Assembly (NCBI GenBank): GCA_018828385.1
Contig: JAHJVE010000023.1
Coordinates: 124,001 to 188,000, forward strand
Length of the DNA: 64,000 nt
Source of the DNA: Gammaproteobacteria bacterium
GTDB taxonomy: Bacteria > Pseudomonadota > Gammaproteobacteria > Burkholderiales > Rhodocyclaceae
Reading direction: 5' to 3'
Shown: piece by piece, positions 1-64,000 of the stretch
Layout: the number at the start of each line of letters is the position of its first letter
Position numbering within the stretch: position 1 is the stretch's first letter
The notes under the pieces: generated by a model
Told to the model about the DNA's origin: nothing
Seen by the model: the letters and a program-made list of their open reading frames with translations, nothing else
Database searches by the model: none
Position numbers and translations under genes: made by a program

Positions 1-222
1 GCCATTGGAGGCGAGCTGATTGAGCGACAGCTCAACGTTAGTTTCCCGCCGGTCAAGCACATCCGGTGGGAAAATTCATGCCTGACGAATCTGAGTGGCA
101 GCTTTTCGATTTCCGCTACCCACACTTTGGGCGAAGCGGAAATAGTGAACTTGAAGAGCGGGCGTTCAGGAACGATGAAAGCAGCCGACCGCTATAACCC
201 TGTAGGCTGGCTCAAAACCTAA
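1..222 (+). CDS. 3' end of an unidentified gene (partial)
   Basis: The first reading frame is open from the left edge to a TAA at 220-222, giving 73 residues of C-terminus. I do not recognise the family; the stretch has no membrane segment or cofactor motif. It is placed as a CDS only because the frame is open from the edge and the next block downstream is a decayed gene. It could be a chance open frame. Confidence 0.3.
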   Translation, partial: AIGGELIERQLNVSFPPVKHIRWENSCLTNLSGSFSISATHTLGEAEIVNLKSGRSGTMKAADRYNPVGWLKT

Positions 223-230
223 GTTAACAA

Positions 231-407
231 CATACAGCGATCCCAAAAGTTTTACGAAACCGTACTGAGAACGCCGTTTTCCAAACTGGAGGCGCCGAAT
301 CAGGCGGCCGTGTCGTCAAGGACAAGATGTCCATCGGCCCGTACGGATTCATCGTGCTGATCACGGATACCGAAGGCAACATGTTCGGCGTGCATTCGAT
401 ACAGTAG
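231..407 (+). pseudogene. VOC/glyoxalase-family gene remnant
   Basis: Two pieces of a VOC (glyoxalase/bleomycin-resistance fold) protein lie in different frames. The first, from about 235, reads QKFYETVL and ends in FSKLEAPN. The second, from about 303 to a TAG at 405-407, reads GGRVVKDKMSIGPYGF then TDTEGNMFGVHS. In intact family members these flank a middle of roughly 50 residues that is missing here. The deletion and frame change make this a dead gene. Family assignment rests on the typical C-terminal GPYGF...DTEGN pattern. Confidence 0.7.
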
Positions 408-594
408 AGGAGCTATTCGCCGTTAATGTTGCCTATGCTGCGTGCCTTCGGGTGACCGACCGCAATTACATGCCTTGGGGACTGGTAGCAGGCAACGAGA
501 CCCACGAGTTAAGGCCCGCATAAGTTTCATTTCAGTATTCCTTAACGTTCCATGCGCAAACTGCATGCATACAAAATCGTAAGGAGCAGTGGAA

Positions 595-870
595 ATGAAA
601 GCCCTTGGCCAACTCGTCGGATTCGTTGCCTTGCTCACCTTGAGCCCTATTTCGTGGTCTCAGGAAAGTTCATGTGACCAGATCAGAATTGAAATCAGCG
701 CCCAGTCAGAGGCGCTCGAAATCGCCAATACCGATCTGTTGAAAAAGATTTCAGGGCGTACCGACTGCCTGTTTACGGCTCCGGAGGTGTATCGCGCCGC
801 CTATGGGACCAAGCCTCTTCCCAAGGAGGAGCCGCGCAAGGAACGCCGTCATGATGACGATGACGACTAA
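595..870 (+). CDS. small exported protein, CDQIR paralogue A
   Basis: A 91-residue protein with an N-terminal signal peptide (MKALGQLVGFVALLTL...SWS) and a short mature part containing SCDQIRIEISAQS, a second Cys, and a charged tail ending in five Asp. The ATG at 595 is chosen because AAGGAG sits at 581-586; the in-frame GTG at 589 lacks a suitable site. A shorter relative with the same SCDQIR.EI.A.S core is encoded at 5814-6029. The pattern resembles small periplasmic DUF1161-like proteins, but this is not certain. Function unknown. Confidence 0.65.
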   Translation: MKALGQLVGFVALLTLSPISWSQESSCDQIRIEISAQSEALEIANTDLLKKISGRTDCLFTAPEVYRAAYGTKPLPKEEPRKERRHDDDDD

Positions 871-1042
871 GATGAATTTCGGTTGGGAGATTCCTATTAA
901 GTATTCCCTAAGCATTGAAGGGCAAAATGCCTTTGATCGATCCACATCAAAAGCCAGGTATGCCTAAGTTATCTATTGCCCCTGCCAAATCACCCTGCAA
1001 GTTGCCAGGGCAAGGAAGAACGCCAACCGCAAGATCACCCCG

Positions 1043-2314
1043 ATGACATCGCTTGTTCTGCTTTTCTGGATTGCAGCAGGCATTGTCATTCAACTGACGG
1101 TCTATCTTTGCCTCGTCTTCTGGCGCCACTGGCAGAACTATCAGGCATTGCGGGGCAGTGCCGCCGACCTGAATCTGCCTCTTCCGCAACCCACGCCTGC
1201 CGCCGTGGAGATACCAGCGGCCTGGGCTGGCTGGAGAAACTTCCGGGTCGAGCGCAAGGTTTTTGAGGATGCCGCTCACGCCGTCTGTTCCTTCTATCTC
1301 GTACCGGAAGACGGGCAGGCCCTTCCGCCATTTCATCCTGGTCAGTTCCTGACCTTCAACCTTGAAATTCCCAACGAGCAGGGCAGCAAAGAGAGCGTCG
1401 TCCGTTGCTACTCCTTGTCTGACAGCCCGCATCCCGATTGCTATCGCGTTTCGATCAAGCGCGTACCGGCGCCGACCGGATGCGACTTTCCACCTGGACG
1501 CTCCTCCGGATTTTTCCATGAGCAGATCGGTATTGGCAGCAGCCTCCAAGTACGTGCCCCTGCGGGTCACTTCTATCTCGACCACGGGAATTTCCCGGTG
1601 GTATTGATAGGTGGAGGCATCGGTATCACGCCGATGCTGAGCATGCTGAACTGGTCGCTCAAGGAGCATCCTGAGCGGGAAATATGGCTGTTCTATGGCG
1701 TACGCCATGTTCAGGAGCTGGTCATGAAAGCCCAGCTCGATACGCTCGCCGCAGCCCATCCGAATTTCCATTTGCGTATCTGCTGCAGCAATCCACAGGC
1801 CAATGAGGTGGCTGGCCGTGACTATCAGCAACATGGTCGAATTGATCTCGCATTGCTGCGTCAGGAACTCGGGCTCAAGCCTTACCACTTCTATATTTGT
1901 GGTCCGACGCCTCTGATGGAAACCCTGGTGCCGGCGCTCGATGACTGGGGTGTGCCGGATTCGCATATCCACTTTGAAGCTTTCGGGCCGGCATCGATCA
2001 AGCGCCACAAAGCTGGGGCAACCGACCTCGCAATACCGACGAGCGATTTTGAAAGCAGTGGCATCGTCGTCAACTTCGCCCGCTCCGGCAAGCAACTCGC
2101 CTGGCAGCCCAGCGCCGGCAATTTGCTCGAGTTTGCCGAAGCTAACGGTATTTCGGTCAATTCCGGCTGCCGCGCTGGTGGTTGTGGCTCTTGCCAAACG
2201 ACCATTCAGGCCGGCGAGGTCAGCTATAGCCAGATCCCGGACTTCGACCCGGAACCGGGTAGCTGCCTGCTTTGCGTCTGCGCTCCGACAACCAGCCTTA
2301 CCCTGGAGGCCTAG
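1043..2314 (+). CDS. membrane-anchored FAD/NAD(P)H oxidoreductase with 2Fe-2S domain
   Basis: A 423-residue protein. An N-terminal transmembrane helix (about residues 3-26) is followed by a ferredoxin-reductase FAD-binding domain (RCYSLSDSP, about 135-143), an NAD(P)-binding domain (GGGIGITPMLSML; YICGPTPLMETL) and a C-terminal plant-type 2Fe-2S ferredoxin domain with CRAGGCGSC and CLLC near residues 376-413. The domain order matches phenol hydroxylase reductase and Hcr-like enzymes that pass electrons from NAD(P)H through FAD to an iron-sulfur cluster. It is followed at once by a cytochrome b-like protein and an octahaem cytochrome c, so the partner is probably the membrane cytochrome. The physiological acceptor is unknown. 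Confidence 0.85.
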   Translation: MTSLVLLFWIAAGIVIQLTVYLCLVFWRHWQNYQALRGSAADLNLPLPQPTPAAVEIPAAWAGWRNFRVERKVFEDAAHAVCSFYLVPEDGQALPPFHPGQFLTFNLEIPNEQGSKESVVRCYSLSDSPHPDCYRVSIKRVPAPTGCDFPPGRSSGFFHEQIGIGSSLQVRAPAGHFYLDHGNFPVVLIGGGIGITPMLSMLNWSLKEHPEREIWLFYGVRHVQELVMKAQLDTLAAAHPNFHLRICCSNPQANEVAGRDYQQHGRIDLALLRQELGLKPYHFYICGPTPLMETLVPALDDWGVPDSHIHFEAFGPASIKRHKAGATDLAIPTSDFESSGIVVNFARSGKQLAWQPSAGNLLEFAEANGISVNSGCRAGGCGSCQTTIQAGEVSYSQIPDFDPEPGSCLLCVCAPTTSLTLEA

Positions 2315-2893
2315 ATGACCACCTCACTCTGGCGCCAGCACATCCTGCCATTTACCGTCATTCTTGGCCTGCTTGCAGCGGTCACAGTGGCCGGCGATTT
2401 TGTTCTGCATCGACTGGGACTGGTCTGGGTCGGTCGTTACTTGGGAATCCCGGGAACAATCCTGATCATCGGCTCGCTGATCTATTCGCTGCGAAAGCGA
2501 AAATTCATCACTTCGGGTAACCCGAAAACGCTGCTGCAACTGCACGAGTTCACTGCCTGGCTAGGTTCATCGATGGTGCTGATCCATGCCGGTATTCACT
2601 TCAACGCAATTCTGCCCTGGCTGGCCACCTTCGCCATGGGCATCAACGTGGTCAGCGGCATGGTTGGCAAGATGCTCCTGGATCGTTCCCGTCGTCACGT
2701 TCAGGGTCAGCGTGAACACTACAACCTCCGCGGCCTGTCACGACCGGAAGTCGAGCAGGCTGTCTTCTGGAATGCCGTGACACTTGATGCCATGACTAAA
2801 TGGCGCAAGGTGCACATCCCCATTTTCATCGCTTTCAGCGTCCTCGCCGTTGGCCACATCATCAGCATTTTCCTGTTCTGGGCCTGGATATGA
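2315..2893 (+). CDS. cytochrome b-like membrane protein
   Basis: A 192-residue protein with about four hydrophobic helices. His residues sit in LHEFTAWLGSSMVLIHAGIH and in HIPIFIAFSVLAVGHII, the spacing expected for haem ligands of a two-haem membrane cytochrome or ferric-reductase-like core. Its start codon directly follows the upstream reductase stop, and its stop overlaps the next start (ATGA at 2890-2893). The three genes therefore look translationally coupled. Role inferred: carry electrons from the flavin reductase across the membrane to the downstream multihaem cytochrome. Confidence 0.7.
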   Translation: MTTSLWRQHILPFTVILGLLAAVTVAGDFVLHRLGLVWVGRYLGIPGTILIIGSLIYSLRKRKFITSGNPKTLLQLHEFTAWLGSSMVLIHAGIHFNAILPWLATFAMGINVVSGMVGKMLLDRSRRHVQGQREHYNLRGLSRPEVEQAVFWNAVTLDAMTKWRKVHIPIFIAFSVLAVGHIISIFLFWAWI

Positions 2894-3618
2894 GCCGACT
2901 CTTAAAACTTATCCTGGCCGCCAACCTGATCGTTCTGGCGGTGCTGGTCTTCGTTTATCCGAACCTGATGGTTGGGCCTGGCAAGTTGATTCCCGGACAC
3001 AAACAACTGGAAACCGACTGTTTCGCCTGCCACGCCCCGCTTACCGGTGCCGACTCGGCACGTTGCGTGGTCTGCCACAAGAAGGCCGATATCGGCGTAC
3101 TTGGTACGACCGGGCAGCCCATCGCCAAGCCGCTGACGACAACACCTTTCCACCAGAAATTGCTCAATCAGGACTGTGTTGCGTGCCACAGCGATCACGC
3201 CGGCGTGAAACGTTTCCGACCTCAAGGCCACTTCAAGCACGAGTTGCTTGAAGCGAAAACGCGGGCTGAATGTCTGTCCTGCCACAAGTCGCCAAAGGAT
3301 TCCCTGCATCAGCAGATTACCGGCAATTGCAGTCAGTGCCACAGCCAGGAGAAATGGCTGCCGGCAACCTTCGATCACAACAAGTATTTCGAACTCGACC
3401 GCGACCACAATGCGCGCTGCGTGACCTGTCACCTGGTCAATGACTACAGCCGCTACACCTGCTATGGCTGCCATGAGCATACGTTGGACAATATTCGTCG
3501 CAAGCACGTCAAGGAAGGTATCCGGAAGTTCGACGATTGCGTCGAGTGCCACCGCAATGCCGATGAAGACGACATCCGTGGTGAAGGTGGCGGGCGAAAA
3601 CACGGAGATCGGGACTGA
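2890..3618 (+). CDS. octahaem cytochrome c (class III-like)
   Basis: A 242-residue protein with an N-terminal signal anchor (MSRLLKLILAANLIVLAVLV) and eight CXXCH haem sites: CFACH, CVVCH, CVACH, CLSCH, CSQCH, CVTCH, CYGCH and CVECH. The His-rich spacing resembles cytochrome c3/c7-type multihaem electron carriers. The ATG at 2890 overlaps the stop of the cytochrome b gene; an earlier in-frame Met lies inside that gene and is rejected. It probably acts in the periplasm as the exit wire of the reductase-cytochrome b module. No catalytic motif of a known nitrite or sulfite reductase was seen. Confidence 0.88.
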   Translation: MSRLLKLILAANLIVLAVLVFVYPNLMVGPGKLIPGHKQLETDCFACHAPLTGADSARCVVCHKKADIGVLGTTGQPIAKPLTTTPFHQKLLNQDCVACHSDHAGVKRFRPQGHFKHELLEAKTRAECLSCHKSPKDSLHQQITGNCSQCHSQEKWLPATFDHNKYFELDRDHNARCVTCHLVNDYSRYTCYGCHEHTLDNIRRKHVKEGIRKFDDCVECHRNADEDDIRGEGGGRKHGDRD

Positions 3619-3640
3619 TCTCAACTTAGTCGATCAGTCC
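3612..3640 (+). other. hairpin between cytochrome c and efflux genes
   Basis: GGACTGATC (3612-3620) and GATCAGTCC (3632-3640) form a perfect 9-bp inverted repeat with an 11-nt loop. The left arm contains the cytochrome c stop codon. No T-run follows, so it is not a standard intrinsic terminator; it may stabilise the upstream mRNA end or attenuate readthrough. Confidence 0.5.
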
Positions 3641-3662
3641 TCAAAAATGGAAAACAAACCTT

Positions 3663-4586
3663 ATGGATAGAGCCCAGACGCCACCATCCCTTAGCCGCTA
3701 TGCCTGGCTGTCAATAGCCGCAGCGCTATCCACCATCGTGCTCAAGGGCGCCGCATGGCAGATGACTGGTTCGGTTGGGCTGCTTTCCGACGCCATCGAA
3801 TCTTTTGTCAATCTGGCCGGTGCCTTGATGGCGCTGGCCATGCTGACGGTGGCAGCAATGCCGGCGGATGAAAAGCACGCCTACGGCCACAGCAAGGCGG
3901 AGTATTTTTCCAGCGCGTTTGAAGGCTTTCTGATCCTGCTCGCTGCATTGAGCATTGGCTATACAGCATTCGAACGCCTACTTAGCCCCCAACCGCTAGA
4001 GGCGGTTGGCGTTGGACTGGCCGTATCCGTGGTCGCCTCGATCATCAATCTGTTGACCTCGAGAACCTTGATGGCCGTCGGGCGCAAGTACAACTCGATT
4101 ACCCTGGAAGCAGACGCGCATCATCTGATGACCGATGTCTGGACCTCAGCCGGGGTAATTGGCGGCGTTGGCCTGGTCTGGCTGACCGGCTGGCTATGGC
4201 TGGACCCGGTAATTGCCATTCTGGTCGCCTTGAACATTGTGTGGACTGGCTGGCAGTTGATGCAGCGCTCGGCCAGCGGCTTGATGGATGTCGCCATTCC
4301 CGCCGACAGGTTGGCCGCAATCGAGGGGCTGCTTGAACAATATCGCGGTCATGGCCTGGATTTTCACGCGTTGCGTACCCGTCAATCTGGTAGCCGGGCG
4401 TTCATCACCTTGCACGTGCTGGTTCCGGGCAGCTGGACGGTTACGCAAGGTCATGAATGGGCAGAGCGCCTCGAGCTGGATATTGCTCGCCTGCTACCCC
4501 AATCGCATGTCACCACCCATCTGGAACCCCTCGGAGACCCCGTTTCAATGGTCGATCAGGAGCTTGAGCGGCCGCTGACGCCATAA
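3663..4586 (+). CDS. cation diffusion facilitator (CDF) metal efflux protein
   Basis: A 307-residue protein with about six transmembrane helices and a C-terminal cytoplasmic domain. CDF signature residues are present: [11 protein letters not shown] in helix 2, [11 protein letters not shown] in the first loop and [15 protein letters not shown] in helix 5, together giving the metal-binding Asp/His set. The family exports Zn2+, Fe2+, Co2+ or Mn2+ by proton exchange; the substrate cannot be read from these motifs. It lies 44 bp after the octahaem cytochrome and may be partly co-transcribed with it. Confidence 0.88.
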
Positions 4587-4613
4587 GGTATGTGCACCAC
4601 TCGGGCCAGCGGA

Positions 4614-4641
4614 TTGACAAAGCATCGAGTTCGTCTACTCT
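4614..4641 (+). promoter_or_regulatory. possible promoter of the riboswitch transcript
   Basis: TTGACA at 4614-4619 is a perfect sigma-70 -35 element. A weaker TACTCT at 4636-4641 is 16 nt downstream. Transcription from here would start just before the c-di-GMP aptamer. Confidence 0.4.
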
Positions 4642-4659
4642 TGACTGAGGACTAAGTTC

Positions 4660-4738
4660 CTCTTTAGCAAACCCATTGAAAAGTGGGGACGCAAAGCCTC
4701 CGGCCTAACAACGCAAGTTTATGGTAGCGGGGTTGCCA
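4660..4738 (+). ncRNA. cyclic-di-GMP-I (GEMM-I) riboswitch
   Basis: The stretch from GCAAACCC at 4667 to GGTTGCC ending at 4737 follows the GEMM-I aptamer consensus. It has a P2 stem CCCATT/AGTGGG closed by a GAAA tetraloop, the conserved ACGCAAAGCCTCCGGCCTAA joining and P3 segment, and the terminal GGTAGCGGGGTTGCC. GEMM-I RNAs bind c-di-GMP and control the downstream gene. Here CCTCCTT follows at about 4759-4765 and could pair with the ribosome-binding site AAGGA at 4781-4785, suggesting translational control; this pairing is inference. The only gene downstream on this strand is a 27-codon ORF. Confidence 0.93.
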
Positions 4739-4792
4739 GCAGAGATGCTGTCGGCGTCCTCCTTTGCAGCACTTACTGTGAAGGACAGGAAA

Positions 4793-4876
4793 ATGTATTG
4801 CCTCGGCCCAATCTACAGCCCCCCCCTCAACATCGTGCCCAATGTTTGTCCCGGTGGCGTTGGGGGAACTGGATAG
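4793..4876 (+). CDS. 27-residue peptide ORF under the c-di-GMP riboswitch
   Basis: An ATG at 4793 is preceded by AAGGACAGG (4781-4789) at good spacing. The ORF runs 27 codons to TAG at 4874-4876 and encodes a Pro/Gly-rich peptide starting MYCLGPIYSPPL and ending CPGGVGGTG, with two Cys. It ends two bases before the convergent cytochrome b561 gene. The close fit between riboswitch, ribosome-binding site and ORF supports translation. It could instead be a leader peptide or the remnant of a longer target gene. No homologue recognised. Confidence 0.45.
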   Translation: MYCLGPIYSPPLNIVPNVCPGGVGGTG

Positions 4877-4878
4877 AT

Positions 4879-5427
4879 TCAGCTGTTGCCTGGCAGCATC
4901 CGGCGCAGCGTATTGTCTCCGACCCAGTAGTGGTGAAACAAGGCAGCAAAAGCATGCAGGCCAATGATGACGTAACCGATGGTGCCGCCGGTTTCGTGCA
5001 CCTCCTTGATCGTTTCTGCGAGACCTTTGTTCTCGGCGATCAGCGCCGGCAGTTGCTGGCCGAAAAACGGGATTGGTTTTCCGGCTGCGCTGAGCAGCAG
5101 CCATCCGACCAATGGCAGGCCGATCATCAACGCATAAAGAGCAAGGTGCATCAGTTTGGCGGCTAGCGCTTGCCATTTGGGTGGTTCCGGCTCGATACGC
5201 GGGGTGGGGCCAATCGCGTGTAGTACCAGGCGCAGCCAGACTAAAACGAAAACCGATAGTCCAAGCATGAAATGCCAGGTTTTCAGCGATTCGCGGGGGT
5301 CACTCCCCTTGGGAAAAAATTCCCGCAATTCGATGCAGGCATAGACGGCAGCGAGCAGGAGCAGCATCAGCCAGTGAATGCCTATCGAAAGTGATCCATA
5401 TCGCTCTGAAGTATTTCGCCAGGTCAT
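4879..5427 (-). CDS. cytochrome b561
   Basis: A 182-residue protein with four transmembrane helices typical of prokaryotic cytochrome b561. Haem-ligand His candidates lie in GIHWLMLLLL, TWHFMLGL, LMHLALYAL and LHAFAALFHHY. The start is MTWRNTSERYG at 5427; an earlier in-frame Met adds an unlikely polar extension. In characterised SHP/DHC loci, a cytochrome b561 links the quinone pool to the dihaem cytochrome. Here it is the last leftward gene of such a locus. Confidence 0.88.
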   Translation of the reverse strand: MTWRNTSERYGSLSIGIHWLMLLLLAAVYACIELREFFPKGSDPRESLKTWHFMLGLSVFVLVWLRLVLHAIGPTPRIEPEPPKWQALAAKLMHLALYALMIGLPLVGWLLLSAAGKPIPFFGQQLPALIAENKGLAETIKEVHETGGTIGYVIIGLHAFAALFHHYWVGDNTLRRMLPGNS

Positions 5428-5813
5428 TCGTGTACTCCGTGAAGGTAAATAGAATTGGAACAAGGACAGCCTTTCGGCCCTCCCTTGATTGTCCGAAGGA
5501 TGACGAGGCGCTCACCGTCTCAACCTCAAGGCACAGGCTCCGCAAATGGTGTTTGACTATGCGCGTTGTACGCATCGCGTTTCTGCGTGCTGCCACACAT
5601 AAAGACCGTGAGACTGTTCGTGGGTGCCTTGGCAAGGGTGCCGAACTGCTGCCGTAGAGCTCAATCTGTTCAGCGGCAGGTTTCGGATTAGAAAGCTGCC
5701 ATTAGCCATGAAAATATTATCAGTCGGCAATGGGCACCGAAGGGACCGTCCTCTATTCGGATTCATCGCCTGAAAGCAGCCGGTGGGGTCCGCTGCCTGA
5801 AAGCGGCCGGTCG
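5428..5813. other. gene-free stretch with a 17-bp direct repeat
   Basis: No convincing gene. GCCTGAAAGCAGCCGGT (5768-5784) is repeated as GCCTGAAAGCGGCCGGT (5795-5811), period 27 bp, touching the 3' end of the small leftward gene at 5814. The rest presumably carries the cytochrome b561 promoter. Reading frames here look like chance openings. Confidence 0.5.
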
Positions 5814-6029
5814 TCACTGAGTGCTGCGTGCCCTTTGTTGCCTGATGAAAAATTGGATATTGCTTGCCCCAACTTTGGTCAGCAACAAGGTATTCGGTTT
5901 GGCTGGAACGCCACTATGTGCCCGAATCTCTGCCCTGATTTGATCGCAGGACTCCTCTTGGACCTCAGTGGTAGCGGCGCATACGTTCGTCATGGACAGC
6001 ATCAGCAGGATGATCGAAATAGATTTCAT
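5814..6029 (-). CDS. small exported protein, CDQIR paralogue B
   Basis: A 71-residue protein with a signal peptide (MKSISIILLMLSMTNVCA) and the segment ESCDQIRAEIRAHS, closely like the protein encoded at 595-870. It lacks the second Cys and the acidic tail of that relative. Its stop falls right at the start of the GCCTGAAAGC repeats, which suggests the 3' end was replaced. The start at 6029 has AAAGGAAA upstream. It lies 35 bp after the ferric-reductase-like gene and is probably co-transcribed with it. Function unknown. Confidence 0.6.
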   Translation of the reverse strand: MKSISIILLMLSMTNVCAATTEVQEESCDQIRAEIRAHSGVPAKPNTLLLTKVGASNIQFFIRQQRARSTQ

Positions 6030-6064
6030 GAATTCATTTCCTTTGGTTGGATCGATAATGGGTG

Positions 6065-7387
6065 TCACCGCATTTCAAAAGCTTCTTGGTGGAATCTGAC
6101 CCGGCCCTGTCCGATACGCCCAAGTTCATGCTTGAGCTTTTCTGCCAAGCCTTGTGGCCCGCAGAACCAGATTTCGGACCGGCGCGAGCCAGCTTGCGCA
6201 GCGGCCACATCGGCAGCGCTCAATATTTCACCCTGTTGGGCACCATGAATGTGGAGACGGATGCCGGGTAATGCAGTGCAACTTGCCTCAAGAAGCGCAA
6301 CAAATGGATCATTCGTCCGATCTCGCGTGCAGTAGTGAAGATCCGCAGAAACCTGGTTCGCTGACTGTTGCAAGGAGTCGAGCCAGGCGAGGAACGGCGT
6401 TACTCCGATTCCGCCGGCAATCCAGATTTGTTGGGCGCTCGAATCCTGCCGGGTCATGTCGAAGCGACCATAAGGCCCCTCAACCTTGACGGCACGACCG
6501 ACCTCCAGTCGCTTGCCCAGGGTACGGGTGTAATCACCGAGCGCCTTGATCTGGAAACTGATGCTTCGATCACCCCGATCCGCACTGGCGATCGTGAATG
6601 GGTGAGCCCCCTCTTTTTCGTCGAAGGTAATGAATGCGAACTGACCAGGGCGATGACCCCGCCAGTTATTGTCAAGCTGGCAGCTCACGCCAAGCACATC
6701 CGGGGCGGGTTGCTCGATCGCGGTCACGGTCCCGCTGGCGCGGCGTGCTCTCCCGATACGACCTACGAGCGAGAACAGGGCGCCGTAAATTCCCGCAGCG
6801 CCGAGTACCGCGATAAGGATACCCACTGGCTGAGCCCAGTAATCCGTCGGGGCGAGCATGGCTGCATGCAGCGCCAGCATCAGATAAAGCACCGGCATTG
6901 CCTGATGCACTGCCCGCCAGGTTTTGTAGGGAAACCGTTTCCATAAGGTGATGACCAGCATCGCCAGCACAAGATAGAACGCCCACTCCCCCATGTCCTT
7001 GGCCAGGTCGCGCATCACTTCCAGGAAGCCGGTGAATTGCTCCTTGGGTATGCGGCCTTCGCGTCCGACTATCGCTTTGAGTATGTCTCCGACGACTTCC
7101 TCGACCAGCCAATGAACTACGGCGAAGCTCACCGCGAGAATGCCGGCCCATTTATGGGTCCGATAGACTCGATCCATTCCGCCCAGCGGGGTTTCGAGCC
7201 AGGCGGGACGTGTGGACAAAAACATCGCCAGCGACATCAAGGCGATCGATAGCAGGCCACTCAGATAGAGCGCTTCCTGCCGGATTACCCATGGCAAAGT
7301 GCCACCACTGCTACCGCCCGTGGCAACTACATCCATTCCCCAGGCCAGTGAGACGATGGCAAGTAGCGAACCGAGTAAGATTTTCAT
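6065..7387 (-). CDS. ferric reductase-like transmembrane FAD/NAD(P) oxidoreductase
   Basis: A 440-residue protein. The N-terminal half has about six helices of the ferric-reductase/NOX fold with paired His (RTHKWAGILAVSFAVVHWL; AVHQAMPVLYLMLALHAAML). The C-terminal half is a ferredoxin-reductase module: FAD site HPFTIAS, phosphate loop GPYGRF, nucleotide-binding GGIGVTPFLAWL and FCGPQGLAEKL. Such proteins move electrons from cytoplasmic NAD(P)H through FAD and two b haems to the outside. Its place in the SHP/DHC cluster suggests it feeds, or is fed by, the periplasmic cytochromes. The true substrate is unknown. Confidence 0.85.
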   Translation of the reverse strand: MKILLGSLLAIVSLAWGMDVVATGGSSGGTLPWVIRQEALYLSGLLSIALMSLAMFLSTRPAWLETPLGGMDRVYRTHKWAGILAVSFAVVHWLVEEVVGDILKAIVGREGRIPKEQFTGFLEVMRDLAKDMGEWAFYLVLAMLVITLWKRFPYKTWRAVHQAMPVLYLMLALHAAMLAPTDYWAQPVGILIAVLGAAGIYGALFSLVGRIGRARRASGTVTAIEQPAPDVLGVSCQLDNNWRGHRPGQFAFITFDEKEGAHPFTIASADRGDRSISFQIKALGDYTRTLGKRLEVGRAVKVEGPYGRFDMTRQDSSAQQIWIAGGIGVTPFLAWLDSLQQSANQVSADLHYCTRDRTNDPFVALLEASCTALPGIRLHIHGAQQGEILSAADVAAAQAGSRRSEIWFCGPQGLAEKLKHELGRIGQGRVRFHQEAFEMR

Positions 7388-7405
7388 GTCAGAACTCCTG
7401 ATGGA

Positions 7406-7810
7406 TCATTTTCCAGCGGCGGGTTGAGGGTTTCCCGGTTGGGGCAAGTCATCACGGCAGCGTCGTTCGTTGCAGTCAGCCGAATTGCGCTGATTGTTTT
7501 TTGCATAGCCACCGTCGTATTTGTCACGCTTGATGTCACGCTGCCGCTGATCGATGACCTCGCCCGTTTGGGCATGCACATACAGCTTGATCCGCCGGCC
7601 CGCCTGGTCGGTGGCCTTGACCTCATAGCTGCCGCTTTCACGTTCGATCTTCTCGATATTTCGATAGCCCGCGGATTCCAATCTGGCGTGCACTTCGGGA
7701 ATCGATAGCCATCTCGCTTTGTCGGTATTGGCAGAGCGGACATCCTGGGCATGACTCGAAATGGAGAAGAAAACAGTGGCAAACAATGCCGTGATGGTTA
7801 ATGGTCGCAT
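7406..7810 (-). CDS. exported PepSY-domain protein
   Basis: A 134-residue protein with signal peptide MRPLTITALFATVFFSISSHAQ and a PepSY-type core (IPEVHARLESAGYRNIEKIE, then YEVKATDQAGRRIKLYVHAQTGEVI). The tail is polar with two Cys. Start 7810 is chosen because AGGAGG lies just upstream; a longer in-frame start has no ribosome-binding site. PepSY proteins often sit beside redox or protease modules as regulators or inhibitors. Here it separates the ferric-reductase-like gene from the dihaem cytochrome gene. Confidence 0.78.
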   Translation of the reverse strand: MRPLTITALFATVFFSISSHAQDVRSANTDKARWLSIPEVHARLESAGYRNIEKIERESGSYEVKATDQAGRRIKLYVHAQTGEVIDQRQRDIKRDKYDGGYAKNNQRNSADCNERRCRDDLPQPGNPQPAAGK

Positions 7811-7847
7811 GGTGAAATCCTCCTGCTCAGGAAAGTGTCTGAAATGG

Positions 7848-8339
7848 TCATTCTTCGTAATAGCCTTGCTCTGCTGCGGTATGGCAGGCGACACAGTTCG
7901 CTTTGGTGCGCACCTCCTTGTGACGCCACTCCCAATCAGGCACTTTGCGATGTTCGCTCACCCATTTGGGCAGTTCAGTGATGCGCTGTGGGGCGGCACC
8001 TGGCGTAACGCCTTTGAGCAATTTGCTGCTGTAGCGCTGGCCACCTGCATCACCTGCATTGGCAACGAGATAGCTCGTAATCTTCTCGGCGGTGGCCGGA
8101 TCGAGGCTGGCGTTGTCGCCGAAATGCTTGTCCAGTTCGCCCATCATGCGTTGCCAGGATCGCGCCGGGAGCATCGAGGGGGCAAAGGCCAGGTGGCAAC
8201 TACCGCACTCCTCCTTGACGATCAGATCGGCCACCGGGGCAAAAAAATGGCGGTCACCGGCCTGGGCACGGGCTAATACAAGGGCAGAAAAAGCCAAGGT
8301 CACGACGCCGATGGCAAGCGGACGGTAGGGAATGCGCAC
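7848..8339 (-). CDS. dihaem cytochrome c (DHC)
   Basis: A 163-residue protein with signal peptide and two CXXCH sites, CGSCH (about residue 45) and CVACH (about residue 151). The segment AFAPSMLPARSWQRMMGELDKHFGDNA is typical of the DHC family. DHC is known to transfer electrons to the sphaeroides haem protein SHP, whose gene lies immediately upstream in this operon (8361-8762). A cytochrome b561 gene nearby completes the recognised trio. Confidence 0.9.
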   Translation of the reverse strand: MRIPYRPLAIGVVTLAFSALVLARAQAGDRHFFAPVADLIVKEECGSCHLAFAPSMLPARSWQRMMGELDKHFGDNASLDPATAEKITSYLVANAGDAGGQRYSSKLLKGVTPGAAPQRITELPKWVSEHRKVPDWEWRHKEVRTKANCVACHTAAEQGYYEE

Positions 8340-8360
8340 GGGAGTCTCCTTTGAATGGGA

Positions 8361-8762
8361 TTACTGACCGATCACGAAGGTGAGCCAGTCACCTTTCTCT
8401 TGCGGGGTACATTCGCGCCCCAATACTTCGGTGCAATTGCGCTTAAACCACTTTTCGACCTTGGCCGGATCGGTATAACGCGTTGGCGTCACGGACACCG
8501 CGACCGGTTCGATGGTCTTGCCGGTCAGCGCCCGTCCGGCACTCCGGGTGTCCTTGCCGTGACAGGTGGTGCAGGAAGGTGTGTCAGGCTTTCCGCCGGA
8601 AGAACTCTGTGTATGCAAGGCCTGGCCGCGTGCCGCTGAAAAGCTTGTTACCTTGGCGGCTGCGGCATACTGAGTCAGCAGGTCTTCGCGCGGACCGGCA
8701 AATGTCGCGGAGCTGAGTATCATGGCGACGATTCCTGAGGTGACGACCAATATGTTCTTCAT
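8361..8762 (-). CDS. SHP-type monohaem cytochrome c (DUF1924)
   Basis: A 133-residue exported protein with signal peptide MKNILVVTSGIVAMILSSATFA and one haem site CTTCHGKD. The C-terminal NCTEVLGRECTPQEKGDWLTF matches DUF1924/SHP proteins, in which an unusual Asn axial ligand lets O2 or small ligands bind the reduced haem. It is the first gene of the leftward SHP-DHC-PepSY-FRE-b561 set and faces the two-component operon starting at 8899. The physiological function of SHP is still unclear. Confidence 0.88.
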   Translation of the reverse strand: MKNILVVTSGIVAMILSSATFAGPREDLLTQYAAAAKVTSFSAARGQALHTQSSSGGKPDTPSCTTCHGKDTRSAGRALTGKTIEPVAVSVTPTRYTDPAKVEKWFKRNCTEVLGRECTPQEKGDWLTFVIGQ

Positions 8763-8836
8763 GCGTTTCTCCTGGCGGTTATCGGACTGTGGATCGCACT
8801 TTGCGCCACCCCGTCTGAATGAATGCTGAATCGCTT

Positions 8837-8858
8837 GTTCATCCTACGTTCAGGTTCA
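8837..8858 (+). promoter_or_regulatory. GTTCA direct repeats in the divergent promoter
   Basis: GTTCA occurs at 8837, 8848 and 8854; the first two are 11 nt apart, a spacing used by many OmpR/PhoB-type regulators. They lie between the SHP gene and the PepSY-response regulator operon. This is only a candidate site for the regulator encoded at 9267. Confidence 0.25.
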
Positions 8859-8898
8859 AAGGGCTAAAAGATCAGGCTGGAAGACTGCGGAGTTCAAG

Positions 8899-9267
8899 AT
8901 GTTGTCGAGAATCACCACCCAATGGCGTCGTACCCTGGCTAGTCTTGTTATGCTGATGACGCTGGCGTTGCCGGGGTCGGGAGTCAGCTTCGCAGCGGAC
9001 AAGCCCGACCATGACCGTGCCCGTCAAGCCGTTGAGGCTGGAGATGTGCTGCCTTTACGCACGATTCTTGATCGGCTCGAACGCGAGTATCCCGGCCAGG
9101 TCATGGAGGTTGAACTTGACCGCGAAAAAGGTGAGTGGGTTTATGAAATCAAGTTATTACGCAAGGGAGGCATCTTGATGAAGTTGAAGGTCCTGGCTCG
9201 AGACGGCACCATCCTCGGCATCAAGGAAAAGCATGACAAGCCGCATCGCCAAGGGGAATCTCGCTGA
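8899..9267 (+). CDS. exported PepSY-domain protein of the two-component operon
   Basis: A 122-residue protein with a signal peptide ending near VSFAADKP and one PepSY domain (LRTILDRLEREYPGQVMEVELD, then GEWVYEIKLLRKGG). It lies directly upstream of, and overlaps by one base, a response regulator-histidine kinase pair, an arrangement common for PepSY proteins in metal- or redox-responsive systems. It may modulate the sensor in the periplasm. Confidence 0.82.
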   Translation: MLSRITTQWRRTLASLVMLMTLALPGSGVSFAADKPDHDRARQAVEAGDVLPLRTILDRLEREYPGQVMEVELDREKGEWVYEIKLLRKGGILMKLKVLARDGTILGIKEKHDKPHRQGESR

Positions 9268-9929
9268 TGCGCATTCTGGTTGTCGAAGACGAGCCGACTC
9301 TGGCAGCACAACTTGCTGAATGCATCAAGTCGGTCGGCTATGTCGTGGATGTCGCACACAACGGGGTTGATGGTCACTTTATGGGGGAGACTGAACCTTA
9401 CGACGCTATCGTTCTCGACATCGGTCTGCCGCAGATGGATGGCATCACGGTTCTGAAGAAATGGCGTGCGTCAGGGCGCACCTTGCCGGTACTGATCCTG
9501 ACGGCACGCGACACTTGGCGGGAGAAAGTGGCCGGCATCGATGCCGGTGCGGATGACTATCTGACCAAGCCCTTTCATATGGAAGAACTGCTGGCCAGGC
9601 TTCGTGCCCTGATCCGCCGTGCCGGCGGCCATGCCAGCACCGAGTTTGTTTGCGGTCCGCTAACGCTGGATACCCGCAGCAGCCGTGCCAGCGTGGATGG
9701 AACTGCCCTGGCGCTGACGAGCCATGAATACCGGGTGCTCGCCTACCTGATGCATCATCTAGGTGAAATCGTCTCCCGAGCGGAACTGACCGAACATATT
9801 TACGCTCAGGATTTCGATCGCGACTCGAATACGGTCGAGGTATTCATCGCGCGCTTGCGCAAGAAATTACCGCCGGGCCTGATCGAAACTGTGCGGGGGC
9901 TGGGCTACCGACTCAACAAAGCGCAATGA
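9267..9929 (+). CDS. OmpR-family response regulator
   Basis: A 220-residue protein. The receiver domain (1-115) has acidic pocket EDE, phosphoacceptor Asp51 in VLDIGLPQMDG, and Lys in LTKPF. The C-terminal winged helix (about 125-218) ends VRGLGYRL, typical of QseB/PmrA-like regulators. It overlaps the histidine kinase by 4 bp. The divergent SHP/DHC operon is its most likely local target, an inference from position. Confidence 0.92.
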   Translation: MRILVVEDEPTLAAQLAECIKSVGYVVDVAHNGVDGHFMGETEPYDAIVLDIGLPQMDGITVLKKWRASGRTLPVLILTARDTWREKVAGIDAGADDYLTKPFHMEELLARLRALIRRAGGHASTEFVCGPLTLDTRSSRASVDGTALALTSHEYRVLAYLMHHLGEIVSRAELTEHIYAQDFDRDSNTVEVFIARLRKKLPPGLIETVRGLGYRLNKAQ

Positions 9930-11302
9930 AAATTGCATTCCTGCGTAACTCCCTCCGCATACGCCTTTTGGCGGGGACACTTGTCTGGATCGTCATTTCG
10001 ATGACGGTTGCGGGCTGGGGGCTTGGCCAACTCTTTCATCAGCATGTCGAAGCCCAGTTCGATGTGGAGCTAAAGAATCATCTGGATCAGCTAACAGCCC
10101 AACTAATTCTCGATGAGCAGAACCAGACCCAAGTTCGATTGCTTCCGAGCGACCCGCGCCTCAACAAACCCCTGTCCGGTCTGTATTGGCAAATAGACCG
10201 GATTGCCGCAGCGGGTGAACAACCCACCAAGGCTGTGTTGCGTTCCCGCTCACTGTGGGATGAAACATTGGCCGTGCCAGCCGATACCCCGGCGGACGGA
10301 GAGATTCATCAGCATCGGATTGAAGGCCCCCAAGCTGTTGCACTAAGAATAGTGGAACGGACCGTCACCATTGACACGCATTCCCTGAGGTTGATCGTTG
10401 CGGCCAATGAAAGTTTGATGACAGGACCTATCGCAGACTTCAAAGGCCATCTTTGGTTGGCGTTGGGCATACTGGGAATGGGATTGACGTTCGCTGCCTC
10501 AATGCAAGTATTTGTCGGGCTTGCCCCTCTGCGCAGCATGCAGGATGCCCTTGGGCGTGTCAGGCACGGAGATGCCCGAAATATGGAAGGCACCTTCCCA
10601 AGCGAGATTATGCCGCTGGTGAATGAGTTCAACACGGTGCTGGCGCAAAACGCCGAGGTGGTCGAGCGTGCTCGAACGCAAGCCGGCAACCTTGCCCATG
10701 CGCTTAAAACACCGCTGAGTGTCCTCAGCAATGCCGCCAATGTTCCCGAGAAGCGAGATGACGACTTGGCACGTCTGGTCACATCGCAAGTCGATACCGT
10801 GCGTAAGCAGGTCGATTACCACCTGAGTAGGGCACAAGCTGCCGCATCGGTACAAGTTCCGGGCATGCGCACCGCCGTAGAGCCTGTGATCCAGGGACTG
10901 GTGCGGGTCATGCGTCGGGTGCATGCAGACCGCCAGATCGAAATTGTATTGCTTCCCGATCCAGCTAATCTGGCATTCCGTGGTGAGGAACAGGATTTAC
11001 AGGAAATGCTGGGGAATCTGATCGACAACGCCTCGAAGTGGGCCAGATCACGGATCGAGATTCAAGTCTCGGACGAGTCTGGCAAATTCCGGGTGAGCAT
11101 CGATGATGACGGCAAGGGCATTGCCGAGACCGAACGTGATCATGTACTCAAACGAGGGGTTCGCGCAGACGAACAGGTTCCCGGTACGGGGCTGGGGCTT
11201 GCCATATCCGCCGACCTGGCGCGAATGTACGGTGGTGATTTGGTGTTGGCAAAATCCTCATTGGGCGGGCTTCAAGTCTCGTTGATTCTGCCGGCAGTTT
11301 GA
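9926..11302 (+). CDS. sensor histidine kinase (PhoQ/QseC-like)
   Basis: A 458-residue protein with a transmembrane helix near residues 12-32, a periplasmic domain of about 130 residues, a second helix near 170-190, HAMP, a dimerisation domain with H-box LAHALKTPLSVLSNAAN, and an ATPase domain with N-box NLIDNASKWA and G-boxes DDDGKGI and GTGLGLAI. The HALKTPL H-box is the PhoQ type. It pairs with the regulator at 9267. The signal is unknown; the PepSY partner and cytochrome neighbours suggest a redox or metal cue. Confidence 0.92.
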   Translation: MKIAFLRNSLRIRLLAGTLVWIVISMTVAGWGLGQLFHQHVEAQFDVELKNHLDQLTAQLILDEQNQTQVRLLPSDPRLNKPLSGLYWQIDRIAAAGEQPTKAVLRSRSLWDETLAVPADTPADGEIHQHRIEGPQAVALRIVERTVTIDTHSLRLIVAANESLMTGPIADFKGHLWLALGILGMGLTFAASMQVFVGLAPLRSMQDALGRVRHGDARNMEGTFPSEIMPLVNEFNTVLAQNAEVVERARTQAGNLAHALKTPLSVLSNAANVPEKRDDDLARLVTSQVDTVRKQVDYHLSRAQAAASVQVPGMRTAVEPVIQGLVRVMRRVHADRQIEIVLLPDPANLAFRGEEQDLQEMLGNLIDNASKWARSRIEIQVSDESGKFRVSIDDDGKGIAETERDHVLKRGVRADEQVPGTGLGLAISADLARMYGGDLVLAKSSLGGLQVSLILPAV

Positions 11303-11677
11303 CGCCTTCACCATAGCACTTGCCGGACCAAGGATGCGGTTCATGGCCTGTAGGGCATGACAACCGTAAAGGGTGACGGAGTTCGAGGTTCGAGTTAGTC
11401 AGCGGAGAACCAACGGTCAACGTGACCATGGGCTGAAAGACAGGTAACCGGGACATTGCAGTCCGAGTTTTGCCACAGGTCCAGCGGCCGCAGTGGCCGA
11501 CGCACACTCAGGTAGCCATCTGCCACAACGACAGCTCCGCTCAGAAACCTGCCGCAGAGTCATCGAGACGACGAGTGTCTCTTCTGGGCACCTAACAGTC
11601 ATCAACGCCAAACGGCAATTCGCCGCACTCCCTGGCCAGACAAGGTTGGACAGCAGATTGCAAATTCCCCAAAACGC
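11303..11677. other. gene-free stretch, probable decayed DNA
   Basis: About 375 bp between the histidine kinase and the small membrane protein gene. Both strands open only into short frames without recognisable motifs or ribosome-binding sites. It marks the end of the redox region; to its right the dispersed CGGTYRACCG repeat starts to appear. No repeat or insertion-sequence end identified. Confidence 0.45.
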
Positions 11678-11827
11678 CTAAAGAATCCTGTCACCGCGGA
11701 TCACCCGGAGCAGGATGGCGACGATAGCGATGACCAGCAGAATGTGGATGAGTCCACCGGCGGTGTAGGCGGAGAGCAGCCCGAACAGCCACAGGATGAT
11801 CAGGACAACGGCGATCGTGTAGAGCAT
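11678..11827 (-). CDS. small membrane protein, lmo0937-like
   Basis: A 49-residue protein made almost entirely of two hydrophobic helices (MLYTIAVVLIILWLFGLLSA and IHILLVIAIVAILLRVI). Length and sequence match the lmo0937/DUF5670 family of stress-related small membrane proteins. The leader carries CACCAAAGGAGA before the ATG, shared in form with leaders of genes at 27032 and 27673. Earlier in-frame starts lack a site. Confidence 0.8.
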   Translation of the reverse strand: MLYTIAVVLIILWLFGLLSAYTAGGLIHILLVIAIVAILLRVIRGDRIL

Positions 11828-11964
11828 GGTGTTTCTCCTTTGGTGACTGGTTTCAAGGCGCAAACAGCCACTTGATCTCTTCAATTTGCGCGACTCGGGG
11901 GAGCGGGCAAGGGCACGCCCGCCCTCGCCCTGATTACGCCTGCGTTGTGCTGGCGTTCCTCAAC

Positions 11965-12528
11965 TCAGCGCTTGATGCGGCTGATCTTGGTGCCTTCGAT
12001 ACTCAGGCTGACCATCAGGCCTTGCTGGTCGAAGATGAAGGCATAGGCATCGTCCTTGAGCGTCGTGGTCGACAGGTTCTTGGCGGCACCTTCATTGACG
12101 ACGACGACAGTCGGGCCGACGCCAAATTCCCAGCCGTTCGATTTGTCGAGGTATTTGACGGCCTTGTCGCTCATCAGGAAGACGACGTAGCCATAGGATT
12201 CGGCACCGGCTTGCCAGCCCCAGGAGGCCGACACCGAGTTGTAGTAGCCGGCCTGCTTGCCGTTCTTGGTCAGCACGCCTTCGCCATAGCTACCGCCGAA
12301 GACCAGGCCGGCCTTGAGTATCTTGGGGAAGACCAGAATGCCCTTGGCCTTCTTGGCAAGGCTTTCGGCCACCGGGTTGGTCTTGTAGAGCGATTGCAGG
12401 GCCTGGTCGGCGTCCTTGTCGAGGTCTTCCGCGCTGGCGGCAATTGCTTGACCGCTCAAGGCGCCAAATGAAAATAGGGCGGCGGTGATGAGAATAAGGT
12501 TTTTCAAAACGTGGCGTCTGGTAGTCAT
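11965..12528 (-). CDS. exported YSC84/SYLF-domain lipid-binding protein
   Basis: A 187-residue protein with signal peptide (MTTRRHVLKNLILITAALFS...AIAA). The rest is a SYLF domain: AKGILVFPKILKAGLVFGG, GEGVLTKNGKQAGYYN, and GVGPTVVVVNEGAAKN. SYLF proteins bind phosphoinositides in eukaryotes; bacterial forms are periplasmic and often stress induced. The start at 12528 gives a normal signal peptide; a longer frame upstream is rejected. It lies divergent to the protease-like gene. Confidence 0.86.
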   Translation of the reverse strand: MTTRRHVLKNLILITAALFSFGALSGQAIAASAEDLDKDADQALQSLYKTNPVAESLAKKAKGILVFPKILKAGLVFGGSYGEGVLTKNGKQAGYYNSVSASWGWQAGAESYGYVVFLMSDKAVKYLDKSNGWEFGVGPTVVVVNEGAAKNLSTTTLKDDAYAFIFDQQGLMVSLSIEGTKISRIKR

Positions 12529-12793
12529 GATCTTGTCCTGTCCGTATGGGTTGATTGGAAATGGAGCAATCGACAGCGAGGCGCACGGCACAGCTTTCTC
12601 TCGGTCATGCCCCATGAGTCGATACTTGAGCTTAGAAGCATGGCCGCCGCGATTCCGTTCGCTGGCACACATAGACCAGACGTGCATGGACTACACTGAA
12701 ATTGGCCGCAAAATGCACAGACACAAGCGTGCGCCAGCACACAGAAAACCGGCCGTAAAGTGGCTATATGTTGAACCTAGAGAGCCTACAATC

Positions 12794-13525
12794 ATGATCG
12801 AACCGCTATTACTCGCCGCCGCCCGTATCTCGACTTTCGATGACAAGGTGCTGCTGACCAACGCCAGCGGCTTTTTCTTCGAGCGCGACGAACGGCTGTT
12901 TCTGGTGACCAGCCGCCACGTGGTATTCAGCAAATCGATCAAGCACTACCCGACCCGGATCGAGATCGAGTTGCATACCAATGCAAGCAACATCGCCGAA
13001 TCGACGGGTTTTTCGATTCCGCTCTACCGCAACGGCAAGAGTCTCTGGCGCCAGGGGCTGGATGCAGCAGGTGACATTGACGTTGCCGTCATCGAAATCA
13101 ACCGCAAGGCGCTGCCCACGACGGCGGTCTATCGTGCCTTCAGCCCGCGCCACCTGTTGTCCAGTCTCGACCATGTCGAGGTCGGCTCATCATTGCTCAT
13201 TGTCGGCTTCCCGCTTGGCTTCCACGACGCGCTCCATCACACGCCGGTGGTCCGCCACGCCATCATCGCCACGTCATTCGGCCTGCGTTTTCAGGGGGAA
13301 GGTTTCTTTCTGACCGATGCCCGCACCCATCGCGGCAGCAGCGGTGCGCCGGTCGTCATGCGCGCGGCCCAGACCATGCCTGACCTCGGCGATCTGCCCT
13401 GGATGCTGCTCGGCATTCATTCGTCCCGCTTCGATGTCGGCAATCGCGATCTGGTTGAGGATGAGGCGCTGGGACTGAACGGCGCCTGGTATGCCGATAT
13501 CCTGCTCAAGCTGACGGAAGCGTAA
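12794..13525 (+). CDS. trypsin-like serine protease, cytoplasmic form
   Basis: A 243-residue protein with a chymotrypsin-fold triad: His in VTSRHVVF, Asp in DIDVAVIEI and Ser in HRGSSGAPV. There is no signal peptide or PDZ domain, so it is unlike DegP and may act in the cytosol or be a stand-alone peptidase. ATG 12794 starts directly at the conserved domain; upstream in-frame starts would overlap the divergent SYLF gene. No partner is evident. Confidence 0.75.
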   Translation: MIEPLLLAAARISTFDDKVLLTNASGFFFERDERLFLVTSRHVVFSKSIKHYPTRIEIELHTNASNIAESTGFSIPLYRNGKSLWRQGLDAAGDIDVAVIEINRKALPTTAVYRAFSPRHLLSSLDHVEVGSSLLIVGFPLGFHDALHHTPVVRHAIIATSFGLRFQGEGFFLTDARTHRGSSGAPVVMRAAQTMPDLGDLPWMLLGIHSSRFDVGNRDLVEDEALGLNGAWYADILLKLTEA

Positions 13526-13527
13526 AA

Positions 13528-13552
13528 GCCCGGGTCAGTGCCTTGCCCGGGC
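13528..13552 (+). terminator. possible shared terminator hairpin
   Basis: GCCCGGG (13528-13534) and CCCGGGC (13546-13552) form a 7-bp stem between the convergent protease-like and transaldolase genes. Only a short T-run (GGTTTT) follows, so termination is plausible but unproven. Confidence 0.4.
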
Positions 13553-14647
13553 CAGGTTTTCTGTCTGCAGGCCGCGCAATATTTTCTGATAGGCCTCGGC
13601 GAACAGCAGCACGCCGTCAAGCTGCAGGCTGTGGCCAACGGCATCCAGATAGATGCCCAGTTCCAGCAGCGCCTGGATGTGGATCTGCGCTTCGTCCAGG
13701 CCTTCCGGCAAGGTGTTGGCAACCCGGCCATGTTTGCGGAAAGCGGCCAGTGTCGCGTCGGGCAGCGTATTGATGCTTTCCCGGCCGATCAGCGGTTCGA
13801 CATAGAGTACGTCGCTGTACGCCAGATTCTTGCTGCCGGTACTCGCCCACAGCGGCGTCTGCGGCCGTATGCCGGCCAAGCGCAGCAGGGCGAAATCCGG
13901 CCCGTGAAACAGGTCGCGGTAGCGACCATGGCAGCATTTGGCCAGGGCGACACCGGATCGTCCGCTGAGCCGCGCGGCGTGCATGGTGCCGAGCGCTTCG
14001 AGGCGTTTATCGACCGCGCTATCGACGCGGCTCAGGAAGACGCTGGCCACCGAACGCAGGTGCCGGGCCTGGCCGCCGCTTTCCAGCCAGCGAATTGCCC
14101 CCCGCAGGTAGGCCTGGGCCACGGCCTCATACTGGGCCAGCGAAAAGATCAGGGTGACGTTCACCGAGATGCCTTCCACGGTCAACCGGAAAAAAGCCTC
14201 AATTCCGGAAGGGGTGGCCGGCACCTTGATCAGCACATTGTCGAGACCGACCAGGCCGTGCAAACGCCGCGCCGCGGCAACGGTGCCGGCGGTATCGTTG
14301 GCCAGCGCCGGCGAGACTTCGAGGCTGACGTAACCGACCTCGCCCCGGCTTTCCCGGAAGGCCGGCAGCAACATGGCGCAGGCGGCGCGGATGTCGGCAA
14401 TGACCAGCGATTCGTAACAAGCCTCGGCATCCTGCCCGGCAGCGCGCAGGCGCTCCAGATCCTCGCGGTAATAGGTACCGTTGGCGATGGCCTTCTCGAA
14501 AATGGCCGGATTCGAGGTCACGCCATCGATGCCGTCCTCGTTGATCAGGCGTTGCAGGCTGCCCTCGCGGAGCAGGGTGCGCGACAGGTTGTCGAGCCAG
14601 ATGTGCTGGCCGATGGCCTTGAGTTCCAGTAACGGGTTCTGGCTCAT
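13535..14647 (-). CDS. tal: transaldolase
   Basis: A 370-residue class of transaldolase usual in GC-rich bacteria. Visible motifs: [14 protein letters not shown] at the N-terminus, the Schiff-base strand [12 protein letters not shown] containing the catalytic Lys, and [16 protein letters not shown]. It interconverts sedoheptulose-7-P and glyceraldehyde-3-P with erythrose-4-P and fructose-6-P. The start overlaps the xfp stop (ATGA), so it is translationally coupled. The normally helical segment before NVTL reads FFRLTVEG and is encoded by a copy of the dispersed repeat. Confidence 0.93.
14176..14206 (-). repeat. dispersed repeat copy inside tal
   Basis: The plus strand reads CACGGTCAACCGGAAAAAAG followed by CCTCAATTCC, matching the family consensus (CGGTCAACCGG plus A-tract). 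It encodes FFRLTV on the minus strand within a conserved part of transaldolase. Confidence 0.75.
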
Positions 14648-17037
14648 GACTTTGCTCCCGACCACTGCCATTCGAGAATTTCCGGCATGTCTTCACCGTG
14701 TTTGAGGATGTATTGGGCGTGCTCGTTGAGCTTGTCGCGCATCGCCTGCTTGATGTGCGCTGCCTGTGCCTGCAGCTTGGGCACGCGTCTGGCGACGTCG
14801 ATGACCAGATGGAAACGGTCGAGGTTGTTGAGGACGACCATGTCGAACGGCGTTGTCGTCGTGCCCTCCTCCTTGTAGCCGCGGACGTGCAGCCGGGCGT
14901 GGTTGGTCCGCCGGTAGGTCAGCCGGTGGATCAGCCACGGGTAGCCGTGGTAGGCGAAGATGATCGGCTTGTCGGCCGTGAACAGCGAGTCGAAGTCATC
15001 GCTCGACAGGCCGTGCGGGTGCTCTTCCTGCGGTTGCAGGGTCATCAGGTCGACGACATTGATGCAGCGGATTTTCAGGGTCGGCGTCAGTTTGTGCAGG
15101 ATGTCGATGGCGGCGAGCATTTCCAGGGTCGGCACATCGCCGGCCGCGGCGAGCACGATGTCCGGCTCGCCCGGCTGGTCGTTGCAGGCCCATTCCCACA
15201 GGCCGATACCGGCGCCGGTGTGGTTGATCGCGGCTTCCATGTCGAGCCATTGCCAGTCCGGCTGCTTGCCGGCAACGATGACATTGACCAGGTTGCGGCT
15301 CTTCAGGCAGCGGTCGGTGACGCACAGCAGCGTGTTGGCATCGGGCGGCAGATAGACGCGGATGATGTCCGCCTTCTTGTTCAGCACGTGGTCGATGAAG
15401 CCCGGGTCCTGGTGCGAGAAGCCGTTGTGATCCTGGCGCCAGACGTGCGAGGTGAGCAGGATGTTGAGCGAGGCAATCGGCCGCCGCCAGGGGATCTCGC
15501 CGCACATCTTGAGCCACTTGGCGTGCTGGTTGAACATCGAATCGACGATGTGAATGAAGGCCTCGTAGCACGAGAACAGGCCGTGCCGGCCGGTCAGCAG
15601 GTAGCCTTCGAGCCAGCCTTGGCAGGCATGTTCGGAGAGCACTTCCATGACCCGGCCATCGGGCGCCAGATGGTCATCGCCTTCGACATGTTCGGCCATC
15701 CAGCTGCGGTTGGTGACCTCGAACACAGCACCGAGGCGGTTGGAAGCCGTTTCATCCGGCCCGAAGATGCGGAAATTGTCCGGGTTCTGGCGCATCACGT
15801 CGCGCAGGAAGACGCCCATGGCGCGCGTCGCCTCGGCCACCGAACCGCCCGGCGTCGGCACCGCCACGGCGTAGTCGCGATAATCCGGCAGACGCAGGTC
15901 GCGCAGCAGCGCGCCGCCGTTGGCGTGCAGGTTGGCGCCCATGCGCCGCTGGCCGGCCGGGGCCAGCGCGGCGATCCCGGGCATCAGCCGGCCGCCTTTG
16001 TCGAACAGTTCGGCCGGCTTGTAGGACGCCATCCATTCGCCCAGCAATTCGACGTGTTCCGGCTTGTCCATGTCGCTGAACGGCACCTGATGCGAACGCC
16101 AGGAGCCTTCGCTTTGCTTGCCATCGACCGTTTTCGGCCCGGTCCACCCTTTCGGCGAACGCAGGATGATCATCGGCCAGCGCGGCCGGCTCTCATCGCC
16201 GCCTTCGCGCGCCTGGCGCTGGATGGCGGCAATGCTGGCCATGGCCGTGTCGACCGCAGCCGCCATCAACTGGTGCATGGTTTCCGGGTCGTCGCCCTCA
16301 ACGAAAATGGGGTGATAGCCGTAGCCGACGAACAGGCATTCCAGCTCGCTGTGGCTGATCCGGGCCAGGATGGTCGGGTTGGCGATCTTGTAACCGTTGA
16401 GGTGAAGGATGGGCAGCACGGCGCCATCGGTGCGCGGATTGAGGAATTTGTTGGAATGCCAGGAAGTGGCAAGCGGCCCGGTTTCCGCCTCGCCGTCACC
16501 AACGACGCAGCAGGTGATCAGGTGCGGGCTGTCGAAAACGGCGCCGTAGGCATGGAACAGGGCGTAACCCAGTTCACCGCCTTCGTGGATCGATCCCGGC
16601 GTGTCCGGAGAGGCGTGGCTGGGAATACCACCGGGGAAGGAGAACTGCTTGAACAGCCGGCGCATGCCCTCCTCGTCTTGCGAGATGTCCTGGTAAAACT
16701 CGCTGTAGCTGCCTTCCAGCCAGGTATTCGCCACCACCCCCGGGCCACCGTGGCCGGGGCCGGCGATGAAGATCATGTCGAGGTCGTGCTGCTTGATCGC
16801 CCGGTTCATGTGCACGTAAATGAAGTTCAAACCCGGCGTCGTGCCCCAGTGGCCGAGCAGGCGCGGCTTGATGTTGGCCAGGCTGAGCGGCGTTTTGAGC
16901 AGCGCGTTGTCGAGCAGGTAGATCTGGCCGACCGACAGGTAGTTGGCGGCGCGCCACCAGGCGTTCATTTGGTCGAGTTCGTCGGCGGCCAGCGGCATGT
17001 GGGTCGTGAGCATTTGCTTATCCTTTGTCGTGTTCAT
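14644..17037 (-). CDS. xfp: xylulose-5-phosphate/fructose-6-phosphate phosphoketolase
   Basis: A 797-residue thiamine diphosphate enzyme, full length for the family. Signatures: [25 protein letters not shown] and [15 protein letters not shown]. It cleaves xylulose-5-P or fructose-6-P with phosphate to acetyl phosphate plus glyceraldehyde-3-P or erythrose-4-P. The start at 17037 overlaps the cbpM stop (ATGA) and the stop overlaps the tal start, so the operon is tightly coupled. With tal, zwf, gnd, pgl and gapN nearby, it forms a bypass from sugar phosphates to acetyl-P and NADPH. Confidence 0.95.
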
Positions 17038-17360
17038 TGAGCACCGGCCTTGCGTAGACGGGCTTGCAGGGCTTCCAGTTCGTCGAGCAGTTGCAGGGCC
17101 AGCGCGGCGCCGGCCAGATTGACGCCGAGATCGCGTTGTAACCGAATGGCGACCGTGGCACGCCGCAGGTGGGTGCCGGTGAAGCGCCAGCGATGCGGTT
17201 CCCGGCCAATCGGTGACAAAACGCCTTCATCGACCAGTTCGACGATGGTTTCAACCCGCACGGCACAGGCCTGGCAGACTTCGCTGATGGTCAGGTCGGT
17301 TTGCTCTTCGAGAATGATGGCGCTCGGTTGCGGCAGCAATTTGTCCTTATCCTCATCCAT
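17034..17360 (-). CDS. cbpM: chaperone modulatory protein CbpM
   Basis: A 108-residue MerR-like helix-turn-helix protein of the CbpM family, whose members bind the J domain of CbpA and restrain it. Visible: [23 protein letters not shown] and [21 protein letters not shown], then a leucine-rich helix. It follows cbpA by 2 bp and overlaps xfp, an unusual joining of a co-chaperone modulator with central-carbon enzymes. Confidence 0.9.
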
Positions 17361-17362
17361 GC

Positions 17363-18310
17363 TTATGCTCCCAGTCTGGACCGCGATTTGAAGGATTTGA
17401 ACTGCTCGGCCATGCCGGCGTAGAAGGCCCGGTCGGCATCGCTTTCAGCCGTCGGCAAAACCACCTGCAAGACGACGTAAAAATCGCCCGGCGTGTTGCC
17501 CGGAATGCCTTTGCCCTTGAGCCGCAACTTGCCGCCAGATTTCGAATTTGGCGGAATTTTCAGGTCGACCGTAGCATTCGGTGTCGGCACGCTGACCGTT
17601 GCCCCCAGGGCCGCTTCCCATGGCGCCAGCGGCAAATCGAGAAAGACATCGCGCTGCTCGACCCGGAAATGGGCGTGCGGATTGAACGCCACCTCGAGAT
17701 AGAGATCGCCTGCCTTGCCCTGACCGATGCCCGGCCCACCCTGCCCGGCCAGACGAATGTGCTGTCCGGCCCGAACCCCTTGCGGAATGGTGACATTGAG
17801 CTGATGGGAGCGCATCGTCATCCGGCCGTTGGCATCCACCTCGGGCGTGCCGAGCGTGATGATCCGGGTCGCACCGCTATAAGAATCGGCCAGATCGATC
17901 ATGACCTGGGCGTGCCGGTCCTCGCCGCGCGCATGAAACTCCGGGCGGCCCCGGCTGCCACCAGCAAAAGCTTGCCCATACAAGGATTCGAAAAAGTCGC
18001 TGAAATCCTCGGCGCCCTTGCCGTTCGCGCCATCGCCGGAAAACTCGAAACCGGCGTTCCAGTCCGGCGGCGGCCGGAAATCCTGCCCGGCTTGCCAGTT
18101 GGCGCCCAGCCGGTCGTAGGCGGCGCGCTTTTCAATATCCTTGAGCACGGCGTTGGCCTCACCGAGTTCCTTGAAACGCGCCTCGGCTGCCGGATCCTTG
18201 CTGACATCGGGATGGTATTTGCGCGCCAGTTGTCGATAGGCCCGCTTGATCTCGTCCTGGGTCGCATCGCGCGCCACCCCCATGATCTTGTAGTAATCCT
18301 TGAATTCCAT
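17363..18310 (-). CDS. cbpA: curved DNA-binding protein/DnaJ-class co-chaperone CbpA
   Basis: A 315-residue protein. N-terminal J domain (1-70) with the HPD motif in KYHPDVSKDP, a Gly/Phe-rich linker (about 75-130), then two DnaJ C-terminal beta domains (VTIPQGVRAGQHIRLAGQGG; LRLKGKGIPGNTPGDFYV). No zinc-finger domain, as expected for CbpA. It stimulates DnaK and can bind curved DNA. It is the second gene of a leftward operon after a 59-codon ORF. Confidence 0.92.
   Translation of the reverse strand: MEFKDYYKIMGVARDATQDEIKRAYRQLARKYHPDVSKDPAAEARFKELGEANAVLKDIEKRAAYDRLGANWQAGQDFRPPPDWNAGFEFSGDGANGKGAEDFSDFFESLYGQAFAGGSRGRPEFHARGEDRHAQVMIDLADSYSGATRIITLGTPEVDANGRMTMRSHQLNVTIPQGVRAGQHIRLAGQGGPGIGQGKAGDLYLEVAFNPHAHFRVEQRDVFLDLPLAPWEAALGATVSVPTPNATVDLKIPPNSKSGGKLRLKGKGIPGNTPGDFYVVLQVVLPTAESDADRAFYAGMAEQFKSFKSRSRLGA
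17545..17576 (+). repeat. dispersed repeat copy inside cbpA
   Basis: AATTTGGCGGAATTTT followed by CAGGTCGACCGTAGCA matches the family, with a GGTCGACC core and the flanking TAGCA, in forward orientation within the C-terminal domain of cbpA. Confidence 0.65.
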
Positions 18311-18323
18311 CAGATGGATTCGC

Positions 18324-18503
18324 TCAATCCGGCTTTTTCTCGCCGGAAGGCGCGGCGGATTCCGCCGGGTTTGGTGTCAGTGGACTTTCTCCGGCCTCCT
18401 CCAGCGCATCGGTCGCGAGAGGAACAATCGGCGCCCAATGGCAGCAACCCGCTTGTGTGGCGAGGTGCCGAATGGGCTTGAGGGGTGCTATTTGATCATT
18501 CAT
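18324..18503 (-). CDS. 59-residue protein ahead of cbpA
   Basis: ATG at 18503 has GGAGG seven bases upstream. The product begins MNDQIAPLKPIRHLATQAG, has a CCHW motif near residue 20, and a Pro/Glu/Ser-rich tail. It ends 13 bp before cbpA and is probably the first gene of the cbpA-cbpM-xfp-tal transcript. No family recognised. Confidence 0.5.
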   Translation of the reverse strand: MNDQIAPLKPIRHLATQAGCCHWAPIVPLATDALEEAGESPLTPNPAESAAPSGEKKPD

Positions 18504-18802
18504 CTGCAACCTCCAATAAAGGCAGCCTGTGCTGTCGCGATGACTATGCAGTCCGAACGCAAACAATTCCGTGCGCCAGCCAACATAGACGACCAGGGAT
18601 GCTGTGTGCGTTGGCGAACAGAAACCGCCGCCCCTCCGGCGCACTATCGGGCCATGCTCGATCTGAATGCTCAGGTGCCATGTGCCAGTCATGCTGAGCT
18701 GGAACGCGTCGCTAATATCGCCAAACATGAATGCCCGGTATCAAAACTATTGAACGCGCCGATCACCCTGTCCGTCCAACTTGAACCCAATGAGGTAATC
18801 CC

Positions 18803-18985
18803 GTGAAAAAATTTGCCGTCGTATTGATTGCACTTGCCAGCCTCATATCCGGCTGCGTGGTTTATGACCCAGCCTACAGGGATGGAGATCGGCGCGATGG
18901 CCATCCAAATCGCAGCCATGATCGTGACCGCGATGGCGTGCCGGATGGCCAGGACACGCGCCCGAACAATCCCAACCGCTACTAG
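18803..18985 (+). CDS. small lipoprotein
   Basis: A 60-residue protein with a lipobox (ALASLISGC) after a short charged N-terminus. The mature part is a polar Asp/Arg-rich stretch (DRDRDGVPDGQD) resembling a calcium-binding thrombospondin type 3-like repeat. It lies 3 bp before gapN and is likely co-transcribed. Role unknown, probably envelope stress. Confidence 0.75.
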   Translation: MKKFAVVLIALASLISGCVVYDPAYRDGDRRDGHPNRSHDRDRDGVPDGQDTRPNNPNRY

Positions 18986-18988
18986 CCG

Positions 18989-20617
18989 ATGAAAACCGCC
19001 GAGCAGTTGGCCGCACTGTTCCCCCGCGAAAGCGACATTCCCGCCGACTATCGCATCCTGGCGCCGATCCATCAGCGCGCCATCCTGATCAATGGCGAAA
19101 TGCGCATCTGGAAGGGCGAGACGCGGACGGTGCATTCGCCGGTCTGCGTGCAGGCTGCCGACGGCACGCTGAGCCATGTCGAACTGGGCAGCGTGCCGGT
19201 CACCGGCACGGTCGAGGCCGATGCGGCATTGGCCGCCGCGGTAACCGCCTACGATCACGGCCGCGGCACCTGGCCGAACCTGTCGGTGGCCGAGCGCATC
19301 GCCTGCGTCGGCGACTTCACCAACCAGATCGTCGCCCGCCGGCGCGAGATCGTGAACCTGATCATGTGGGAAATCGGCAAGAGTCTGGCCGACTCGCAAA
19401 AGGAATTCGACCGCACCATCGACTACATCCGCGCCACCGTCGAGGAACTCAAGCGCCTCGACAACAGCAATTCGCGCTTCGAGATCGTCGACGGCACCAT
19501 CGCCCAGATCCGCCGCTCGCCGGTCGGTATCGCGCTGTGCATGGGGCCGTACAACTACCCGATGAATGAGACCTTCAGCACGCTAATCCCGGCGCTGATC
19601 ATGGGCAATGTCGTGCTCTTCAAACCGCCGCGCTTCGGCGTGCTGCTCTACTACCCGATGCTCGAAGCCTTCCGCAGCGCCTTCCCGCCCGGCGTCATCA
19701 ACATCGTTTACGGCCAGGGTCACGTCGTCGTGCCGCACATCATGGGTTCCGGCCAGGTCAATGTGCTGGCCCTCATCGGCTCCTCCGAAGTGGCCGACCA
19801 GCTCAAGAAATCACACCCGAAAACCAACCGCCTGCGCGCCATCCTCGGCCTTGGCGCCAAGAACGCGGCGATCATCATGGCCGACGCCGACATCGAGCTG
19901 ACGGTCAAGGAATGCATCACCGGCTCGCTGTCATTCAACGGCCAGCGGTGTACGGCGATCAAGATGATCCTCGTGCACCAGTCGATTGCCGAACAATTCC
20001 TGCGCCGCTTCTGCGAGGAAGTCGGCAAGCTGGCCATCGGCATGCCGTGGGAAGCAGGCGTCATGCTGACGCCGCTGCCCGAAATGGAAATGGTTTCGTA
20101 CATGAACGAGTGCATCGCCGATGCCGTGGAAAAAGGCGCCAAGGTGATCAACCCGGGCGGCGGCACCACGGTCGAAACCCTGTTCTACCCAGCCGTGCTC
20201 TTTCCGGTAAAGGAAGGCATGAAGCTCTACCGCGAGGAACAGTTCGGGCCGATCATCCCGGTCGCTACCTTCGAGGACATCGAGACGCCGCTCGACTACG
20301 TCATCACCTCGGACCATGGCCAGCAGGTCAGCATCTTCGGCAGCAACCCGGAACAGATCGCCTCGCTGGTCGATACCCTGGTCAACCAGGTCTGCCGGGT
20401 CAATATCAACTGCCAGTGCCAGCGCGGCCCCGATGTCTTTCCCTTCGTCGGGCGCAAGGATTCGGCCGAAGGGACGCTGTCCGTCCATGACGCCCTGCGC
20501 GCCTTCTCGATCCGCACCATGGTCGCCGCCAAGCAGACCGACGCGTCGAAAAAACTGCTCGATGCCATCGTCCTCGGCAACAAATCGAATTTCATCAATA
20601 CCCACTTCATTCTCTGA
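18989..20617 (+). CDS. gapN: NADP-dependent non-phosphorylating glyceraldehyde-3-phosphate dehydrogenase (GapN-like)
   Basis: A 542-residue aldehyde dehydrogenase of the long GapN type. The catalytic Cys lies in FNGQRCTAIK; the Asn of MGPYNYPMNE is in place. The usual general-base Glu of LELGGKD is Gly here (ILGLGAKNAA), which may mark a subfamily or altered activity. The expected reaction converts glyceraldehyde-3-P to 3-phosphoglycerate with NADPH, bypassing ATP formation. Followed by gnd, zwf and pgl, it would form an NADPH-yielding set. Confidence 0.85.
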   Translation: MKTAEQLAALFPRESDIPADYRILAPIHQRAILINGEMRIWKGETRTVHSPVCVQAADGTLSHVELGSVPVTGTVEADAALAAAVTAYDHGRGTWPNLSVAERIACVGDFTNQIVARRREIVNLIMWEIGKSLADSQKEFDRTIDYIRATVEELKRLDNSNSRFEIVDGTIAQIRRSPVGIALCMGPYNYPMNETFSTLIPALIMGNVVLFKPPRFGVLLYYPMLEAFRSAFPPGVINIVYGQGHVVVPHIMGSGQVNVLALIGSSEVADQLKKSHPKTNRLRAILGLGAKNAAIIMADADIELTVKECITGSLSFNGQRCTAIKMILVHQSIAEQFLRRFCEEVGKLAIGMPWEAGVMLTPLPEMEMVSYMNECIADAVEKGAKVINPGGGTTVETLFYPAVLFPVKEGMKLYREEQFGPIIPVATFEDIETPLDYVITSDHGQQVSIFGSNPEQIASLVDTLVNQVCRVNINCQCQRGPDVFPFVGRKDSAEGTLSVHDALRAFSIRTMVAAKQTDASKKLLDAIVLGNKSNFINTHFIL

Positions 20618-20692
20618 GGCGGGAGGAATATCCCGACAGAAGCGTGGTCATCCCGATAACGGGCACGAAACTACATGAAAGTAGGCGCTGGC

Positions 20693-22132
20693 ATGACCAA
20701 ATCAGACATCGGCATCGTTGGCATTGGCGTGATGGGCGCCAATCTGGCGCTCAACCTGAGCGACAAGGGCTACCGGGTGAGCGTGTACAACCGGACAAGC
20801 GCCGTTGCCTCGAAATTCATCCATGCCCACGGCCAAGGCCGGGCCATCACCGTGGCCCACAGTCTTCAGCAACAGGTCAGCCAGCTTGGCTCACCCCGCG
20901 TGATTCTGCTCATGGTGACGGCCGGTCGGGCCGTCGAGGCGGTCATCGAACAACTGCAGCCCTTCCTCGAACCCGGCGATATCGTGATCGACGGCGGCAA
21001 CTCCAACTACCAGGACAGCAATCGCCGCTGGCTTGCGCTGGCTGCCTGGGGCATCCACTTCGTCGGCATGGGTGTTTCCGGCGGCGAGAACGGCGCCCGT
21101 TTCGGGCCGTCACTGATGCCCGGCGGTGCTGCCGCTGCCTGGCCGGGCATCCGCGACATGTTTCAGGCCATCGCCGCGAAGGTTGACGGCGTAGCGTGCT
21201 GCCAATGGCTGGGCGATGGCGGCGCCGGCCATTACGTCAAGATGATTCACAACGGCATTGAATACGGCGACATGCAGTTGATCGCCGAAGTCTGCCACCT
21301 CATGCAACACGCCATCGGCCTCAGCCATGACGAGATGGCCGACTGCTTCGCGGCCTGGAATGGCGGTCGGCTTGAATCCTATCTGATCGAAATCACCGCC
21401 CGCATACTGCGTCAGCGCGACCGCGACGGCAGCCCTCTGGTGGACAAGATTCTCGACAAGGCCGGGAATAAGGGCACCGGTGTATGGACCGCCCATGATG
21501 CCCTCGACAATGCCGTGCCACTGACCCTGATCAGTGAAGCCGTGCACGCCCGCATGCTGTCGGCGCTCAAGGCCGAACGGGTTGCGGCGGCGGCGCTGCT
21601 CGGCAGTGTGCCGACGCTCGTGCCGGAGTCGGAAAGATCGATGTATCTCGACGCGCTGCACGATGCCTTGTACGCCGCGAAACTGGTCTCCTACACTCAG
21701 GGCTTCATGCTCATGCAGGCTGCCGCCGCAAAGAATGGCTGGGCCTTGCCATTCGGTGACATCGCCCTGCTCTGGCGCGCTGGCTGCATCATCCGCAGCC
21801 GCTTTCTGGCCGACATCAAGAACAGCTTTGAACGCCAGCCCGTGCCGCCCAGCCTGCTGCAGGATCCGTTCTTTGCGGCCGAGGTCAAAGCCTCGGAAGC
21901 CGGCTGGCGCGTGGCGGTGATGCTCGCTGTCGGAAAAGGGGTGGCGGTGCCGGCACTAAGCTCGGCCCTGTCGTATTACGACGGCTATCGCTGCGACTAT
22001 GGCTCAGCCAATATTATTCAGGCGCAGCGGGATTTCTTTGGTGCGCACACCTACCAGCGTATCGACAGCGACGAGGCCAAGCATTTTCACACCCGCTGGC
22101 TGGGCGATGGCGGCGAAGAGATCGCGTCATGA
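20693..22132 (+). CDS. gnd: 6-phosphogluconate dehydrogenase, decarboxylating
   Basis: A 479-residue long-form Gnd. Motifs: NADP-binding GIVGIGVMGANLALN, NRTSA, substrate sites IDGGNSNYQDS, GMGVSGGENGARFGPSLMPGG and HYVKMIHNGIEYGDMQLI. It oxidatively decarboxylates 6-phosphogluconate to ribulose-5-P with NADPH. The start MTKSD at 20693 aligns with the family; an ATG 18 bp earlier is possible. The stop overlaps the zwf start (ATGA). Confidence 0.95.
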   Translation: MTKSDIGIVGIGVMGANLALNLSDKGYRVSVYNRTSAVASKFIHAHGQGRAITVAHSLQQQVSQLGSPRVILLMVTAGRAVEAVIEQLQPFLEPGDIVIDGGNSNYQDSNRRWLALAAWGIHFVGMGVSGGENGARFGPSLMPGGAAAAWPGIRDMFQAIAAKVDGVACCQWLGDGGAGHYVKMIHNGIEYGDMQLIAEVCHLMQHAIGLSHDEMADCFAAWNGGRLESYLIEITARILRQRDRDGSPLVDKILDKAGNKGTGVWTAHDALDNAVPLTLISEAVHARMLSALKAERVAAAALLGSVPTLVPESERSMYLDALHDALYAAKLVSYTQGFMLMQAAAAKNGWALPFGDIALLWRAGCIIRSRFLADIKNSFERQPVPPSLLQDPFFAAEVKASEAGWRVAVMLAVGKGVAVPALSSALSYYDGYRCDYGSANIIQAQRDFFGAHTYQRIDSDEAKHFHTRWLGDGGEEIAS

Positions 22133-23592
22133 GTTGCGCCAGCGAATCGCACGCCTACGTCATCTTCGGGGCGACCGGCAATCTGGCGATGGCCAAGCTC
22201 CTGCCCGCCTTGTACCAGTTGCACAGCCTGGGTCATCTGGCGCCAGAGGTCCGCATTCTCGGCTGCGGCCGGACGCCCTATGCGCAGGATAGTTGGCGAG
22301 CCGAGGTCGGAAAGCTTCTGCAAGTATCCGATAGCGGGCCGCTCGACAGTTTTCTCCAGCGCCTCGACTATCTTGCCGGCAACCTTGACGACGCCGCCTT
22401 CTATCAGGCGCTGGGCGCCTGGATGGGGAGCAGCGAATGCGGCAACAACGTCATTTTCTATCTCTCGGTCAGCCCGGAGCTCTATGTGCCGATCACCGTC
22501 GGGCTGGCCCAGGCTGGTTTGCTGGCAGAGCACACTGGCTGGCGGCGGATGGTCATCGAAAAACCCTTCGGCCACGACCTGCAATCGGCCCGCGACTTGC
22601 AGCACGAACTCAACACACGCCTGGACGAAGAGCAGATTTACCGCATCGATCATTACGTCGGCAAGGAATCCGTACAGAACGTGCTGGTCCTGCGTTTTGC
22701 CAACATGATCCTGGAACCCCTGTGGAACCGGCATTACATCGATCAGGTTCAAATCACCCATGCCGAAACCATCGGCCTGGACGGCCGAGCCGACTACTAC
22801 GACCGACACGGCGGGGCGACGCGCGACATGATCCAGAGCCACCTGTTGCAGGTGCTCGCCCTGCTGGCGATGGAACCGCCGGTATCGCTCGAGGCCGAAG
22901 CCCTGCGTGACGAAAAGGTCAAGGTGCTGCGCTCGATTCGCCCGCTTGACCCGTCGCAACTGGCCAGCCATGCCGTTCGCGCCCAGTATGCCGGCTACCA
23001 GCAGGAAGCCGGCGTCACCGCCGGCAGCCATACCGAGACCTATGCGGCGCTCAAGCTTTACGTCGATAACTGGCGATGGCGCGACGTCCCCTTCTATCTG
23101 CGTACCGGCAAGCGCCTCAAGGAGCGCCGTTCGATGGTTGCCGTGCGTTTCCGCGAACCGCCGATGCAGCTCTTTCAGGGAACGGGGGCCTCCGCCGTAC
23201 ATCCGAACTGGTTGCTGATCGGCATTCAGCCGGACGATGTGGTGCAGATGGAAATTTCCGCCAAGGTGCCCGGCCAGGAAACGCGGACCCGTCAGATTTC
23301 GATGGATGCGTCGGTCGGCAATCCCGGCGAACGCATGGCCGACGCTTATGAAGAATTGTTGATCGATGTCATCCAAGGCAACCGGTCGCTCTTCCTGCGC
23401 TATGACGAGGTCAAGGCGGCGTGGAATATTGTCGATCCGTTCATGCGCGGCTGGGCCGACGACGAGCACCCACCTTTGCAATATCCGGCCGGCAGTTGGG
23501 GGCCGAAAGCAGCGGACCGGATTTTTGGTCAGACTGACCGTGAATGGCGGCAGACGCTGAGTTGCAACGGCAAACCCGAAGGCCAAGGCTGA
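22129..23592 (+). CDS. zwf: glucose-6-phosphate 1-dehydrogenase
   Basis: A 487-residue enzyme. N-terminal dinucleotide site IFGATGNLAMAKLLPALY, EKPFGHDL, and active-site RIDHYVGKESVQN are in place. It oxidises glucose-6-P to 6-phosphogluconolactone with NADP+. It overlaps gnd at its start and pgl at its stop (TGATG), so gnd-zwf-pgl are translationally coupled. Confidence 0.95.
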   Translation: MSCASESHAYVIFGATGNLAMAKLLPALYQLHSLGHLAPEVRILGCGRTPYAQDSWRAEVGKLLQVSDSGPLDSFLQRLDYLAGNLDDAAFYQALGAWMGSSECGNNVIFYLSVSPELYVPITVGLAQAGLLAEHTGWRRMVIEKPFGHDLQSARDLQHELNTRLDEEQIYRIDHYVGKESVQNVLVLRFANMILEPLWNRHYIDQVQITHAETIGLDGRADYYDRHGGATRDMIQSHLLQVLALLAMEPPVSLEAEALRDEKVKVLRSIRPLDPSQLASHAVRAQYAGYQQEAGVTAGSHTETYAALKLYVDNWRWRDVPFYLRTGKRLKERRSMVAVRFREPPMQLFQGTGASAVHPNWLLIGIQPDDVVQMEISAKVPGQETRTRQISMDASVGNPGERMADAYEELLIDVIQGNRSLFLRYDEVKAAWNIVDPFMRGWADDEHPPLQYPAGSWGPKAADRIFGQTDREWRQTLSCNGKPEGQG

Positions 23593-23626
23593 TGCTGCCG
23601 GTCAACAGCAAAATATTGCCAAAACC
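23592..23626 (-). repeat. diverged dispersed repeat at the start of pgl
   Basis: TGCTGCCGGTCAACAGCAAA followed by ATATTGCCAAAACCGG resembles the family consensus with several mismatches. It spans the pgl start codon region. Confidence 0.4.
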
Positions 23627-24290
23627 GGAAGATGTCGCCGCTCAGGCCTGCCGCATCATCATCGCTGAAGCCGACGCGGCGCTCCGTGAGCGTCAGATAT
23701 TTCGCATCGTCCTGGCCGGTGGCAATACGCCGCAACGAACCTATGAAATGCTCGCCGGGATGGCTCAGGACTGGAGCGCCTGGGAAATATTCTGGAGTGA
23801 CGAGCGTTGCCTGCCGGCCGACCACCCCGGCCGCAACTCACGCATGGCACACGATGCCTGGCTTTCACCCGTGGCCATACCGGCCAGCCAGATTCACCCC
23901 ATCCCGGCCGAACTCGGTGCGGCACGGGCAGCGGCCGAATATTCCACCCTGGTTGTCGACCGGCAGCCCTTCGATCTGGTGCTGCTCGGCATGGGAGAAG
24001 ATGGGCACACCGCCAGCCTGTTTTCGACGAACGGCGACCATGTTGCCCCGGTGATTGCCGTGCACGGCGCGCCAAAGCCACCAGGCGAGCGGGTCAGCCT
24101 GAACTTTCAGACCTTGCGCGCTTGCCGCCAGCAACTGGTATTGGTCACCGGTGCAGAAAAATCAGCAGCCCTGCTCGCCTGGCAGCAAGATGCCGACCTG
24201 CCCATTGCCCATGCCGTGCGCAACGATGCCTGCCTGCTGGCCGATGCCGAGGCTGGCCAGTCAGCGAATTTCGTGGCGCCGGTTCTTTGA
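23592..24290 (+). CDS. pgl: 6-phosphogluconolactonase
   Basis: A 232-residue DevB-type lactonase with VLAGGNTPQRTYEML, WSDERCLP and the conserved MGEDGHTASLF. It hydrolyses 6-phosphogluconolactone. The start at 23592 overlaps the zwf stop. The first codons (MLPVNSKILPK) coincide with a diverged copy of the dispersed repeat. The 3' end overlaps the convergent antiporter gene by 30 bp. Confidence 0.93.
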   Translation: MLPVNSKILPKPEDVAAQACRIIIAEADAALRERQIFRIVLAGGNTPQRTYEMLAGMAQDWSAWEIFWSDERCLPADHPGRNSRMAHDAWLSPVAIPASQIHPIPAELGAARAAAEYSTLVVDRQPFDLVLLGMGEDGHTASLFSTNGDHVAPVIAVHGAPKPPGERVSLNFQTLRACRQQLVLVTGAEKSAALLAWQQDADLPIAHAVRNDACLLADAEAGQSANFVAPVL

Positions 24291-25610
24291 ATTTGATCGG
24301 CGGCTCTTGCCGCTCTGCCGCCTGGCGTAGATCGCCATCAAAGGCGTAACGGAAATCCCGTGCAGGATGATCGATGCGGCCACGGCCGAGAGGGTGAGAT
24401 TGATCGCCTGGTCGGCCAAGGGGCCGGTGAATCCGTGATTCAGGGCAAACATCAGGTAGTAGATCGAACCGATACCGCGAATGCCGAACCAGGCTATCAA
24501 CAGCCGCTGATCGCCCGAGACCTGTGCCCCCAGCAAACCCAACCATACCGAGACCGGGCGCAGGACAAAAAACAGGAGAACGAGGAAGACCACCGTCTCC
24601 AGATCGACATGGATATAGGCCAGCATGGCTCCCGCGGCGAGGACGATCACCAGTTCGGCAATGCGTTCAAGCTGCTCGTTGAAACCACGCACCGCGTGCA
24701 TCAGGTAAGCGCCGGCCAGATTGGGATGGGTCGCCACGGCCAGATGAGCTTCCTTGTCCGGCAAGTTGGCCGTTCCTTTGTCCGGCACCTTTTGCGGACC
24801 TGAGCGCTCCTTGACGCGCTGCAAGGCCAGACCGGCGGCGAAAACGGCAAGAAAACCATAGGTTGAGGCCAGTGTTGCCACACCGAAGGCCAGCGCGACC
24901 AGCCCGAGCGCCAGGAATTCGTCGAGCCCGACGGCTTCCTTGTGCCGCGTTCGCAGATGGAGCACCAGCCGGCCGATCATCGTACCGAGCAGGCCGCCGA
25001 TAAACAAGCCGCCGACCAGCGCCCAGACCACATCGATGGCCAGCCAGCGCCAGCCCCACGTCCCGAGTTCGTGCATACCGAGCAGGCCAAGTCCGAGCAT
25101 GACAAAGGGAAAGGCGGCACCATCATTGAACCCGCCCTCGCCACTCAGGCTGAAGCGCAGGCGGTCGCGATCAGACGTTTCCTCGACCTGGACATCCGAT
25201 GCCAGCACGGGGTCGGTCGGGGCCAGGATGCCACCGAGCAGGATTGCTGCGCCAATCGACATGCCAAGCAAAAAGAAGCAGACCAGCGCGATGAGGCAGA
25301 CGACCAGCGTCATCGAGACAAACGCCAGCCGCAAGGGCAAGCGCCAGTGGTGGCTGGAGAATGGCAGGCCGAGCTTCAAACCAACCGAAAACAAGGAAAT
25401 CAGTACCGCACCTTCAGCCACCCGCTCAAGGAGGCCGGAGACGAGATGCGGATCAGCGCTCATCAACCCCAAACCGCCAGTCCCCAGCAGGTAGCCGACA
25501 GCCAGATAGAACATGGAGGCACTGACCGGAAGTCGCTTCATCAGCGTTCCGGACAGGGCCATGGTAATCAGGAGAGCGCCGACAACCAGCGCCCAAAGGG
25601 AAAAAGACAT
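24261..25610 (-). CDS. Na+/H+ (K+/H+) antiporter, CPA family
   Basis: A 449-residue protein with about 12 hydrophobic helices. Family motifs: GGILAPTDPVLASDVQV and GEGGFNDGAAFPFVMLG, the Asp-containing ion path of CPA1-type exchangers. A hydrophilic segment lies near residue 270-300 and a short basic tail follows the last helix. It likely exchanges H+ for Na+ or K+; ion choice cannot be read from sequence. Confidence 0.88.
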   Translation of the reverse strand: MSFSLWALVVGALLITMALSGTLMKRLPVSASMFYLAVGYLLGTGGLGLMSADPHLVSGLLERVAEGAVLISLFSVGLKLGLPFSSHHWRLPLRLAFVSMTLVVCLIALVCFFLLGMSIGAAILLGGILAPTDPVLASDVQVEETSDRDRLRFSLSGEGGFNDGAAFPFVMLGLGLLGMHELGTWGWRWLAIDVVWALVGGLFIGGLLGTMIGRLVLHLRTRHKEAVGLDEFLALGLVALAFGVATLASTYGFLAVFAAGLALQRVKERSGPQKVPDKGTANLPDKEAHLAVATHPNLAGAYLMHAVRGFNEQLERIAELVIVLAAGAMLAYIHVDLETVVFLVLLFFVLRPVSVWLGLLGAQVSGDQRLLIAWFGIRGIGSIYYLMFALNHGFTGPLADQAINLTLSAVAASIILHGISVTPLMAIYARRQSGKSRRSNSKNRRHEIR

Positions 25611-25803
25611 TTCGGCCGGCTCCTGTTGAACTGCGACTACGCCAAACGCTCAAATGACAAGCCTGGTGCACTATCTGACACGGATACTGCAATTTCCGTT
25701 CGGCAACGCATATAGGACAACCGGGTACCTTGTGTGCGCTGCCGCACAGAGCAGTTTTGTTCTGGGTGACATTGTCTTCGCGGCTAAATAACGGAGGTTC
25801 AAG

Positions 25804-26385
25804 ATGAACGAGATCAAAATTCTGGGAATCGTTGGCAGTCTGCGTAAAAGCTCCTACAACGCTTTCGCCCTGAAAGCCGCGCAGGAATTGCTGCCCGACG
25901 GCGTAACGCTGGAAACAGTCAGCCTCCAGGGCATTCCGGTTTTCAATCAGGATGATGAATTGACACCACCCGCCGCCGTGCTTGAATTCAAGCAAAAGAT
26001 CTTGGCCGCCGACGCCATCCTGTTTGCCACGCCGGAATACAACTACTCGCTGCCCGGTGGTTTGAAAAATGCCATCGACTGGGGCACCAGGCCCTATGGT
26101 CAAAGCGCATGGAAGGGCAAAACCGCGGCCATCATGGGTGTTTCCATCGGCAACTTCGGTACGGCGCGAGCCCAATACGATCTGCGCAAAATTCTCGTCG
26201 CCCTCGACATGCCGGTCGTCGTTCAACCCGAAGTCATGATCGGCAACGCAGCCGAACGATTTGACCCGAACGGCATCCTGACCGACGAACGAAGCCGGGA
26301 ACTCATCCGAAAACTGTTGAGCACGCTGGTCCAACTGGAAAAATCGGCGCGCCGGGCCAAGGGTGAATCGGTTCTGCCTTCATGA
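25804..26385 (+). CDS. NADPH-dependent FMN reductase (ChrR/YieF-like)
   Basis: A 193-residue flavodoxin-like reductase. FMN phosphate loop GSLRKSSYN and the PEYNYSLPGGLKNAIDW motif are diagnostic. Members reduce quinones, chromate or FMN with NAD(P)H. ATG 25804 has GGAGG upstream. It stands alone between the antiporter and the glycine-rich protein gene. Confidence 0.9.
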   Translation: MNEIKILGIVGSLRKSSYNAFALKAAQELLPDGVTLETVSLQGIPVFNQDDELTPPAAVLEFKQKILAADAILFATPEYNYSLPGGLKNAIDWGTRPYGQSAWKGKTAAIMGVSIGNFGTARAQYDLRKILVALDMPVVVQPEVMIGNAAERFDPNGILTDERSRELIRKLLSTLVQLEKSARRAKGESVLPS

Positions 26386-26504
26386 CAGCGCCTGGCGCCG
26401 GCAGAAACCGGGAGCGTCGCCATCTCGCCGCAGGCACATCGAACGGTCTCATGGCTTCCTGCCTCTCCGGATCGAACCCTATGCCACGACAGGCAGATCC
26501 CGGT

Positions 26505-27032
26505 TCACACCGTACTCACGGCATCCTTGAATTCACCGACTGCAGCCTTGATGACTTCTCGAGCCACTTCCGTCTCATGCTCCGTTCTGGTCTCTGCGAC
26601 CAGCACGACCTGGCCACTGGCGATGGCGTCGCGGACGAGGTCGGCTAACCGGCCATCCTTGCGTTCAGTACCGGTGGAGGCCCCGGCAGCAGCGCCGACA
26701 AAGGCACCCAGACTGGCCCCCCAGCCAAGCATGACGAGCGGTGCAACCAATGGGCTGGCAACGAACAGGGTGACGCTTCCCGCCACCAACGCGAGTTGGG
26801 CAAGGGCACCGATACCGGTACCCACCGCCGTGCCAATGGCGCCGTCGACCAGTACATTGGTCAGCACCTCATTGTTCTCGCCCTTGATTTCGGTAACGGC
26901 AGGGCCCGATTCGGCGTCGAAAAGCTGCAACTGCGCGTGCGGCAGTCCGCGTGCAACGAGGCTGGCAAGCGCGCCGTCGGCCTCGGCACGGTGAGCAAAA
27001 AAACCGGATACGTGGTGACGATAATCGTCCAT
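26505..27032 (-). CDS. Gly/Ala-rich membrane protein, GspM-like N-terminus
   Basis: A 175-residue protein. N-terminus GFFAHRAEADGALASLVARGL resembles the general stress protein 17M-type domain; the middle (about 65-125) is a Gly/Ala-rich hydrophobic segment suited to two glycine-zipper helices; the C-terminus is amphipathic (TRTEHETEVAREVIKAAVGE). The ATG is preceded by GATCACCCAAAGGAGA, like two other small genes in this region. Probably a stress-linked membrane protein. Confidence 0.72.
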   Translation of the reverse strand: MDDYRHHVSGFFAHRAEADGALASLVARGLPHAQLQLFDAESGPAVTEIKGENNEVLTNVLVDGAIGTAVGTGIGALAQLALVAGSVTLFVASPLVAPLVMLGWGASLGAFVGAAAGASTGTERKDGRLADLVRDAIASGQVVLVAETRTEHETEVAREVIKAAVGEFKDAVSTV

Positions 27033-27248
27033 GTTTGTTCTCCTTTGGGTGATCCGTAGGTTACGGATGACAACTCAGGCTAGCCGAACCTTTCCGTCGC
27101 ATCTGTGCGCCATCACACCCGGAAATACGCCGGCAATTTGCCGACAGATTCTCTATGTGCGCCAGTAGACGGAAGACCATCGTCATATAAAACAGAATAG
27201 CTGCGGGTGTTCAGTTCCCCGCCTCTACATGAACACCTGGAGTACTTT

Positions 27249-27281
27249 GCCCGGACGGCTTGGCTGTTCCGGGCTTTTTTT
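27249..27281 (+). terminator. intrinsic terminator
   Basis: GCCCGGA (27249-27255) and TCCGGGC (27268-27274) form a perfect 7-bp stem with a 12-nt loop, followed by seven T (27275-27281). It is a strong Rho-independent terminator on the plus strand, although no plus-strand gene precedes it closely. Confidence 0.75.
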
Positions 27282-27311
27282 GCCCGATCATGGCGCCAAT
27301 CCCGGGATTTC

Positions 27312-27345
27312 AAATTTGGCCGAAATTTCCGGTTGACCGTGGCAA
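27312..27345 (+). repeat. dispersed repeat copy, intergenic
   Basis: AAATTTGGCCGAAATTTCCG then GTTGACCGTGGCAA: close to the consensus in forward orientation. It lies just after the terminator and before a second GC-rich hairpin. Confidence 0.8.
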
Positions 27346-27354
27346 CGACGAGCA

Positions 27355-27384
27355 AAAAAATCCCGGCCTTTGGGGAGCCGGGAC
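27355..27384. terminator. second hairpin, possible leftward terminator
   Basis: TCCCGGC and GCCGGGA pair around a short loop near 27360-27383; on the minus strand it is followed by a run of T (complement of AAAAAAA at 27353-27359). It could end the leftward transcript of the 27428-27673 gene. Confidence 0.55.
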
Positions 27385-27427
27385 AAAGGTAAAACAGCCC
27401 TGCTTCATCGAACAGTTCTCGCCGTCG

Positions 27428-27673
27428 CTAGCGTTCGTCGTTGCGCGTTTTGCTGACCTCGTCAGGTTCCTGGGCAATCTTGAGTGACGATTTTTCAGTC
27501 GGCTTGGCCGAATCCCCGAAATACGCCTGCCAATCGATATCGGACAACCTCAACACTTCCATCTCGGGGCGTCGGCGTTCGACAATGTGACGCCGCTCGA
27601 CATGTCCGACCGCCAGGGCGGAGTCAAATTGGCGTCGTTCCTGGCGTACACGATGGTTGTCTACAACATTCAT
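27428..27673 (-). CDS. 81-residue hypothetical protein
   Basis: Starts ATG with AAGGAGA eight bases upstream in the leader GATCACCCAAGGAGAG, the same leader type as the gene at 27032. The product is polar and highly charged (RRHIVERRRPEMEVLRL, then DIDWQAYFGDSAKPTEKS) without membrane segments or known motifs. A hairpin with a minus-strand T-run follows. Likely a real stress-associated gene of unknown function. Confidence 0.6.
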   Translation of the reverse strand: MNVVDNHRVRQERRQFDSALAVGHVERRHIVERRRPEMEVLRLSDIDWQAYFGDSAKPTEKSSLKIAQEPDEVSKTRNDER

Positions 27674-27703
27674 GTCGCTCTCCTTGGGTGATCGTTGGAG
27701 CCT

Positions 27704-27886
27704 TCATTTGATGCGCCTTTGTTCCGTCGTATTGCCATTGAAATGCTCGCTATCGCCCTCTGCATCCGAACGGCTTTGGTGGATGACGCCATCGTGATGA
27801 TTGGGCGGGGCATCGAGCGTATAAAGTTTGAGCGGTACCGTGCCAGTGTTGATGATGTTGCACGTCCCGGCGCCATGCCGCGATGC
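27704..27886 (-). pseudogene. 3' remnant of a cupin-domain gene
   Basis: The minus-strand frame ending at TGA 27704 reads CNIINTGTVPLKLYTLDAPP, NHHDGVIHQSRSDAEGD and EHFNGNTTE, the C-terminus of a small cupin protein whose usual form has PAGTWHNIINTG here. The frame is closed by a stop at 27887 just before the expected cupin core, and the residues before NIIN are scrambled. The 5' two-thirds is not recognisable. Confidence 0.75.
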
Positions 27887-27984
27887 TTATATTCCATCCA
27901 CCTAACCTGGGATTCAGTTCGCTTGCACACACAAGGCAAAAATACTTGCCCGGATTTGCGGGGTGGCTATTTCGGCTTAAAGGT

Positions 27985-28095
27985 CTAATCGATGAATACG
28001 ATGGTCAAAGCCAGCGCAAACAACAACATGATCGCCGGAAGCGTGTAGTCAACAACAAGGCCACCGGCCGCGATAAGGTCAATTGAATAAAGCAT
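27985..28095 (-). CDS. 36-residue single-helix membrane peptide
   Basis: ATG at 28093-28095 with GGGGGAG upstream; the ORF ends at TAG 27985. The product begins MLYSIDLIAAGGLVVDYTLP and continues into a strongly hydrophobic helix ending IVFID. The composition and ribosome-binding site support a small membrane protein, like others in this stress region. It is not KdpF by sequence. Confidence 0.5.
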   Translation of the reverse strand: MLYSIDLIAAGGLVVDYTLPAIMLLFALALTIVFID

Positions 28096-28430
28096 TCCGG
28101 GCTCCCCCCATGTCGTGATGGACTATGAAACCCCCGCAACGGGAAGGGCGTCGGTGCGCTGGCAAACACTCGGGAAAATCGCATTTGGGCCATACGACCA
28201 GACCTTGCCCTTCCCTTGCTACGGTCAACCGGAAAAAATGGCCAAAAATGAAATTGAATCGGCTAGCGTCTGGCTTGCCACTTTTCATCGCTGGACCAGT
28301 AAGGCGCGGCGATTTTGCGAAAGCGCAGCCAGAGGTGGCGATTAAAGCTGATCATCCGATGGCGGGGCCTTTTCACCCCTTTTTCGGCCGACGGCAATTT
28401 ACCTGGCGGCCGGTCAAATCAATGGAATAT
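28096..28430. other. intergenic stretch carrying a dispersed repeat
   Basis: No confident gene. A 76-codon plus-strand frame (28115-28345) runs through the repeat but has no homologue I recognise and no clear ribosome-binding site. The main content is the repeat at 28216. Confidence 0.45.
28216..28256 (-). repeat. dispersed repeat copy, intergenic
   Basis: TTGCTACGGTCAACCGGAAA, then AAATGGCCAAAAATGAAATTG: one of the best copies, showing TAGCAA flank, CGGTYRACCG core, A-tract and GGCC-A-tract in reverse orientation. Confidence 0.85.
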
Positions 28431-28895
28431 CTATTCGCCCTTGGCGACAAAGTGCAGCTTTGTCGTTTTTCCCGAGTCGGAAACCCGAACGTGCCGGGTT
28501 TGCCACGCCCCGTCGATTTCAACGGCAATCTGATAGCGGCCGGCCGGCAGTTTCACGTAAAGCAGCGGCCCTTCGGTCACGCCGGAAACCATGACCTGAC
28601 CGTTGCGACGGCTGACCGTAAAGGGAATCGACGCCAGATAGTGGCCATCCCGCCCGGTCAGCAAGACTTGAACGTTATAGGCCGTCGCTAGCGCGCGCAT
28701 TTCGCTCATGGCATCATCGCCGACGCCACCGCTCAGCCAGGAAACATCGGCCCCCTGGCTGATTTCGGATTTGGTTTTTGCGGCATTTTCCGGGTCGACC
28801 GCAAGCACAGCGGAAGATTGCAGGGCGGCAGCCAGTGCGACCATCGCCAGGCGGATCGGAAAGCCCCTTCCGCCATTTTTCGTCAGACTTTTCAT
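28431..28895 (-). CDS. exported hypothetical protein with carboxypeptidase regulatory-like fold
   Basis: A 154-residue protein with a signal peptide (ending near AVLAVDPE). The C-terminal half reads PFTVSRRNGQVMVSGVTEGPLLYVKLPAGRYQIAVEI in pattern, typical of carboxypeptidase regulatory-like/transthyretin beta-sandwiches. Two diverged repeat-like stretches fall inside it. It forms a leftward run with small exported proteins upstream. Function unknown. Confidence 0.65.
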   Translation of the reverse strand: MKSLTKNGGRGFPIRLAMVALAAALQSSAVLAVDPENAAKTKSEISQGADVSWLSGGVGDDAMSEMRALATAYNVQVLLTGRDGHYLASIPFTVSRRNGQVMVSGVTEGPLLYVKLPAGRYQIAVEIDGAWQTRHVRVSDSGKTTKLHFVAKGE

Positions 28896-28904
28896 GGTTG
28901 CACC

Positions 28905-29348
28905 TCAGCGATTCTGGTTACGATCATTGCCACCCCGTTGCCGGTCATCCCGGTCGTTGCCGCGATGATCGTTGCGCCGTCCGTCGCGCCGATCATCCTG
29001 ACGGTGACGGTTGCGCTCCTGATAACGCGGAACGTACTGGTCGTTGTACCAACGCTCGCGGACGAAATAGACCCGCTCGTCACAGGCGTTGTAGGCCGCG
29101 CAGTGCCGGCGCCAGTTCTTGGCATGGCCCGGTGGCACGTGCAGGTAGATCGGCGGGCGGGCGGACGGCCCGCGCCGGATCATGCGCGGTTGTGAGTAAA
29201 GCAATTGCGGCCGCGGATAGTCACCGATGTCGATACGGCCATAAAAGCCGGGCTGGCCGAGCGTGATCGACACCCCGACATCGGCAGCCTGTGCCGGCAG
29301 CGAGACTCCGGCCAGCGCCACGCCAAGCAGTAACAGGTTCAAATTCAT
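28905..29348 (-). CDS. exported Arg/Asp-rich protein
   Basis: A 147-residue protein: signal peptide MNLNLLLLGVALAGVSLPAQA, a middle with VSITLGQPGFYGRIDIGDYP and two Cys (HCAAYNACDERVYFVRE), and a tail dominated by Arg, Asp and Asn. This architecture is common in small periplasmic proteins of Rhodocyclales and Burkholderiales. Start 29348 gives a standard signal peptide. Function unknown. Confidence 0.72.
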   Translation of the reverse strand: MNLNLLLLGVALAGVSLPAQAADVGVSITLGQPGFYGRIDIGDYPRPQLLYSQPRMIRRGPSARPPIYLHVPPGHAKNWRRHCAAYNACDERVYFVRERWYNDQYVPRYQERNRHRQDDRRDGRRNDHRGNDRDDRQRGGNDRNQNR

Positions 29349-29376
29349 GGTGAAACTCCTTGCCTCGATATTTCGT

Positions 29377-29574
29377 TTATTTCTTGTCACCCTGGGCCGC
29401 ATCCTGAATCTTTTCGCCGGCCTTTTCGACTTCCTGGCCGACCTTTTCGGCCGCCTGATCGACTTGCTTGCCGGCCCGCTCGACCGGCCCTTCCTTCTTC
29501 TGGCAGCCGCTCAGGGCGACGAGCATGGCAGCCAAGATGACGGCTGCGCTGAGTGTTTTTCCTGGTTTGATCAT
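29377..29574 (-). CDS. small lipoprotein with amphipathic helix
   Basis: A 65-residue protein with lipobox LVALSGC. The mature part is one charged heptad-like helix (ERAGKQVDQAAEKVGQEVEK). It resembles small entericidin/late-embryogenesis-like stress lipoproteins. AAGGAG precedes the ATG. Confidence 0.75.
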   Translation of the reverse strand: MIKPGKTLSAAVILAAMLVALSGCQKKEGPVERAGKQVDQAAEKVGQEVEKAGEKIQDAAQGDKK

Positions 29575-29650
29575 TTGCTTCTCCTTGAACCCGCCATCAA
29601 CGGATGCCCCAACCGATCAGGCCGGGCGCATCGCGCTTGATCACGTTCCC

Positions 29651-29866
29651 TTATTTGGCAACTTCGTGACCGATGACGCCGCCAACGACAGCGCCACCCA
29701 CGGTTCCGGCCGCACTGCCGCCGGTTAATACAGCGCCACCGATGGCGCCGGCACCGGCGCCGATGGCCGTGCTCTGCCCTTGCGACGACATGCCGGAACA
29801 GGCGCCGAGACTGAGCAAGGCGGCCACGACGACAGCGTTGAGCGAAACTCTCAGCCTATTTTTCAT
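29651..29866 (-). CDS. glycine-zipper lipoprotein (osmotic-stress type)
   Basis: A 71-residue protein with lipobox SLGAC and a mature Gly-rich segment (AIGAGAGAIGGAVLTGG... GAVVGGVIGHEVAK), the glycine-zipper pattern of OsmB/Rick17kDa-like proteins. AAGGAG precedes the ATG. Probably anchored to the outer membrane and stress induced. Confidence 0.82.
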   Translation of the reverse strand: MKNRLRVSLNAVVVAALLSLGACSGMSSQGQSTAIGAGAGAIGGAVLTGGSAAGTVGGAVVGGVIGHEVAK

Positions 29867-29918
29867 GGAACTGACTCCTTGGAACGATCTTGTCTGACGC
29901 CTGAACTGGCGTCAGCGA

Positions 29919-30530
29919 TTACTTGTTGAAACGAGCCTTGGCCTGGCTCAGGCAAGCGTCCTTGGCGGTACCCGCAAAGGTGTCGCACTTTTCCTTGGCC
30001 ACGGCATAGTTGGCATCGCTCTTGTCTTCAGCGGCGTCCTTGCGGGCTTCGACACCCGCTTTGCTGGCATCGCTACGCGCATCAACCGTCTTTTCAGCGG
30101 CCGTGGCATTGGCTTCGGAGGTCTTCATTTGCGCCTTGGCATTGGCCTTGGCGGTGGTTTCCGCGGCCTTGGCTTCCTTGACGCAGACATCCTTGGGATT
30201 ACCGGCCAGGTCATCGCATTTCTCTACAGCCACGTCGCGATCAGCCTCGGCCTTGGCGACACGGGCTTCGTAACTATTTTTCTGCGTCGGCTTATAGGTG
30301 GCCTTGAGATCGGCTTCAGCGACCTTCTCCTTGCCCTTGGCTTCAAGCGTGCAGACATCCTTGGCATTGCCCGACAGCGAATCACAAGCGGTCTTGGCGG
30401 CCTTGTACGCGGCAGAAATCTTGTCTTTGGCAGCCTTGTAGTCGGTCTTTGACATGCCTTCAGCCAAAGCGCCGGTGCTGAAAGCCATAGCGACTGCGAT
30501 GGTGATGACATTGATATTGAGCTTGTTCAT
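29919..30530 (-). CDS. exported Ala/Lys-rich protein with three Cys-pair repeats
   Basis: A 203-residue protein with signal peptide MNKLNINVITIAVAMAFSTGALA. Three repeats of CDxxxGxxKDxC occur: CDSLSGNAKDVC, CDDLAGNPKDVC and CDTFAGTAKDAC, separated by long Ala/Lys/Glu helices. Each Cys pair could form a disulfide that staples a helical hairpin. Similar proteins are common in Betaproteobacteria but uncharacterised. Start 30530 chosen for the signal peptide. Confidence 0.75.
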   Translation of the reverse strand: MNKLNINVITIAVAMAFSTGALAEGMSKTDYKAAKDKISAAYKAAKTACDSLSGNAKDVCTLEAKGKEKVAEADLKATYKPTQKNSYEARVAKAEADRDVAVEKCDDLAGNPKDVCVKEAKAAETTAKANAKAQMKTSEANATAAEKTVDARSDASKAGVEARKDAAEDKSDANYAVAKEKCDTFAGTAKDACLSQAKARFNK

Positions 30531-30732
30531 TTTATTCCTCGAAGCAATTGATTCTTTCACCGCGGCAAGTGATGCCGCTGTCTTCACCAGAGTCGCGCAG
30601 CGTGATTGCGGCGGCGACTCCCCGCAGAATTGGCTGCGATGGGTTCGGATAGATTCAGCTTATGGACTCGCTTGTGCCCCATCTGTCCGTTGGCGCACAT
30701 AAGGAAACGCTGCTCGCGATTACTGCTCAGAC

Positions 30733-31440
30733 TCAGACACTGACCCCGAACAAGGCGCCAATGCCCGCCGTAATGGCCATTGCCAGCGCTCCCCACAGCG
30801 TCACCCGGAGGGTTGCGGAGAAAACAGGCGCGCCGCCAGTTGCGGCGGCGATGGCACCGAGCAGGGCAAGAAACAGCAGCGCGCTTCCAGCCACAGCCCA
30901 GGCCAGCCAGGTGCCCGGCGCCAGCAACACAACCAATAACGGCAATGCGGCGCCCAGCGAAAACGTCGCCGCAGAAGTCAGCGCCGCCTGCAGCGGCCGA
31001 GCCGTCGAGGTATCCGTAATCCCCAGTTCATCACGGGCATGGGTGCCCAGCGCATCGTGCGCCGTCAATTGCGTGGCGACGACCTCGGCAAGGACCGGGT
31101 CGAGGCCCCGCTTGACGTAAATGGCGGCCATTTCCGCATGCTCACGCCCGGGATCGGTGGCCAGCTCCTCGCTTTCGCGCGCCAGATCGGCACGCTCGGT
31201 ATCGGACTGGGAACTGACCGAAACATACTCGCCTGCCGCCATCGATGAGGCACCGGCGACCAGCCCGGCAACGCCGGCAATCAGGATAGCCTTGGCATCG
31301 ACCCCGGCAGCGGCGACGCCGAGGATAAGGCTGGCCGTGGACACTATGCCGTCATTGGCCCCCAGCACCGCCGCCCGCAGCCAGCCGATGCGCGTGGTCC
31401 GGTGCATCTCGGGATGCCGGCTTGGCGACCGGGCGCGCAC
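30733..31440 (-). CDS. VIT1/CCC1-family iron/manganese transporter
   Basis: A 235-residue protein with about five helices. Family motifs: GANDGIVSTASLILGVAAAG in helix 1 and AGASSMAAGEYVSVSSQSDTE at the end of helix 2, followed by an acidic metal-binding loop with EE and HAEMAAIY. It likely moves Fe2+ or Mn2+ out of the cytosol. An inner start near HRTTRIGW is also possible. Confidence 0.87.
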   Translation of the reverse strand: MRARSPSRHPEMHRTTRIGWLRAAVLGANDGIVSTASLILGVAAAGVDAKAILIAGVAGLVAGASSMAAGEYVSVSSQSDTERADLARESEELATDPGREHAEMAAIYVKRGLDPVLAEVVATQLTAHDALGTHARDELGITDTSTARPLQAALTSAATFSLGAALPLLVVLLAPGTWLAWAVAGSALLFLALLGAIAAATGGAPVFSATLRVTLWGALAMAITAGIGALFGVSV

Positions 31441-31450
31441 GTCCGATCCC

Positions 31451-32482
31451 TCAGAACTGGAACAGCGTCAGCCCCAGCCCGAGGCTGGTCTGCCGATGGT
31501 TGTAATCAAGCAGGGTTTCGCCATAGCCGTGGAACAACTGCGCATACCAACGCAGCCCGGCCGGCTGATCGGCGAACACCGGATGGGTCCAGTCCAGTTG
31601 CAACGAGCCGCGGCTCAACGAATTGAAATTGGTCCGCAAAGTCATGCTGAGCGTAGAAGTTCCGGGCAACCAGGCCATGATGACCTCGCCGCGCCCGATG
31701 TAATCGACAAGATCGGGGTTGTCATCATTGCCCTGCACGCGAATTCGCTGGTTGTCGCGGATATAAACGCTGAAATCGCCATGCTCAAACCCGGCGCCCA
31801 AGGTAATCCGGTTCCAACTGCGGGAAAGCGGATCGCTTTGCCCGTTCGACTGGTGGGCAAAGCCCACCTGCAGCATGCGCAGATTCCAGCCCAGCGGCAG
31901 TTTCCCGAGCTTCTCTGGAACCGGCACGACATAGATCATTTCCGGCTGATAGTCGGTGCTGCGGAATGGCGACGAATCACCGGAGTCCCACAGCTGCCAA
32001 AGCGAACGCTGGGTATAGGCTGCCCACAGATCGGCCCCCGGCAACAGCAGGTCTTCAACCACTTTGGCGCGCAGGGAAATTTGCAGTTTGGCCTCGACAC
32101 TTCGGTAGTCCCGGTTGGCGGCGCTGGCCGGCTGCGTCGGACTGTGCGGTGTACGGTTCAGGTTCGACGAGTAGTGCATGGGCAGCAGGAAGTTGGGCAG
32201 GTAGGTGCGAACAACGAAGGTATTGCGCTTGTCGGCAGGCCCAAGCTCCCAGGTTTTCGACATGACTGACGATTCACGCTGGCTGTAGCTGGTGGCCACC
32301 TGAGCATCGACCTGGGCATCGCTGACCGTCTCGCTCCCGCCTTTCAATCGTTTGTAGGCGTTGTCGTAGCAGGCCAGTCGCAGGCGGTCATCCGCTTCGC
32401 CGGCGCATCCCGTCAAGGACTCTGCCGCCATGGCATATCCCGCCAGCAAGGCCAGCATAAGCATAACCAGTTTCTTATTCAT
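31451..32482 (-). CDS. pldA: outer membrane phospholipase A
   Basis: A 343-residue exported beta-barrel enzyme. The active-site signature HQSNGQSDPLSRSWNR carries the His-Ser pair of PldA, and GDNDDNPDL-like loops suit Ca2+ binding. An N-terminal extension (DDRLRLACYDNAYKRL) is typical of beta-proteobacterial forms. It hydrolyses phospholipids misplaced in the outer leaflet under envelope stress. Start 32482 gives the signal peptide MNKKLVMLMLALLAGYAMA. Confidence 0.9.
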   Translation of the reverse strand: MNKKLVMLMLALLAGYAMAAESLTGCAGEADDRLRLACYDNAYKRLKGGSETVSDAQVDAQVATSYSQRESSVMSKTWELGPADKRNTFVVRTYLPNFLLPMHYSSNLNRTPHSPTQPASAANRDYRSVEAKLQISLRAKVVEDLLLPGADLWAAYTQRSLWQLWDSGDSSPFRSTDYQPEMIYVVPVPEKLGKLPLGWNLRMLQVGFAHQSNGQSDPLSRSWNRITLGAGFEHGDFSVYIRDNQRIRVQGNDDNPDLVDYIGRGEVIMAWLPGTSTLSMTLRTNFNSLSRGSLQLDWTHPVFADQPAGLRWYAQLFHGYGETLLDYNHRQTSLGLGLTLFQF

Positions 32483-32824
32483 TTGTATTCCCTGATTCCT
32501 GATCTGCCCTTGTTGCAGTGGCACTAAGCTACTTGAACCAACGTGGGCGAGTCTGTGGGTCAGCGCACAGAGCCACGTCGATGTGACGCATGCCACGCGA
32601 AACGTAGCCAACGGAGAGTGGAGGCACAGTGGTTTGAAGTCAGGCGATAGCCACCAGGCAAAACCAGGCAATCGATAGAGTCCTCTGAGACAGCAAACGA
32701 GCATTCATCATGTACCTGCAACACAAACTTCGAAGCCTCGCCGCCGTTGCAATCATGAGAAGTGAGGAATCTGGGGTTACACCTCAAATTGCCCACAGAA
32801 ACTTCTGAAAGTTCGCCCGACTTA
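32483..32824. other. intergenic region upstream of an ECF-type promoter
   Basis: About 340 bp with no recognisable gene on either strand. It separates the leftward pldA from the rightward ABC transporter operon, whose ECF-type promoter starts at 32825. Confidence 0.5.
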
Positions 32825-32854
32825 TGTAAGAAATTCCCAACTTCTCCGACTAAT
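32825..32854 (+). promoter_or_regulatory. ECF-type promoter 1 (phnD-like operon)
   Basis: TGTAAG (32825-32830), 16-nt spacer starting AAA, and CGACTAAT (32847-32854), 27 bp before the ATG. The same bipartite motif occurs at 35469, 48758 and 51753. Confidence 0.8.
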
Positions 32855-32880
32855 GCCTGAACCCCATTCGGAGAAGCTCC

Positions 32881-33756
32881 ATGAAATCCATCACCCGTCT
32901 TCTTTCCATTTTTGCCGCCTTTTCCCTGTTGACCGTAGCAATCGACGCCAGTGCCGCCGAGCCGCCGCTCAAATTCGGCGTCGGCCTGTTCCAGCCTGAT
33001 CGTGAAAAGAACGACGCGACCTATCGGCCGTTGGCCGACTATCTGGCGAAAAAACTCAAGCGTCCGGTCGAGTTGCGCACCGTCGATAGCTGGGAAGGCC
33101 TCGCCAAGTCGCTGGCCAACGGGGAAACCGACATCGCGCTGCTGGGGCCGTGGGGTTACGTGCTGGCCAATCATCAGGCTGGTGCGCAGGTCATTTCGAC
33201 CATCCTTTACGATGGCAAGCCCGAGTATTTCGCCATCACGATCACCCACCCCAAATCCGGCATCAATACCCTGGCCGACCTCAAGGGCAAGACCTTCGCT
33301 TTCGGCGACAAGGGATCGACTTCCGGTTACCTGATCCCGCTGCACTACCTGATGACACAGGGCATCACGCCGGAAAAGTATTTCAGCAAGGTGGTCCATA
33401 CCTCGCACCAGGCGATCGAAACCCAGGTCACCCAGGGCGTGCTCGATGCCGGCGCCGACTACAACCGCAACCGTAACGCGATGATCGAACAGGGCCTGAT
33501 CAAGGCCGAAGATTCGAAAATTATCTGGACCTCGGCCCCGCTGCCCAATGATGCTTTCGCCGTAAGCGCTGCACTGGCCGGCGACAAAGCGTTGATCGGT
33601 CAACTCCAGGGTGCCCTCGGCGATGTCGGCGAAGCCCTGAAGACCAATCCCAAGCTGCTGCCGCCGCATTACACCGGCTTCGTCAGCCGCGATAACGCGT
33701 TCTACAAGCCGATCCGCGATGCAGGCCTGGCGACCGGAAAACTGCAGGCCAAGTAA
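32881..33756 (+). CDS. PhnD-like ABC transporter substrate-binding protein
   Basis: A 291-residue periplasmic protein of the phosphate/phosphite/phosphonate-binding family: signal peptide, FGVGLFQPDREKNDATYRPL, LANGETDIALLGPWGYVLA, and DKGSTSGYLIPLHYL. No C-P lyase or phosphite dehydrogenase gene is nearby, so its ligand is open. The signal-peptide codons contain a repeat copy (TTGACCGTAGCAATCG). It is first in an operon with permease and ATPase genes, behind ECF-type promoter 1. Confidence 0.87.
   Translation: MKSITRLLSIFAAFSLLTVAIDASAAEPPLKFGVGLFQPDREKNDATYRPLADYLAKKLKRPVELRTVDSWEGLAKSLANGETDIALLGPWGYVLANHQAGAQVISTILYDGKPEYFAITITHPKSGINTLADLKGKTFAFGDKGSTSGYLIPLHYLMTQGITPEKYFSKVVHTSHQAIETQVTQGVLDAGADYNRNRNAMIEQGLIKAEDSKIIWTSAPLPNDAFAVSAALAGDKALIGQLQGALGDVGEALKTNPKLLPPHYTGFVSRDNAFYKPIRDAGLATGKLQAK
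32908..32941 (+). repeat. dispersed repeat copy in the phnD-like signal peptide
   Basis: ATTTTTGCCGCCTTTTCCCT then GTTGACCGTAGCAA: forward copy; its translation supplies the hydrophobic core FAAFSLLTVA of the signal peptide. Confidence 0.7.
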
Positions 33757-34649
33757 TGAGTGTCCACGCCCTGGCGAACCATGTCGTCAATCGTTTCAGC
33801 GGCCGGCTCGGTTTTCTCGGGCTGACGCTGATCTACGTGCTGCTCGTCGCGGCCTGCCTCGGCACGTTGGCGCGCGAAGACGAGCTGTCGCTGGGGCGTA
33901 ATCCGCTGGCCAATCTGGTCAAAACGGTGGGTGAATTCGCCCACCCGAGTTTTCTCGATGTCTGGTTCGGCAACCCGAATCTCGAATACAAGAGCGACGA
34001 CGGCACGGTACTCCGTGTCGAGAACCGCCAGGATGTCGAAGCCGATTACCTGGCCGGCCTCGGCCGCGCCACCTGGACGACCATCCGCATCGCCACCCTC
34101 GGCTCGCTACTCGGTGCCCTCCTCGCCCTGCCGCTGGCCGTGCTGACGGCGCGCAACCTGGCGGCGCCGAAGCCGCTGGCCTGGCTGGCCAAGGGGATGC
34201 TCGACATCGCCCGCTCCATCCACACGCTGGTTTTCGGGCTGGTCCTCGTCGGCATCGTTGGCCTCGGCCCGACTGCCGGCATCCTGGCCATCGGCCTGCA
34301 TTCGATGGGCACTTACGGCAAGCTTTTTGCCGAGGCCATCGAGTCACTCGACATGGCGGCCATCGATGCCGTGCGCAGTGTCGGCGCAACGCCCGACCAG
34401 GTGTTCTTCAACGCCGTCTGGCCTGCGGTGCTGCCGCAATTTGTTTCCAGCCATCTCTATGTCTGGGAATTCAACATCCGCGACTCGACCATCCTTGGCC
34501 TGATCGGCGCCGGCGGGCTCGGCCTGCTGATTACCGAAGCGACCTCGCTTTTTCAGTGGGGACGGCTGTCGACCGTACTGATCGTCATCGTGCTGATGGT
34601 TTCCGCCTTCGACGCCATGAGCCGGCGTATCCGGCAGGCTCTGTCATGA
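33756..34649 (+). CDS. PhnE-like ABC transporter permease
   Basis: A 297-residue inner-membrane permease with about six helices. The EAA loop reads EAIESLDMAAIDAVRSVGAT and the segment IRDSTILGLIGAGGLGLLI is typical of PhnE. Its ATG follows the binding-protein stop within one base; its stop overlaps the ATPase start (ATGA). Works with the flanking genes as an importer. Confidence 0.88.
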   Translation: MSVHALANHVVNRFSGRLGFLGLTLIYVLLVAACLGTLAREDELSLGRNPLANLVKTVGEFAHPSFLDVWFGNPNLEYKSDDGTVLRVENRQDVEADYLAGLGRATWTTIRIATLGSLLGALLALPLAVLTARNLAAPKPLAWLAKGMLDIARSIHTLVFGLVLVGIVGLGPTAGILAIGLHSMGTYGKLFAEAIESLDMAAIDAVRSVGATPDQVFFNAVWPAVLPQFVSSHLYVWEFNIRDSTILGLIGAGGLGLLITEATSLFQWGRLSTVLIVIVLMVSAFDAMSRRIRQALS

Positions 34650-35473
34650 GCGAAATCGCCATTCATTTGCAGCAGGTCTGCTGCATTGCCGAAGGGCGGG
34701 CGCTACTCGATGTCGGCGATCTAAGCATTGGTCACGGCGAGCGCATCGCCATCGTCGGCCACAACGGCGCCGGCAAATCCACCCTGCTCCGCTTGCTGAC
34801 CGGCTTCATGCCGGCTGCGCATGGCCGGGTCGAGGTGCTCGGCCACGACCTGACCGGCAGCCCATCGGCCAAGGAACTGCGCACCCTGCGCCGCGAAGTC
34901 GGGCAAGTCCACCAAGGTCTGCATCTGGTTGGTCGTCTGAGCGCGCTGGAAAACGTGCTGATCGGCAGCCTCGGTCGCGTCACCGGCTGGCGTAGCTGGG
35001 TTCGCCATTTTCCGGTCGACGAGGTCGTCGGGGCCGAAGCCGCCCTGCATGCCGTCGGCCTGCTGGCCCGCGCCACAACACGGGCCGACAAGCTTTCCGG
35101 CGGCGAACGGCAGAAGGTCGCCATCGGCCGCCTGCTCGTCCAGCGGCCCAAACTCATTCTCGCCGACGAGCCGACGGCGGCCCTCGACCCGGCTGCAGCT
35201 GGCGAGGTTTGTCACCTGCTGGCCCAGGCCGCACGCAATGCGACGCTGATCTCTGTCGTTCACAACCCATCCCTGCTGCCTTTGCTGGCCGATCGTGTCA
35301 TCGGCCTGAAAAACGGCCGGATCGCCTTCGATTTGCCGATTGCTACGGTCGACGATCAAAAACTGACCAATTTGTATCGCCCGGACGAGGCCGCGCCCGC
35401 CGCCCCATGGCCAATGACCGCGTCGAATCCATCGAAGCTTGGGCGGCGCCAAATATTTTCAAATCAGGTGTAA
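34646..35473 (+). CDS. PhnC-like ABC transporter ATPase
   Basis: A 275-residue ATPase: Walker [12 protein letters not shown], signature [15 protein letters not shown], Walker [13 protein letters not shown] and switch His in VVHNPSL. The Q-loop reads REVGQVHQG. The stop lies inside the -35 element of the bufferin promoter at 35469, so the two transcription units are packed without a gap. The C-terminus includes a diverged repeat copy. Confidence 0.88.
35339..35375 (-). repeat. diverged dispersed repeat in the PhnC-like gene
   Basis: ATTGCTACGGTCGACGATCA then AAAACTGACCAATTTGT keeps the TAGCAA flank, a CGGTCGAC core and late A/T tract, with mismatches. Confidence 0.45.
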
Positions 35474-35498
35474 TAAATCGCCCTGTTCTCCGACTAAT
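35469..35498 (+). promoter_or_regulatory. ECF-type promoter 2 (bufferin operon)
   Basis: TGTAAT (35469-35474), 16-nt spacer beginning AAAT and ending CTC, and CGACTAAT (35491-35498). One mismatch in the -35 relative to the other sites. It lies 72 bp before the bufferin precursor ATG and overlaps the stop of the upstream ATPase gene. Confidence 0.78.
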
Positions 35499-35570
35499 GG
35501 TCAGCAGTCGAAATTATTGATCGGCTGTCCGGACAGACCCCTGTCCCCAACCTCACCAGGAGATACCACC

Positions 35571-35870
35571 ATGAACAAGACTCTGACCGCCGCTTCCCTC
35601 GCTCTCGCCTTTGGCGCCGCCATGACCGTTGCCTCTGCCCCGGTTGCTGCTGCCGACATGGCCGACAAGGAAAAATGTTACGGCGTCGCCATGAAGGGCA
35701 AGAACGATTGCAAGGCGGGCGCCGGCACCACCTGCGCCGGCACCTCGAAGATGGATCACCAGGGCAACGCCTGGTCGCTCGTCCCCAAGGGTACTTGCGA
35801 AAAGACGATGTCCAAGACCTCGCCGACCGGTCACGGTCAACTCGCCGAATTCAAGGAAAAGAAGGCCTGA
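35571..35870 (+). CDS. bufA: bufferin precursor peptide (DUF2282)
   Basis: A 99-residue protein with signal peptide [20 protein letters not shown]... and a core holding four Cys in [33 protein letters not shown] and PKGTCEKT, the DUF2282 pattern. Bufferins are exported RiPPs in which Cys residues are modified by a DUF692 enzyme so the peptide can bind copper; the modifying pair follows directly. A good AGGAG site precedes the ATG. Modification sites are inferred from the family. Confidence 0.88.
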
Positions 35871-35899
35871 TTTCTCGGAACTGAAGCGGAGCGCCTGCC

Positions 35900-36799
35900 A
35901 TGACGACTATCCCTTGTTTCGTGTCGCCAACGGCCGGCACTTCCGCCGCCCGTGCCGCCGCTTTGCCGGCACGCGGCGGCCTCGGCCTCAAGCCCGAGCA
36001 CTTTCGCACCATTATTGAAACCCGGCCCGACCTTGGTTTCTTCGAGATTCATGCCGAAAACTACATGGTCGATGGTGGCCCCTTCCATCACTACCTGACG
36101 CAGATTCGCCGCGACTACCCGCTGTCGATCCATGGTGTCGGTCTTTCCATCGGTGGCGAAGGGCGGCTCGACGAAGACCACCTTGATCGCCTGGCCACGC
36201 TGATCGCCCGCTACGAGCCGCAATCCTTTTCCGAACACCTGGCTTGGTCCAGCCACGGCGACATCTTTCTCAACGACCTGCTGCCGGCGCCTTATAACGC
36301 TGCCACGCTGCACCGCGTCTGCGATCACATCGACCGCGTCCAGGAACGTCTGGGCCGGCGCATGCTGCTCGAAAATCCGGCGACCTACGTCGAATTCGCC
36401 GCATCCACAATGGCCGAAACCGATTTCATCGGCGAAGTCGTCAAGCGCACCGGCTGCGGACTACTGCTCGACGTCAATAACGTTTACGTCTCGTGCACCA
36501 ACCACGGCCGCGATCCGCAAGCCTGCATCGAAGCATTGCCGCTGGCGGCAGCGGGACAAATCCACCTCGCCGGCTACGCGCAGGACATCGATGCGGCCGG
36601 CGCCCCGTTGCTCATCGACAGCCATGGGGCACCGATTTCCCGGGCGGTCTGGGATCTTTACCGCTACACGCTGGAACGCACCGGCCCGCTGCCGACGCTG
36701 ATCGAGCGCGACAACGACATTCCGGCCTTGCCGGTGCTGCTCGCCGAAGCACAACAGGCGGAAGAGCTGCTGCAAGCCTGCCTGAGCGAGGCGGCATGA
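35900..36799 (+). CDS. bufB: multinuclear non-haem iron oxidase, DUF692 (bufferin-modifying)
   Basis: A 299-residue TIM-barrel MNIO enzyme. Likely iron ligands are in [66 protein letters not shown] and LIERDNDIP. With its DUF2063 partner it converts precursor Cys to modified heterocycles. The gene stop overlaps bufC (ATGA). Confidence 0.9.
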
Positions 36800-37545
36800 A
36801 CCAATTCGACTTCGCCAGTGCCCTGCTCGATCCGGATTTGCCCGCCCCGGCCGGGTTGACCGCCTGGAACGGCTCCGACCCGGCGCACCGCTTCCGGATC
36901 TACCGCAACAACGTCATCGTCTCGCTGATCGATGCCCTGGCCGACACCTTCGAGGTGACGCAGCAACTGGTCGGCGAAGACTTTTTCCGGGCCATGGCCA
37001 GGGTGTACGCCTACGGGCATCCGCCACAATCACGCTTGATGGCCTTCTACGGCGCTTCATTCCCCACCTTCATCGCAAGCTTCCCGCCCGCCGCCGCCCT
37101 GCCCTATCTGGCCGACGTGGCGCGGCTCGAATATCTCCGGGTGGTGGCCTACCACGCCGCCGACCTGCCGGGCATCGGCAGCGACGAAGTCGCCGCCGCG
37201 CTGGCGGAGCAAGCCACCTTGCCAACCCTGAAGGTCAGCCTCCACCCCTCGCTGGCCGTTCTAGCCTCGGCCTCCGCCGTGGTTTCGTTGTGGGCCGCCC
37301 ACCAAGGCATTCTGGAATTATCGACGGTGACCACGGACAGCCCGGAAACCGCTCTCGTGCTGCGTCATGGCCTGGATGTGGAGGTCATGCAAATTTCTCC
37401 TGCGGCGGGCGCTTTCATTTCGGCCCTTCAATCCGGAGTCAGCCTGGGCCAGGCCGCCGCAGCGGTTGCCGCCATCGAGGCGGACTTCGATCTGGTCGGC
37501 ACGCTCGGCCTGCTCCTACAAAAATCAGCCATCACGGCGCTATAA
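36796..37545 (+). CDS. bufC: DUF2063 partner protein of the MNIO enzyme
   Basis: A 249-residue protein of the DUF2063 family: N-terminal helical DNA-binding-like domain with [20 protein letters not shown] and [21 protein letters not shown], then a C-terminal alpha/beta part. In bufferin systems this partner binds precursor peptide and supports the DUF692 enzyme. Translationally coupled to bufB. Confidence 0.88.
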
Positions 37546-37562
37546 CCCTCAAGGAGACCGTC

Positions 37563-38063
37563 ATGAACTCGTCCGCAGCCCAAATATGCACCGGGGTCAG
37601 CCGCCTCGTCGCGCTTTTCTCGCGTATCCCCGATTCGCTGATCGCCCTGATCGGTCGCTTTTCCATCGCCGCCATCTTCTGGAAATCCGGCCAGACCAAG
37701 ATCGAGGGCTTCGCCGTCGATCTGGTTGCCGGCGAATTCCAGTTCGGCTGGCCACAGCTCTCGGATTCCGCCCTGGAACTGTTCCGCAGCGAATACCGCC
37801 TGCCGCTGCTGCCGCCCGAACTGGCGGCACCGATGGCCGCCTTCGGCGAGCATGTCTTCCCGGTCCTGATCCTGCTCGGCCTGGCCACCCGTTTCTCGGC
37901 GCTGGCACTGCTCGTCATGACGGCGACCATCCAGATCTTCGTCTACCCCGATGCCTACCCGACGCACGGCGTCTGGGCCACCGTGCTGCTCGTGCTGATC
38001 GCCCGGGGGCCGGGGAAGATATCGCTCGACCACTGGCTGGCCAAACGCTACGCCGCCCGCTAG
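37563..38063 (+). CDS. DoxX-family membrane protein
   Basis: A 166-residue protein with four hydrophobic helices; GRFSIAAIFWKSGQTKIEGF and HVFPVLILLGLATRFSALAL are typical of DoxX proteins found as the last gene of DUF2282-DUF692-DUF2063 operons. Role in the bufferin pathway is not established; redox or export support is possible. AAGGAG precedes the ATG. Confidence 0.87.
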   Translation: MNSSAAQICTGVSRLVALFSRIPDSLIALIGRFSIAAIFWKSGQTKIEGFAVDLVAGEFQFGWPQLSDSALELFRSEYRLPLLPPELAAPMAAFGEHVFPVLILLGLATRFSALALLVMTATIQIFVYPDAYPTHGVWATVLLVLIARGPGKISLDHWLAKRYAAR

Positions 38064-38540
38064 TGCCCAGCCCCAGTTCATGACCGGGGCGTGGCGGCCG
38101 TCGCATTGATCCCCCGGGCCAGAGTTTTCCTGTTTTTGATCTGTTTCATACTTCGTCCGACCCCGTCTTCGAAGGACGCCGCTGGAGCGACTCGCCCTAA
38201 ACAAGCGCTTCATGAGAGCGCCGCAGTCGCCACCATTTCCGCCCAGATCAACGCCACTCTCGGCCTGGTTTTCATACCGAAACTGACAGTCCGAACACAT
38301 TTTGCCCTTGACCGTGGCGCCGTTGCTGGAAATACTCTGGCCTGCTTAGCTCAAGACTTCACCGCAAAGCCACCCAGACACCAAGCTGCATCAGGAATCG
38401 GGAGTTTGCCGACTTGCAGACAATCGCCCCCGGGGCGGACCTGACTCGGCTTTCCCTCGATGCCCCATCGGTGGTTCAGCTGCGTTTACCGGACTCAACA
38501 ACAAGGTGCCGCCAACCGGACGGCCATGGGAGGGGACAAA
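38064..38540. other. gene-free stretch between buf operon and NHL gene
   Basis: About 475 bp. Reading frames extend in from both neighbours but lack homology or ribosome-binding sites. A weak repeat-like string (CATTTTGCCCTTGACCGTGG) occurs near 38296. It should hold the NHL gene promoter; none was recognised. Confidence 0.45.
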
Positions 38541-40778
38541 ATGGATCGCATCGTCGATTCGGAAATCGCGCATTTGACGCGTTTTGGCGAGATCGCCCAA
38601 CCCGGCGACGCCGTGCCAGGACTGCTGAGCCCGTCGCTGACGCTGAACTCTCCGGTCGGCATCTGCCTCGACCGCCGCGGCAATGCCTGGGTCTGCGATA
38701 CCGGCAACAACCGGCTGCTGGTCTTCGATGCCGCGCTGACCGAGTTGCGCCACGTGCTCCACGCGCCGGCCGAGGGGCAGAAAGGCGCCGCCGGCCTCGC
38801 CTTCCGCATGCCCTTCCACGTTTGCCCGCATCCCGACGAGGATCGCGTCTTCATCACCGACATGGGCAACAGCCGGGTCGTCGTCATGGATTGCGCCGGC
38901 GCCGTGCCGCGCTTCGCCGGTACCATCGGCGACCAGGCCACGGACGGCTTCGCGCCGCTGCAGGATCCAAACGGCATCACGCTGGTCCGTCAGGCCGACG
39001 GCTCCTGCCACGTTTTCGTCAACGACGAGTTCTTCCACAACGCCAGCGAGCCGATGCGCAACCGCTGCGTGCGCTTCGATGCGCAGGGCAACTATGTTTC
39101 CGAGTTCCGCACGGTTGTCGTCGACGGCAAGCGGCATGACCTCTACTGGCCGCAGGGCCTGGCGTCGGATGCCGAGGGCAACCTCTACGTCGCCAACACC
39201 GGCAGCTACGAGATCCTGCGCGTCGCATCAGGCGCGGCGGTCGATGCCGATTTCACCGTGCACGCGGGCAAGGCGGTGGTCGCCCACCGCTTCGGCCAGC
39301 CGCGCGGCATGGGCATGCTCAACATTATGCGCGACGTCAATGTCATCGGCGACCGCGTCTTTGTTCCCGACCACGTGCAGAACGCGATCTCGGTCTATCA
39401 CACCGACGGCCGGCCGCTGGCCACGGTCAGCGGCATCCGGGCCGGCTGGCACCACGGGCTGGAGCCGATGCGCTCGGCCACCGACCCGCTCTACTACCTC
39501 CTCGAAGATGCCGCGCTGGTCAGCCCCTACGTGATCTGCGACGGTGGCGAGCCGGACGTCTATTTCATCAGCGAGCCATTCACCTCGCGCATTCTCAAGG
39601 TACGTATCGAATTCGACGGCAGCGCGCAGACCAGCGTCGACATGCTCGCCGCCGTCGGCGGCCGGCGCGACGAGCTGGCCCCGGCCAATGGCCAGGGTGC
39701 CCCGGCGGTCGGCCAGTTCAATTGCGTGACCTCAGTGATCAGCCTGCCGCCAACGCAATCCTCGGCGCCCGGGCGTGGCATGGCGACGCCGGAGATCTCG
39801 CCCTGGCTGCGCTGGCCGGCAGCGGCGAGCGCCGCACTGGCTGGCCAGTACGATTTCTGGTGGGGCGGCCTGGCCCGGCAGATGCTGGCCCAGGCCGGCA
39901 CCGGCGAACGCCTTGCGGCGACGCGGATCACGCTCGATGCCGGCAACTGGCGGCTGACCGGTTGCCGCGCCGAGGGCGACGGCTACGTCGCCGCCGGTGT
40001 CCGCGTCGACGGCTGGTTCCTCGCCGGCAACCTGGGCATGGCCACCTTCGCCCCGGACTTTCCGCTGCTCGGGCAAGTGGTGCCGGGCTCGCCGATCCTG
40101 CTCGTCGGCAACTTCAACATGGGCACGATCAGCCTGTACCAGGTCGGGCCGCTCGGCAACCTGATCAACTATGGCGTGCCCTTCGGCCGGCACGGAAGCG
40201 GCCCGGCCTGCATCGCCGGCCCACAGGGCATGGCGGCGCGTGCCGACGGCATGGTGTACATCGCCGACACGCTGAACAACCGCATGTCGCAGTGGCAGAT
40301 CCTGTCCAGCGGCAGCGCCACCTTTGTCCGCAACTTCGTCTGGCCCGGCCACGAACGTGGCGCGGCAGCCTTCACGCCGACCGACGCGGTGCTCGCCGGC
40401 GATGGCCGGCTCTACGTCACCGATCAGTTCAACAACCGCATCTGCGTTTTCGACGGCGACGGCCAGCCGCTGTTCGCCTTCGGCAAGCAGGGCTACTGGG
40501 AAGAAGGCGAGCCCGACGGCGAGCGCTTCATGCTGCCGACCAGCCTGGCCATCGACGGCGACCGGCTGATCGTCAACGACCTGGTCAACCGCGCCCTGAA
40601 GGTATTCAAGCTCGGCAACGGCGCCCCGCGCTTCGCGTCGGGCATTTCGCTGTTCAAGCGGACGACGGAGCAAGGCGGCGTCTGGATGCCGTTCCTGATG
40701 CATGCGCACGACGGGCGCGTATACGTTGCCGATTCGACCTACAACATCGTCCAGGTCTATAGCTGCCAAGCGGGCTGA
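38541..40778 (+). CDS. NHL-repeat beta-propeller protein
   Basis: A 745-residue protein with repeated propeller strands such as SPVGICLDRRGNAWVCDTGN, HVFVNDEFFHNA, YWPQGLASDAEGNLYVANTG, GPQGMAARADGMVYIADTLN and GDGRLYVTDQFNNRICVFDG. No signal peptide is seen, so it may be cytoplasmic or exported by an unusual route. ATG 38541 follows GGAGGGGAC. It lies 31 bp before the giant kinase gene, so it may supply or sense its signal. Confidence 0.8.
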   Translation: MDRIVDSEIAHLTRFGEIAQPGDAVPGLLSPSLTLNSPVGICLDRRGNAWVCDTGNNRLLVFDAALTELRHVLHAPAEGQKGAAGLAFRMPFHVCPHPDEDRVFITDMGNSRVVVMDCAGAVPRFAGTIGDQATDGFAPLQDPNGITLVRQADGSCHVFVNDEFFHNASEPMRNRCVRFDAQGNYVSEFRTVVVDGKRHDLYWPQGLASDAEGNLYVANTGSYEILRVASGAAVDADFTVHAGKAVVAHRFGQPRGMGMLNIMRDVNVIGDRVFVPDHVQNAISVYHTDGRPLATVSGIRAGWHHGLEPMRSATDPLYYLLEDAALVSPYVICDGGEPDVYFISEPFTSRILKVRIEFDGSAQTSVDMLAAVGGRRDELAPANGQGAPAVGQFNCVTSVISLPPTQSSAPGRGMATPEISPWLRWPAAASAALAGQYDFWWGGLARQMLAQAGTGERLAATRITLDAGNWRLTGCRAEGDGYVAAGVRVDGWFLAGNLGMATFAPDFPLLGQVVPGSPILLVGNFNMGTISLYQVGPLGNLINYGVPFGRHGSGPACIAGPQGMAARADGMVYIADTLNNRMSQWQILSSGSATFVRNFVWPGHERGAAAFTPTDAVLAGDGRLYVTDQFNNRICVFDGDGQPLFAFGKQGYWEEGEPDGERFMLPTSLAIDGDRLIVNDLVNRALKVFKLGNGAPRFASGISLFKRTTEQGGVWMPFLMHAHDGRVYVADSTYNIVQVYSCQAG

Positions 40779-40809
40779 CCCTGCCCCGCCCGCCGGAGAA
40801 ACAACACAG

Positions 40810-43800
40810 ATGATTCGCCCCGAAGACTACATCCTGCACGAAACGCTGTACGAGAGCGCATCCACCCGCGTCGTGCGGGCCACGCAACGGGCGGAAAAAC
40901 GCCCGGTCGTGCTCAAGCTGCTCAAGGAAAGCGAGCTGACGCAGGAGCGCCTCGAACGCCACCGGCACGAATACGATCTGCTGAAGAGCCTCGATATCGC
41001 AGGCGTCATCCACGTCTACGACAGTATCCGCCTGCCCGAGGGACATGCGCTGGTCCTCGAGGATTGCGGCGGCGAAGCGCTGAAGGAACGGATCGCCCGC
41101 CAGCGCTATGCGCCCGGCGAATTTCTCGACGTCGCCATCGGCGCCTGCGAGGCGCTGGCCGGGGTGCATCTGGCGAATCTCATCCACAAGGACATCAGCC
41201 CCGGCAACCTGCTCGTGGCGCCGGCCAGCGGCGCCGTCAAGCTGATCGACTTCGGCATCTCGTCACGCTTGCCGCGCCTCAACCCGACGCTACGCAACCC
41301 GGAGTCGCTGGAAGGCACCCTGCCCTATATCGCACCCGAGCAGACCGGGCGGATGAACCGCAGCCTCGACTACCGCGCCGACTTCTATTCGCTCGGCGCC
41401 ACCTTCTTCGAGATGCTCGCCGGGCAGCCGCCGTTTCCGTTGGCGGATGCGGCGGATATCGTCTACTCGCATCTGGCCCGGCGGCCGCCGGACCTCGGCG
41501 AACTGGTACCCGACCTGCCGCCCATGCTCGCCCGCATCGTCGCCCGGCTGCTCGAAAAGAATGCCGAGGATCGCTACCAGAGTGCCTGGGGCATTCGTGC
41601 CGACCTCGAACGCTGCCGCGCCGCCTGGCAGCGCGACGGACACATCGAGCCCTTCGAGCTGGCCGCGGTCGACGTGCCGCACCGCTTCCAGCTGGCCGAA
41701 CGCCTTTATGGCCGCGAAAAAGAGATCGACCTGCTGCTGCAGACCTTCGCCGGTGGTTGCGGCCGGCGGCAAATGGTGCTGGTCGGTGGCTATTCCGGGA
41801 TCGGCAAGAGCACGCTGGTGCGCGAGTTCTGCCGGCCGGTGACGCGCGTCGGCGGCAGCCTGATCGCCGGCAAGTTCGACCAGTTCCAGAAGAACACGCC
41901 GTACAGCGCGCTGGTTTCGGCCTTCGCCGATTTCGTCGAGCAGGCGCTGCTGCAGAGCGAGGTGAACCAGCTTGAACTGCGTCGGCGGATCCTGGCGGCG
42001 GTAGGCGATAATGGCGGCGTCGTCGTCCGCCTCATTCCGGCGTTGGCGCAGCTGATCGGCGAGCAGCCGGCAGTGGCGGATTTGCCGCCGAGCGAGGCGC
42101 TACACCGCTTCAATGTCGTCTTCCAGCGCTTCATCCAGGCCTTGAGTACCGACGAGCAGCCGCTGGTGCTGTTCCTCGACGACTTGCAGTGGGCCGACCT
42201 GGCGACCTTGCGCCTGCTCGAGTCGCTGGCCGGCTGCGCGGAGCTGAAACATGTGCTGCTGATCGGCGCCTATCGCGACAACGAAGTGGCGCCGACGCAT
42301 CCGCTGCCGGCCATGGTGGCGCGCCTGCACGAGCAGCAGGCGCCGTTGGCCGAAATGACGCTGGCGCCGCTCGCCGAGGCCGACGTCGCGGCGCTGATCG
42401 CCGACTCCTTCCATACCGATGCCAAACGCACGCGGCCGCTGGCCGCGCTGGTCTTCCGCAAGACGCTCGGCAATCCCTACTTCGTCGCCCAGTTCCTGCA
42501 ATCGCTGTACCGCGAACAGCTGCTGTCGTTCCGCCTCGGCGAAGGCAGCCGGCGTTCGGGCTGGACCTGGGACATGGCGCGCATCGAGGCCGTCGACATC
42601 ACCGATAACGTCGTCGATCTGCTGGTGGACCGCCTGCGCCAGTTGCCAGAAGCGACACAGGCGGCGTTGCGCCTGGCCGCCTGCATCGGCAACACCTTCT
42701 CGCTGGAAACCTTATGCATCATCCACCCGTCGGCGGGCGAGACGCTGCGCGACGACCTGATGCCGGCACTGCAGGCCGAGCTCCTGCAGAGCATCGGCGA
42801 GCATGTCGCCGGTGACCGCTTCCGCTTCAGCCACGACCGCGTCCAGCAGGCCGCCTACGTGCTCATCGACGAATCCCGGCGCAAGGCGGTGCACCTCGAA
42901 ATCGGCCGCCTGCTACTCGCCAACCTGTCGACGGCCGAACTCGCCGACCGTATTTTCGAGGTCGTCGACCAACTTGATGCCGGCTACGAGCTGATCACCG
43001 AACCCGGCGAGCGCCTGCGCCTGGCCGAACTCAACCTCGCCGCCGCCGAGCGCGCCGCGCGCGCCAACGCCTACCAGGCGGCGCTCGACTATCTCGATAC
43101 GGCGGCGAGCTGTCTGCCGGCCGACGCCTGGGTCGCGCACTATGGGTTGGCCCTCGATCTTTTCCGCCGGCGCGCCGAAGTAGCCTACCTGAACGGAGAT
43201 TACGAACGCTCGATGGCCGATATCGCCACCGTCCGCGAACAGGCGCGCGACGTCCTCGACCAGGCGGCGATCTGCGCCTTGCTGATCAGCGAATACACAG
43301 TCCTCGGCCGCAACGTCGAGGCGGTCGAGACGGCGCGCGGGACCCTAGCCATGCTCGGCATCGAGGTCCCTGGCGCCGACCTGCGCCAGGCGCTGGAAGC
43401 TGAGATCGCGCCGATCAAGGCGACACTCAAGGACCGTTCGATCGCTTCGCTGTACGACCTTCCGGAAATGGAAGACCCGGTGCAGCGGATGGCGATGAAG
43501 GTGCTGATGCCGGTGCATACCGCCGCCTACTTCGCCGGCATGCGCGACCTCTACGGCTGGTATCTGGCGAAAATGACCAACCTGTCGCTGCGCTACGGCC
43601 ACGTGCCGGAATCGTTGAAGGGCTACGCCAGCCTCGGCGGCGTGCTGTGCGGCGATTTCGGCGAGTTCAACGACGGCTACGAGTTCGCCAAGCTGGCCAT
43701 CCGCCTCACCGACCGCTTCCCCGACAACGGCCTGAAGTGCCGCGCCAGCCTGATCATGGTTTCCTTCGTGAACCACTGGGTGCGCCACGTCGGCGATTCC

Positions 43801-46800
43801 GACCTCTACCTGCAGCCCGGTATCGACGCCGGCCTTGAGGCGGGCGAGCACCAGTTCGTCTGCTATCTGCTGATGTGGGGCCGGACGATCAACCAGATGT
43901 ACCGCGGCGTCAGCCTCGAACGGCAACTCAAGCAGATCGACGAGTCGCTGCAGTTCACGAAGAAGGTGCAGAACCACCTCGCTACCGATTCGATCCTCGG
44001 GGCCCGGGCGGTGGTCGCCAATCTGCTCGGGCAGACCGCGCACGCCTCCTCGTTCGACACCGGCGAGCTCGCCGAGGCCGACTTTCTCGCCGGCTGCGTC
44101 GAACACAACAGCCACTCCTCGCTGTGCTTCTACCACACCGTCCGCGCCTGGGCGCTGTACCTGCACGGCGACTACGCGGCAGCGCGTACGAGCATCGAGC
44201 ACGCGGTGCAGAACTACAAGTTCATCGCCTCCTACGTCACCGAGGCTGACCTGCGCTTCCTGCATTCGCTGATCCTGATCGCCCTTGACGACCAGATGCC
44301 GCGCCCGGCAATCATCGCCGAGGTCGACGCCAACCAGGAGATGCTGAAGAACTGGGCACGCTTCTGCCCGGAAAATTTCCGCCACAAGCACGACCTCATC
44401 GAAGCCGAGCGGGCGCGCATCGAGCATCGCGTCGGCGAGGCGGTGGCCGCCTACGACAAAGCCATCGAGCGCGCCGGCAGCGGCGGTTTTGTGCACGATG
44501 AGGCGCTTGCCAACGAACTCGCCGGCCGCTTCTGGCTGGAGCGCGGCAAGACCGAATTCGCCGCCTCGCACCTGCGCCGCGCCTATCGCTGCTACCAGGT
44601 GTGGGGTGCCCGGCGCAAGCAGGAGTTGCTGATCGAGCAGTATGCCGAAGTCTTCCATGCCGGCGCCGCCGATGGCGGCGCGACGCGTAGCGGCCCGCCC
44701 CGGCGCACGGCAACCTCGGTGGCCAGTACGCGCATGTCGGAAACCTTCGATTTCGACGCCATCATCAACGCCGCGCACCTGATCGCCGGCGAACGCAATC
44801 CGGTCGAACTCAAGAAGAAGCTGATGCGCATTGCGCTGGCCAATGCCGGCGCTGATCGCGGTTTCCTGATCCTCGATGAGGACGGCACGTTGGTCGTCGA
44901 AGCCTCGGCCGAAGAAGGCGGCGAGTTCAGCGATCTGCCGTCGCTGCCGCTCGATGCGCAGACGGCGAGCGGCGACAGCTTGCCGATCGCCCGCACGGTG
45001 GTCAGTTATACGGCCCGGCTCGGCAAGCCGGTGGTGCTGGCCGATGCCGCTGGCGACGACCAGTTCGGTCGCGATCCGGACGTCCTGGCGCACCGCATGC
45101 GTTCGCTGATGTGTTTGCCACTGATCCACGGCGGCAAGCTTTCCGGCCTGCTCTACCTGGAAAACCGGTTGGCCAGCGGCGCCTTCTTGCCGGCCCACGT
45201 ACGCGTGCTCGAAATCCTCTCCTCACAGATGGCTATCGCCATCGAGAACGCGCGTATCCACAGCCATCTGGACCAGCTGGTGCAGACGCGCACCGCCGAG
45301 CTGGAGTCGGCCAACGACAAACTGCACCGCGAGATCGCCGAGCGTATCGAGATCGCCGCCGCGCTCAAGGAAGCGCGCGAGGAAGCTGTGGCGGCGACGC
45401 AGGCCAAAAGTGATTTCCTGGCCCGCATGAGTCACGAGATCCGGACCCCGATGAATGCCGTCATCGGCCTCGCCGAACTGATCCTGCGCACCGACCTGAC
45501 GCCCAAGCAGCGCGACTATGTGAAGAAGCTCGGCAGCTCGGCCAACGTGCTGCTGGTGATCATCAACGACATCCTCGACTTCTCGAAGATCGAAGCCGGC
45601 CACATGACCGTCGAGTCGCTGCCCTTCGATCTGCGCGAGGTGCTCGACAACCTGTCCAACGTCGTCGTCGGCCAGGCCGAGGAGAAGGGTCTGGAGGTGC
45701 TGTTCGAATGCCAGGCCGGCGTCCCCGACCAACTGCTCGGCGACCCGCTGCGTCTCGGTCAGGTGCTGATCAACCTGGCCGGCAATGCGGTCAAGTTCAC
45801 CGAGCGCGGCGAAGTCGTGGTTGGCATTCGTCGTCTGACCGGCGAGGAAAACGCCACCGGCCTGCGCTTTTCGGTGCGCGATACCGGCATCGGCATGAGC
45901 CCGGAACAACTGGACAGCCTGTTCCAGCCCTTCCATCAGGCCGACGGGTCGATCACCCGGCGCTTCGGCGGCACCGGTCTCGGCCTGGCCATTTCACGCC
46001 AGCTGGTTGAATTGATGGGCGGTCAGTTGCATGTAGACAGCGTCGCCGGCCAAGGCGCCACGTTCTGGTTCGACCTGCCCTGCCTGTCGGACGACGTGCC
46101 GCAGGCGGCCGCGCCAGCGTCCTTGGCGGCGCCCGATGCGCTGGGTAACCGACGGGTCCTGGTAGTCGACGACAATGCGACCTCGCGCGTCATCCTTGAC
46201 AGCATGCTGACCCGGCGCGGCTTCGCCGTCGACACCGCCGATTCGGGCGAGGTGGCGCTGACGATGATCGAGGCGCACAACACCAAGGACGGCGAACCCT
46301 ACGACCTGGTCCTGATGGACTGGCGAATGCCGGGATTGGATGGGATCGAGACGACGCGCCGCATCCGCCACGACCTCAAGCTGTCAGCGATGCCGGCGGT
46401 GCTGATGGTGACGGCGTTCGGCCGCGAGGAGGTGATACAGGAGGCGGAGCGCGCCGGCCTCGACGGATTCCTCGTCAAGCCGGTCAGCGAGACCCTGCTC
46501 TACGAAACGATCCTCGGCCTGTTCGGCCAGCAGATGCCGACCACCACCGGCAGCGGCCACGTCGGCGGCAGCGATCAGGATGCCCGTTTGGCGGAGATCC
46601 GCGGCGCGCGCGTGCTGCTGGTCGAAGACAACCCGATCAACCAGCAGGTCGCCTGCGAGTTGCTGCAGCAGTTCGGCATGCGCGTCGATGTCGCGGTCAA
46701 CGGCGCCACCGGCGTCGCCAAGGCCTGCAGCGGCAAGTACGAACTGGTGCTGATGGATGTCCAGATGCCGGATATGGACGGTTTTGAGGCGACTCGCCGG

Positions 46801-47649
46801 ATCCGCGAACATCCGGAACTGGCGCAGTTGCCGATCGTCGCGATGACCGCCCACGCGATGGCTGGCGACCGCGAGAAGAGCCTCGCCGCCGGCATGTTCG
46901 ACCATCTGACCAAACCGATCGACATCAAGCGCCTGCTCGGCGTGCTGCTGCGCTGGATCAGTCCCGGCGAGCGCCCGGACTTCGCGCTGCCGGAGGCAGG
47001 GCGGCGTGGCGAAGGGCGCGCGCAACCGGTGCGGCTACCGGAAATCGCCGGATTCGATGCGGTCAAGGGACTGGCCCAGATCGGCGGCGACGAGCGGTTG
47101 TTCTCGCGCCTGCTGGCCAATTTCGTCCAGACCTATGCGACGGCCGCCGATGATCTGCATACCCTGCTCGCGGCCGGCGAAACGCGCCGCGCCGGGATCC
47201 TGGCGCATTCGGTCAAGGGCACCGCCGATACGCTCGGCGCCGGTGTGCTGGCAGCGACCGCGGCAGCAATCGAACTGGCCCTGCTCGGCGATGGCGGCGA
47301 TGACGGCAAAGACATCAGCGCCCTGTTGCCGCAGTTCGAGCGCGAACTTCGCAACTTCTGCACGCCGCTGCGCGACCTGGGTAGCGTCACCGCCGCGCTG
47401 GCCTCCGGTATGGCACCGGCTGATCGCGGAACGGCGCTGCGCACGCAGCTCGAATATCTGCTGCAGTTGCTCGATGTCGGCGATTCGGAGGCCGAAGACA
47501 TTGTCGAGCGCCTTCGCGAAGAGGCCGACGACGAGTGGGACGAGCCCATGGCACGGCTGGCAATGCATGTCGGGGATGTAGAATTTGAGGAAGCTGGCGA
47601 AGTGGTGCGTGAACTGCTCGCAATAATTGATCAGGAGTATGCCGAATGA
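40810..47649 (+). CDS. giant Ser/Thr kinase-ATPase-hybrid histidine kinase
   Basis: A 2279-residue protein. Approximate order: Ser/Thr kinase domain (8-265; HKDISPGNLL, IDFGIS, YIAPEQ), AAA/STAND ATPase (Walker A GGYSGIGKSTLV near 326; LVLFLDDLQWADL near 450), long helical repeat region (750-1290), GAF (1310-1480), short coiled coil, HisKA with His1542 in MSHEIRTPMN, HATPase (GGTGLGLAIS near 1719), two receivers (MDWRMPGLDG, MDVQMPDMDG) and a C-terminal HPt (His in AHSVKGTADTLG). This layout is known from large signalling kinases of Proteobacteria and cyanobacteria. It overlaps the GGDEF regulator gene by ATGA. Confidence 0.92.
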   Translation: MIRPEDYILHETLYESASTRVVRATQRAEKRPVVLKLLKESELTQERLERHRHEYDLLKSLDIAGVIHVYDSIRLPEGHALVLEDCGGEALKERIARQRYAPGEFLDVAIGACEALAGVHLANLIHKDISPGNLLVAPASGAVKLIDFGISSRLPRLNPTLRNPESLEGTLPYIAPEQTGRMNRSLDYRADFYSLGATFFEMLAGQPPFPLADAADIVYSHLARRPPDLGELVPDLPPMLARIVARLLEKNAEDRYQSAWGIRADLERCRAAWQRDGHIEPFELAAVDVPHRFQLAERLYGREKEIDLLLQTFAGGCGRRQMVLVGGYSGIGKSTLVREFCRPVTRVGGSLIAGKFDQFQKNTPYSALVSAFADFVEQALLQSEVNQLELRRRILAAVGDNGGVVVRLIPALAQLIGEQPAVADLPPSEALHRFNVVFQRFIQALSTDEQPLVLFLDDLQWADLATLRLLESLAGCAELKHVLLIGAYRDNEVAPTHPLPAMVARLHEQQAPLAEMTLAPLAEADVAALIADSFHTDAKRTRPLAALVFRKTLGNPYFVAQFLQSLYREQLLSFRLGEGSRRSGWTWDMARIEAVDITDNVVDLLVDRLRQLPEATQAALRLAACIGNTFSLETLCIIHPSAGETLRDDLMPALQAELLQSIGEHVAGDRFRFSHDRVQQAAYVLIDESRRKAVHLEIGRLLLANLSTAELADRIFEVVDQLDAGYELITEPGERLRLAELNLAAAERAARANAYQAALDYLDTAASCLPADAWVAHYGLALDLFRRRAEVAYLNGDYERSMADIATVREQARDVLDQAAICALLISEYTVLGRNVEAVETARGTLAMLGIEVPGADLRQALEAEIAPIKATLKDRSIASLYDLPEMEDPVQRMAMKVLMPVHTAAYFAGMRDLYGWYLAKMTNLSLRYGHVPESLKGYASLGGVLCGDFGEFNDGYEFAKLAIRLTDRFPDNGLKCRASLIMVSFVNHWVRHVGDSDLYLQPGIDAGLEAGEHQFVCYLLMWGRTINQMYRGVSLERQLKQIDESLQFTKKVQNHLATDSILGARAVVANLLGQTAHASSFDTGELAEADFLAGCVEHNSHSSLCFYHTVRAWALYLHGDYAAARTSIEHAVQNYKFIASYVTEADLRFLHSLILIALDDQMPRPAIIAEVDANQEMLKNWARFCPENFRHKHDLIEAERARIEHRVGEAVAAYDKAIERAGSGGFVHDEALANELAGRFWLERGKTEFAASHLRRAYRCYQVWGARRKQELLIEQYAEVFHAGAADGGATRSGPPRRTATSVASTRMSETFDFDAIINAAHLIAGERNPVELKKKLMRIALANAGADRGFLILDEDGTLVVEASAEEGGEFSDLPSLPLDAQTASGDSLPIARTVVSYTARLGKPVVLADAAGDDQFGRDPDVLAHRMRSLMCLPLIHGGKLSGLLYLENRLASGAFLPAHVRVLEILSSQMAIAIENARIHSHLDQLVQTRTAELESANDKLHREIAERIEIAAALKEAREEAVAATQAKSDFLARMSHEIRTPMNAVIGLAELILRTDLTPKQRDYVKKLGSSANVLLVIINDILDFSKIEAGHMTVESLPFDLREVLDNLSNVVVGQAEEKGLEVLFECQAGVPDQLLGDPLRLGQVLINLAGNAVKFTERGEVVVGIRRLTGEENATGLRFSVRDTGIGMSPEQLDSLFQPFHQADGSITRRFGGTGLGLAISRQLVELMGGQLHVDSVAGQGATFWFDLPCLSDDVPQAAAPASLAAPDALGNRRVLVVDDNATSRVILDSMLTRRGFAVDTADSGEVALTMIEAHNTKDGEPYDLVLMDWRMPGLDGIETTRRIRHDLKLSAMPAVLMVTAFGREEVIQEAERAGLDGFLVKPVSETLLYETILGLFGQQMPTTTGSGHVGGSDQDARLAEIRGARVLLVEDNPINQQVACELLQQFGMRVDVAVNGATGVAKACSGKYELVLMDVQMPDMDGFEATRRIREHPELAQLPIVAMTAHAMAGDREKSLAAGMFDHLTKPIDIKRLLGVLLRWISPGERPDFALPEAGRRGEGRAQPVRLPEIAGFDAVKGLAQIGGDERLFSRLLANFVQTYATAADDLHTLLAAGETRRAGILAHSVKGTADTLGAGVLAATAAAIELALLGDGGDDGKDISALLPQFERELRNFCTPLRDLGSVTAALASGMAPADRGTALRTQLEYLLQLLDVGDSEAEDIVERLREEADDEWDEPMARLAMHVGDVEFEEAGEVVRELLAIIDQEYAE

Positions 47650-48611
47650 ATCATCGGTCCAAGCAACGCGTGCTCGTCGTCGAAGACGAGAAAATCAGCC
47701 GCACCATCCTTTCTGCATTGCTCAAGGACGAGTTTCAGGTGATCCTGGCCAAGAGCGGCGAACAGGCGCTGGAGCGGCTGGCCAGCGACGACCAGATCGA
47801 CCTGATCCTGCTCGATGTGCTGATGCCCGACATGGACGGCCACGAAGTGCTGCGCCGGATCAAGGCCGGCGACGCGACGCGCGATATTCCGGTGGTCTTC
47901 ATTACGGCGCTGAATTCGACCAACGACGAGGAGAAGGGGCTCAAGCTCGGGGCCAGCGATTACATCGGCAAGCCCTTCAGCCCGGCCATCGTCAAGGCGC
48001 GCGTCTCCAACCTGCTGCGTTTCGTCCGCCAGCGCAAGCTGCTCGAAACCCTGGCCGGCCGCGACGGGCTGACCGAGATCCCCAACCGCCGTGCTTTCGA
48101 CCAGGCGCTGTTGCAGGAAATCGCGCGCAGCCTGCGCGGTGGGCAGACCTTTTCGCTGGGCCTGATCGACGTCGATTTCTTCAAGCAATACAACGACTGC
48201 TATGGCCACGCCGCCGGCGACAGCACGCTCAAGCAGGTGGCGAAGACCGTGGTCGACGCACTGCGCCGGCCAACCGACCTCGCCGCCCGTTACGGCGGCG
48301 AGGAGTTCGTGTTCATCCTGCCCGACTCTGATGCGGCCGGTGGGGTTGAGGTAGCCGAGGCGATCCGCCAGCTCGTGGCCGAACTCGGCATCGAACACGG
48401 GAAGTCGGTAGTGGCGCCGCATGTCACCATTTCGGTTGGCGGCGTCACCGTCAGCGGGCATCACGGCAGTGCCGAGGAACTGCTGATGGCGGCAGACCGG
48501 CAACTCTACGAGGCCAAGCGCCTTGGTCGCAATCGCGTCTGCTGGTCGGCACCGGCGCCGGCCGTCGTTGGGCAGACCGCGCCGGCGGCCGACAGCGACG
48601 CCTGCGCCTGA
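47646..48611 (+). CDS. response regulator with GGDEF diguanylate cyclase output
   Basis: A 321-residue protein: receiver (8-125; phosphoacceptor Asp in LILLDVLMPDMDG, Lys in IGKPFSP), linker, and GGDEF domain (about 140-300) with active site RYGGEEFVF and substrate motif DVDFFKQYND. No RxxD inhibitory site lies just before GGEEF (ARYGGEEF is preceded by PTDLA). It should make c-di-GMP when phosphorylated by the upstream kinase's HPt. Start overlaps that gene. Confidence 0.93.
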   Translation: MNHRSKQRVLVVEDEKISRTILSALLKDEFQVILAKSGEQALERLASDDQIDLILLDVLMPDMDGHEVLRRIKAGDATRDIPVVFITALNSTNDEEKGLKLGASDYIGKPFSPAIVKARVSNLLRFVRQRKLLETLAGRDGLTEIPNRRAFDQALLQEIARSLRGGQTFSLGLIDVDFFKQYNDCYGHAAGDSTLKQVAKTVVDALRRPTDLAARYGGEEFVFILPDSDAAGGVEVAEAIRQLVAELGIEHGKSVVAPHVTISVGGVTVSGHHGSAEELLMAADRQLYEAKRLGRNRVCWSAPAPAVVGQTAPAADSDACA

Positions 48612-48757
48612 AGCGGCAGGCGGGGCGCTGCGGCTCGGTGGGTGGGTGTTCGCGCAGTCGACTTCGCCGATGGCGCGCTGGGAAATAGCTGCATGCAGAT
48701 TGATGATCACTTCTGAAGATCGTCGTTATCTGACGCCTCCGAAGCATGGACCTGGCT

Positions 48758-48788
48758 TGTAAGAAATAGAGGACATCCTCCGACTAAT
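48758..48788 (+). promoter_or_regulatory. ECF-type promoter 3 (DedA-oxidoreductase gene)
   Basis: TGTAAG (48758-48763), 17-nt spacer starting AAAT and ending CTC, and CGACTAAT (48781-48788), 51 bp before the ATG. Spacer is one base longer than the other three sites. Confidence 0.78.
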
Positions 48789-48839
48789 GATTAGCCGGGA
48801 ACCTTTCACCCCTGGTCATGAAATCTCAGGGAGCACTTC

Positions 48840-50984
48840 ATGCAATTCCGCAAGCTGGCATTGGCACTGACGATTGGCCTGGCGATAGCCGGTTTCTTCG
48901 TCTTTGACCTCGGGCAATACCTCAATCTCCAGACGCTCAAGGCGCAACAGGCGGCCATCCAGTCTTTCCAGGCAAACAACCCGCTCCTCAGCGTCGCCGC
49001 CTATTTCATCCTGTACGTCATCGCGACCGCCCTCTCCTTTCCGGGCGCCGCGCTGCTCACCCTGGCCGGCGGTGCCGTATTCGGGCTGCTCTGGGGCACG
49101 GTGATTGTTTCCTTCGCCTCGACCATCGGCGCTACCTTAGCCTTCCTGATGTCGCGTTTTCTGCTGCGCGACTGGGTGAGCCGGCGTTTCGGTCAGCGTC
49201 TGGCAGCCATTGACGAGGGCGTTCGCCGTGAAGGCGGCTTTTACCTCTTCACCTTGCGCCTGGTGCCCGCTTTCCCGTTCTTCCTGGTCAATCTGTTGCT
49301 GGGCCTGACGGCGATGAAGACCTGGACTTACTTCTGGGTCAGCCAGCTTGGCATGCTGGCCGGCACGGTGGTGTACGTAAACGCTGGCACCCAGTTGGCC
49401 AGGCTCGACTCGCTGTCCGGCATCCTTTCGCCGGCCTTGCTTGGCTCGTTTATCCTGCTCGGCATCTTTCCCCTGATCGCCCGCAAGCTGGTGGAGATCG
49501 TTCGCATGAACAAGGTGTTCGCCAACTGGAAGAAGCCCGCCCGCTTCGACCGCAATCTGGTGGTCATCGGCGGCGGTAGCGCCGGTCTGGTCACTTCCTA
49601 CATCGCTGCTGCCGTCAAGGCCAAGGTCACCCTGGTCGAAAAGCACAAGCTGGGCGGCGATTGCCTGAATACCGGCTGCGTCCCCTCGAAGGCGCTGATC
49701 CGCTCGGCCAAGTTCCTGTCGCATGTCACCCGTTCGCAGGAATTCGGCATCGCTTCAGCCAGCGCCGAGTTCGAGTTTTCCGATGTGATGCAACGCGTGC
49801 AGGCGGTGATCAAGACCGTCGAGCCACACGACTCGGCCGAGCGTTACACCGAACTGGGTGTCGATGTCGTGCGCGGCAGCGCCAGGATCGTTTCGCCGTG
49901 GGAGGTCGACATCACCCGCGAAGATGGCAGCACCCAGCGCCTGACCACGCGCAGCATCGTCATCGCCACCGGCGCCCGACCTTTCGTGCCGCCGATTCCG
50001 GGCATCGAGGAAGTCGGCTATCTGACCTCGGACAATGTCTGGAACCTGCGCGAATTGCCCAAGCGCCTGGTTGTTCTCGGTGGCGGCCCGATTGGCTCTG
50101 AACTGACGCAGGCCTTCGCCCGACTTGGCGCCCAGGTGACCCAGGTGGAAATGGCGCCGCGCATCATGATGCGTGAAGACCCGGAGGTTTCCGAACTGGT
50201 CGCCGAGCGTTTCCGGGCAGAAGGAATTGATGTTCTGCTCAATCACCGCGCCAAGCAGTTCATCATCGACAACGGCGAGAAGATCCTGATCGCCGAAAAT
50301 GAAGGACAGGATGTCCGGATTCCGTTCGATGCTGTGCTGGTTGCCGTCGGCCGCGCCGCCAATCTGACCGGCTTCGGTCTGGAAGAACTGGGCATTCCGA
50401 CCGGGCGCACGGTGGACACCAACGAGTTCCTGCAAACCAATTACCCGAATATCTACGCTGCCGGCGACGTCGCCGGTCCTTTCCAATTCACCCACACCGC
50501 CGCCCATCAAGCCTGGTATGCCGCGGTCAACGCCCTGTTCGACCCGTTCAGGAAATTCAAGGCCGATTATTCGGTGATCCCGTGGGCTACCTTCGTCGAG
50601 CCCGAGGTCGCCCGCGTCGGCCTCAACGAACTGGAAGCCAAGGAAAAAGGCATTCCCTACGAAGTCACCACCTACGGCATCGACGACCTCGACCGGGCCA
50701 TTGCCGACAGCGAAGCGCATGGTTTGCTCAAGGTGCTGACCGTGCCGGGCAAGGACAAGATCCTCGGCATCACCATCGTCGGCGAACATGCCGGCGACCT
50801 GATCGCCGAATACGTGCTGGCCATGAAGCAAGGCATCGGGCTGAACAAGATCCTCGGCACCATCCACATCTACCCGACGCTGGCCGAGGCCAACAAGTAC
50901 GTCGCCGGCAACTGGAAGAAGGCGCACGCGCCGCAAAAGCTGCTGGTCTGGGTCGAACGTTTTCATGCCTGGCGCCGTGGGTAA
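48840..50984 (+). CDS. DedA/TVP38 membrane domain fused to pyridine nucleotide-disulfide oxidoreductase
   Basis: A 714-residue fusion. Residues 1-225 form a TVP38/DedA-type membrane domain (FPGAALLTLAGGAVFGLLWG; FTLRLVPAFPFFLVNLLLG). Residues 240-700 are a mercuric reductase/lipoamide dehydrogenase-like flavoprotein: FAD site VVIGGGSAGLV, redox-active GGDCLNTGCVPSK, NAD(P) site LGGGPIGSELTQAF, and GDVAGPFQFTHTA. The N-terminal metal-binding domain and C-terminal Cys pair of MerA are missing. Likely a membrane-tethered disulfide or metal-related reductase. An ECF-type promoter precedes it. Confidence 0.88.
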   Translation: MQFRKLALALTIGLAIAGFFVFDLGQYLNLQTLKAQQAAIQSFQANNPLLSVAAYFILYVIATALSFPGAALLTLAGGAVFGLLWGTVIVSFASTIGATLAFLMSRFLLRDWVSRRFGQRLAAIDEGVRREGGFYLFTLRLVPAFPFFLVNLLLGLTAMKTWTYFWVSQLGMLAGTVVYVNAGTQLARLDSLSGILSPALLGSFILLGIFPLIARKLVEIVRMNKVFANWKKPARFDRNLVVIGGGSAGLVTSYIAAAVKAKVTLVEKHKLGGDCLNTGCVPSKALIRSAKFLSHVTRSQEFGIASASAEFEFSDVMQRVQAVIKTVEPHDSAERYTELGVDVVRGSARIVSPWEVDITREDGSTQRLTTRSIVIATGARPFVPPIPGIEEVGYLTSDNVWNLRELPKRLVVLGGGPIGSELTQAFARLGAQVTQVEMAPRIMMREDPEVSELVAERFRAEGIDVLLNHRAKQFIIDNGEKILIAENEGQDVRIPFDAVLVAVGRAANLTGFGLEELGIPTGRTVDTNEFLQTNYPNIYAAGDVAGPFQFTHTAAHQAWYAAVNALFDPFRKFKADYSVIPWATFVEPEVARVGLNELEAKEKGIPYEVTTYGIDDLDRAIADSEAHGLLKVLTVPGKDKILGITIVGEHAGDLIAEYVLAMKQGIGLNKILGTIHIYPTLAEANKYVAGNWKKAHAPQKLLVWVERFHAWRRG

Positions 50985-50989
50985 TCGGC

Positions 50990-51745
50990 ATGTGCTCAGA
51001 CCAAAAACAACCGGCGATCTTTCTCGCCATGGCGCTCGCCGTGCCGTTGGCTGCCTGGGCCGACCCGCTCTGGCTTGGACGATTCAGCGCGAGCGATGCC
51101 GCCATTCCGGCCCCGTGGAAAATTGAGCACCTTGACCGGCGCGTACCGCCGACCGAATACAAACTGCGCCAATGGGACGGCGTGGTTGCCATCGAGGCCA
51201 GGGCCAGCAAGAGCATGGCCTTGCTCGGACGGACTGCTACGGTCAACCTGAAAAAAACGCCAATTTTGTGCTGGCAATGGCGGATCGACGCGCCTGTGGC
51301 TTCCGCCGACATGAATCGCAAATCCGGCGACGATTACGCCGCGCGGGTCTATCTGACCTTTGCCGTACCGCCGGAGCAACTGGGTTTTGCGACGCGAACC
51401 AAGCTCAGTCTGGCGCGTACGATCTACGGCGACCAGGTACCGGATGCGGCATTGAATTACATCTGGGACAACCGTCACCCGGTCGGCACCTTGCAGGACA
51501 ACGCTTACACGGATCGGGCGCGTATGCTGGTGCTGCGCTCCGGCGCTCGACAGGCCGGCGTCTGGGTGCAGGAACGACGGAATGTCCTGGCCGATTTTCA
51601 CAAGGCATTTGGCGAGATCGGTGGCGAACTGCAAGGGCTGGCCATCGCTTCGGATACCGACAACACCGGCGAAGAGGCGCATGCCGGCTTTGCGGATTTC
51701 CGTTTTGTTGAAAGCGAAGAGGCTTGCCCGATCACGAAAAACTGA
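50990..51745 (+). CDS. exported DUF3047 protein
   Basis: A 251-residue protein with a signal peptide (ending near PLAAWADP) and the DUF3047 pattern: KSMALLGRTATVNLKKTPIL, LCWQWRIDAP, DDYAARVYLTFAVP and ALNYIWDNRHPVG. It starts 5 bp after the upstream oxidoreductase stop and is probably co-transcribed from ECF-type promoter 3. A repeat copy encodes the TVNLKKTP segment. Function of the family is unknown. Confidence 0.8.
   Translation: MCSDQKQPAIFLAMALAVPLAAWADPLWLGRFSASDAAIPAPWKIEHLDRRVPPTEYKLRQWDGVVAIEARASKSMALLGRTATVNLKKTPILCWQWRIDAPVASADMNRKSGDDYAARVYLTFAVPPEQLGFATRTKLSLARTIYGDQVPDAALNYIWDNRHPVGTLQDNAYTDRARMLVLRSGARQAGVWVQERRNVLADFHKAFGEIGGELQGLAIASDTDNTGEEAHAGFADFRFVESEEACPITKN
51234..51268 (-). 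repeat. dispersed repeat copy inside the DUF3047 gene
   Basis: CTGCTACGGTCAACCTGAAA then AAAACGCCAATTTTG: reverse-orientation copy with one core mismatch, in frame within a conserved part of the protein. Confidence 0.75.
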
Positions 51746-51752
51746 CCTTGAC

Positions 51753-51782
51753 TGTAAGAAACCGGACACGTAAACGACTAAT
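51753..51782 (+). promoter_or_regulatory. ECF-type promoter 4 (sigma-factor operon)
   Basis: TGTAAG (51753-51758), 16-nt spacer starting AAAC, and CGACTAAT (51775-51782), only 10 bp before ATG 51793. A start site 5-8 nt after the -10 would give a nearly leaderless mRNA. It lies just downstream of the DUF3047 stop and ahead of the operon ending in the ECF sigma gene. Confidence 0.8.
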
Positions 51783-51792
51783 AGACAAAATC

Positions 51793-52491
51793 ATGAACAC
51801 GCCAGCGCTCTCCATCATCATCCCCGTGCTGAACGAAGCCGCTGGCATTGTTCCGGTGCTTGAACGCCTGCAGGAATTTCGCCGGCAAGGCGCGGAAGTC
51901 ATCGTGGTCGATGGCGGGAGTGCCGATGCTACGGTCGAGCTTGCCAGCTCCCTGGCCGATGGCGTGACCGGTTCGCAGCGCGGCAGAGGTCGGCAAATGA
52001 ATGCCGGGGCAGCCCGGGCGACGGGAGACGTCTTCTTGTTTCTGCACGCCGACACGCTTTTGCCGTCGTCTGCCCTGAGCTTGATCATCGAGGCCGTCAA
52101 CAACGGTGCCTGCTGGGGACGCTTCGACGTCCATATCGAAGGCTCGATCAGCGGTCTTGGCATGGTAGCTTTCATGATGAATTGGCGCTCCCGCCTGACT
52201 GGCATCGCGACAGGTGATCAAGCCATATTCGTTACGCGGGAGGCCTTCCAACGCCACGGCGGATTCCCGGCCATTCCCCTGATGGAAGACATCGTGTTTT
52301 CGGGCTGGATGCGAGCAGAAGCACGCCCGGCCTGCCTCAAGGCAAAGGTCACGACCTCGGGACGGCGCTGGGAAAAGCATGGCCTGCTGCGCACCATCCT
52401 GACCATGTGGTGGCTGCGTCTGCGCTTTTTCCTGGGCGCCAGCCCGACTGCGCTGGCCCGAGAGTATGGATACATCCCTCATGAAACCTGA
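51793..52491 (+). CDS. TIGR04283-type glycosyltransferase
   Basis: A 232-residue GT-A family 2 enzyme: LSIIIPVLNEAAGI, VIVVDGGSADAT, RGRGRQMNAGA, FLHADTLLP and TGDQAIFVTRE. The TIGR04283 group is named for arsenosugar loci, but no arsM or arsS gene is in this window, so substrate is open. It begins the sigma-factor operon; the chosen ATG follows ECF-type promoter 4. Confidence 0.87.
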   Translation: MNTPALSIIIPVLNEAAGIVPVLERLQEFRRQGAEVIVVDGGSADATVELASSLADGVTGSQRGRGRQMNAGAARATGDVFLFLHADTLLPSSALSLIIEAVNNGACWGRFDVHIEGSISGLGMVAFMMNWRSRLTGIATGDQAIFVTREAFQRHGGFPAIPLMEDIVFSGWMRAEARPACLKAKVTTSGRRWEKHGLLRTILTMWWLRLRFFLGASPTALAREYGYIPHET

Positions 52492-53140
52492 GACCACGCT
52501 GCGTATCGAGATTGCCATTCTGGCCAAGGCACCGATTGCCGGGCTGGCCAAGACGCGACTCATTCCGCACCTCGGCGCCGATGGGGCTGCCGCCCTGCAA
52601 CGCTGGCTATTGCAGCGGACGGTGGCGGCGGCCGTGGTCGCCGATCTTGGACCGGTCACTTTGTGGTGCGCCCCGGATATTAACCACCCGGAGTTTGCCG
52701 TTTGCCGTGCATTTGGCGCGGTGGCCTTGCGCCGCCAACCGGATGGCGACCTCGGACAGCGCATGCATGCCGCTATCGCCGAATCTTCGACCAGTGCAGG
52801 AACGCTGGTCATTGGAACTGATTGCGCCGTATTGACCCCAGGCCTGTTGCGCCAGGCGGCAGAAAGCTTGCAGCAGCACGACGCGACGGTCGTTCCGGCC
52901 GAAGACGGCGGCTATGTCCTGATCGGCATGCGCGAAGCCGGCCGGGATGCTTTCCACGCGGTGGACTGGAGCACGGAACGGGTGATGGCCCAGACCCGGG
53001 CTCGCCTGACAGCCATGAATTGGCGATGGAGCGAATTTCCTCCCTTGTGGGATGTCGACCGCAAGGAGGACTTTGAGCGTCTGGCGGAGCTCTTCCCGGA
53101 TGCCCGCGCCCTTGCCCCGCAGATCGCGGCACTCGAATGA
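52481..53140 (+). CDS. TIGR04282/DUF2064-type nucleotidyl- or glycosyltransferase
   Basis: A 219-residue protein with a CofC/MobA-like fold: AILAKAPIAGLAKTRLIPHLG, DLGQRMHAA, LVIGTDCAVLTPGLL and PAEDGGYVLIGM. It is the usual partner of TIGR04283 glycosyltransferases. The start at 52481 overlaps the preceding gene; an in-frame ATG at 52466 is also possible. Its stop overlaps the oxidoreductase start. Confidence 0.85.
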   Translation: MKPETTLRIEIAILAKAPIAGLAKTRLIPHLGADGAAALQRWLLQRTVAAAVVADLGPVTLWCAPDINHPEFAVCRAFGAVALRRQPDGDLGQRMHAAIAESSTSAGTLVIGTDCAVLTPGLLRQAAESLQQHDATVVPAEDGGYVLIGMREAGRDAFHAVDWSTERVMAQTRARLTAMNWRWSEFPPLWDVDRKEDFERLAELFPDARALAPQIAALE

Positions 53141-54279
53141 AACATCTGGTTCTGGCCGGCGGCGGCCATGCTCATCTCCATGTTCTGAAGGCCCTCGCGG
53201 CGTGTCCATGGCCGGGCGTCGAGGTCACGCTGATTTCGCCCTACGCCCGGCAGATCTATTCCGGCATGTTGCCGGGGTGGATGGCGGGTCATTACCGCCT
53301 GGATCAATGCGCGGCCGCCCTCGAACCGCTGCTCAAGGCAGCGAAGGTCCGTTTCATTCAGGATAGCGTGAGCGGCCTGGATGCCCGGCGGCGGATCGTT
53401 CAAACCCAGCACTCAGGCGACATCGCCTATGACGACCTGTCGCTGGATACCGGCGCTCAGGTCGATGCCTCCTGCCTGGCAGCCACCGGGGCCAAGCTGT
53501 TGGCGATCCGTCCAATCGAGAGTTTTGTGGTCGACTGGACGCAGCAGGTCGACCGCTTCAAGCAAAACGGAAAGGCCAGTCTCGCCGTCGTTGGCGGCGG
53601 TGCGGCAGGGGTCGAGCTGGCCCTGGCCGCCCGTTATCGACTGAGCCTCGAAATGGGTGCGAACAAGGTACAGGTGATATTGATCGCCGGATCGGGGCTG
53701 TTGCCCGGGCACGGCTCGAGTATCGTCAGACGAGTCGCCCACACCCTGGCGCGCCGTCAGATCGAGGTCGTCCAAGGCTATGCGGCGGGATGTTCATCCG
53801 GCCTTCAGTTGAGCGACGGCACAACCATTCCAGTCGATTGCGTCATCGCCGCCACCGGCGTAAAGCCGGCGGCCTGGCTGGCCGATTCCCGGCTGGCGCT
53901 GGCGCCGGATGGCTTCATTGCGGTGCAGGACGGGCAGCAAAGCGTTTCGCACCCGGAAGTCTTTGCCGCCGGCGATGTGGCATCGCGTATCGACGCTCCG
54001 CATGCCAAGTCGGGCGTTTATGCCGTGCGCGCCGGCCCCGTCCTGGCCGGCAACCTGCATCGCGTGTTGAATGGCCTGGCGCCGCTGGCTTACCAGCCAC
54101 AGAAGCGCAGCCTCTACTTGCTGGCCACCGGCCCCAAGGAGGCCATCATGTCCTGGGGCGGACTCTCGGCCGGTGGCGGCTGGGCCTGGAAATGGAAGGA
54201 TTGGATCGACCGGCGCTTCATGAGGCAGTACGATCTGGCCCCGGAGAACGGAATGGGAGAAGAACATGAGCCTGCTTAA
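53137..54279 (+). CDS. FAD-dependent NAD(P)H oxidoreductase of the SelD-associated type
   Basis: A 380-residue flavoprotein: N-terminal GGGHAHLHVLKALA and YSGMLPGWMAGHY are typical of oxidoreductases that occur alone or fused to selenide water dikinase. A second nucleotide site is VVGGGAAGVELALAA, and FAD site VFAAGDVASRID. No SelD domain is present. It probably transfers electrons from NAD(P)H to a quinone or thiol acceptor. Flanked by overlapping genes of the sigma operon. Confidence 0.85.
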   Translation: MKHLVLAGGGHAHLHVLKALAACPWPGVEVTLISPYARQIYSGMLPGWMAGHYRLDQCAAALEPLLKAAKVRFIQDSVSGLDARRRIVQTQHSGDIAYDDLSLDTGAQVDASCLAATGAKLLAIRPIESFVVDWTQQVDRFKQNGKASLAVVGGGAAGVELALAARYRLSLEMGANKVQVILIAGSGLLPGHGSSIVRRVAHTLARRQIEVVQGYAAGCSSGLQLSDGTTIPVDCVIAATGVKPAAWLADSRLALAPDGFIAVQDGQQSVSHPEVFAAGDVASRIDAPHAKSGVYAVRAGPVLAGNLHRVLNGLAPLAYQPQKRSLYLLATGPKEAIMSWGGLSAGGGWAWKWKDWIDRRFMRQYDLAPENGMGEEHEPA

Positions 54280-55162
54280 GGAAATTGGTCAGCTTTTCGC
54301 TGGCCAGGGCGAAAGCCGGGGCAATTACCAGGAAGACCTGTTGCGCAGCCTTCTCGTCATGGCCTGGATGGTCGAGGCGCGCGACCCTTACACCGGCGGC
54401 CATTTGTGGCGGGTCTCCCGGTTTTCGCGCTTGCTGGCCAGCGAACTCGATTTGCCGGACAGCGATGTGGCGCGCATCAGCCTGGGCGGGTTCCTGCACG
54501 ATCTTGGCAAGGTCGGCGTGCCGGATCAGATCCTGAACAAGAAAGACCGCCTGACCGACGAAGAGTACGAAGTCATCAAAACCCACCCCGATGTCGGCTG
54601 GCGGATGCTGGCCGGGCATCCCTTGGCAGGGCTCGCCGAAACGGCCATCCGGGCGCACCATGAAATGCCGAACGGCAAGGGGTATCCGCGCGGTCTCGCC
54701 GGCACGGACATTCCGCTCGATGCGCGCATCGTCGGCATCTGTGATGCCTTCGACGCCATGACCAGCACCCGCCCCTATCGCCGCGGCATGTCCATCGAGA
54801 AAGCCCTGGCGATTATCGCGGAAAATCTTGGCGGCCAATTCGACCGGGCGTTTGGCGAACGTTTCGTGGCGCTCGGCCAGGCAGGTGCGCTGGACCACAT
54901 CGTTGGTCACAGCGACGAAGGCATTCCGTTGCACGAATGCATGATGTGCGGCCCAATCCTGGTCCTGCGCAAGGGGCAACAGGCCGGCGATCATGTTTAT
55001 TGCCGCAGTTGCACCGGCGAATATGTGACCGCGCTGGAAGCCGGGCGACTGGTCACCCAGCCCACCGGCAAGCTGGGCAAACCGCAGGACGTGGAACCGG
55101 AGGCTGATAACGAGTTGATCAGTCGCCTGGTCCTTGAATCGGCTCGCGCCCTGCTGGCATGA
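54266..55162 (+). CDS. HD-GYP domain protein with C-terminal Cys pairs
   Basis: A 298-residue protein. The HD-GYP domain (about 25-200) has GGHLWRVSRF, FLHDLGKVGVPDQIL, HPDVG, IRAHHEMPNGKGYP and DAFDAMTSTRPYR, matching active c-di-GMP phosphodiesterases. The C-terminal part has CMMC and YCRSC, a likely zinc ribbon. It overlaps the oxidoreductase gene by 14 bp. It may link c-di-GMP turnover to the ECF response. Confidence 0.88.
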   Translation: MSLLKEIGQLFAGQGESRGNYQEDLLRSLLVMAWMVEARDPYTGGHLWRVSRFSRLLASELDLPDSDVARISLGGFLHDLGKVGVPDQILNKKDRLTDEEYEVIKTHPDVGWRMLAGHPLAGLAETAIRAHHEMPNGKGYPRGLAGTDIPLDARIVGICDAFDAMTSTRPYRRGMSIEKALAIIAENLGGQFDRAFGERFVALGQAGALDHIVGHSDEGIPLHECMMCGPILVLRKGQQAGDHVYCRSCTGEYVTALEAGRLVTQPTGKLGKPQDVEPEADNELISRLVLESARALLA

Positions 55163-55178
55163 GCAACATGGAAAACGT

Positions 55179-55415
55179 ATGGCATTTCTAAGCACACTCC
55201 TGCAGACTGCCTTCAGGCGCTCCATCGTTCAGGCAGCGATCAAGGTGGCCATTGTTGTCGGCACGATATTGAACCTGATCAATCAGGGCGGCCGGCTGCT
55301 TGATGGCTTGCCGCTCTCCTGGTTTCATGTCGGCCTGAACTATCTGGTGCCTTACTGCGTATCCAGTTACAGCGCCGCGCGCAACGAAATGCGCCGCAAT
55401 GAGGAAAAGGCATGA
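55179..55415 (+). CDS. NrtS-like small membrane protein
   Basis: A 78-residue protein with two hydrophobic helices (IVQAAIKVAIVVGTILNLIN and FHVGLNYLVPYCVSSYSA). The VGTILNLINQG and VPYCV segments match the NrtS nitrate/nitrite transporter family. ATG 55179 is chosen by alignment; the stop overlaps the sigma-factor start (ATGA). A nitrate role is not evident from neighbours. Confidence 0.75.
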   Translation: MAFLSTLLQTAFRRSIVQAAIKVAIVVGTILNLINQGGRLLDGLPLSWFHVGLNYLVPYCVSSYSAARNEMRRNEEKA

Positions 55416-56011
55416 ATGCCGGTGTGAATCTGCTGATCGACGACGTGTATCTGGCCGAGATCCGGCGCGACATGATCAAGTTCGCCCATCTGCAACTGCG
55501 GGACGAGGCACAGGCCGAGGATGTGGTGCAGGAAGCACTGGTCGCCGCCCTGGACAACACCAGGGAATTTGCCGGTCGATCAGCCGTGAAGACCTGGATT
55601 TTCGCCATCCTGAAAAACAAGATCGTCGATCTGATCCGCCTGCAAGTACGCACCACCAATGTCTCCGCGCTGTCGACCGAAGAGGAAAGCCTGGATCAGG
55701 CCTTCGAGTCGCTGTTCAAGACCAATGCCCACTGGTCGCCGGGGTCTCGGCCGAGCAACTGGGGCGATCCGGAAGAGTCGCTGCGCGAACAACGTTTCTG
55801 GGAGGTCTTTGATGCCTGCCTCAAGCACCTGCCGGCAAACACGGCACGCGTCTTCATGATGCGCGAATTCCTCGAGTTCGAGACCGCCGAGGTTTGCCAG
55901 GAGTTGAGTCTCACGACAAGCAATTGCAATGTCATCCTGCACCGGGCGCGCAATGGCTTGCGCCGTTGTCTGGAATCAAACTGGTTTTCTGCTGGAGAGC
56001 AGCCATGCTGA
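55412..56011 (+). CDS. ECF RNA polymerase sigma factor
   Basis: A 199-residue ECF sigma factor. Region 2 (about 15-85): LRDEAQAEDVVQEALVAALD and FAGRSAVKTWIFAILKNKIVDLIR. Region 4 (about 130-190): LKHLPANTARVFMMREFLEFETAEVCQELSLT in pattern, then NCNVILHRARNGLRRCL. A long insert rich in Ser and Trp separates the regions. It overlaps the anti-sigma gene. Four matching promoters, including one heading its own operon, suggest its regulon. Confidence 0.93.
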   Translation: MNAGVNLLIDDVYLAEIRRDMIKFAHLQLRDEAQAEDVVQEALVAALDNTREFAGRSAVKTWIFAILKNKIVDLIRLQVRTTNVSALSTEEESLDQAFESLFKTNAHWSPGSRPSNWGDPEESLREQRFWEVFDACLKHLPANTARVFMMREFLEFETAEVCQELSLTTSNCNVILHRARNGLRRCLESNWFSAGEQPC

Positions 56012-56196
56012 GTTGTAAGGAAGTCACCCATTTGCTGTCCGAAGCGCAGGACAGAAAACTGACGCTGTCAGAGAAAATGCATTTGGAAATGCACCTGGCC
56101 ATGTGCAAGGGGTGTACGAATTTCAAAAGCCAGATGAGATTCTTGCGCGAGGCTTGCAAGCGATACGTGAAAGCCAAGAGCAGCGTGGACGAGTAG
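56005..56196 (+). CDS. zinc-finger anti-sigma factor (zf-HC2)
   Basis: A 63-residue protein with the ZAS motif: His in MHLEMHL and Cys pair in MCKGC (HxxxCxxC). Such small anti-sigma factors hold an ECF sigma and release it on thiol oxidation or metal stress. The start overlaps the sigma gene by 7 bp, consistent with matched production. No transmembrane helix is present, so sensing is cytoplasmic. Confidence 0.9.
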   Translation: MLSCKEVTHLLSEAQDRKLTLSEKMHLEMHLAMCKGCTNFKSQMRFLREACKRYVKAKSSVDE

Positions 56197-56384
56197 GCCG
56201 ACGAAGGTGGCTTGAGGCGATTTCTCGAGCGCTTGTTCGCGTTCAGGAGATCGGGAAAACCCGTTCTCGCGTTATTCGAGATGTGCCAAATTGGCCTTAT
56301 GGAATAAATTCCCGGGTTATCTCGTTAACTGGGTATCGGTGCTATTGAGCCGCCACCCAAAACGAGCCAGGGAAAGGAAACATG

Positions 56385-56732
56385 ATGAGGGTTACCAGTC
56401 TGGAAGGACCGCTGCTCGATTTCTGGGTTGCCAAGTCAGAAAATCTGAAGCTGCTGCCGGAGCCTGGGGAAGACGGATTACGTCACGTCAATGGGAGTGG
56501 ATACTGGCATCCCGGCACTTACCATCCTTCCAGCGACTGGTCCCAGGGTGGCGCCATCGTAGCCAACGATTGGTATGCGATTGAGGATGCCCTGATCGAG
56601 TGGTTCGGGATCAACTGGCCGTTTATCAAGGCGATTACGGATACGCCGCTGAAGTGGCTGATGCGGGCCTATGTCAAGACCAAATTCGGCGACGAGGTCG
56701 AGGAAGTCGAAAACCTTTTACCCGGTCAGTGA
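56385..56732 (+). CDS. DUF2591 protein
   Basis: A 115-residue protein with the DUF2591 pattern: SLEGPLLDFWVAKSE, PSSDWSQGGAIVAND, and LKWLMRAYVKTKFGDEVEEV. Members are frequent in phages (NinX-like) and in genomes as single genes. AGGAAA precedes tandem ATGs at 56382 and 56385. It may be a stray phage-derived gene; it overlaps the 3' end of dnaE2 by 7 bp. Confidence 0.8.
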   Translation: MRVTSLEGPLLDFWVAKSENLKLLPEPGEDGLRHVNGSGYWHPGTYHPSSDWSQGGAIVANDWYAIEDALIEWFGINWPFIKAITDTPLKWLMRAYVKTKFGDEVEEVENLLPGQ

Positions 56733-59700
56733 AAATCCCGGCTCGACGTTTCCAGTCGGCCGAGCCAGGTGGAGAGATCGACCAATCGCTTGGCGACCAG
56801 ATGAACGATTTCGCCTTCGATCTGCAGTTGTCCGTAGACGCCGAGCAGCGTTGCGCCGAGCAGTTCGCGGCGTTGTTTTTCGACGAGTTGGGGATGGACG
56901 ACGACATTGACCAGCCCACTTTCGTCCTCCAGCGTGACGAAGACGATGCCGGTCGCCGTGCCTGGCCGCTGGCGACCGACGACGATGCCGGCGGCGCGGA
57001 TCAGGGCGCAATGGCCGGCGGTTTTCAGGCTAGCGGCCGTGACGAAACGGCGTTCAAACAGATGCTGGCGGAGCAGCGCCAGGGGGTGGCGGCGCAGGGT
57101 CAGGCCGAGGCTGCGGTAATCGGCGATGAGGTTTTCGGCTTCGCTGGGCGCGGGCAAGTCGGTTTCCGGCTCGCTGATCGTGGTGCCGGCGAAGAGATCG
57201 CCCTGCACCGCCGCCACGGCTTTTTCCACGCCGGCCGCCCAGGCGGCTTGCCGACGGTGGCCAGCCAGGCTTTGCAGGGCATCGGCGGCGGCCAGTTGGT
57301 CGAGGTCGCGGCGGTGCAGGCCGGCCCGGGCAGCGAGATCGGCGATATTCAAAAATGGGCTTTTTTTCCGGTTGACCGTAGCAATGCGCTCGGCGACTGC
57401 CTTTGAAAAGCCGCTGATCTCGCGCAGGCCGAGGCAGACAGCGCCGGTGTCATCGATGATGCTGTCCCAGTCGCTGACCGTAACGTCGGGCGGCAAGACG
57501 GTGACGCCGTGGCGCCGGGCATCCTGGATCAGCATCGACGGCGAGTAGAAGCCCATGGGCTGGCTGTTGAGCAGGCCGCACAGGAAGATGGCCGGATGGT
57601 GGCGTTTGAGCCAGGCCGAAACATAGACGAGCAGCGCAAAGCTGGCGGCGTGCGATTCGGGGAAGCCGTATTCGCCGAAGCCCTGGATCTGCTGGATGAT
57701 GCGTCGGGCGAAGGTTTCCGGCAGGCCGTTGGCCGCCATGCCGGCGAGCAGCTTCTGTTCGAAGGGTTCGAGGCCGCCCTTGCGCTTCCAGGCGGCCATC
57801 GCCCGGCGCAACTGATCGGCCTCGCCGGGCGTGAAATTGGCGGCGACGACGGCCAGTTGCATGACCTGTTCCTGGAAAATCGGCACGCCACAGGTGCGTT
57901 CGAGCACCTTGTCGACGGCCGGCGATATTTTCTCGATGCGTTCCCTGCCCTGCCGCCGCTTGAGGTAGGGATGCACCATATCGCCCTGAATCGGCCCGGG
58001 CCGGACGAGCGCCACCTCGACGACGAGATCGTAGTAGCAGCGCGGTTGCAGGCGCGGCAGCATGGCCATCTGGGCGCGCGATTCAACCTGGAAGACGCCC
58101 ATGCTGTCGGCGTGGCAGAGCATCTCGTAGGTTTTCGGGTCTTCGGCCGGGATGTCGGCCATCTTCCACGGTCGACCCGAAATTTCGCCCAAAATTGAAA
58201 GCATGCGGCGGATGGCCGAGAGCATTCCCAAGGCCAGCACATCGACTTTCATGAGGCCGACGGCGTCGAGATCGTCCTTGTCCCACTGGATCACGGTGCG
58301 TTCGGGCATCGCCGTGTTTTCGACCGGAACCAGCCGGGCGAGCGGCCCGCGCGACATGACGAAACCGCCGACGTGCTGGGTCAGGTGGCGCGGAAAACCA
58401 CGCAACTGGCCGGCAATCCACAGCCATTTCTCGACGCGCGGCGAAGCCGGGTCGAGGCCCTGTTCGGCGAAGCGTTCAGGCAATTGCTCGCGCTTGTCCC
58501 ACCAGGCCAGCGAGGCGGTCAGGGCATCGATGCGTGCCGTCTCGAAACCGAGCACCCGACCGGCATCGCGCAGCGCGCCCTTGGTCCGGTAGGTGATCAG
58601 CGCCGCGGCCAGCGCCGTCCGTTCGCGGGTGTATTTTTGGTAGATGTAGGCGATGACCTCGGGGCGGCGTTCATGCTCGAAATCGACGTCGATATCCGGC
58701 GGCTCGCCACGTTCCTTCGAAATGAAGCGTTCGAACAGCATGCCCGAACGCTCCGGGCTGACTTCGGTGATGCCCAGCGCGAAGCAGACAATCGAATTGG
58801 CCGCCGAGCCGCGCCCCTGGCACAGGATATCGACGCTGCGGGCGAAGCAGACGATGTCGTAGACCGTCAGGAAATAGGCTTCGTATTTGAGTTCGGCGAT
58901 GAGCCTGAGTTCGTGCTCCACGATCTTTCGAACCTGATCCGGAACGCCTTGCGGATAGCGCTTCAGCAAGCCGCGCTCGGTTTCGTGGCGCAGCCAGGAA
59001 GTCGGCGTATGGCCGGCTTCAACAATTTCCTCCGGGTATTCGTAGCGCAGTTCATCGAGCGAAAAGCGGCACTGCTCGGCGATTTTCAGCGTTTCAGCCA
59101 GCAGCTCGGGTGGATAGAGGCGCGACAGGCGCAGGCGGGTGCGCACATGGCGCTCGGCGTTGGGAAACAGCGCGTAGCCAGCGTCGAAAACCGTTGTTTT
59201 CAGGCGCAGTGCGGTCAGCACATCCTGTACCGGGCGGCGAGCCTTGATGTGCATATGGACGTCGCCGGCCGCCACCAGCGGCAGACCGCAAGCCGCGCCG
59301 AGCGCCTGCAGATCGGCCAGCTTCACTGTATCGTCCTGCCCAGCGTGCAGTTCGACGGCGATCCAGACGCGGCCGCGAAAACGCTCGGCCAGCCAGAGTC
59401 CATCCTCGACCAAGGCGCCCTCGCCCGGCACCCAGAGCACCAGGCAATCGGGCACCGCGCCGTTGGGTGACACGACATTGAGATCGTGCCGTTGCAAGGT
59501 GTAGGCGCCCTTCTCCGCCCGCCGCCGGGCCAGCGTAATCAGCGCCGAAAGGTTGCCGTAGCCCTCGCGGTTTTTGGCCAGGAAGACCAGCTTGAGGCCG
59601 TCGACCGTTGTCATTTCGCTGCCGACGATGAGTTTCAGCCCGACTTGTTTGGCCGCCTGATGCGCCCGCACGATGCCGGCCAGCGAACATTCGTCGGTCA

Positions 59701-59821
59701 GTGCCAAGGCCGTGTAGCCTTGAGCAGCGGCCTGCTCAATCAGCTCAGCCGGATGCGATGCGCCGCGCAGAAAACTGAAATTGGAGAGGCAGTGCAGCTC
59801 GGCGTAATCGGGTAGCGACAT
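56726..59821 (-). CDS. dnaE2: error-prone DNA polymerase DnaE2
   Basis: A 1031-residue C-family polymerase. N-terminal PHP domain (AELHCLSNFSFLRGASHPAE), palm catalytic Asp in PPDIDVDFEHERR, helix-hairpin-helix region and C-terminal OB fold. It lacks the extended tau-binding tail of DnaE1. It performs translesion synthesis with ImuA and ImuB under SOS control. One strong and one diverged repeat copy fall within it; TVNRKKSPFLNIADL is encoded by the strong copy. Confidence 0.95.
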   Translation of the reverse strand: MSLPDYAELHCLSNFSFLRGASHPAELIEQAAAQGYTALALTDECSLAGIVRAHQAAKQVGLKLIVGSEMTTVDGLKLVFLAKNREGYGNLSALITLARRRAEKGAYTLQRHDLNVVSPNGAVPDCLVLWVPGEGALVEDGLWLAERFRGRVWIAVELHAGQDDTVKLADLQALGAACGLPLVAAGDVHMHIKARRPVQDVLTALRLKTTVFDAGYALFPNAERHVRTRLRLSRLYPPELLAETLKIAEQCRFSLDELRYEYPEEIVEAGHTPTSWLRHETERGLLKRYPQGVPDQVRKIVEHELRLIAELKYEAYFLTVYDIVCFARSVDILCQGRGSAANSIVCFALGITEVSPERSGMLFERFISKERGEPPDIDVDFEHERRPEVIAYIYQKYTRERTALAAALITYRTKGALRDAGRVLGFETARIDALTASLAWWDKREQLPERFAEQGLDPASPRVEKWLWIAGQLRGFPRHLTQHVGGFVMSRGPLARLVPVENTAMPERTVIQWDKDDLDAVGLMKVDVLALGMLSAIRRMLSILGEISGRPWKMADIPAEDPKTYEMLCHADSMGVFQVESRAQMAMLPRLQPRCYYDLVVEVALVRPGPIQGDMVHPYLKRRQGRERIEKISPAVDKVLERTCGVPIFQEQVMQLAVVAANFTPGEADQLRRAMAAWKRKGGLEPFEQKLLAGMAANGLPETFARRIIQQIQGFGEYGFPESHAASFALLVYVSAWLKRHHPAIFLCGLLNSQPMGFYSPSMLIQDARRHGVTVLPPDVTVSDWDSIIDDTGAVCLGLREISGFSKAVAERIATVNRKKSPFLNIADLAARAGLHRRDLDQLAAADALQSLAGHRRQAAWAAGVEKAVAAVQGDLFAGTTISEPETDLPAPSEAENLIADYRSLGLTLRRHPLALLRQHLFERRFVTAASLKTAGHCALIRAAGIVVGRQRPGTATGIVFVTLEDESGLVNVVVHPQLVEKQRRELLGATLLGVYGQLQIEGEIVHLVAKRLVDLSTWLGRLETSSRDFH
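57350..57384 (+). repeat. dispersed repeat copy inside dnaE2
   Basis: CAAAAATGGGCTTTTTTTCC then GGTTGACCGTAGCAA: strong forward copy, translated on the minus strand as ATVNRKKSPF. Confidence 0.85.
58166..58200 (-). repeat. diverged dispersed repeat inside dnaE2
   Basis: CCACGGTCGACCCGAAATTT then CGCCCAAAATTGAAA shows the core and the late AAAATTGAAA tract with mismatches. Confidence 0.6.
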
Positions 59822-59838
59822 GGGTTCACCCGCGTCGC

Positions 59839-61308
59839 TCAGGCGAACAGGCCGTGCAGGAACCAGCCGTCGGCGTTCCTGAACACCCACGCCCATTGGC
59901 CGAGCGGATTGCGCGCGACGAAATAGTCACGCCGCACATCGCCGGTCGTCCCGCTCTCACCCTCGTCCCACCAGCCACTTTCCAGGCGCTCGGCCCGCGA
60001 CAGCAGCTTGAGCGGGCCATGCCACTGCGGGCTGCCGGCCCGTTCGGCCAGCGCTTGCGGGGTCGGCAACAGCCACAGCGGGCGGGATTGCTTGCTCTCG
60101 GCTGCCGCCTTGCCGGCTTTTTGCATTCCTACGGTCAACCGGAAAAAACGGCCAAAATTGAAATCGACTTCATGCGCCCGCGTCGCACATTCGGGCCGAT
60201 GATCGGCCATCTCGCCCAGCGCCTGCACCGCCCCTTCGCCGAGTCGGGCGCGCAAACGTTCCAGGCAGGCCAGCGTCCCCTCGCCGGCCGTTGCCTGCTC
60301 GAACAGATGGGCGCTGGCGCCGGGTTTGGCTACCAGCTCGTCGGCCTGCAAACGCAAGGCTTCGACCGGCGCCGCGAGGTGCAGCCGGGAAAAATGCTCG
60401 CGCAACAGGCGGACGAAACGCCCTTCGTCGGCCGCCGGTTCGGCGAAATTGAGGGCCAGCAACGTCGGCGGCCCGTCGTCGTGCGTCAGCTCCAGCGAAC
60501 AGCGACGGACCAGCAACTGCCGGCCATGCAGCCAGCCGGCCAGCGCCGCGAACAAGCGTTGCCCGGCAAAAACCAGTGCCTCGGCATGCTCAACCCGCGA
60601 TGGCAGCTCGATAGCTATGGCGAAGCTCTCCGGAAAAACGAAGGATTTTTGCGGATCGGGCAGATCGCCCCAGGCGCGCAGCAAATCATCGACCGGCCCG
60701 TTGCCGATACGCCGCCGCAAACCGGCGCCGGGCAGTTGGCGCAGATCGCCCAGTCGCCGCAGCCCGAATGACTCCAACCGCTTCGTCACCTCATCCGGCC
60801 AGCCGGGAATGGCGCAAGGCAAGGCGGCCAGGGCCGAGTGCATGGTTGCCGGTTCCGCATGAATCCGGCTGCTGCCGAACCGCGCCAGCCAGCCAGCCCC
60901 GAGCGGCGTTGGCGCCACCGCCCAGCGGGCCGAATAAGATTGTTCGGCGCAACCGGCAAGCACCGCAGCAATGATCGCCTCGGCGCCACCGAACAGACGC
61001 AGACAGCCGCCGATTTCAAGCAGCAGAGTGTCCGGCGGTACCAAACTGATCGTCGGCGTGAAGCGTCCGGCCCAGCAGGCCAGGCTTTCGAGCGCCTGCT
61101 TTTCGCGGCTTTCGCAGCGTTCAAAAACGCTCAACCCGGGCTGCAAGCCCAGCGCCGTCGATAGTTTCTGGCCAGCACAAACACCCGCCGCCATCGCCTC
61201 GGCATCCCCCACCTGCACCCGCCCACGCGCCACGACTGCGCTAGGCGACTGGCGCAGCGGCAGGGCCTCGAGCGGCAACAAGGGAAAGTGCAGGGCCAGC
61301 CACAGCAC
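59839..61308 (-). CDS. imuB: ImuB, inactive Y-family polymerase of the mutasome
   Basis: A 489-residue Y-family-like protein lacking the catalytic acidic residues; it begins [16 protein letters not shown] and carries PPDTLLLEIGGCLRLFGG where a polymerase would have DE. GTG 61308 is chosen because GGGAGA precedes it and the protein aligns from there; it overlaps imuA by 68 bp. ImuB links DnaE2 to the beta clamp. A repeat copy encodes FNFGRFFRLTVG within a low-conservation linker. Confidence 0.92.
   Translation of the reverse strand: MLWLALHFPLLPLEALPLRQSPSAVVARGRVQVGDAEAMAAGVCAGQKLSTALGLQPGLSVFERCESREKQALESLACWAGRFTPTISLVPPDTLLLEIGGCLRLFGGAEAIIAAVLAGCAEQSYSARWAVAPTPLGAGWLARFGSSRIHAEPATMHSALAALPCAIPGWPDEVTKRLESFGLRRLGDLRQLPGAGLRRRIGNGPVDDLLRAWGDLPDPQKSFVFPESFAIAIELPSRVEHAEALVFAGQRLFAALAGWLHGRQLLVRRCSLELTHDDGPPTLLALNFAEPAADEGRFVRLLREHFSRLHLAAPVEALRLQADELVAKPGASAHLFEQATAGEGTLACLERLRARLGEGAVQALGEMADHRPECATRAHEVDFNFGRFFRLTVGMQKAGKAAAESKQSRPLWLLPTPQALAERAGSPQWHGPLKLLSRAERLESGWWDEGESGTTGDVRRDYFVARNPLGQWAWVFRNADGWFLHGLFA
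60128..60165 (-). repeat. dispersed repeat copy inside imuB
   Basis: CCTACGGTCAACCGGAAAAA then ACGGCCAAAATTGAAATC: one of the closest matches to the consensus, in reverse orientation. Confidence 0.88.
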
Positions 61309-61972
61309 GCGAGTTTCTCCCGGCGAATTGAACAGGACGAGGAATGGACAAGGCGAGCGGCCGGGAAACCGGACGGCCACGCCGCTTGATGATGCGCACC
61401 GACAGCTCGCTGTCGTCAGCCGCCGCATTCAACACGACACGCAGCGGCGCCGGCGACGGCACTTCGGCTGCTACGGTCGACCGCCACAAACAGGCAAAAA
61501 CCGGACGCCCTTCGGCGGCAACCTGCAAGCGGCGCAAGGCGCGGGCATCGATATTCGCTTCCGGCCAGGCCAGCACACCGGCAAAGCCACCGCTGTTCAG
61601 CAATTGCTCGACACTCCAGCCAACGCTCTTGCCCGCCTTGACGACGACCAGCCGCTCCAGCGCCAGCCCGGCCGCCGCCCAGGCCGGCGCATGCGGCAAC
61701 CACGGCGGCGCGACAAGCGCCAGCCAACCGCCATCGGCCGACAAGCGGGCCAGTGCCGGCAGCAGCAGGCTCATTTCGCCGACACTGCCACGGTCAACGA
61801 GAATTTCAGTCAAATTCCCGCGTGGCCAGCCTCCACCCGGCAATTCAGCGTCAAGTTCAGCATGGCCGCTCGGGATGGTGCTTTCCGGCAGCGCGGCCAG
61901 CGTGTCGCCGCGCCAGACATCGCCCCGGGCCAGCACATCCGCCAAGGCAACCGGCAACGGCTGGGTGTTCAT
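61241..61972 (-). CDS. imuA: ImuA, RecA-like mutasome protein
   Basis: A 243-residue RecA/SulA-like protein: start [61 protein letters not shown]. It lacks a full Walker A, as usual for this family. It bridges RecA and ImuB in SOS mutagenesis. Its start overlaps the lexA stop (ATGA) and its 3' end overlaps imuB. Two diverged repeat copies lie inside. Confidence 0.92.
61468..61501 (-). repeat. diverged dispersed repeat in imuA (1)
   Basis: CTGCTACGGTCGACCGCCAC then AAACAGGCAAAAAC retains TAGC, the CGGTCGACCG core and an A-tract. Confidence 0.5.
61786..61818 (-). repeat. diverged dispersed repeat in imuA (2)
   Basis: TGCCACGGTCAACGAGAATT then TCAGTCAAATTCC; core half-matched. Low-quality member. 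Confidence 0.4.
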
Positions 61973-62574
61973 GACAGCTTTGAAACGGCTCCGCGAATCA
62001 GGCCGACGGCAATGCCTTCGATGGCAAACTCGACCTCTTCGGGATTGACGATGATCGGCTGGAAATCGGGATTCTCGGCGATCAATCTGATCTGCCCGCC
62101 GCTGCGTTCCAGCCGCTTGACGGTAACTTCCTCGTCGATCCGGGCGACGACGATCTGCCCGTCGCGCGCCTGGTTGGTCTTGTGCACGGCGAGCAGGTCG
62201 CCGTCGAACATGCCGATATCGATCATCGACGTGCCGCGCACCTTGAGCAGGAAATCGGCCTTGGGCGAAAACATGCCGGCATCGAAGGCGTAACGGCCCT
62301 GGACGTTTTCGACAGCGAGAATCGGCGAACCGGCGGCGACGCTGCCGATCAGCGGCAAGCCAAGCTGTTCGACCAACCGGATACCGCGCGCCGAGCCGGG
62401 CTCGAGCGTGATGGCGCCCTTCTTGGCCAAGGCCTTGAGGTGGTCTTCAGCAGCATTCGGCGAAGCAAAACCGAAAGCGCTGGAGATTTCCATACGCGTC
62501 GGCGGCGCGCCAAGTACTTCCAGCGTGCTTTTGATGAAATCAAGAATTTCCTGCTGACGTGGCGTGAGTTTCAT
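61969..62574 (-). CDS. lexA: SOS repressor LexA
   Basis: A 201-residue repressor: winged helix ([29 protein letters not shown]), cleavage site Ala-Gly in GSVAAGSPI, catalytic Ser in RGTSMIDIG and Lys in EVTVKRLE. It heads the lexA-imuA-imuB-dnaE2 operon and should repress itself through the LexA box at 62601. Confidence 0.96.
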
Positions 62575-62600
62575 GGCCGGCCTCCGCTAATAATCAATGA

Positions 62601-62616
62601 CTGTATTTTTGTACAG
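62601..62616. promoter_or_regulatory. LexA box
   Basis: CTGTATTTTTGTACAG is a perfect CTGT-N8-ACAG SOS operator, 27 bp upstream of the lexA start codon. It gives damage-inducible control of the whole mutasome operon. Confidence 0.93.
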
Positions 62617-62677
62617 TAATTTGTTTTTGGCAAGCGAAAAATCAGCGGTGGTGGCAGTCAGAGGAGGGGCGTGGGCG

Positions 62678-62716
62678 ATGCTACGGTCAACCGGAAATTT
62701 TGGCAAAAATTGAAAT
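62678..62716 (-). repeat. dispersed repeat copy, intergenic near lexA
   Basis: ATGCTACGGTCAACCGGAAA then TTTTGGCAAAAATTGAAAT: strong copy in the gap between lexA and the DUF2235 gene, so not constrained by coding. Confidence 0.85.
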
Positions 62717-62737
62717 GCCCAGATAAGTACCTCTACG

Positions 62738-64000
62738 CTAATCGTTGCCCTTGAATACAGTCCTGAACTTCAGAATACCAATGCTGTTCATCTGATATTC
62801 ATCCATTCCCATGTCGATGAACCCAGCCATGGAGTCGTGGATATATCGATCAAAGAAAACATCCATCTCGGGCGTCACGGAACGAGGGGCGATGCGTTTA
62901 GCTACACGGATGGCATGTTGTTCTGAAGAGCTAGGCGGCAACCCGGCAGCCTTGAGAATTTTTTCATGAAGCTCCGCCGATTTGACCGGATCAAAATCAG
63001 TAGACAAGGCAACTTGATCACGTACGGAATGCGGCTTTCCCGGATCCAGCGCTGGCGTCAAGGAACTGAGGCGGCGAATGAAACAATTTTGTGTGGAACG
63101 TAGGTAACCCTGATCCCTGGCCGAAGCAGTGGTATACGGTGGGCGCAGGAAAAAGGCATTACGGTGCTTGAAGCGATAGCTGAAGTAATACGCCATATGT
63201 TTTCGCCCCAAATCCTCGACTGGCCCTGCTCCGATTTTGGCTGCCTTGATGTAGGCGTTGAAATCGGCGATGGCGGTATCGGATGGCGTGAGGTCCTTTC
63301 TGAAACGCTCCTCCAATTGATACTTCCACTCCTTCAAGGGGACCCCGGCATCGATTGCCTCTTCATACATCCTTTTGCCGGGGATGATGGACATGAAGGC
63401 ATCCGGCGCCGGCGAAACACCCAGCGCTTTGGGTGCATAGCCTCCACCAACATCGGAGTGGGCGCCGGGATACATCACTTCCATGGCATTCGCCGGGTAG
63501 TCGGATTTGACACGCACGGAGTCGAGTGGAAAACAGGCACGAACTTCGTGCCCAGCTACAAAATGCACGCAACGCTCCACAGCCGGATTGATTTCCAGCG
63601 TGTTGTCCGCCCAGCCTTGGTGGCCGGCCAGGGTACCGGAGTCCGAGAGGTTCGCTAGCCCAACCGAGGCCACCGTGTCGAAAATGCCGAGAAACTGTAA
63701 GCGAATGGGAATGCCGGCAAATGTCCAGCCGCCGCCCTCCTGCTTACAAACCTCAAACAACCAGTTCACAAAAACGCGAGCCTCCGCCGCGCCGCGCGAA
63801 AAGCCGAAAACCGATACATTGATCTGCTCGACTGCCGGCTTGCGATTTTTCAACGCTGCTGCGAGCTTATCTTGCCATGTGCGAAGTGCCATACGTCGCT
63901 GGGTAGCTGGCGAGCCGGAACTTGCCAAGGTGTTGGCGATGTTTGCTGCCGCGTCACCCAATATCAGGTGTGCGCCCGTGACATAGATATGCGGCGAGTT
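62738..64000 (-). CDS. DUF2235 alpha/beta hydrolase (Tle1-like), 5' end outside window
   Basis: At least 420 residues, open to the right edge. Nucleophile Ser in VFGFSRGAAEAR (GxSxG), FLGIFDTVASVG, and YPGAHSDVGGGYAP holding Asp/His are the DUF2235 signature. The family includes type VI secretion phospholipase effectors (Tle1). No VgrG, PAAR or immunity gene is visible in the window, so effector status is open. Confidence 0.85.
   Translation of the reverse strand, partial: NSPHIYVTGAHLILGDAAANIANTLASSGSPATQRRMALRTWQDKLAAALKNRKPAVEQINVSVFGFSRGAAEARVFVNWLFEVCKQEGGGWTFAGIPIRLQFLGIFDTVASVGLANLSDSGTLAGHQGWADNTLEINPAVERCVHFVAGHEVRACFPLDSVRVKSDYPANAMEVMYPGAHSDVGGGYAPKALGVSPAPDAFMSIIPGKRMYEEAIDAGVPLKEWKYQLEERFRKDLTPSDTAIADFNAYIKAAKIGAGPVEDLGRKHMAYYFSYRFKHRNAFFLRPPYTTASARDQGYLRSTQNCFIRRLSSLTPALDPGKPHSVRDQVALSTDFDPVKSAELHEKILKAAGLPPSSSEQHAIRVAKRIAPRSVTPEMDVFFDRYIHDSMAGFIDMGMDEYQMNSIGILKFRTVFKGND

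Follow-up and report, generated by a model that had tools for sequence, protein, structure and literature searches.

A shared promoter-like motif marks a candidate sigmaE/MseR-type regulon joining bufferin, methionine-repair and 'arsenosugar'-type genes in a Rhodocyclaceae bacterium

In a Rhodocyclaceae genome we found five promoter-like sites that probably mark genes switched on together by a redox-type sigma factor. Four of the sites lie in the window, the 64,000-nucleotide stretch of DNA that was analysed, and the fifth lies on another contig. We consider it very likely that the five promoters are driven by a sigmaE/MseR-type ECF sigma factor as a thiol and metal(loid) stress response, for which we infer sigma binding, the inducer, the importer's substrate and the chemistry. 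What is new is the contents of the regulon: ArsS, two 'arsenosugar' glycosyltransferases, a DedA–disulfide-reductase fusion and an HtxB-like ABC importer, together with an MTA-phosphorylase-like enzyme in relatives. Through the shared motif, an apparent organic-arsenic pathway looks to be connected with copper-binding peptides and protein repair.

The initial annotation had described four near-identical bipartite sequences 10–72 bp before the start codons at 32881, 35571, 48840 and 51793, and we located all four at these coordinates. Each reads TGTAA(G/T)-N16/17-CGACTAAT on the forward strand. P1 (32825–32854), P2 (35469–35498), P3 (48758–48788) and P4 (51753–51782) end 26, 72, 51 and 10 nt upstream of their respective ATGs, with spacers of 16, 16, 17 and 16 nt; as first noted, three contain exact TGTAAG, and P2 contains TGTAAT. 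The octamer CGACTAAT occurs four times in the window, counting both strands, which was reached in 0 of 100 shuffles (mean 0.61), and the three copies with exact TGTAAG compare with an expectation of 0.00. No further copy of the motif was found within the 64-kb window, in agreement with the earlier description. A genome-wide scan, one of the checks proposed at that stage, covered 4.30 Mb in 24 contigs (99.55% complete) and returned five matches to TGTAA-N16–19-CGACTAAT, compared with 0 for a reversed-letter control. The additional site, P5, lies upstream of an arsS-msrB-msrA operon, a fifth member that the initial annotation did not contain. A looser CGACTA form returned the same five sites genome-wide (reversed control, 5+5), and a scan allowing up to two mismatches found only these five at zero or one mismatch. 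At exactly two mismatches there were seven extra sites (three N16, four N17); these are background only, because they are fewer than in the reversed controls (7+9 and 11+11).

Comparison of the motif sites revealed that little is conserved outside the two boxes and that adenine is enriched 6 nt 3′ of CGACTAA. P1 and P2 also precede phnD and bufA in a close relative (L175). P4 is the weakest site by conservation, being degraded in L175 and matched in L221 before an MTA-phosphorylase-like gene. The near-identity of the hexamers and octamers could also reflect a repeat or mobile element present in four copies near start codons. In L175 and L221, however, the −35 and −10 boxes of P3 are unchanged and the spacer has diverged. 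We rejected a repeat or mobile-element origin because the spacers diverge, and we regard it as extremely improbable.

P4 stands at the head of an operon that, as the initial annotation had it, ends in an ECF sigma factor and a zinc-finger anti-sigma factor. This forward-strand operon encodes a GT2 glycosyltransferase of the TIGR04283 'arsenosugar' family (51793–52491; 272 bits, cut-off 182), a TIGR04282 'arsenosugar' glycosyltransferase-like protein (52466–53140; 187.8 bits, cut-off 134), a TIGR03169 pyridine nucleotide-disulfide oxidoreductase (53137–54279; 360.8 bits, cut-off 310), an HD-GYP-type phosphodiesterase (54266–55162; HD_5, 3.2e-36; HHE..GKGYP in the translation) and an NrtS-like small membrane protein (55179–55415; NF038050, 41.1 bits, cut-off 25). 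The sigma factor follows (55412–56011; TIGR02943 family, 264.9 bits, cut-off 162.2; Sigma70_r2 and r4_2 domains), and adjoining it is a 63-residue ZAS-type anti-sigma factor (56005–56196; NF052368, 76.3 bits, cut-off 50; zf-HC2) with Cys4/His30/Cys34/Cys37 in an H-x3-C-x2-C arrangement. In our model, the proteins encoded at 55412 and 56005 would form a sigmaE/MseR-type redox switch, in which thiol oxidants or thiol-binding metals may disarm the anti-sigma factor. The freed sigma factor would direct RNA polymerase to the five TGTAAG-N16/17-CGACTAAT promoters. Predicted targets are the PhnDEC-type importer, the bufferin operon, the DedA–disulfide-reductase/DUF3047 operon, the operon from the two glycosyltransferase genes to the sigma and anti-sigma genes themselves, and arsS-msrB-msrA; the last two, the msrA/msrB operon and the sigma factor's own operon, are assigned by the motif only. 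This stress response would restore oxidised methionine, chelate copper through bufferin, reduce disulfides and act chemically on an organoarsenical or a similar substrate.

To follow the motif across relatives, a comparison that had also been suggested, we surveyed 150 genomes of the same family, calling a sigma homologue at E ≤ 1e-20. The motif recurs across genera with the 16/17 spacing: its looser form gave 91 matches (43 forward, 48 reverse) in 50 of the 150 genomes, compared with seven matches for a wrong-spacing control (N20/21) in the same genomes. Reversed-letter controls changed little between the two spacings (49 for N16/17 versus 34 for N20/21). The background of the looser motif is sizeable, with 49 reversed-letter against 91 real matches. 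A sigma homologue was found in 73 of the 150 genomes overall and in 43 of the 50 carrying the looser motif (p = 3.6e-11, kinship ignored). The strict motif was found in 18 of the 150 genomes, 17 of them sigma-positive (p = 1.8e-5, kinship ignored), and the eighteenth (G132) has a sigma fragment cut at a contig end. No sigma at E ≤ 1e-20 was detected in seven of the 50 motif genomes, G132 with its cut fragment among them, or in 10 of the 39 ArsS genomes. Independent-pairs tests on the sigma tree had too few pairs, and for bufferin genes they leaned in the opposite direction (a mean of 0.5 pairs for versus 1.3 against). On this tree, the motif near the sigma gene was compared with the module near it (p = 0.057) and with the module or bufferin genes near it (p = 0.024). 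Among the fetched loci, the motif lay directly before the sigma gene in 2 of 81 and on the opposite strand in 5 of 81.

To test position, we fetched loci by the DedA protein alone, without using the motif, and kept 80 named loci of the 154 DedA–oxidoreductase fusion loci found. The motif was upstream of bufA in 5/10 cases, arsS in 7/20, the DedA fusion in 15/75 and phnD in 1/6. It was upstream of none of the genes for MNIO (0/12), DUF2063 (0/12), DoxX (0/12), GT2 (0/23), TIGR04282 (0/25) or DUF3047 (0/10) in these loci, and a match was missing before 60 of the 75 DedA fusions and 13 of the 20 arsS genes. Across all 18 genes there was one case with the wrong spacing and four on the opposite strand. 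In the fetched loci, TIGR04283 (GT2) genes had the motif upstream in 0 of 29 cases. The motif precedes operon heads, and 0 of the 10 inner genes tested. In one relative (G019, locus L070), bufA, a DedA-to-sigma–anti-sigma gene set and arsS stand side by side, each with its own motif. Further motif-led genes in relatives, which the initial annotation had not foreseen, encode MsrP (presumably the protein also named YedY), MsrB, HvfA-like and MTA-phosphorylase-like proteins, the last in L221 and L248.

The recurrence with 16/17 spacing, the sigma enrichment, the operon-head position and the likeness to a published Neisseria sigmaE promoter support the reading that the motif behaves as a sigma promoter of this ECF sigma family, and with it the ECF-sigma regulon first proposed. 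The spacing, the sigma enrichment and the promoter likeness argue against the motif being the promoter of another ECF sigma factor or the operator of an ordinary regulator, with its linkage to the sigma gene incidental, as do the site at the head of the sigma operon and the single homologue of the TIGR02943-family sigma factor in this genome at E ≤ 1e-20. That we infer sigma binding here, and that 7 of the 50 motif genomes are without a homologue, leave some room for this explanation, which we consider quite unlikely.

P2 is followed on the forward strand by bufA, a DUF2282 bufferin-type precursor (35571–35870; PF10048, 3.8e-24), bufB, an MNIO maturase of the DUF692 family (35900–36799; NF050167, 385 bits, cut-off 310), bufC, a DUF2063 partner (36796–37545; PF09836, 5.4e-25), and a DoxX membrane protein gene whose start was inferred (37563–38063; PF07681, 8.6e-16 on the longer frame 37452–38060). 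The precursor, the MNIO over cut-off and the DUF2063 partner expected of BufABC are therefore present; the BufA2 model scored bufA at 24.9 bits, below its cut-off of 60. The Neisseria regulon also includes an operon with a DoxX-like gene, as in the bufferin operon here, in what is known of it from the cited passages. We take that Neisseria operon to have DUF692/DUF2282 content. P3 is followed by the gene for a fusion protein in which a DedA/VTT domain is joined with a disulfide oxidoreductase resembling MerA and lipoamide dehydrogenase (48840–50984, forward; VTT_dom, Pyr_redox_2, Pyr_redox_dim) and a DUF3047 protein gene with an inferred start (50990–51745, forward; PF11249, 2.9e-71).

P1 precedes forward-strand genes for a PhnD-like substrate-binding protein (32881–33756; Phosphonate-bd, 4.6e-57), a PhnE-like permease (33756–34649; TIGR01097, 234 bits, cut-off 216.7) and a PhnC-like ATPase whose start was inferred (34646–35473; ABC_tran; TIGR02315, 200.9 bits, below its cut-off of 266.1). 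The closest solved structure to the PhnD-like protein is HtxB (6.7e-48; 166.5 bits), with LPND kept, the Asp of which we take to be the ligand residue. AioX and ArrX, presumably linked to arsenic, match more weakly than HtxB. PhnD homologues at E ≤ 1e-60 were found in only 3 of the 150 family genomes. G018 and G079 together have three PhnD copies, and the stretches fetched around these had no match to the motif. Five named loci of relatives (L181, L182, L220, L226 and L237) have the importer next to arsS, another feature beyond the initial annotation. Among 34 ArsS loci the importer was present in five and an ArsM-like gene in eight (L135 and L189 being one genome), and the two were together in 0 of 34 fetched stretches, a separation that is not significant (about 0.24).

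The ArsS of this genome, outside the window, scored 442.9 bits against TIGR04167 (cut-off 300), and the best of the 15 ArsM candidates scored, of 21, reached 50.5 bits (cut-off 263). Canonical ArsM over cut-off was found in 4 of the 150 genomes and in 0 of the 39 with ArsS. Ten of these 39 have a divergent ArsM-like gene (163–258 bits), and 29, this genome included, have none at that level. It is therefore possible, although we lean against it, that the regulon is real and the ArsS, TIGR04282 and TIGR04283 names are transferred, the substrate being some other element or molecule, such as sulfur, selenium or phosphorus, and not arsenic. Against this stand the ArsS score, the ArsM-like gene adjoining arsS in G019 (173 bits) and, by position, in five more genomes, and the MTA-phosphorylase-like genes behind the motif, which would be expected for removal of adenine from an adenosyl-arsenical. 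An ArsS enzyme is also reported, in the cited part of a review, to adenosylate arsenic (PMC12159101). Because the importer adjoins arsS in five loci, no ArsM is over cut-off in this genome and importer and ArsM-like gene do not occur together in the stretches fetched for the 34 ArsS loci, a more specific arsenic pathway can be drawn, tentatively: the redox sigma factor would switch on a pathway in which methylated arsenicals, as phosphonate mimics, are imported by the HtxB-like PhnDEC, adenosylated by ArsS and completed to an arsenosugar by an MTA-phosphorylase-type enzyme and the two glycosyltransferases, the whole forming one arm of a joint defence against arsenic, copper and oxidants. We hold this reading to be rather unlikely.

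If the sigmaE/MseR-type reading is true, the ArsS/'arsenosugar' gene set gains a regulator and can be placed physiologically, under thiol and metal stress; it is also linked to bufferins and to the repair of methionine sulfoxide, and the importer and the DedA–oxidoreductase become proposed parts of the pathway. Since the sigma factor could be activated by removing the 63-residue anti-sigma factor, the question of what bacteria gain from arsenosugars would become directly testable.

In the literature searched, we found no paper tying such a sigma regulon to an organic-arsenic pathway, and none for extracytoplasmic function with arsenosugar; among the matches listed for arsenosugar with sigma factor were Bacillus arsenic and arsenite oxidation topics, and TGTAAG with ECF sigma or TIGR02943 gave only off-topic papers. 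In the cited parts of work on Caulobacter, the metal-stress targets of sigmaF include DUF2282-DUF692-DUF2063-DoxX operons and a YedY gene; its anti-sigma factor is a DUF1109 protein of six transmembrane helices and its promoter is GTAACC-N16-CGAA (PMC3511200). We rejected a sigmaF/NrsF type because the anti-sigma factor here is a 63-residue zf-HC2 protein, not a multi-pass DUF1109/NrsF protein. Buf1 bufferin (MNIO) clusters are likewise reported with sigma and NrsF anti-sigma genes, in contrast to the zinc anti-sigma factor here, and the main text of that report never mentions arsenosugar, PhnD or ABC (PMC12452194). Haemophilus influenzae RpoE2/HrsE, as described in the cited passages, pairs an ECF sigma factor with a small ZAS anti-sigma factor and controls msrAB under hypochlorite stress; its second target is a dmt transporter and its autoregulation is very limited (PMC7907618). 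Like the arsenosugar pathway, as far as the sources describe it, our system has an ArsS member, TIGR04282/TIGR04283 proteins and, in relatives, MTA-phosphorylase-like genes, but it has no ArsM over cut-off and is joined to a redox-type sigma factor, Msr and bufferin genes. The closest likeness is to Neisseria meningitidis sigmaE (NMB2144)/MseR (NMB2145), reported to be autoregulated and to control MsrA/MsrB (PMC2893595, PMC3240639), here assigned by motif alone. Its promoter, given as GTMAGBWTT, a 12–13-nt spacer and CGTCTAAH (PMC2893595), amounts to GTAAG, 16–17 nt and CGTCTAA, and thus matches GTAAG-N16/17-CGAC(T/C)AA in spacing and differs in the third −10 letter (A here, T there); the enriched adenine lies within one base of the Neisseria start A, and C4/H30/C34/C37 carry the residue numbers given for MseR. 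Because of this promoter likeness and the MseR residues, we favour a sigmaE/MseR-type ECF regulon. A close relative of the promoter is already published, a point outside the initial annotation, and the novelty lies in the contents. The sigma and bufferin genes are in separate operons here, unlike in Neisseria, and ArsS, the glycosyltransferases, PhnDEC, the DedA fusion and HD-GYP are present here and absent from the cited Neisseria passages (PMC2893595, PMC3240639).

A re-scan of the sequence reproduced the four promoter-like sites of the initial annotation, before the ATGs at 32881 (P1), 35571 (P2), 48840 (P3) and 51793 (P4), with positions, spacers and distances to start codons all as described there. 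The genome-wide scan that it had proposed, applied to the source genome (4.30 Mb, 24 contigs, 99.55% complete), found 5 sites matching TGTAA-N16-19-CGACTAAT and 0 for the control. Allowing two mismatches added only 7 further sites across the whole genome, every one at two mismatches and fewer than reversed-letter controls produced (7+9 and 11+11), so a clean gap separates the five sites from background. We conclude that the motif set is a real promoter set.

P1 precedes a PhnDEC-type importer, and P2 a bufferin operon (35571..38063; DUF2282, MNIO, DUF2063 and DoxX). P3 precedes a gene that joins a DedA/VTT domain to a MerA-like disulfide oxidoreductase (48840..50984), plus DUF3047. P4 heads genes for TIGR04283, TIGR04282, TIGR03169, HD-GYP, NrtS, the ECF sigma factor (TIGR02943; 55412..56011) and its zinc anti-sigma factor (56005..56196). 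The DUF3047 stop lies 8 nt before the start of P4, a spacing which suggests that the sigma operon may also be transcribed from P3 by read-through. The NrtS-like small membrane protein (55179-55415), between HD-GYP and sigma, overlaps the sigma start by 4 nt. The fifth site, on another contig (G000:C18:233084-233113), lies 26 nt upstream of a radical SAM gene of the ArsS family (442.9 bits for TIGR04167, cut-off 300); MsrB and then MsrA come next, both above cut-offs (L138) and exported-looking by eye. In a Dechloromonas relative (L220), the order is motif-arsS-phnDEC-msrB-msrA, then motif-DedA fusion, which places the off-window and in-window promoters in one gene set that is contiguous there.

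Beside the sigma operon, the minus strand encodes the error-prone DNA polymerase DnaE2 (56729-59896; PRK05672, 1462 bits), overlapped by an ORF that from its context resembles ImuB (59842-61428, minus strand; no NCBIfam match at 1e-20). A 2315-aa protein (40702-47649, plus strand) combines Ser/Thr kinase, AAA_16, GAF, histidine kinase, two receiver and Hpt domains, and a receiver-GGDEF protein (47646-48611) follows; the window scan found no motif copy before either gene.

Across 150 same-family genomes, TGTAAG-N16/17-CGACYAA gave 91 matches in 50 genomes, and the wrong spacing (N20/21) 7 matches in 7 genomes; reversed-letter controls, which keep neither motif word, gave 49 and 34, respectively (counts from match tables). 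Sigma homologues (E≤1e-20) occurred in 73 of these genomes. Of the 18 genomes with the strict motif, 17 carry such a homologue, and the exception, G132, shows a sigma fragment where one of its contigs stops. Sigma was likewise present in 43 of the 50 genomes with the looser motif (p=3.6e-11), in co-occurrence tests that ignore kinship.

Motif position was scored within 250 nt upstream of genes above identity thresholds whose match began ≤25 residues from the query start and that had 260 nt of upstream sequence, with identical upstreams counted once. In loci fetched with the DedA protein alone, the motif preceded bufA (5/10), arsS (7/20), the DedA fusion (15/75), phnD (1/6) and anti-sigma (1/16), and was absent before sigma (0/14), msrB (0/4), HD-GYP (0/6), MNIO, DUF2063 and DoxX (each 0/12), GT2 (0/23), TIGR04282 (0/25), DUF3047 (0/10), TIGR03169 (0/6), PhnE (0/4), PhnC (0/6) and MsrA (0/3); taking all these genes together, a motif with the wrong spacing stood before 1 and a motif on the opposite strand before 4. 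Sigma-fetched loci gave bufA 6/10, arsS 4/10 and DedA 4/9. All loci together, a few fetched by the motif itself, gave bufA 11/21, arsS 13/32, DedA 19/84, sigma 2/81, anti-sigma 3/74, HD-GYP 1/15, PhnD 1/7 and MsrB 1/8. At 6 nt past CGACTAA, A is over-represented (0.62 of 32 N16 sites, 0.53 of 19 N17 sites); because the search pattern itself selected the boxes, this count can inform only on flanks and free letters.

Among 80 named loci kept of 154, near relatives by DedA-fusion identity included L175 ('HGW-Betaproteobacteria-4', 97%), L220 (Dechloromonas MAG-193, 92%), L221 (Rhodocyclaceae X1_MetaBAT.22, 91%) and L179 (Azonexus, 88%). The comparison of homologous loci, also suggested initially, showed the P3 boxes fixed in L175 and L221 with the spacer changed. 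P4 is degraded in L175 and has a match in L221, there before an MTA-phosphorylase-like gene (TIGR01694, 261.4, below but close to the cut-off of 274.85); a protein 41% identical to it lies behind the motif in L248. Other genes that follow the motif in relatives by no more than about 260 nt encode MsrP (identified by model in L173 and by similar N-termini in L043-L045), MsrB (L051, 64% identity), and thioredoxin-like, HvfA-like, DUF3179 and YnjB-type binding proteins; the remaining downstream frames either resemble no known protein or probably mark chance sites. The YnjB-type proteins, in two other genera (L199 8640-9842 by model, L253 by an alike N-terminus), perhaps represent another importer for the same module. 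In another genus, L125 (G079:C150, 3951-14351) holds counterparts 77-94% identical to PhnDEC, the bufferin operon and, in a partial match, MsrB; this block may have moved horizontally. On a quick sigma tree (69 rows), module genes near sigma require nine changes, five forced by supported branches; these may reflect early gain with repeated losses, not necessarily several origins.

ArsS exceeded its cut-off in 39 of the 150 genomes, 29 of them sigma-positive (p=1.7e-4, ignoring kinship). By comparison of places, TGTAAG-N16/17-CGACYAA lay directly upstream of 10 of the 39 arsS genes; one of these ten genomes, G009, has no sigma hit. Canonical ArsM exceeded its cut-off in 4/150 genomes, none with ArsS. 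Of the 39 genomes with ArsS, 10 carry a divergent ArsM-like gene (163-258 bits), which by its position is the immediate neighbour of arsS in six of them; the source genome has neither form among the 15 of 21 candidates scored. One such methyltransferase lies beside arsS at L070 10815-11852 (173 bits versus a cut-off of 263), with similar ones at other arsS loci; they are possibly an unnamed subfamily. MTA-phosphorylase homologues (at least 35% identity) were found in 3/34 ArsS loci (L106, L182 and L248). HtxB is the nearest match of the importer's binding protein (166.5 bits, LPND aspartate kept), ahead of PtxB, ArrX and AioX. In five named loci the importer genes neighbour arsS; none of the 34 fetched ArsS loci combined the importer with an ArsM-like gene, an absence that is not significant (about 0.24 by hand). 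That the importer takes up methylated arsenic is the boldest reading, and not a result.

In the literature searched, where subscription papers were mostly missing, we found no paper that links arsenosugar genes with an ECF sigma factor. There is very probably a genuine ECF regulon here; its type is known, its contents unusual and conserved. Hopman et al. (PMC2893595) describe a Neisseria sigmaE promoter (GTMAGBWTT, spacer 12-13, CGTCTAAH), targets comprising its own sigma operon and msrA/msrB, and a small ZAS anti-sigma factor with Cys4, His30, Cys34 and Cys37. The window anti-sigma factor likewise has C4, H30, C34 and C37; counted from the 8-letter -10, the enriched A lies one base nearer than the Neisseria start. 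On promoter, targets and anti-sigma residues, we file the window switch under the sigmaE/MseR type. Haemophilus RpoE2/HrsE (PMC7907618) is a functional cousin, as is Caulobacter sigmaF (PMC3511200); the anti-sigma factor and promoter of the latter are different ones.
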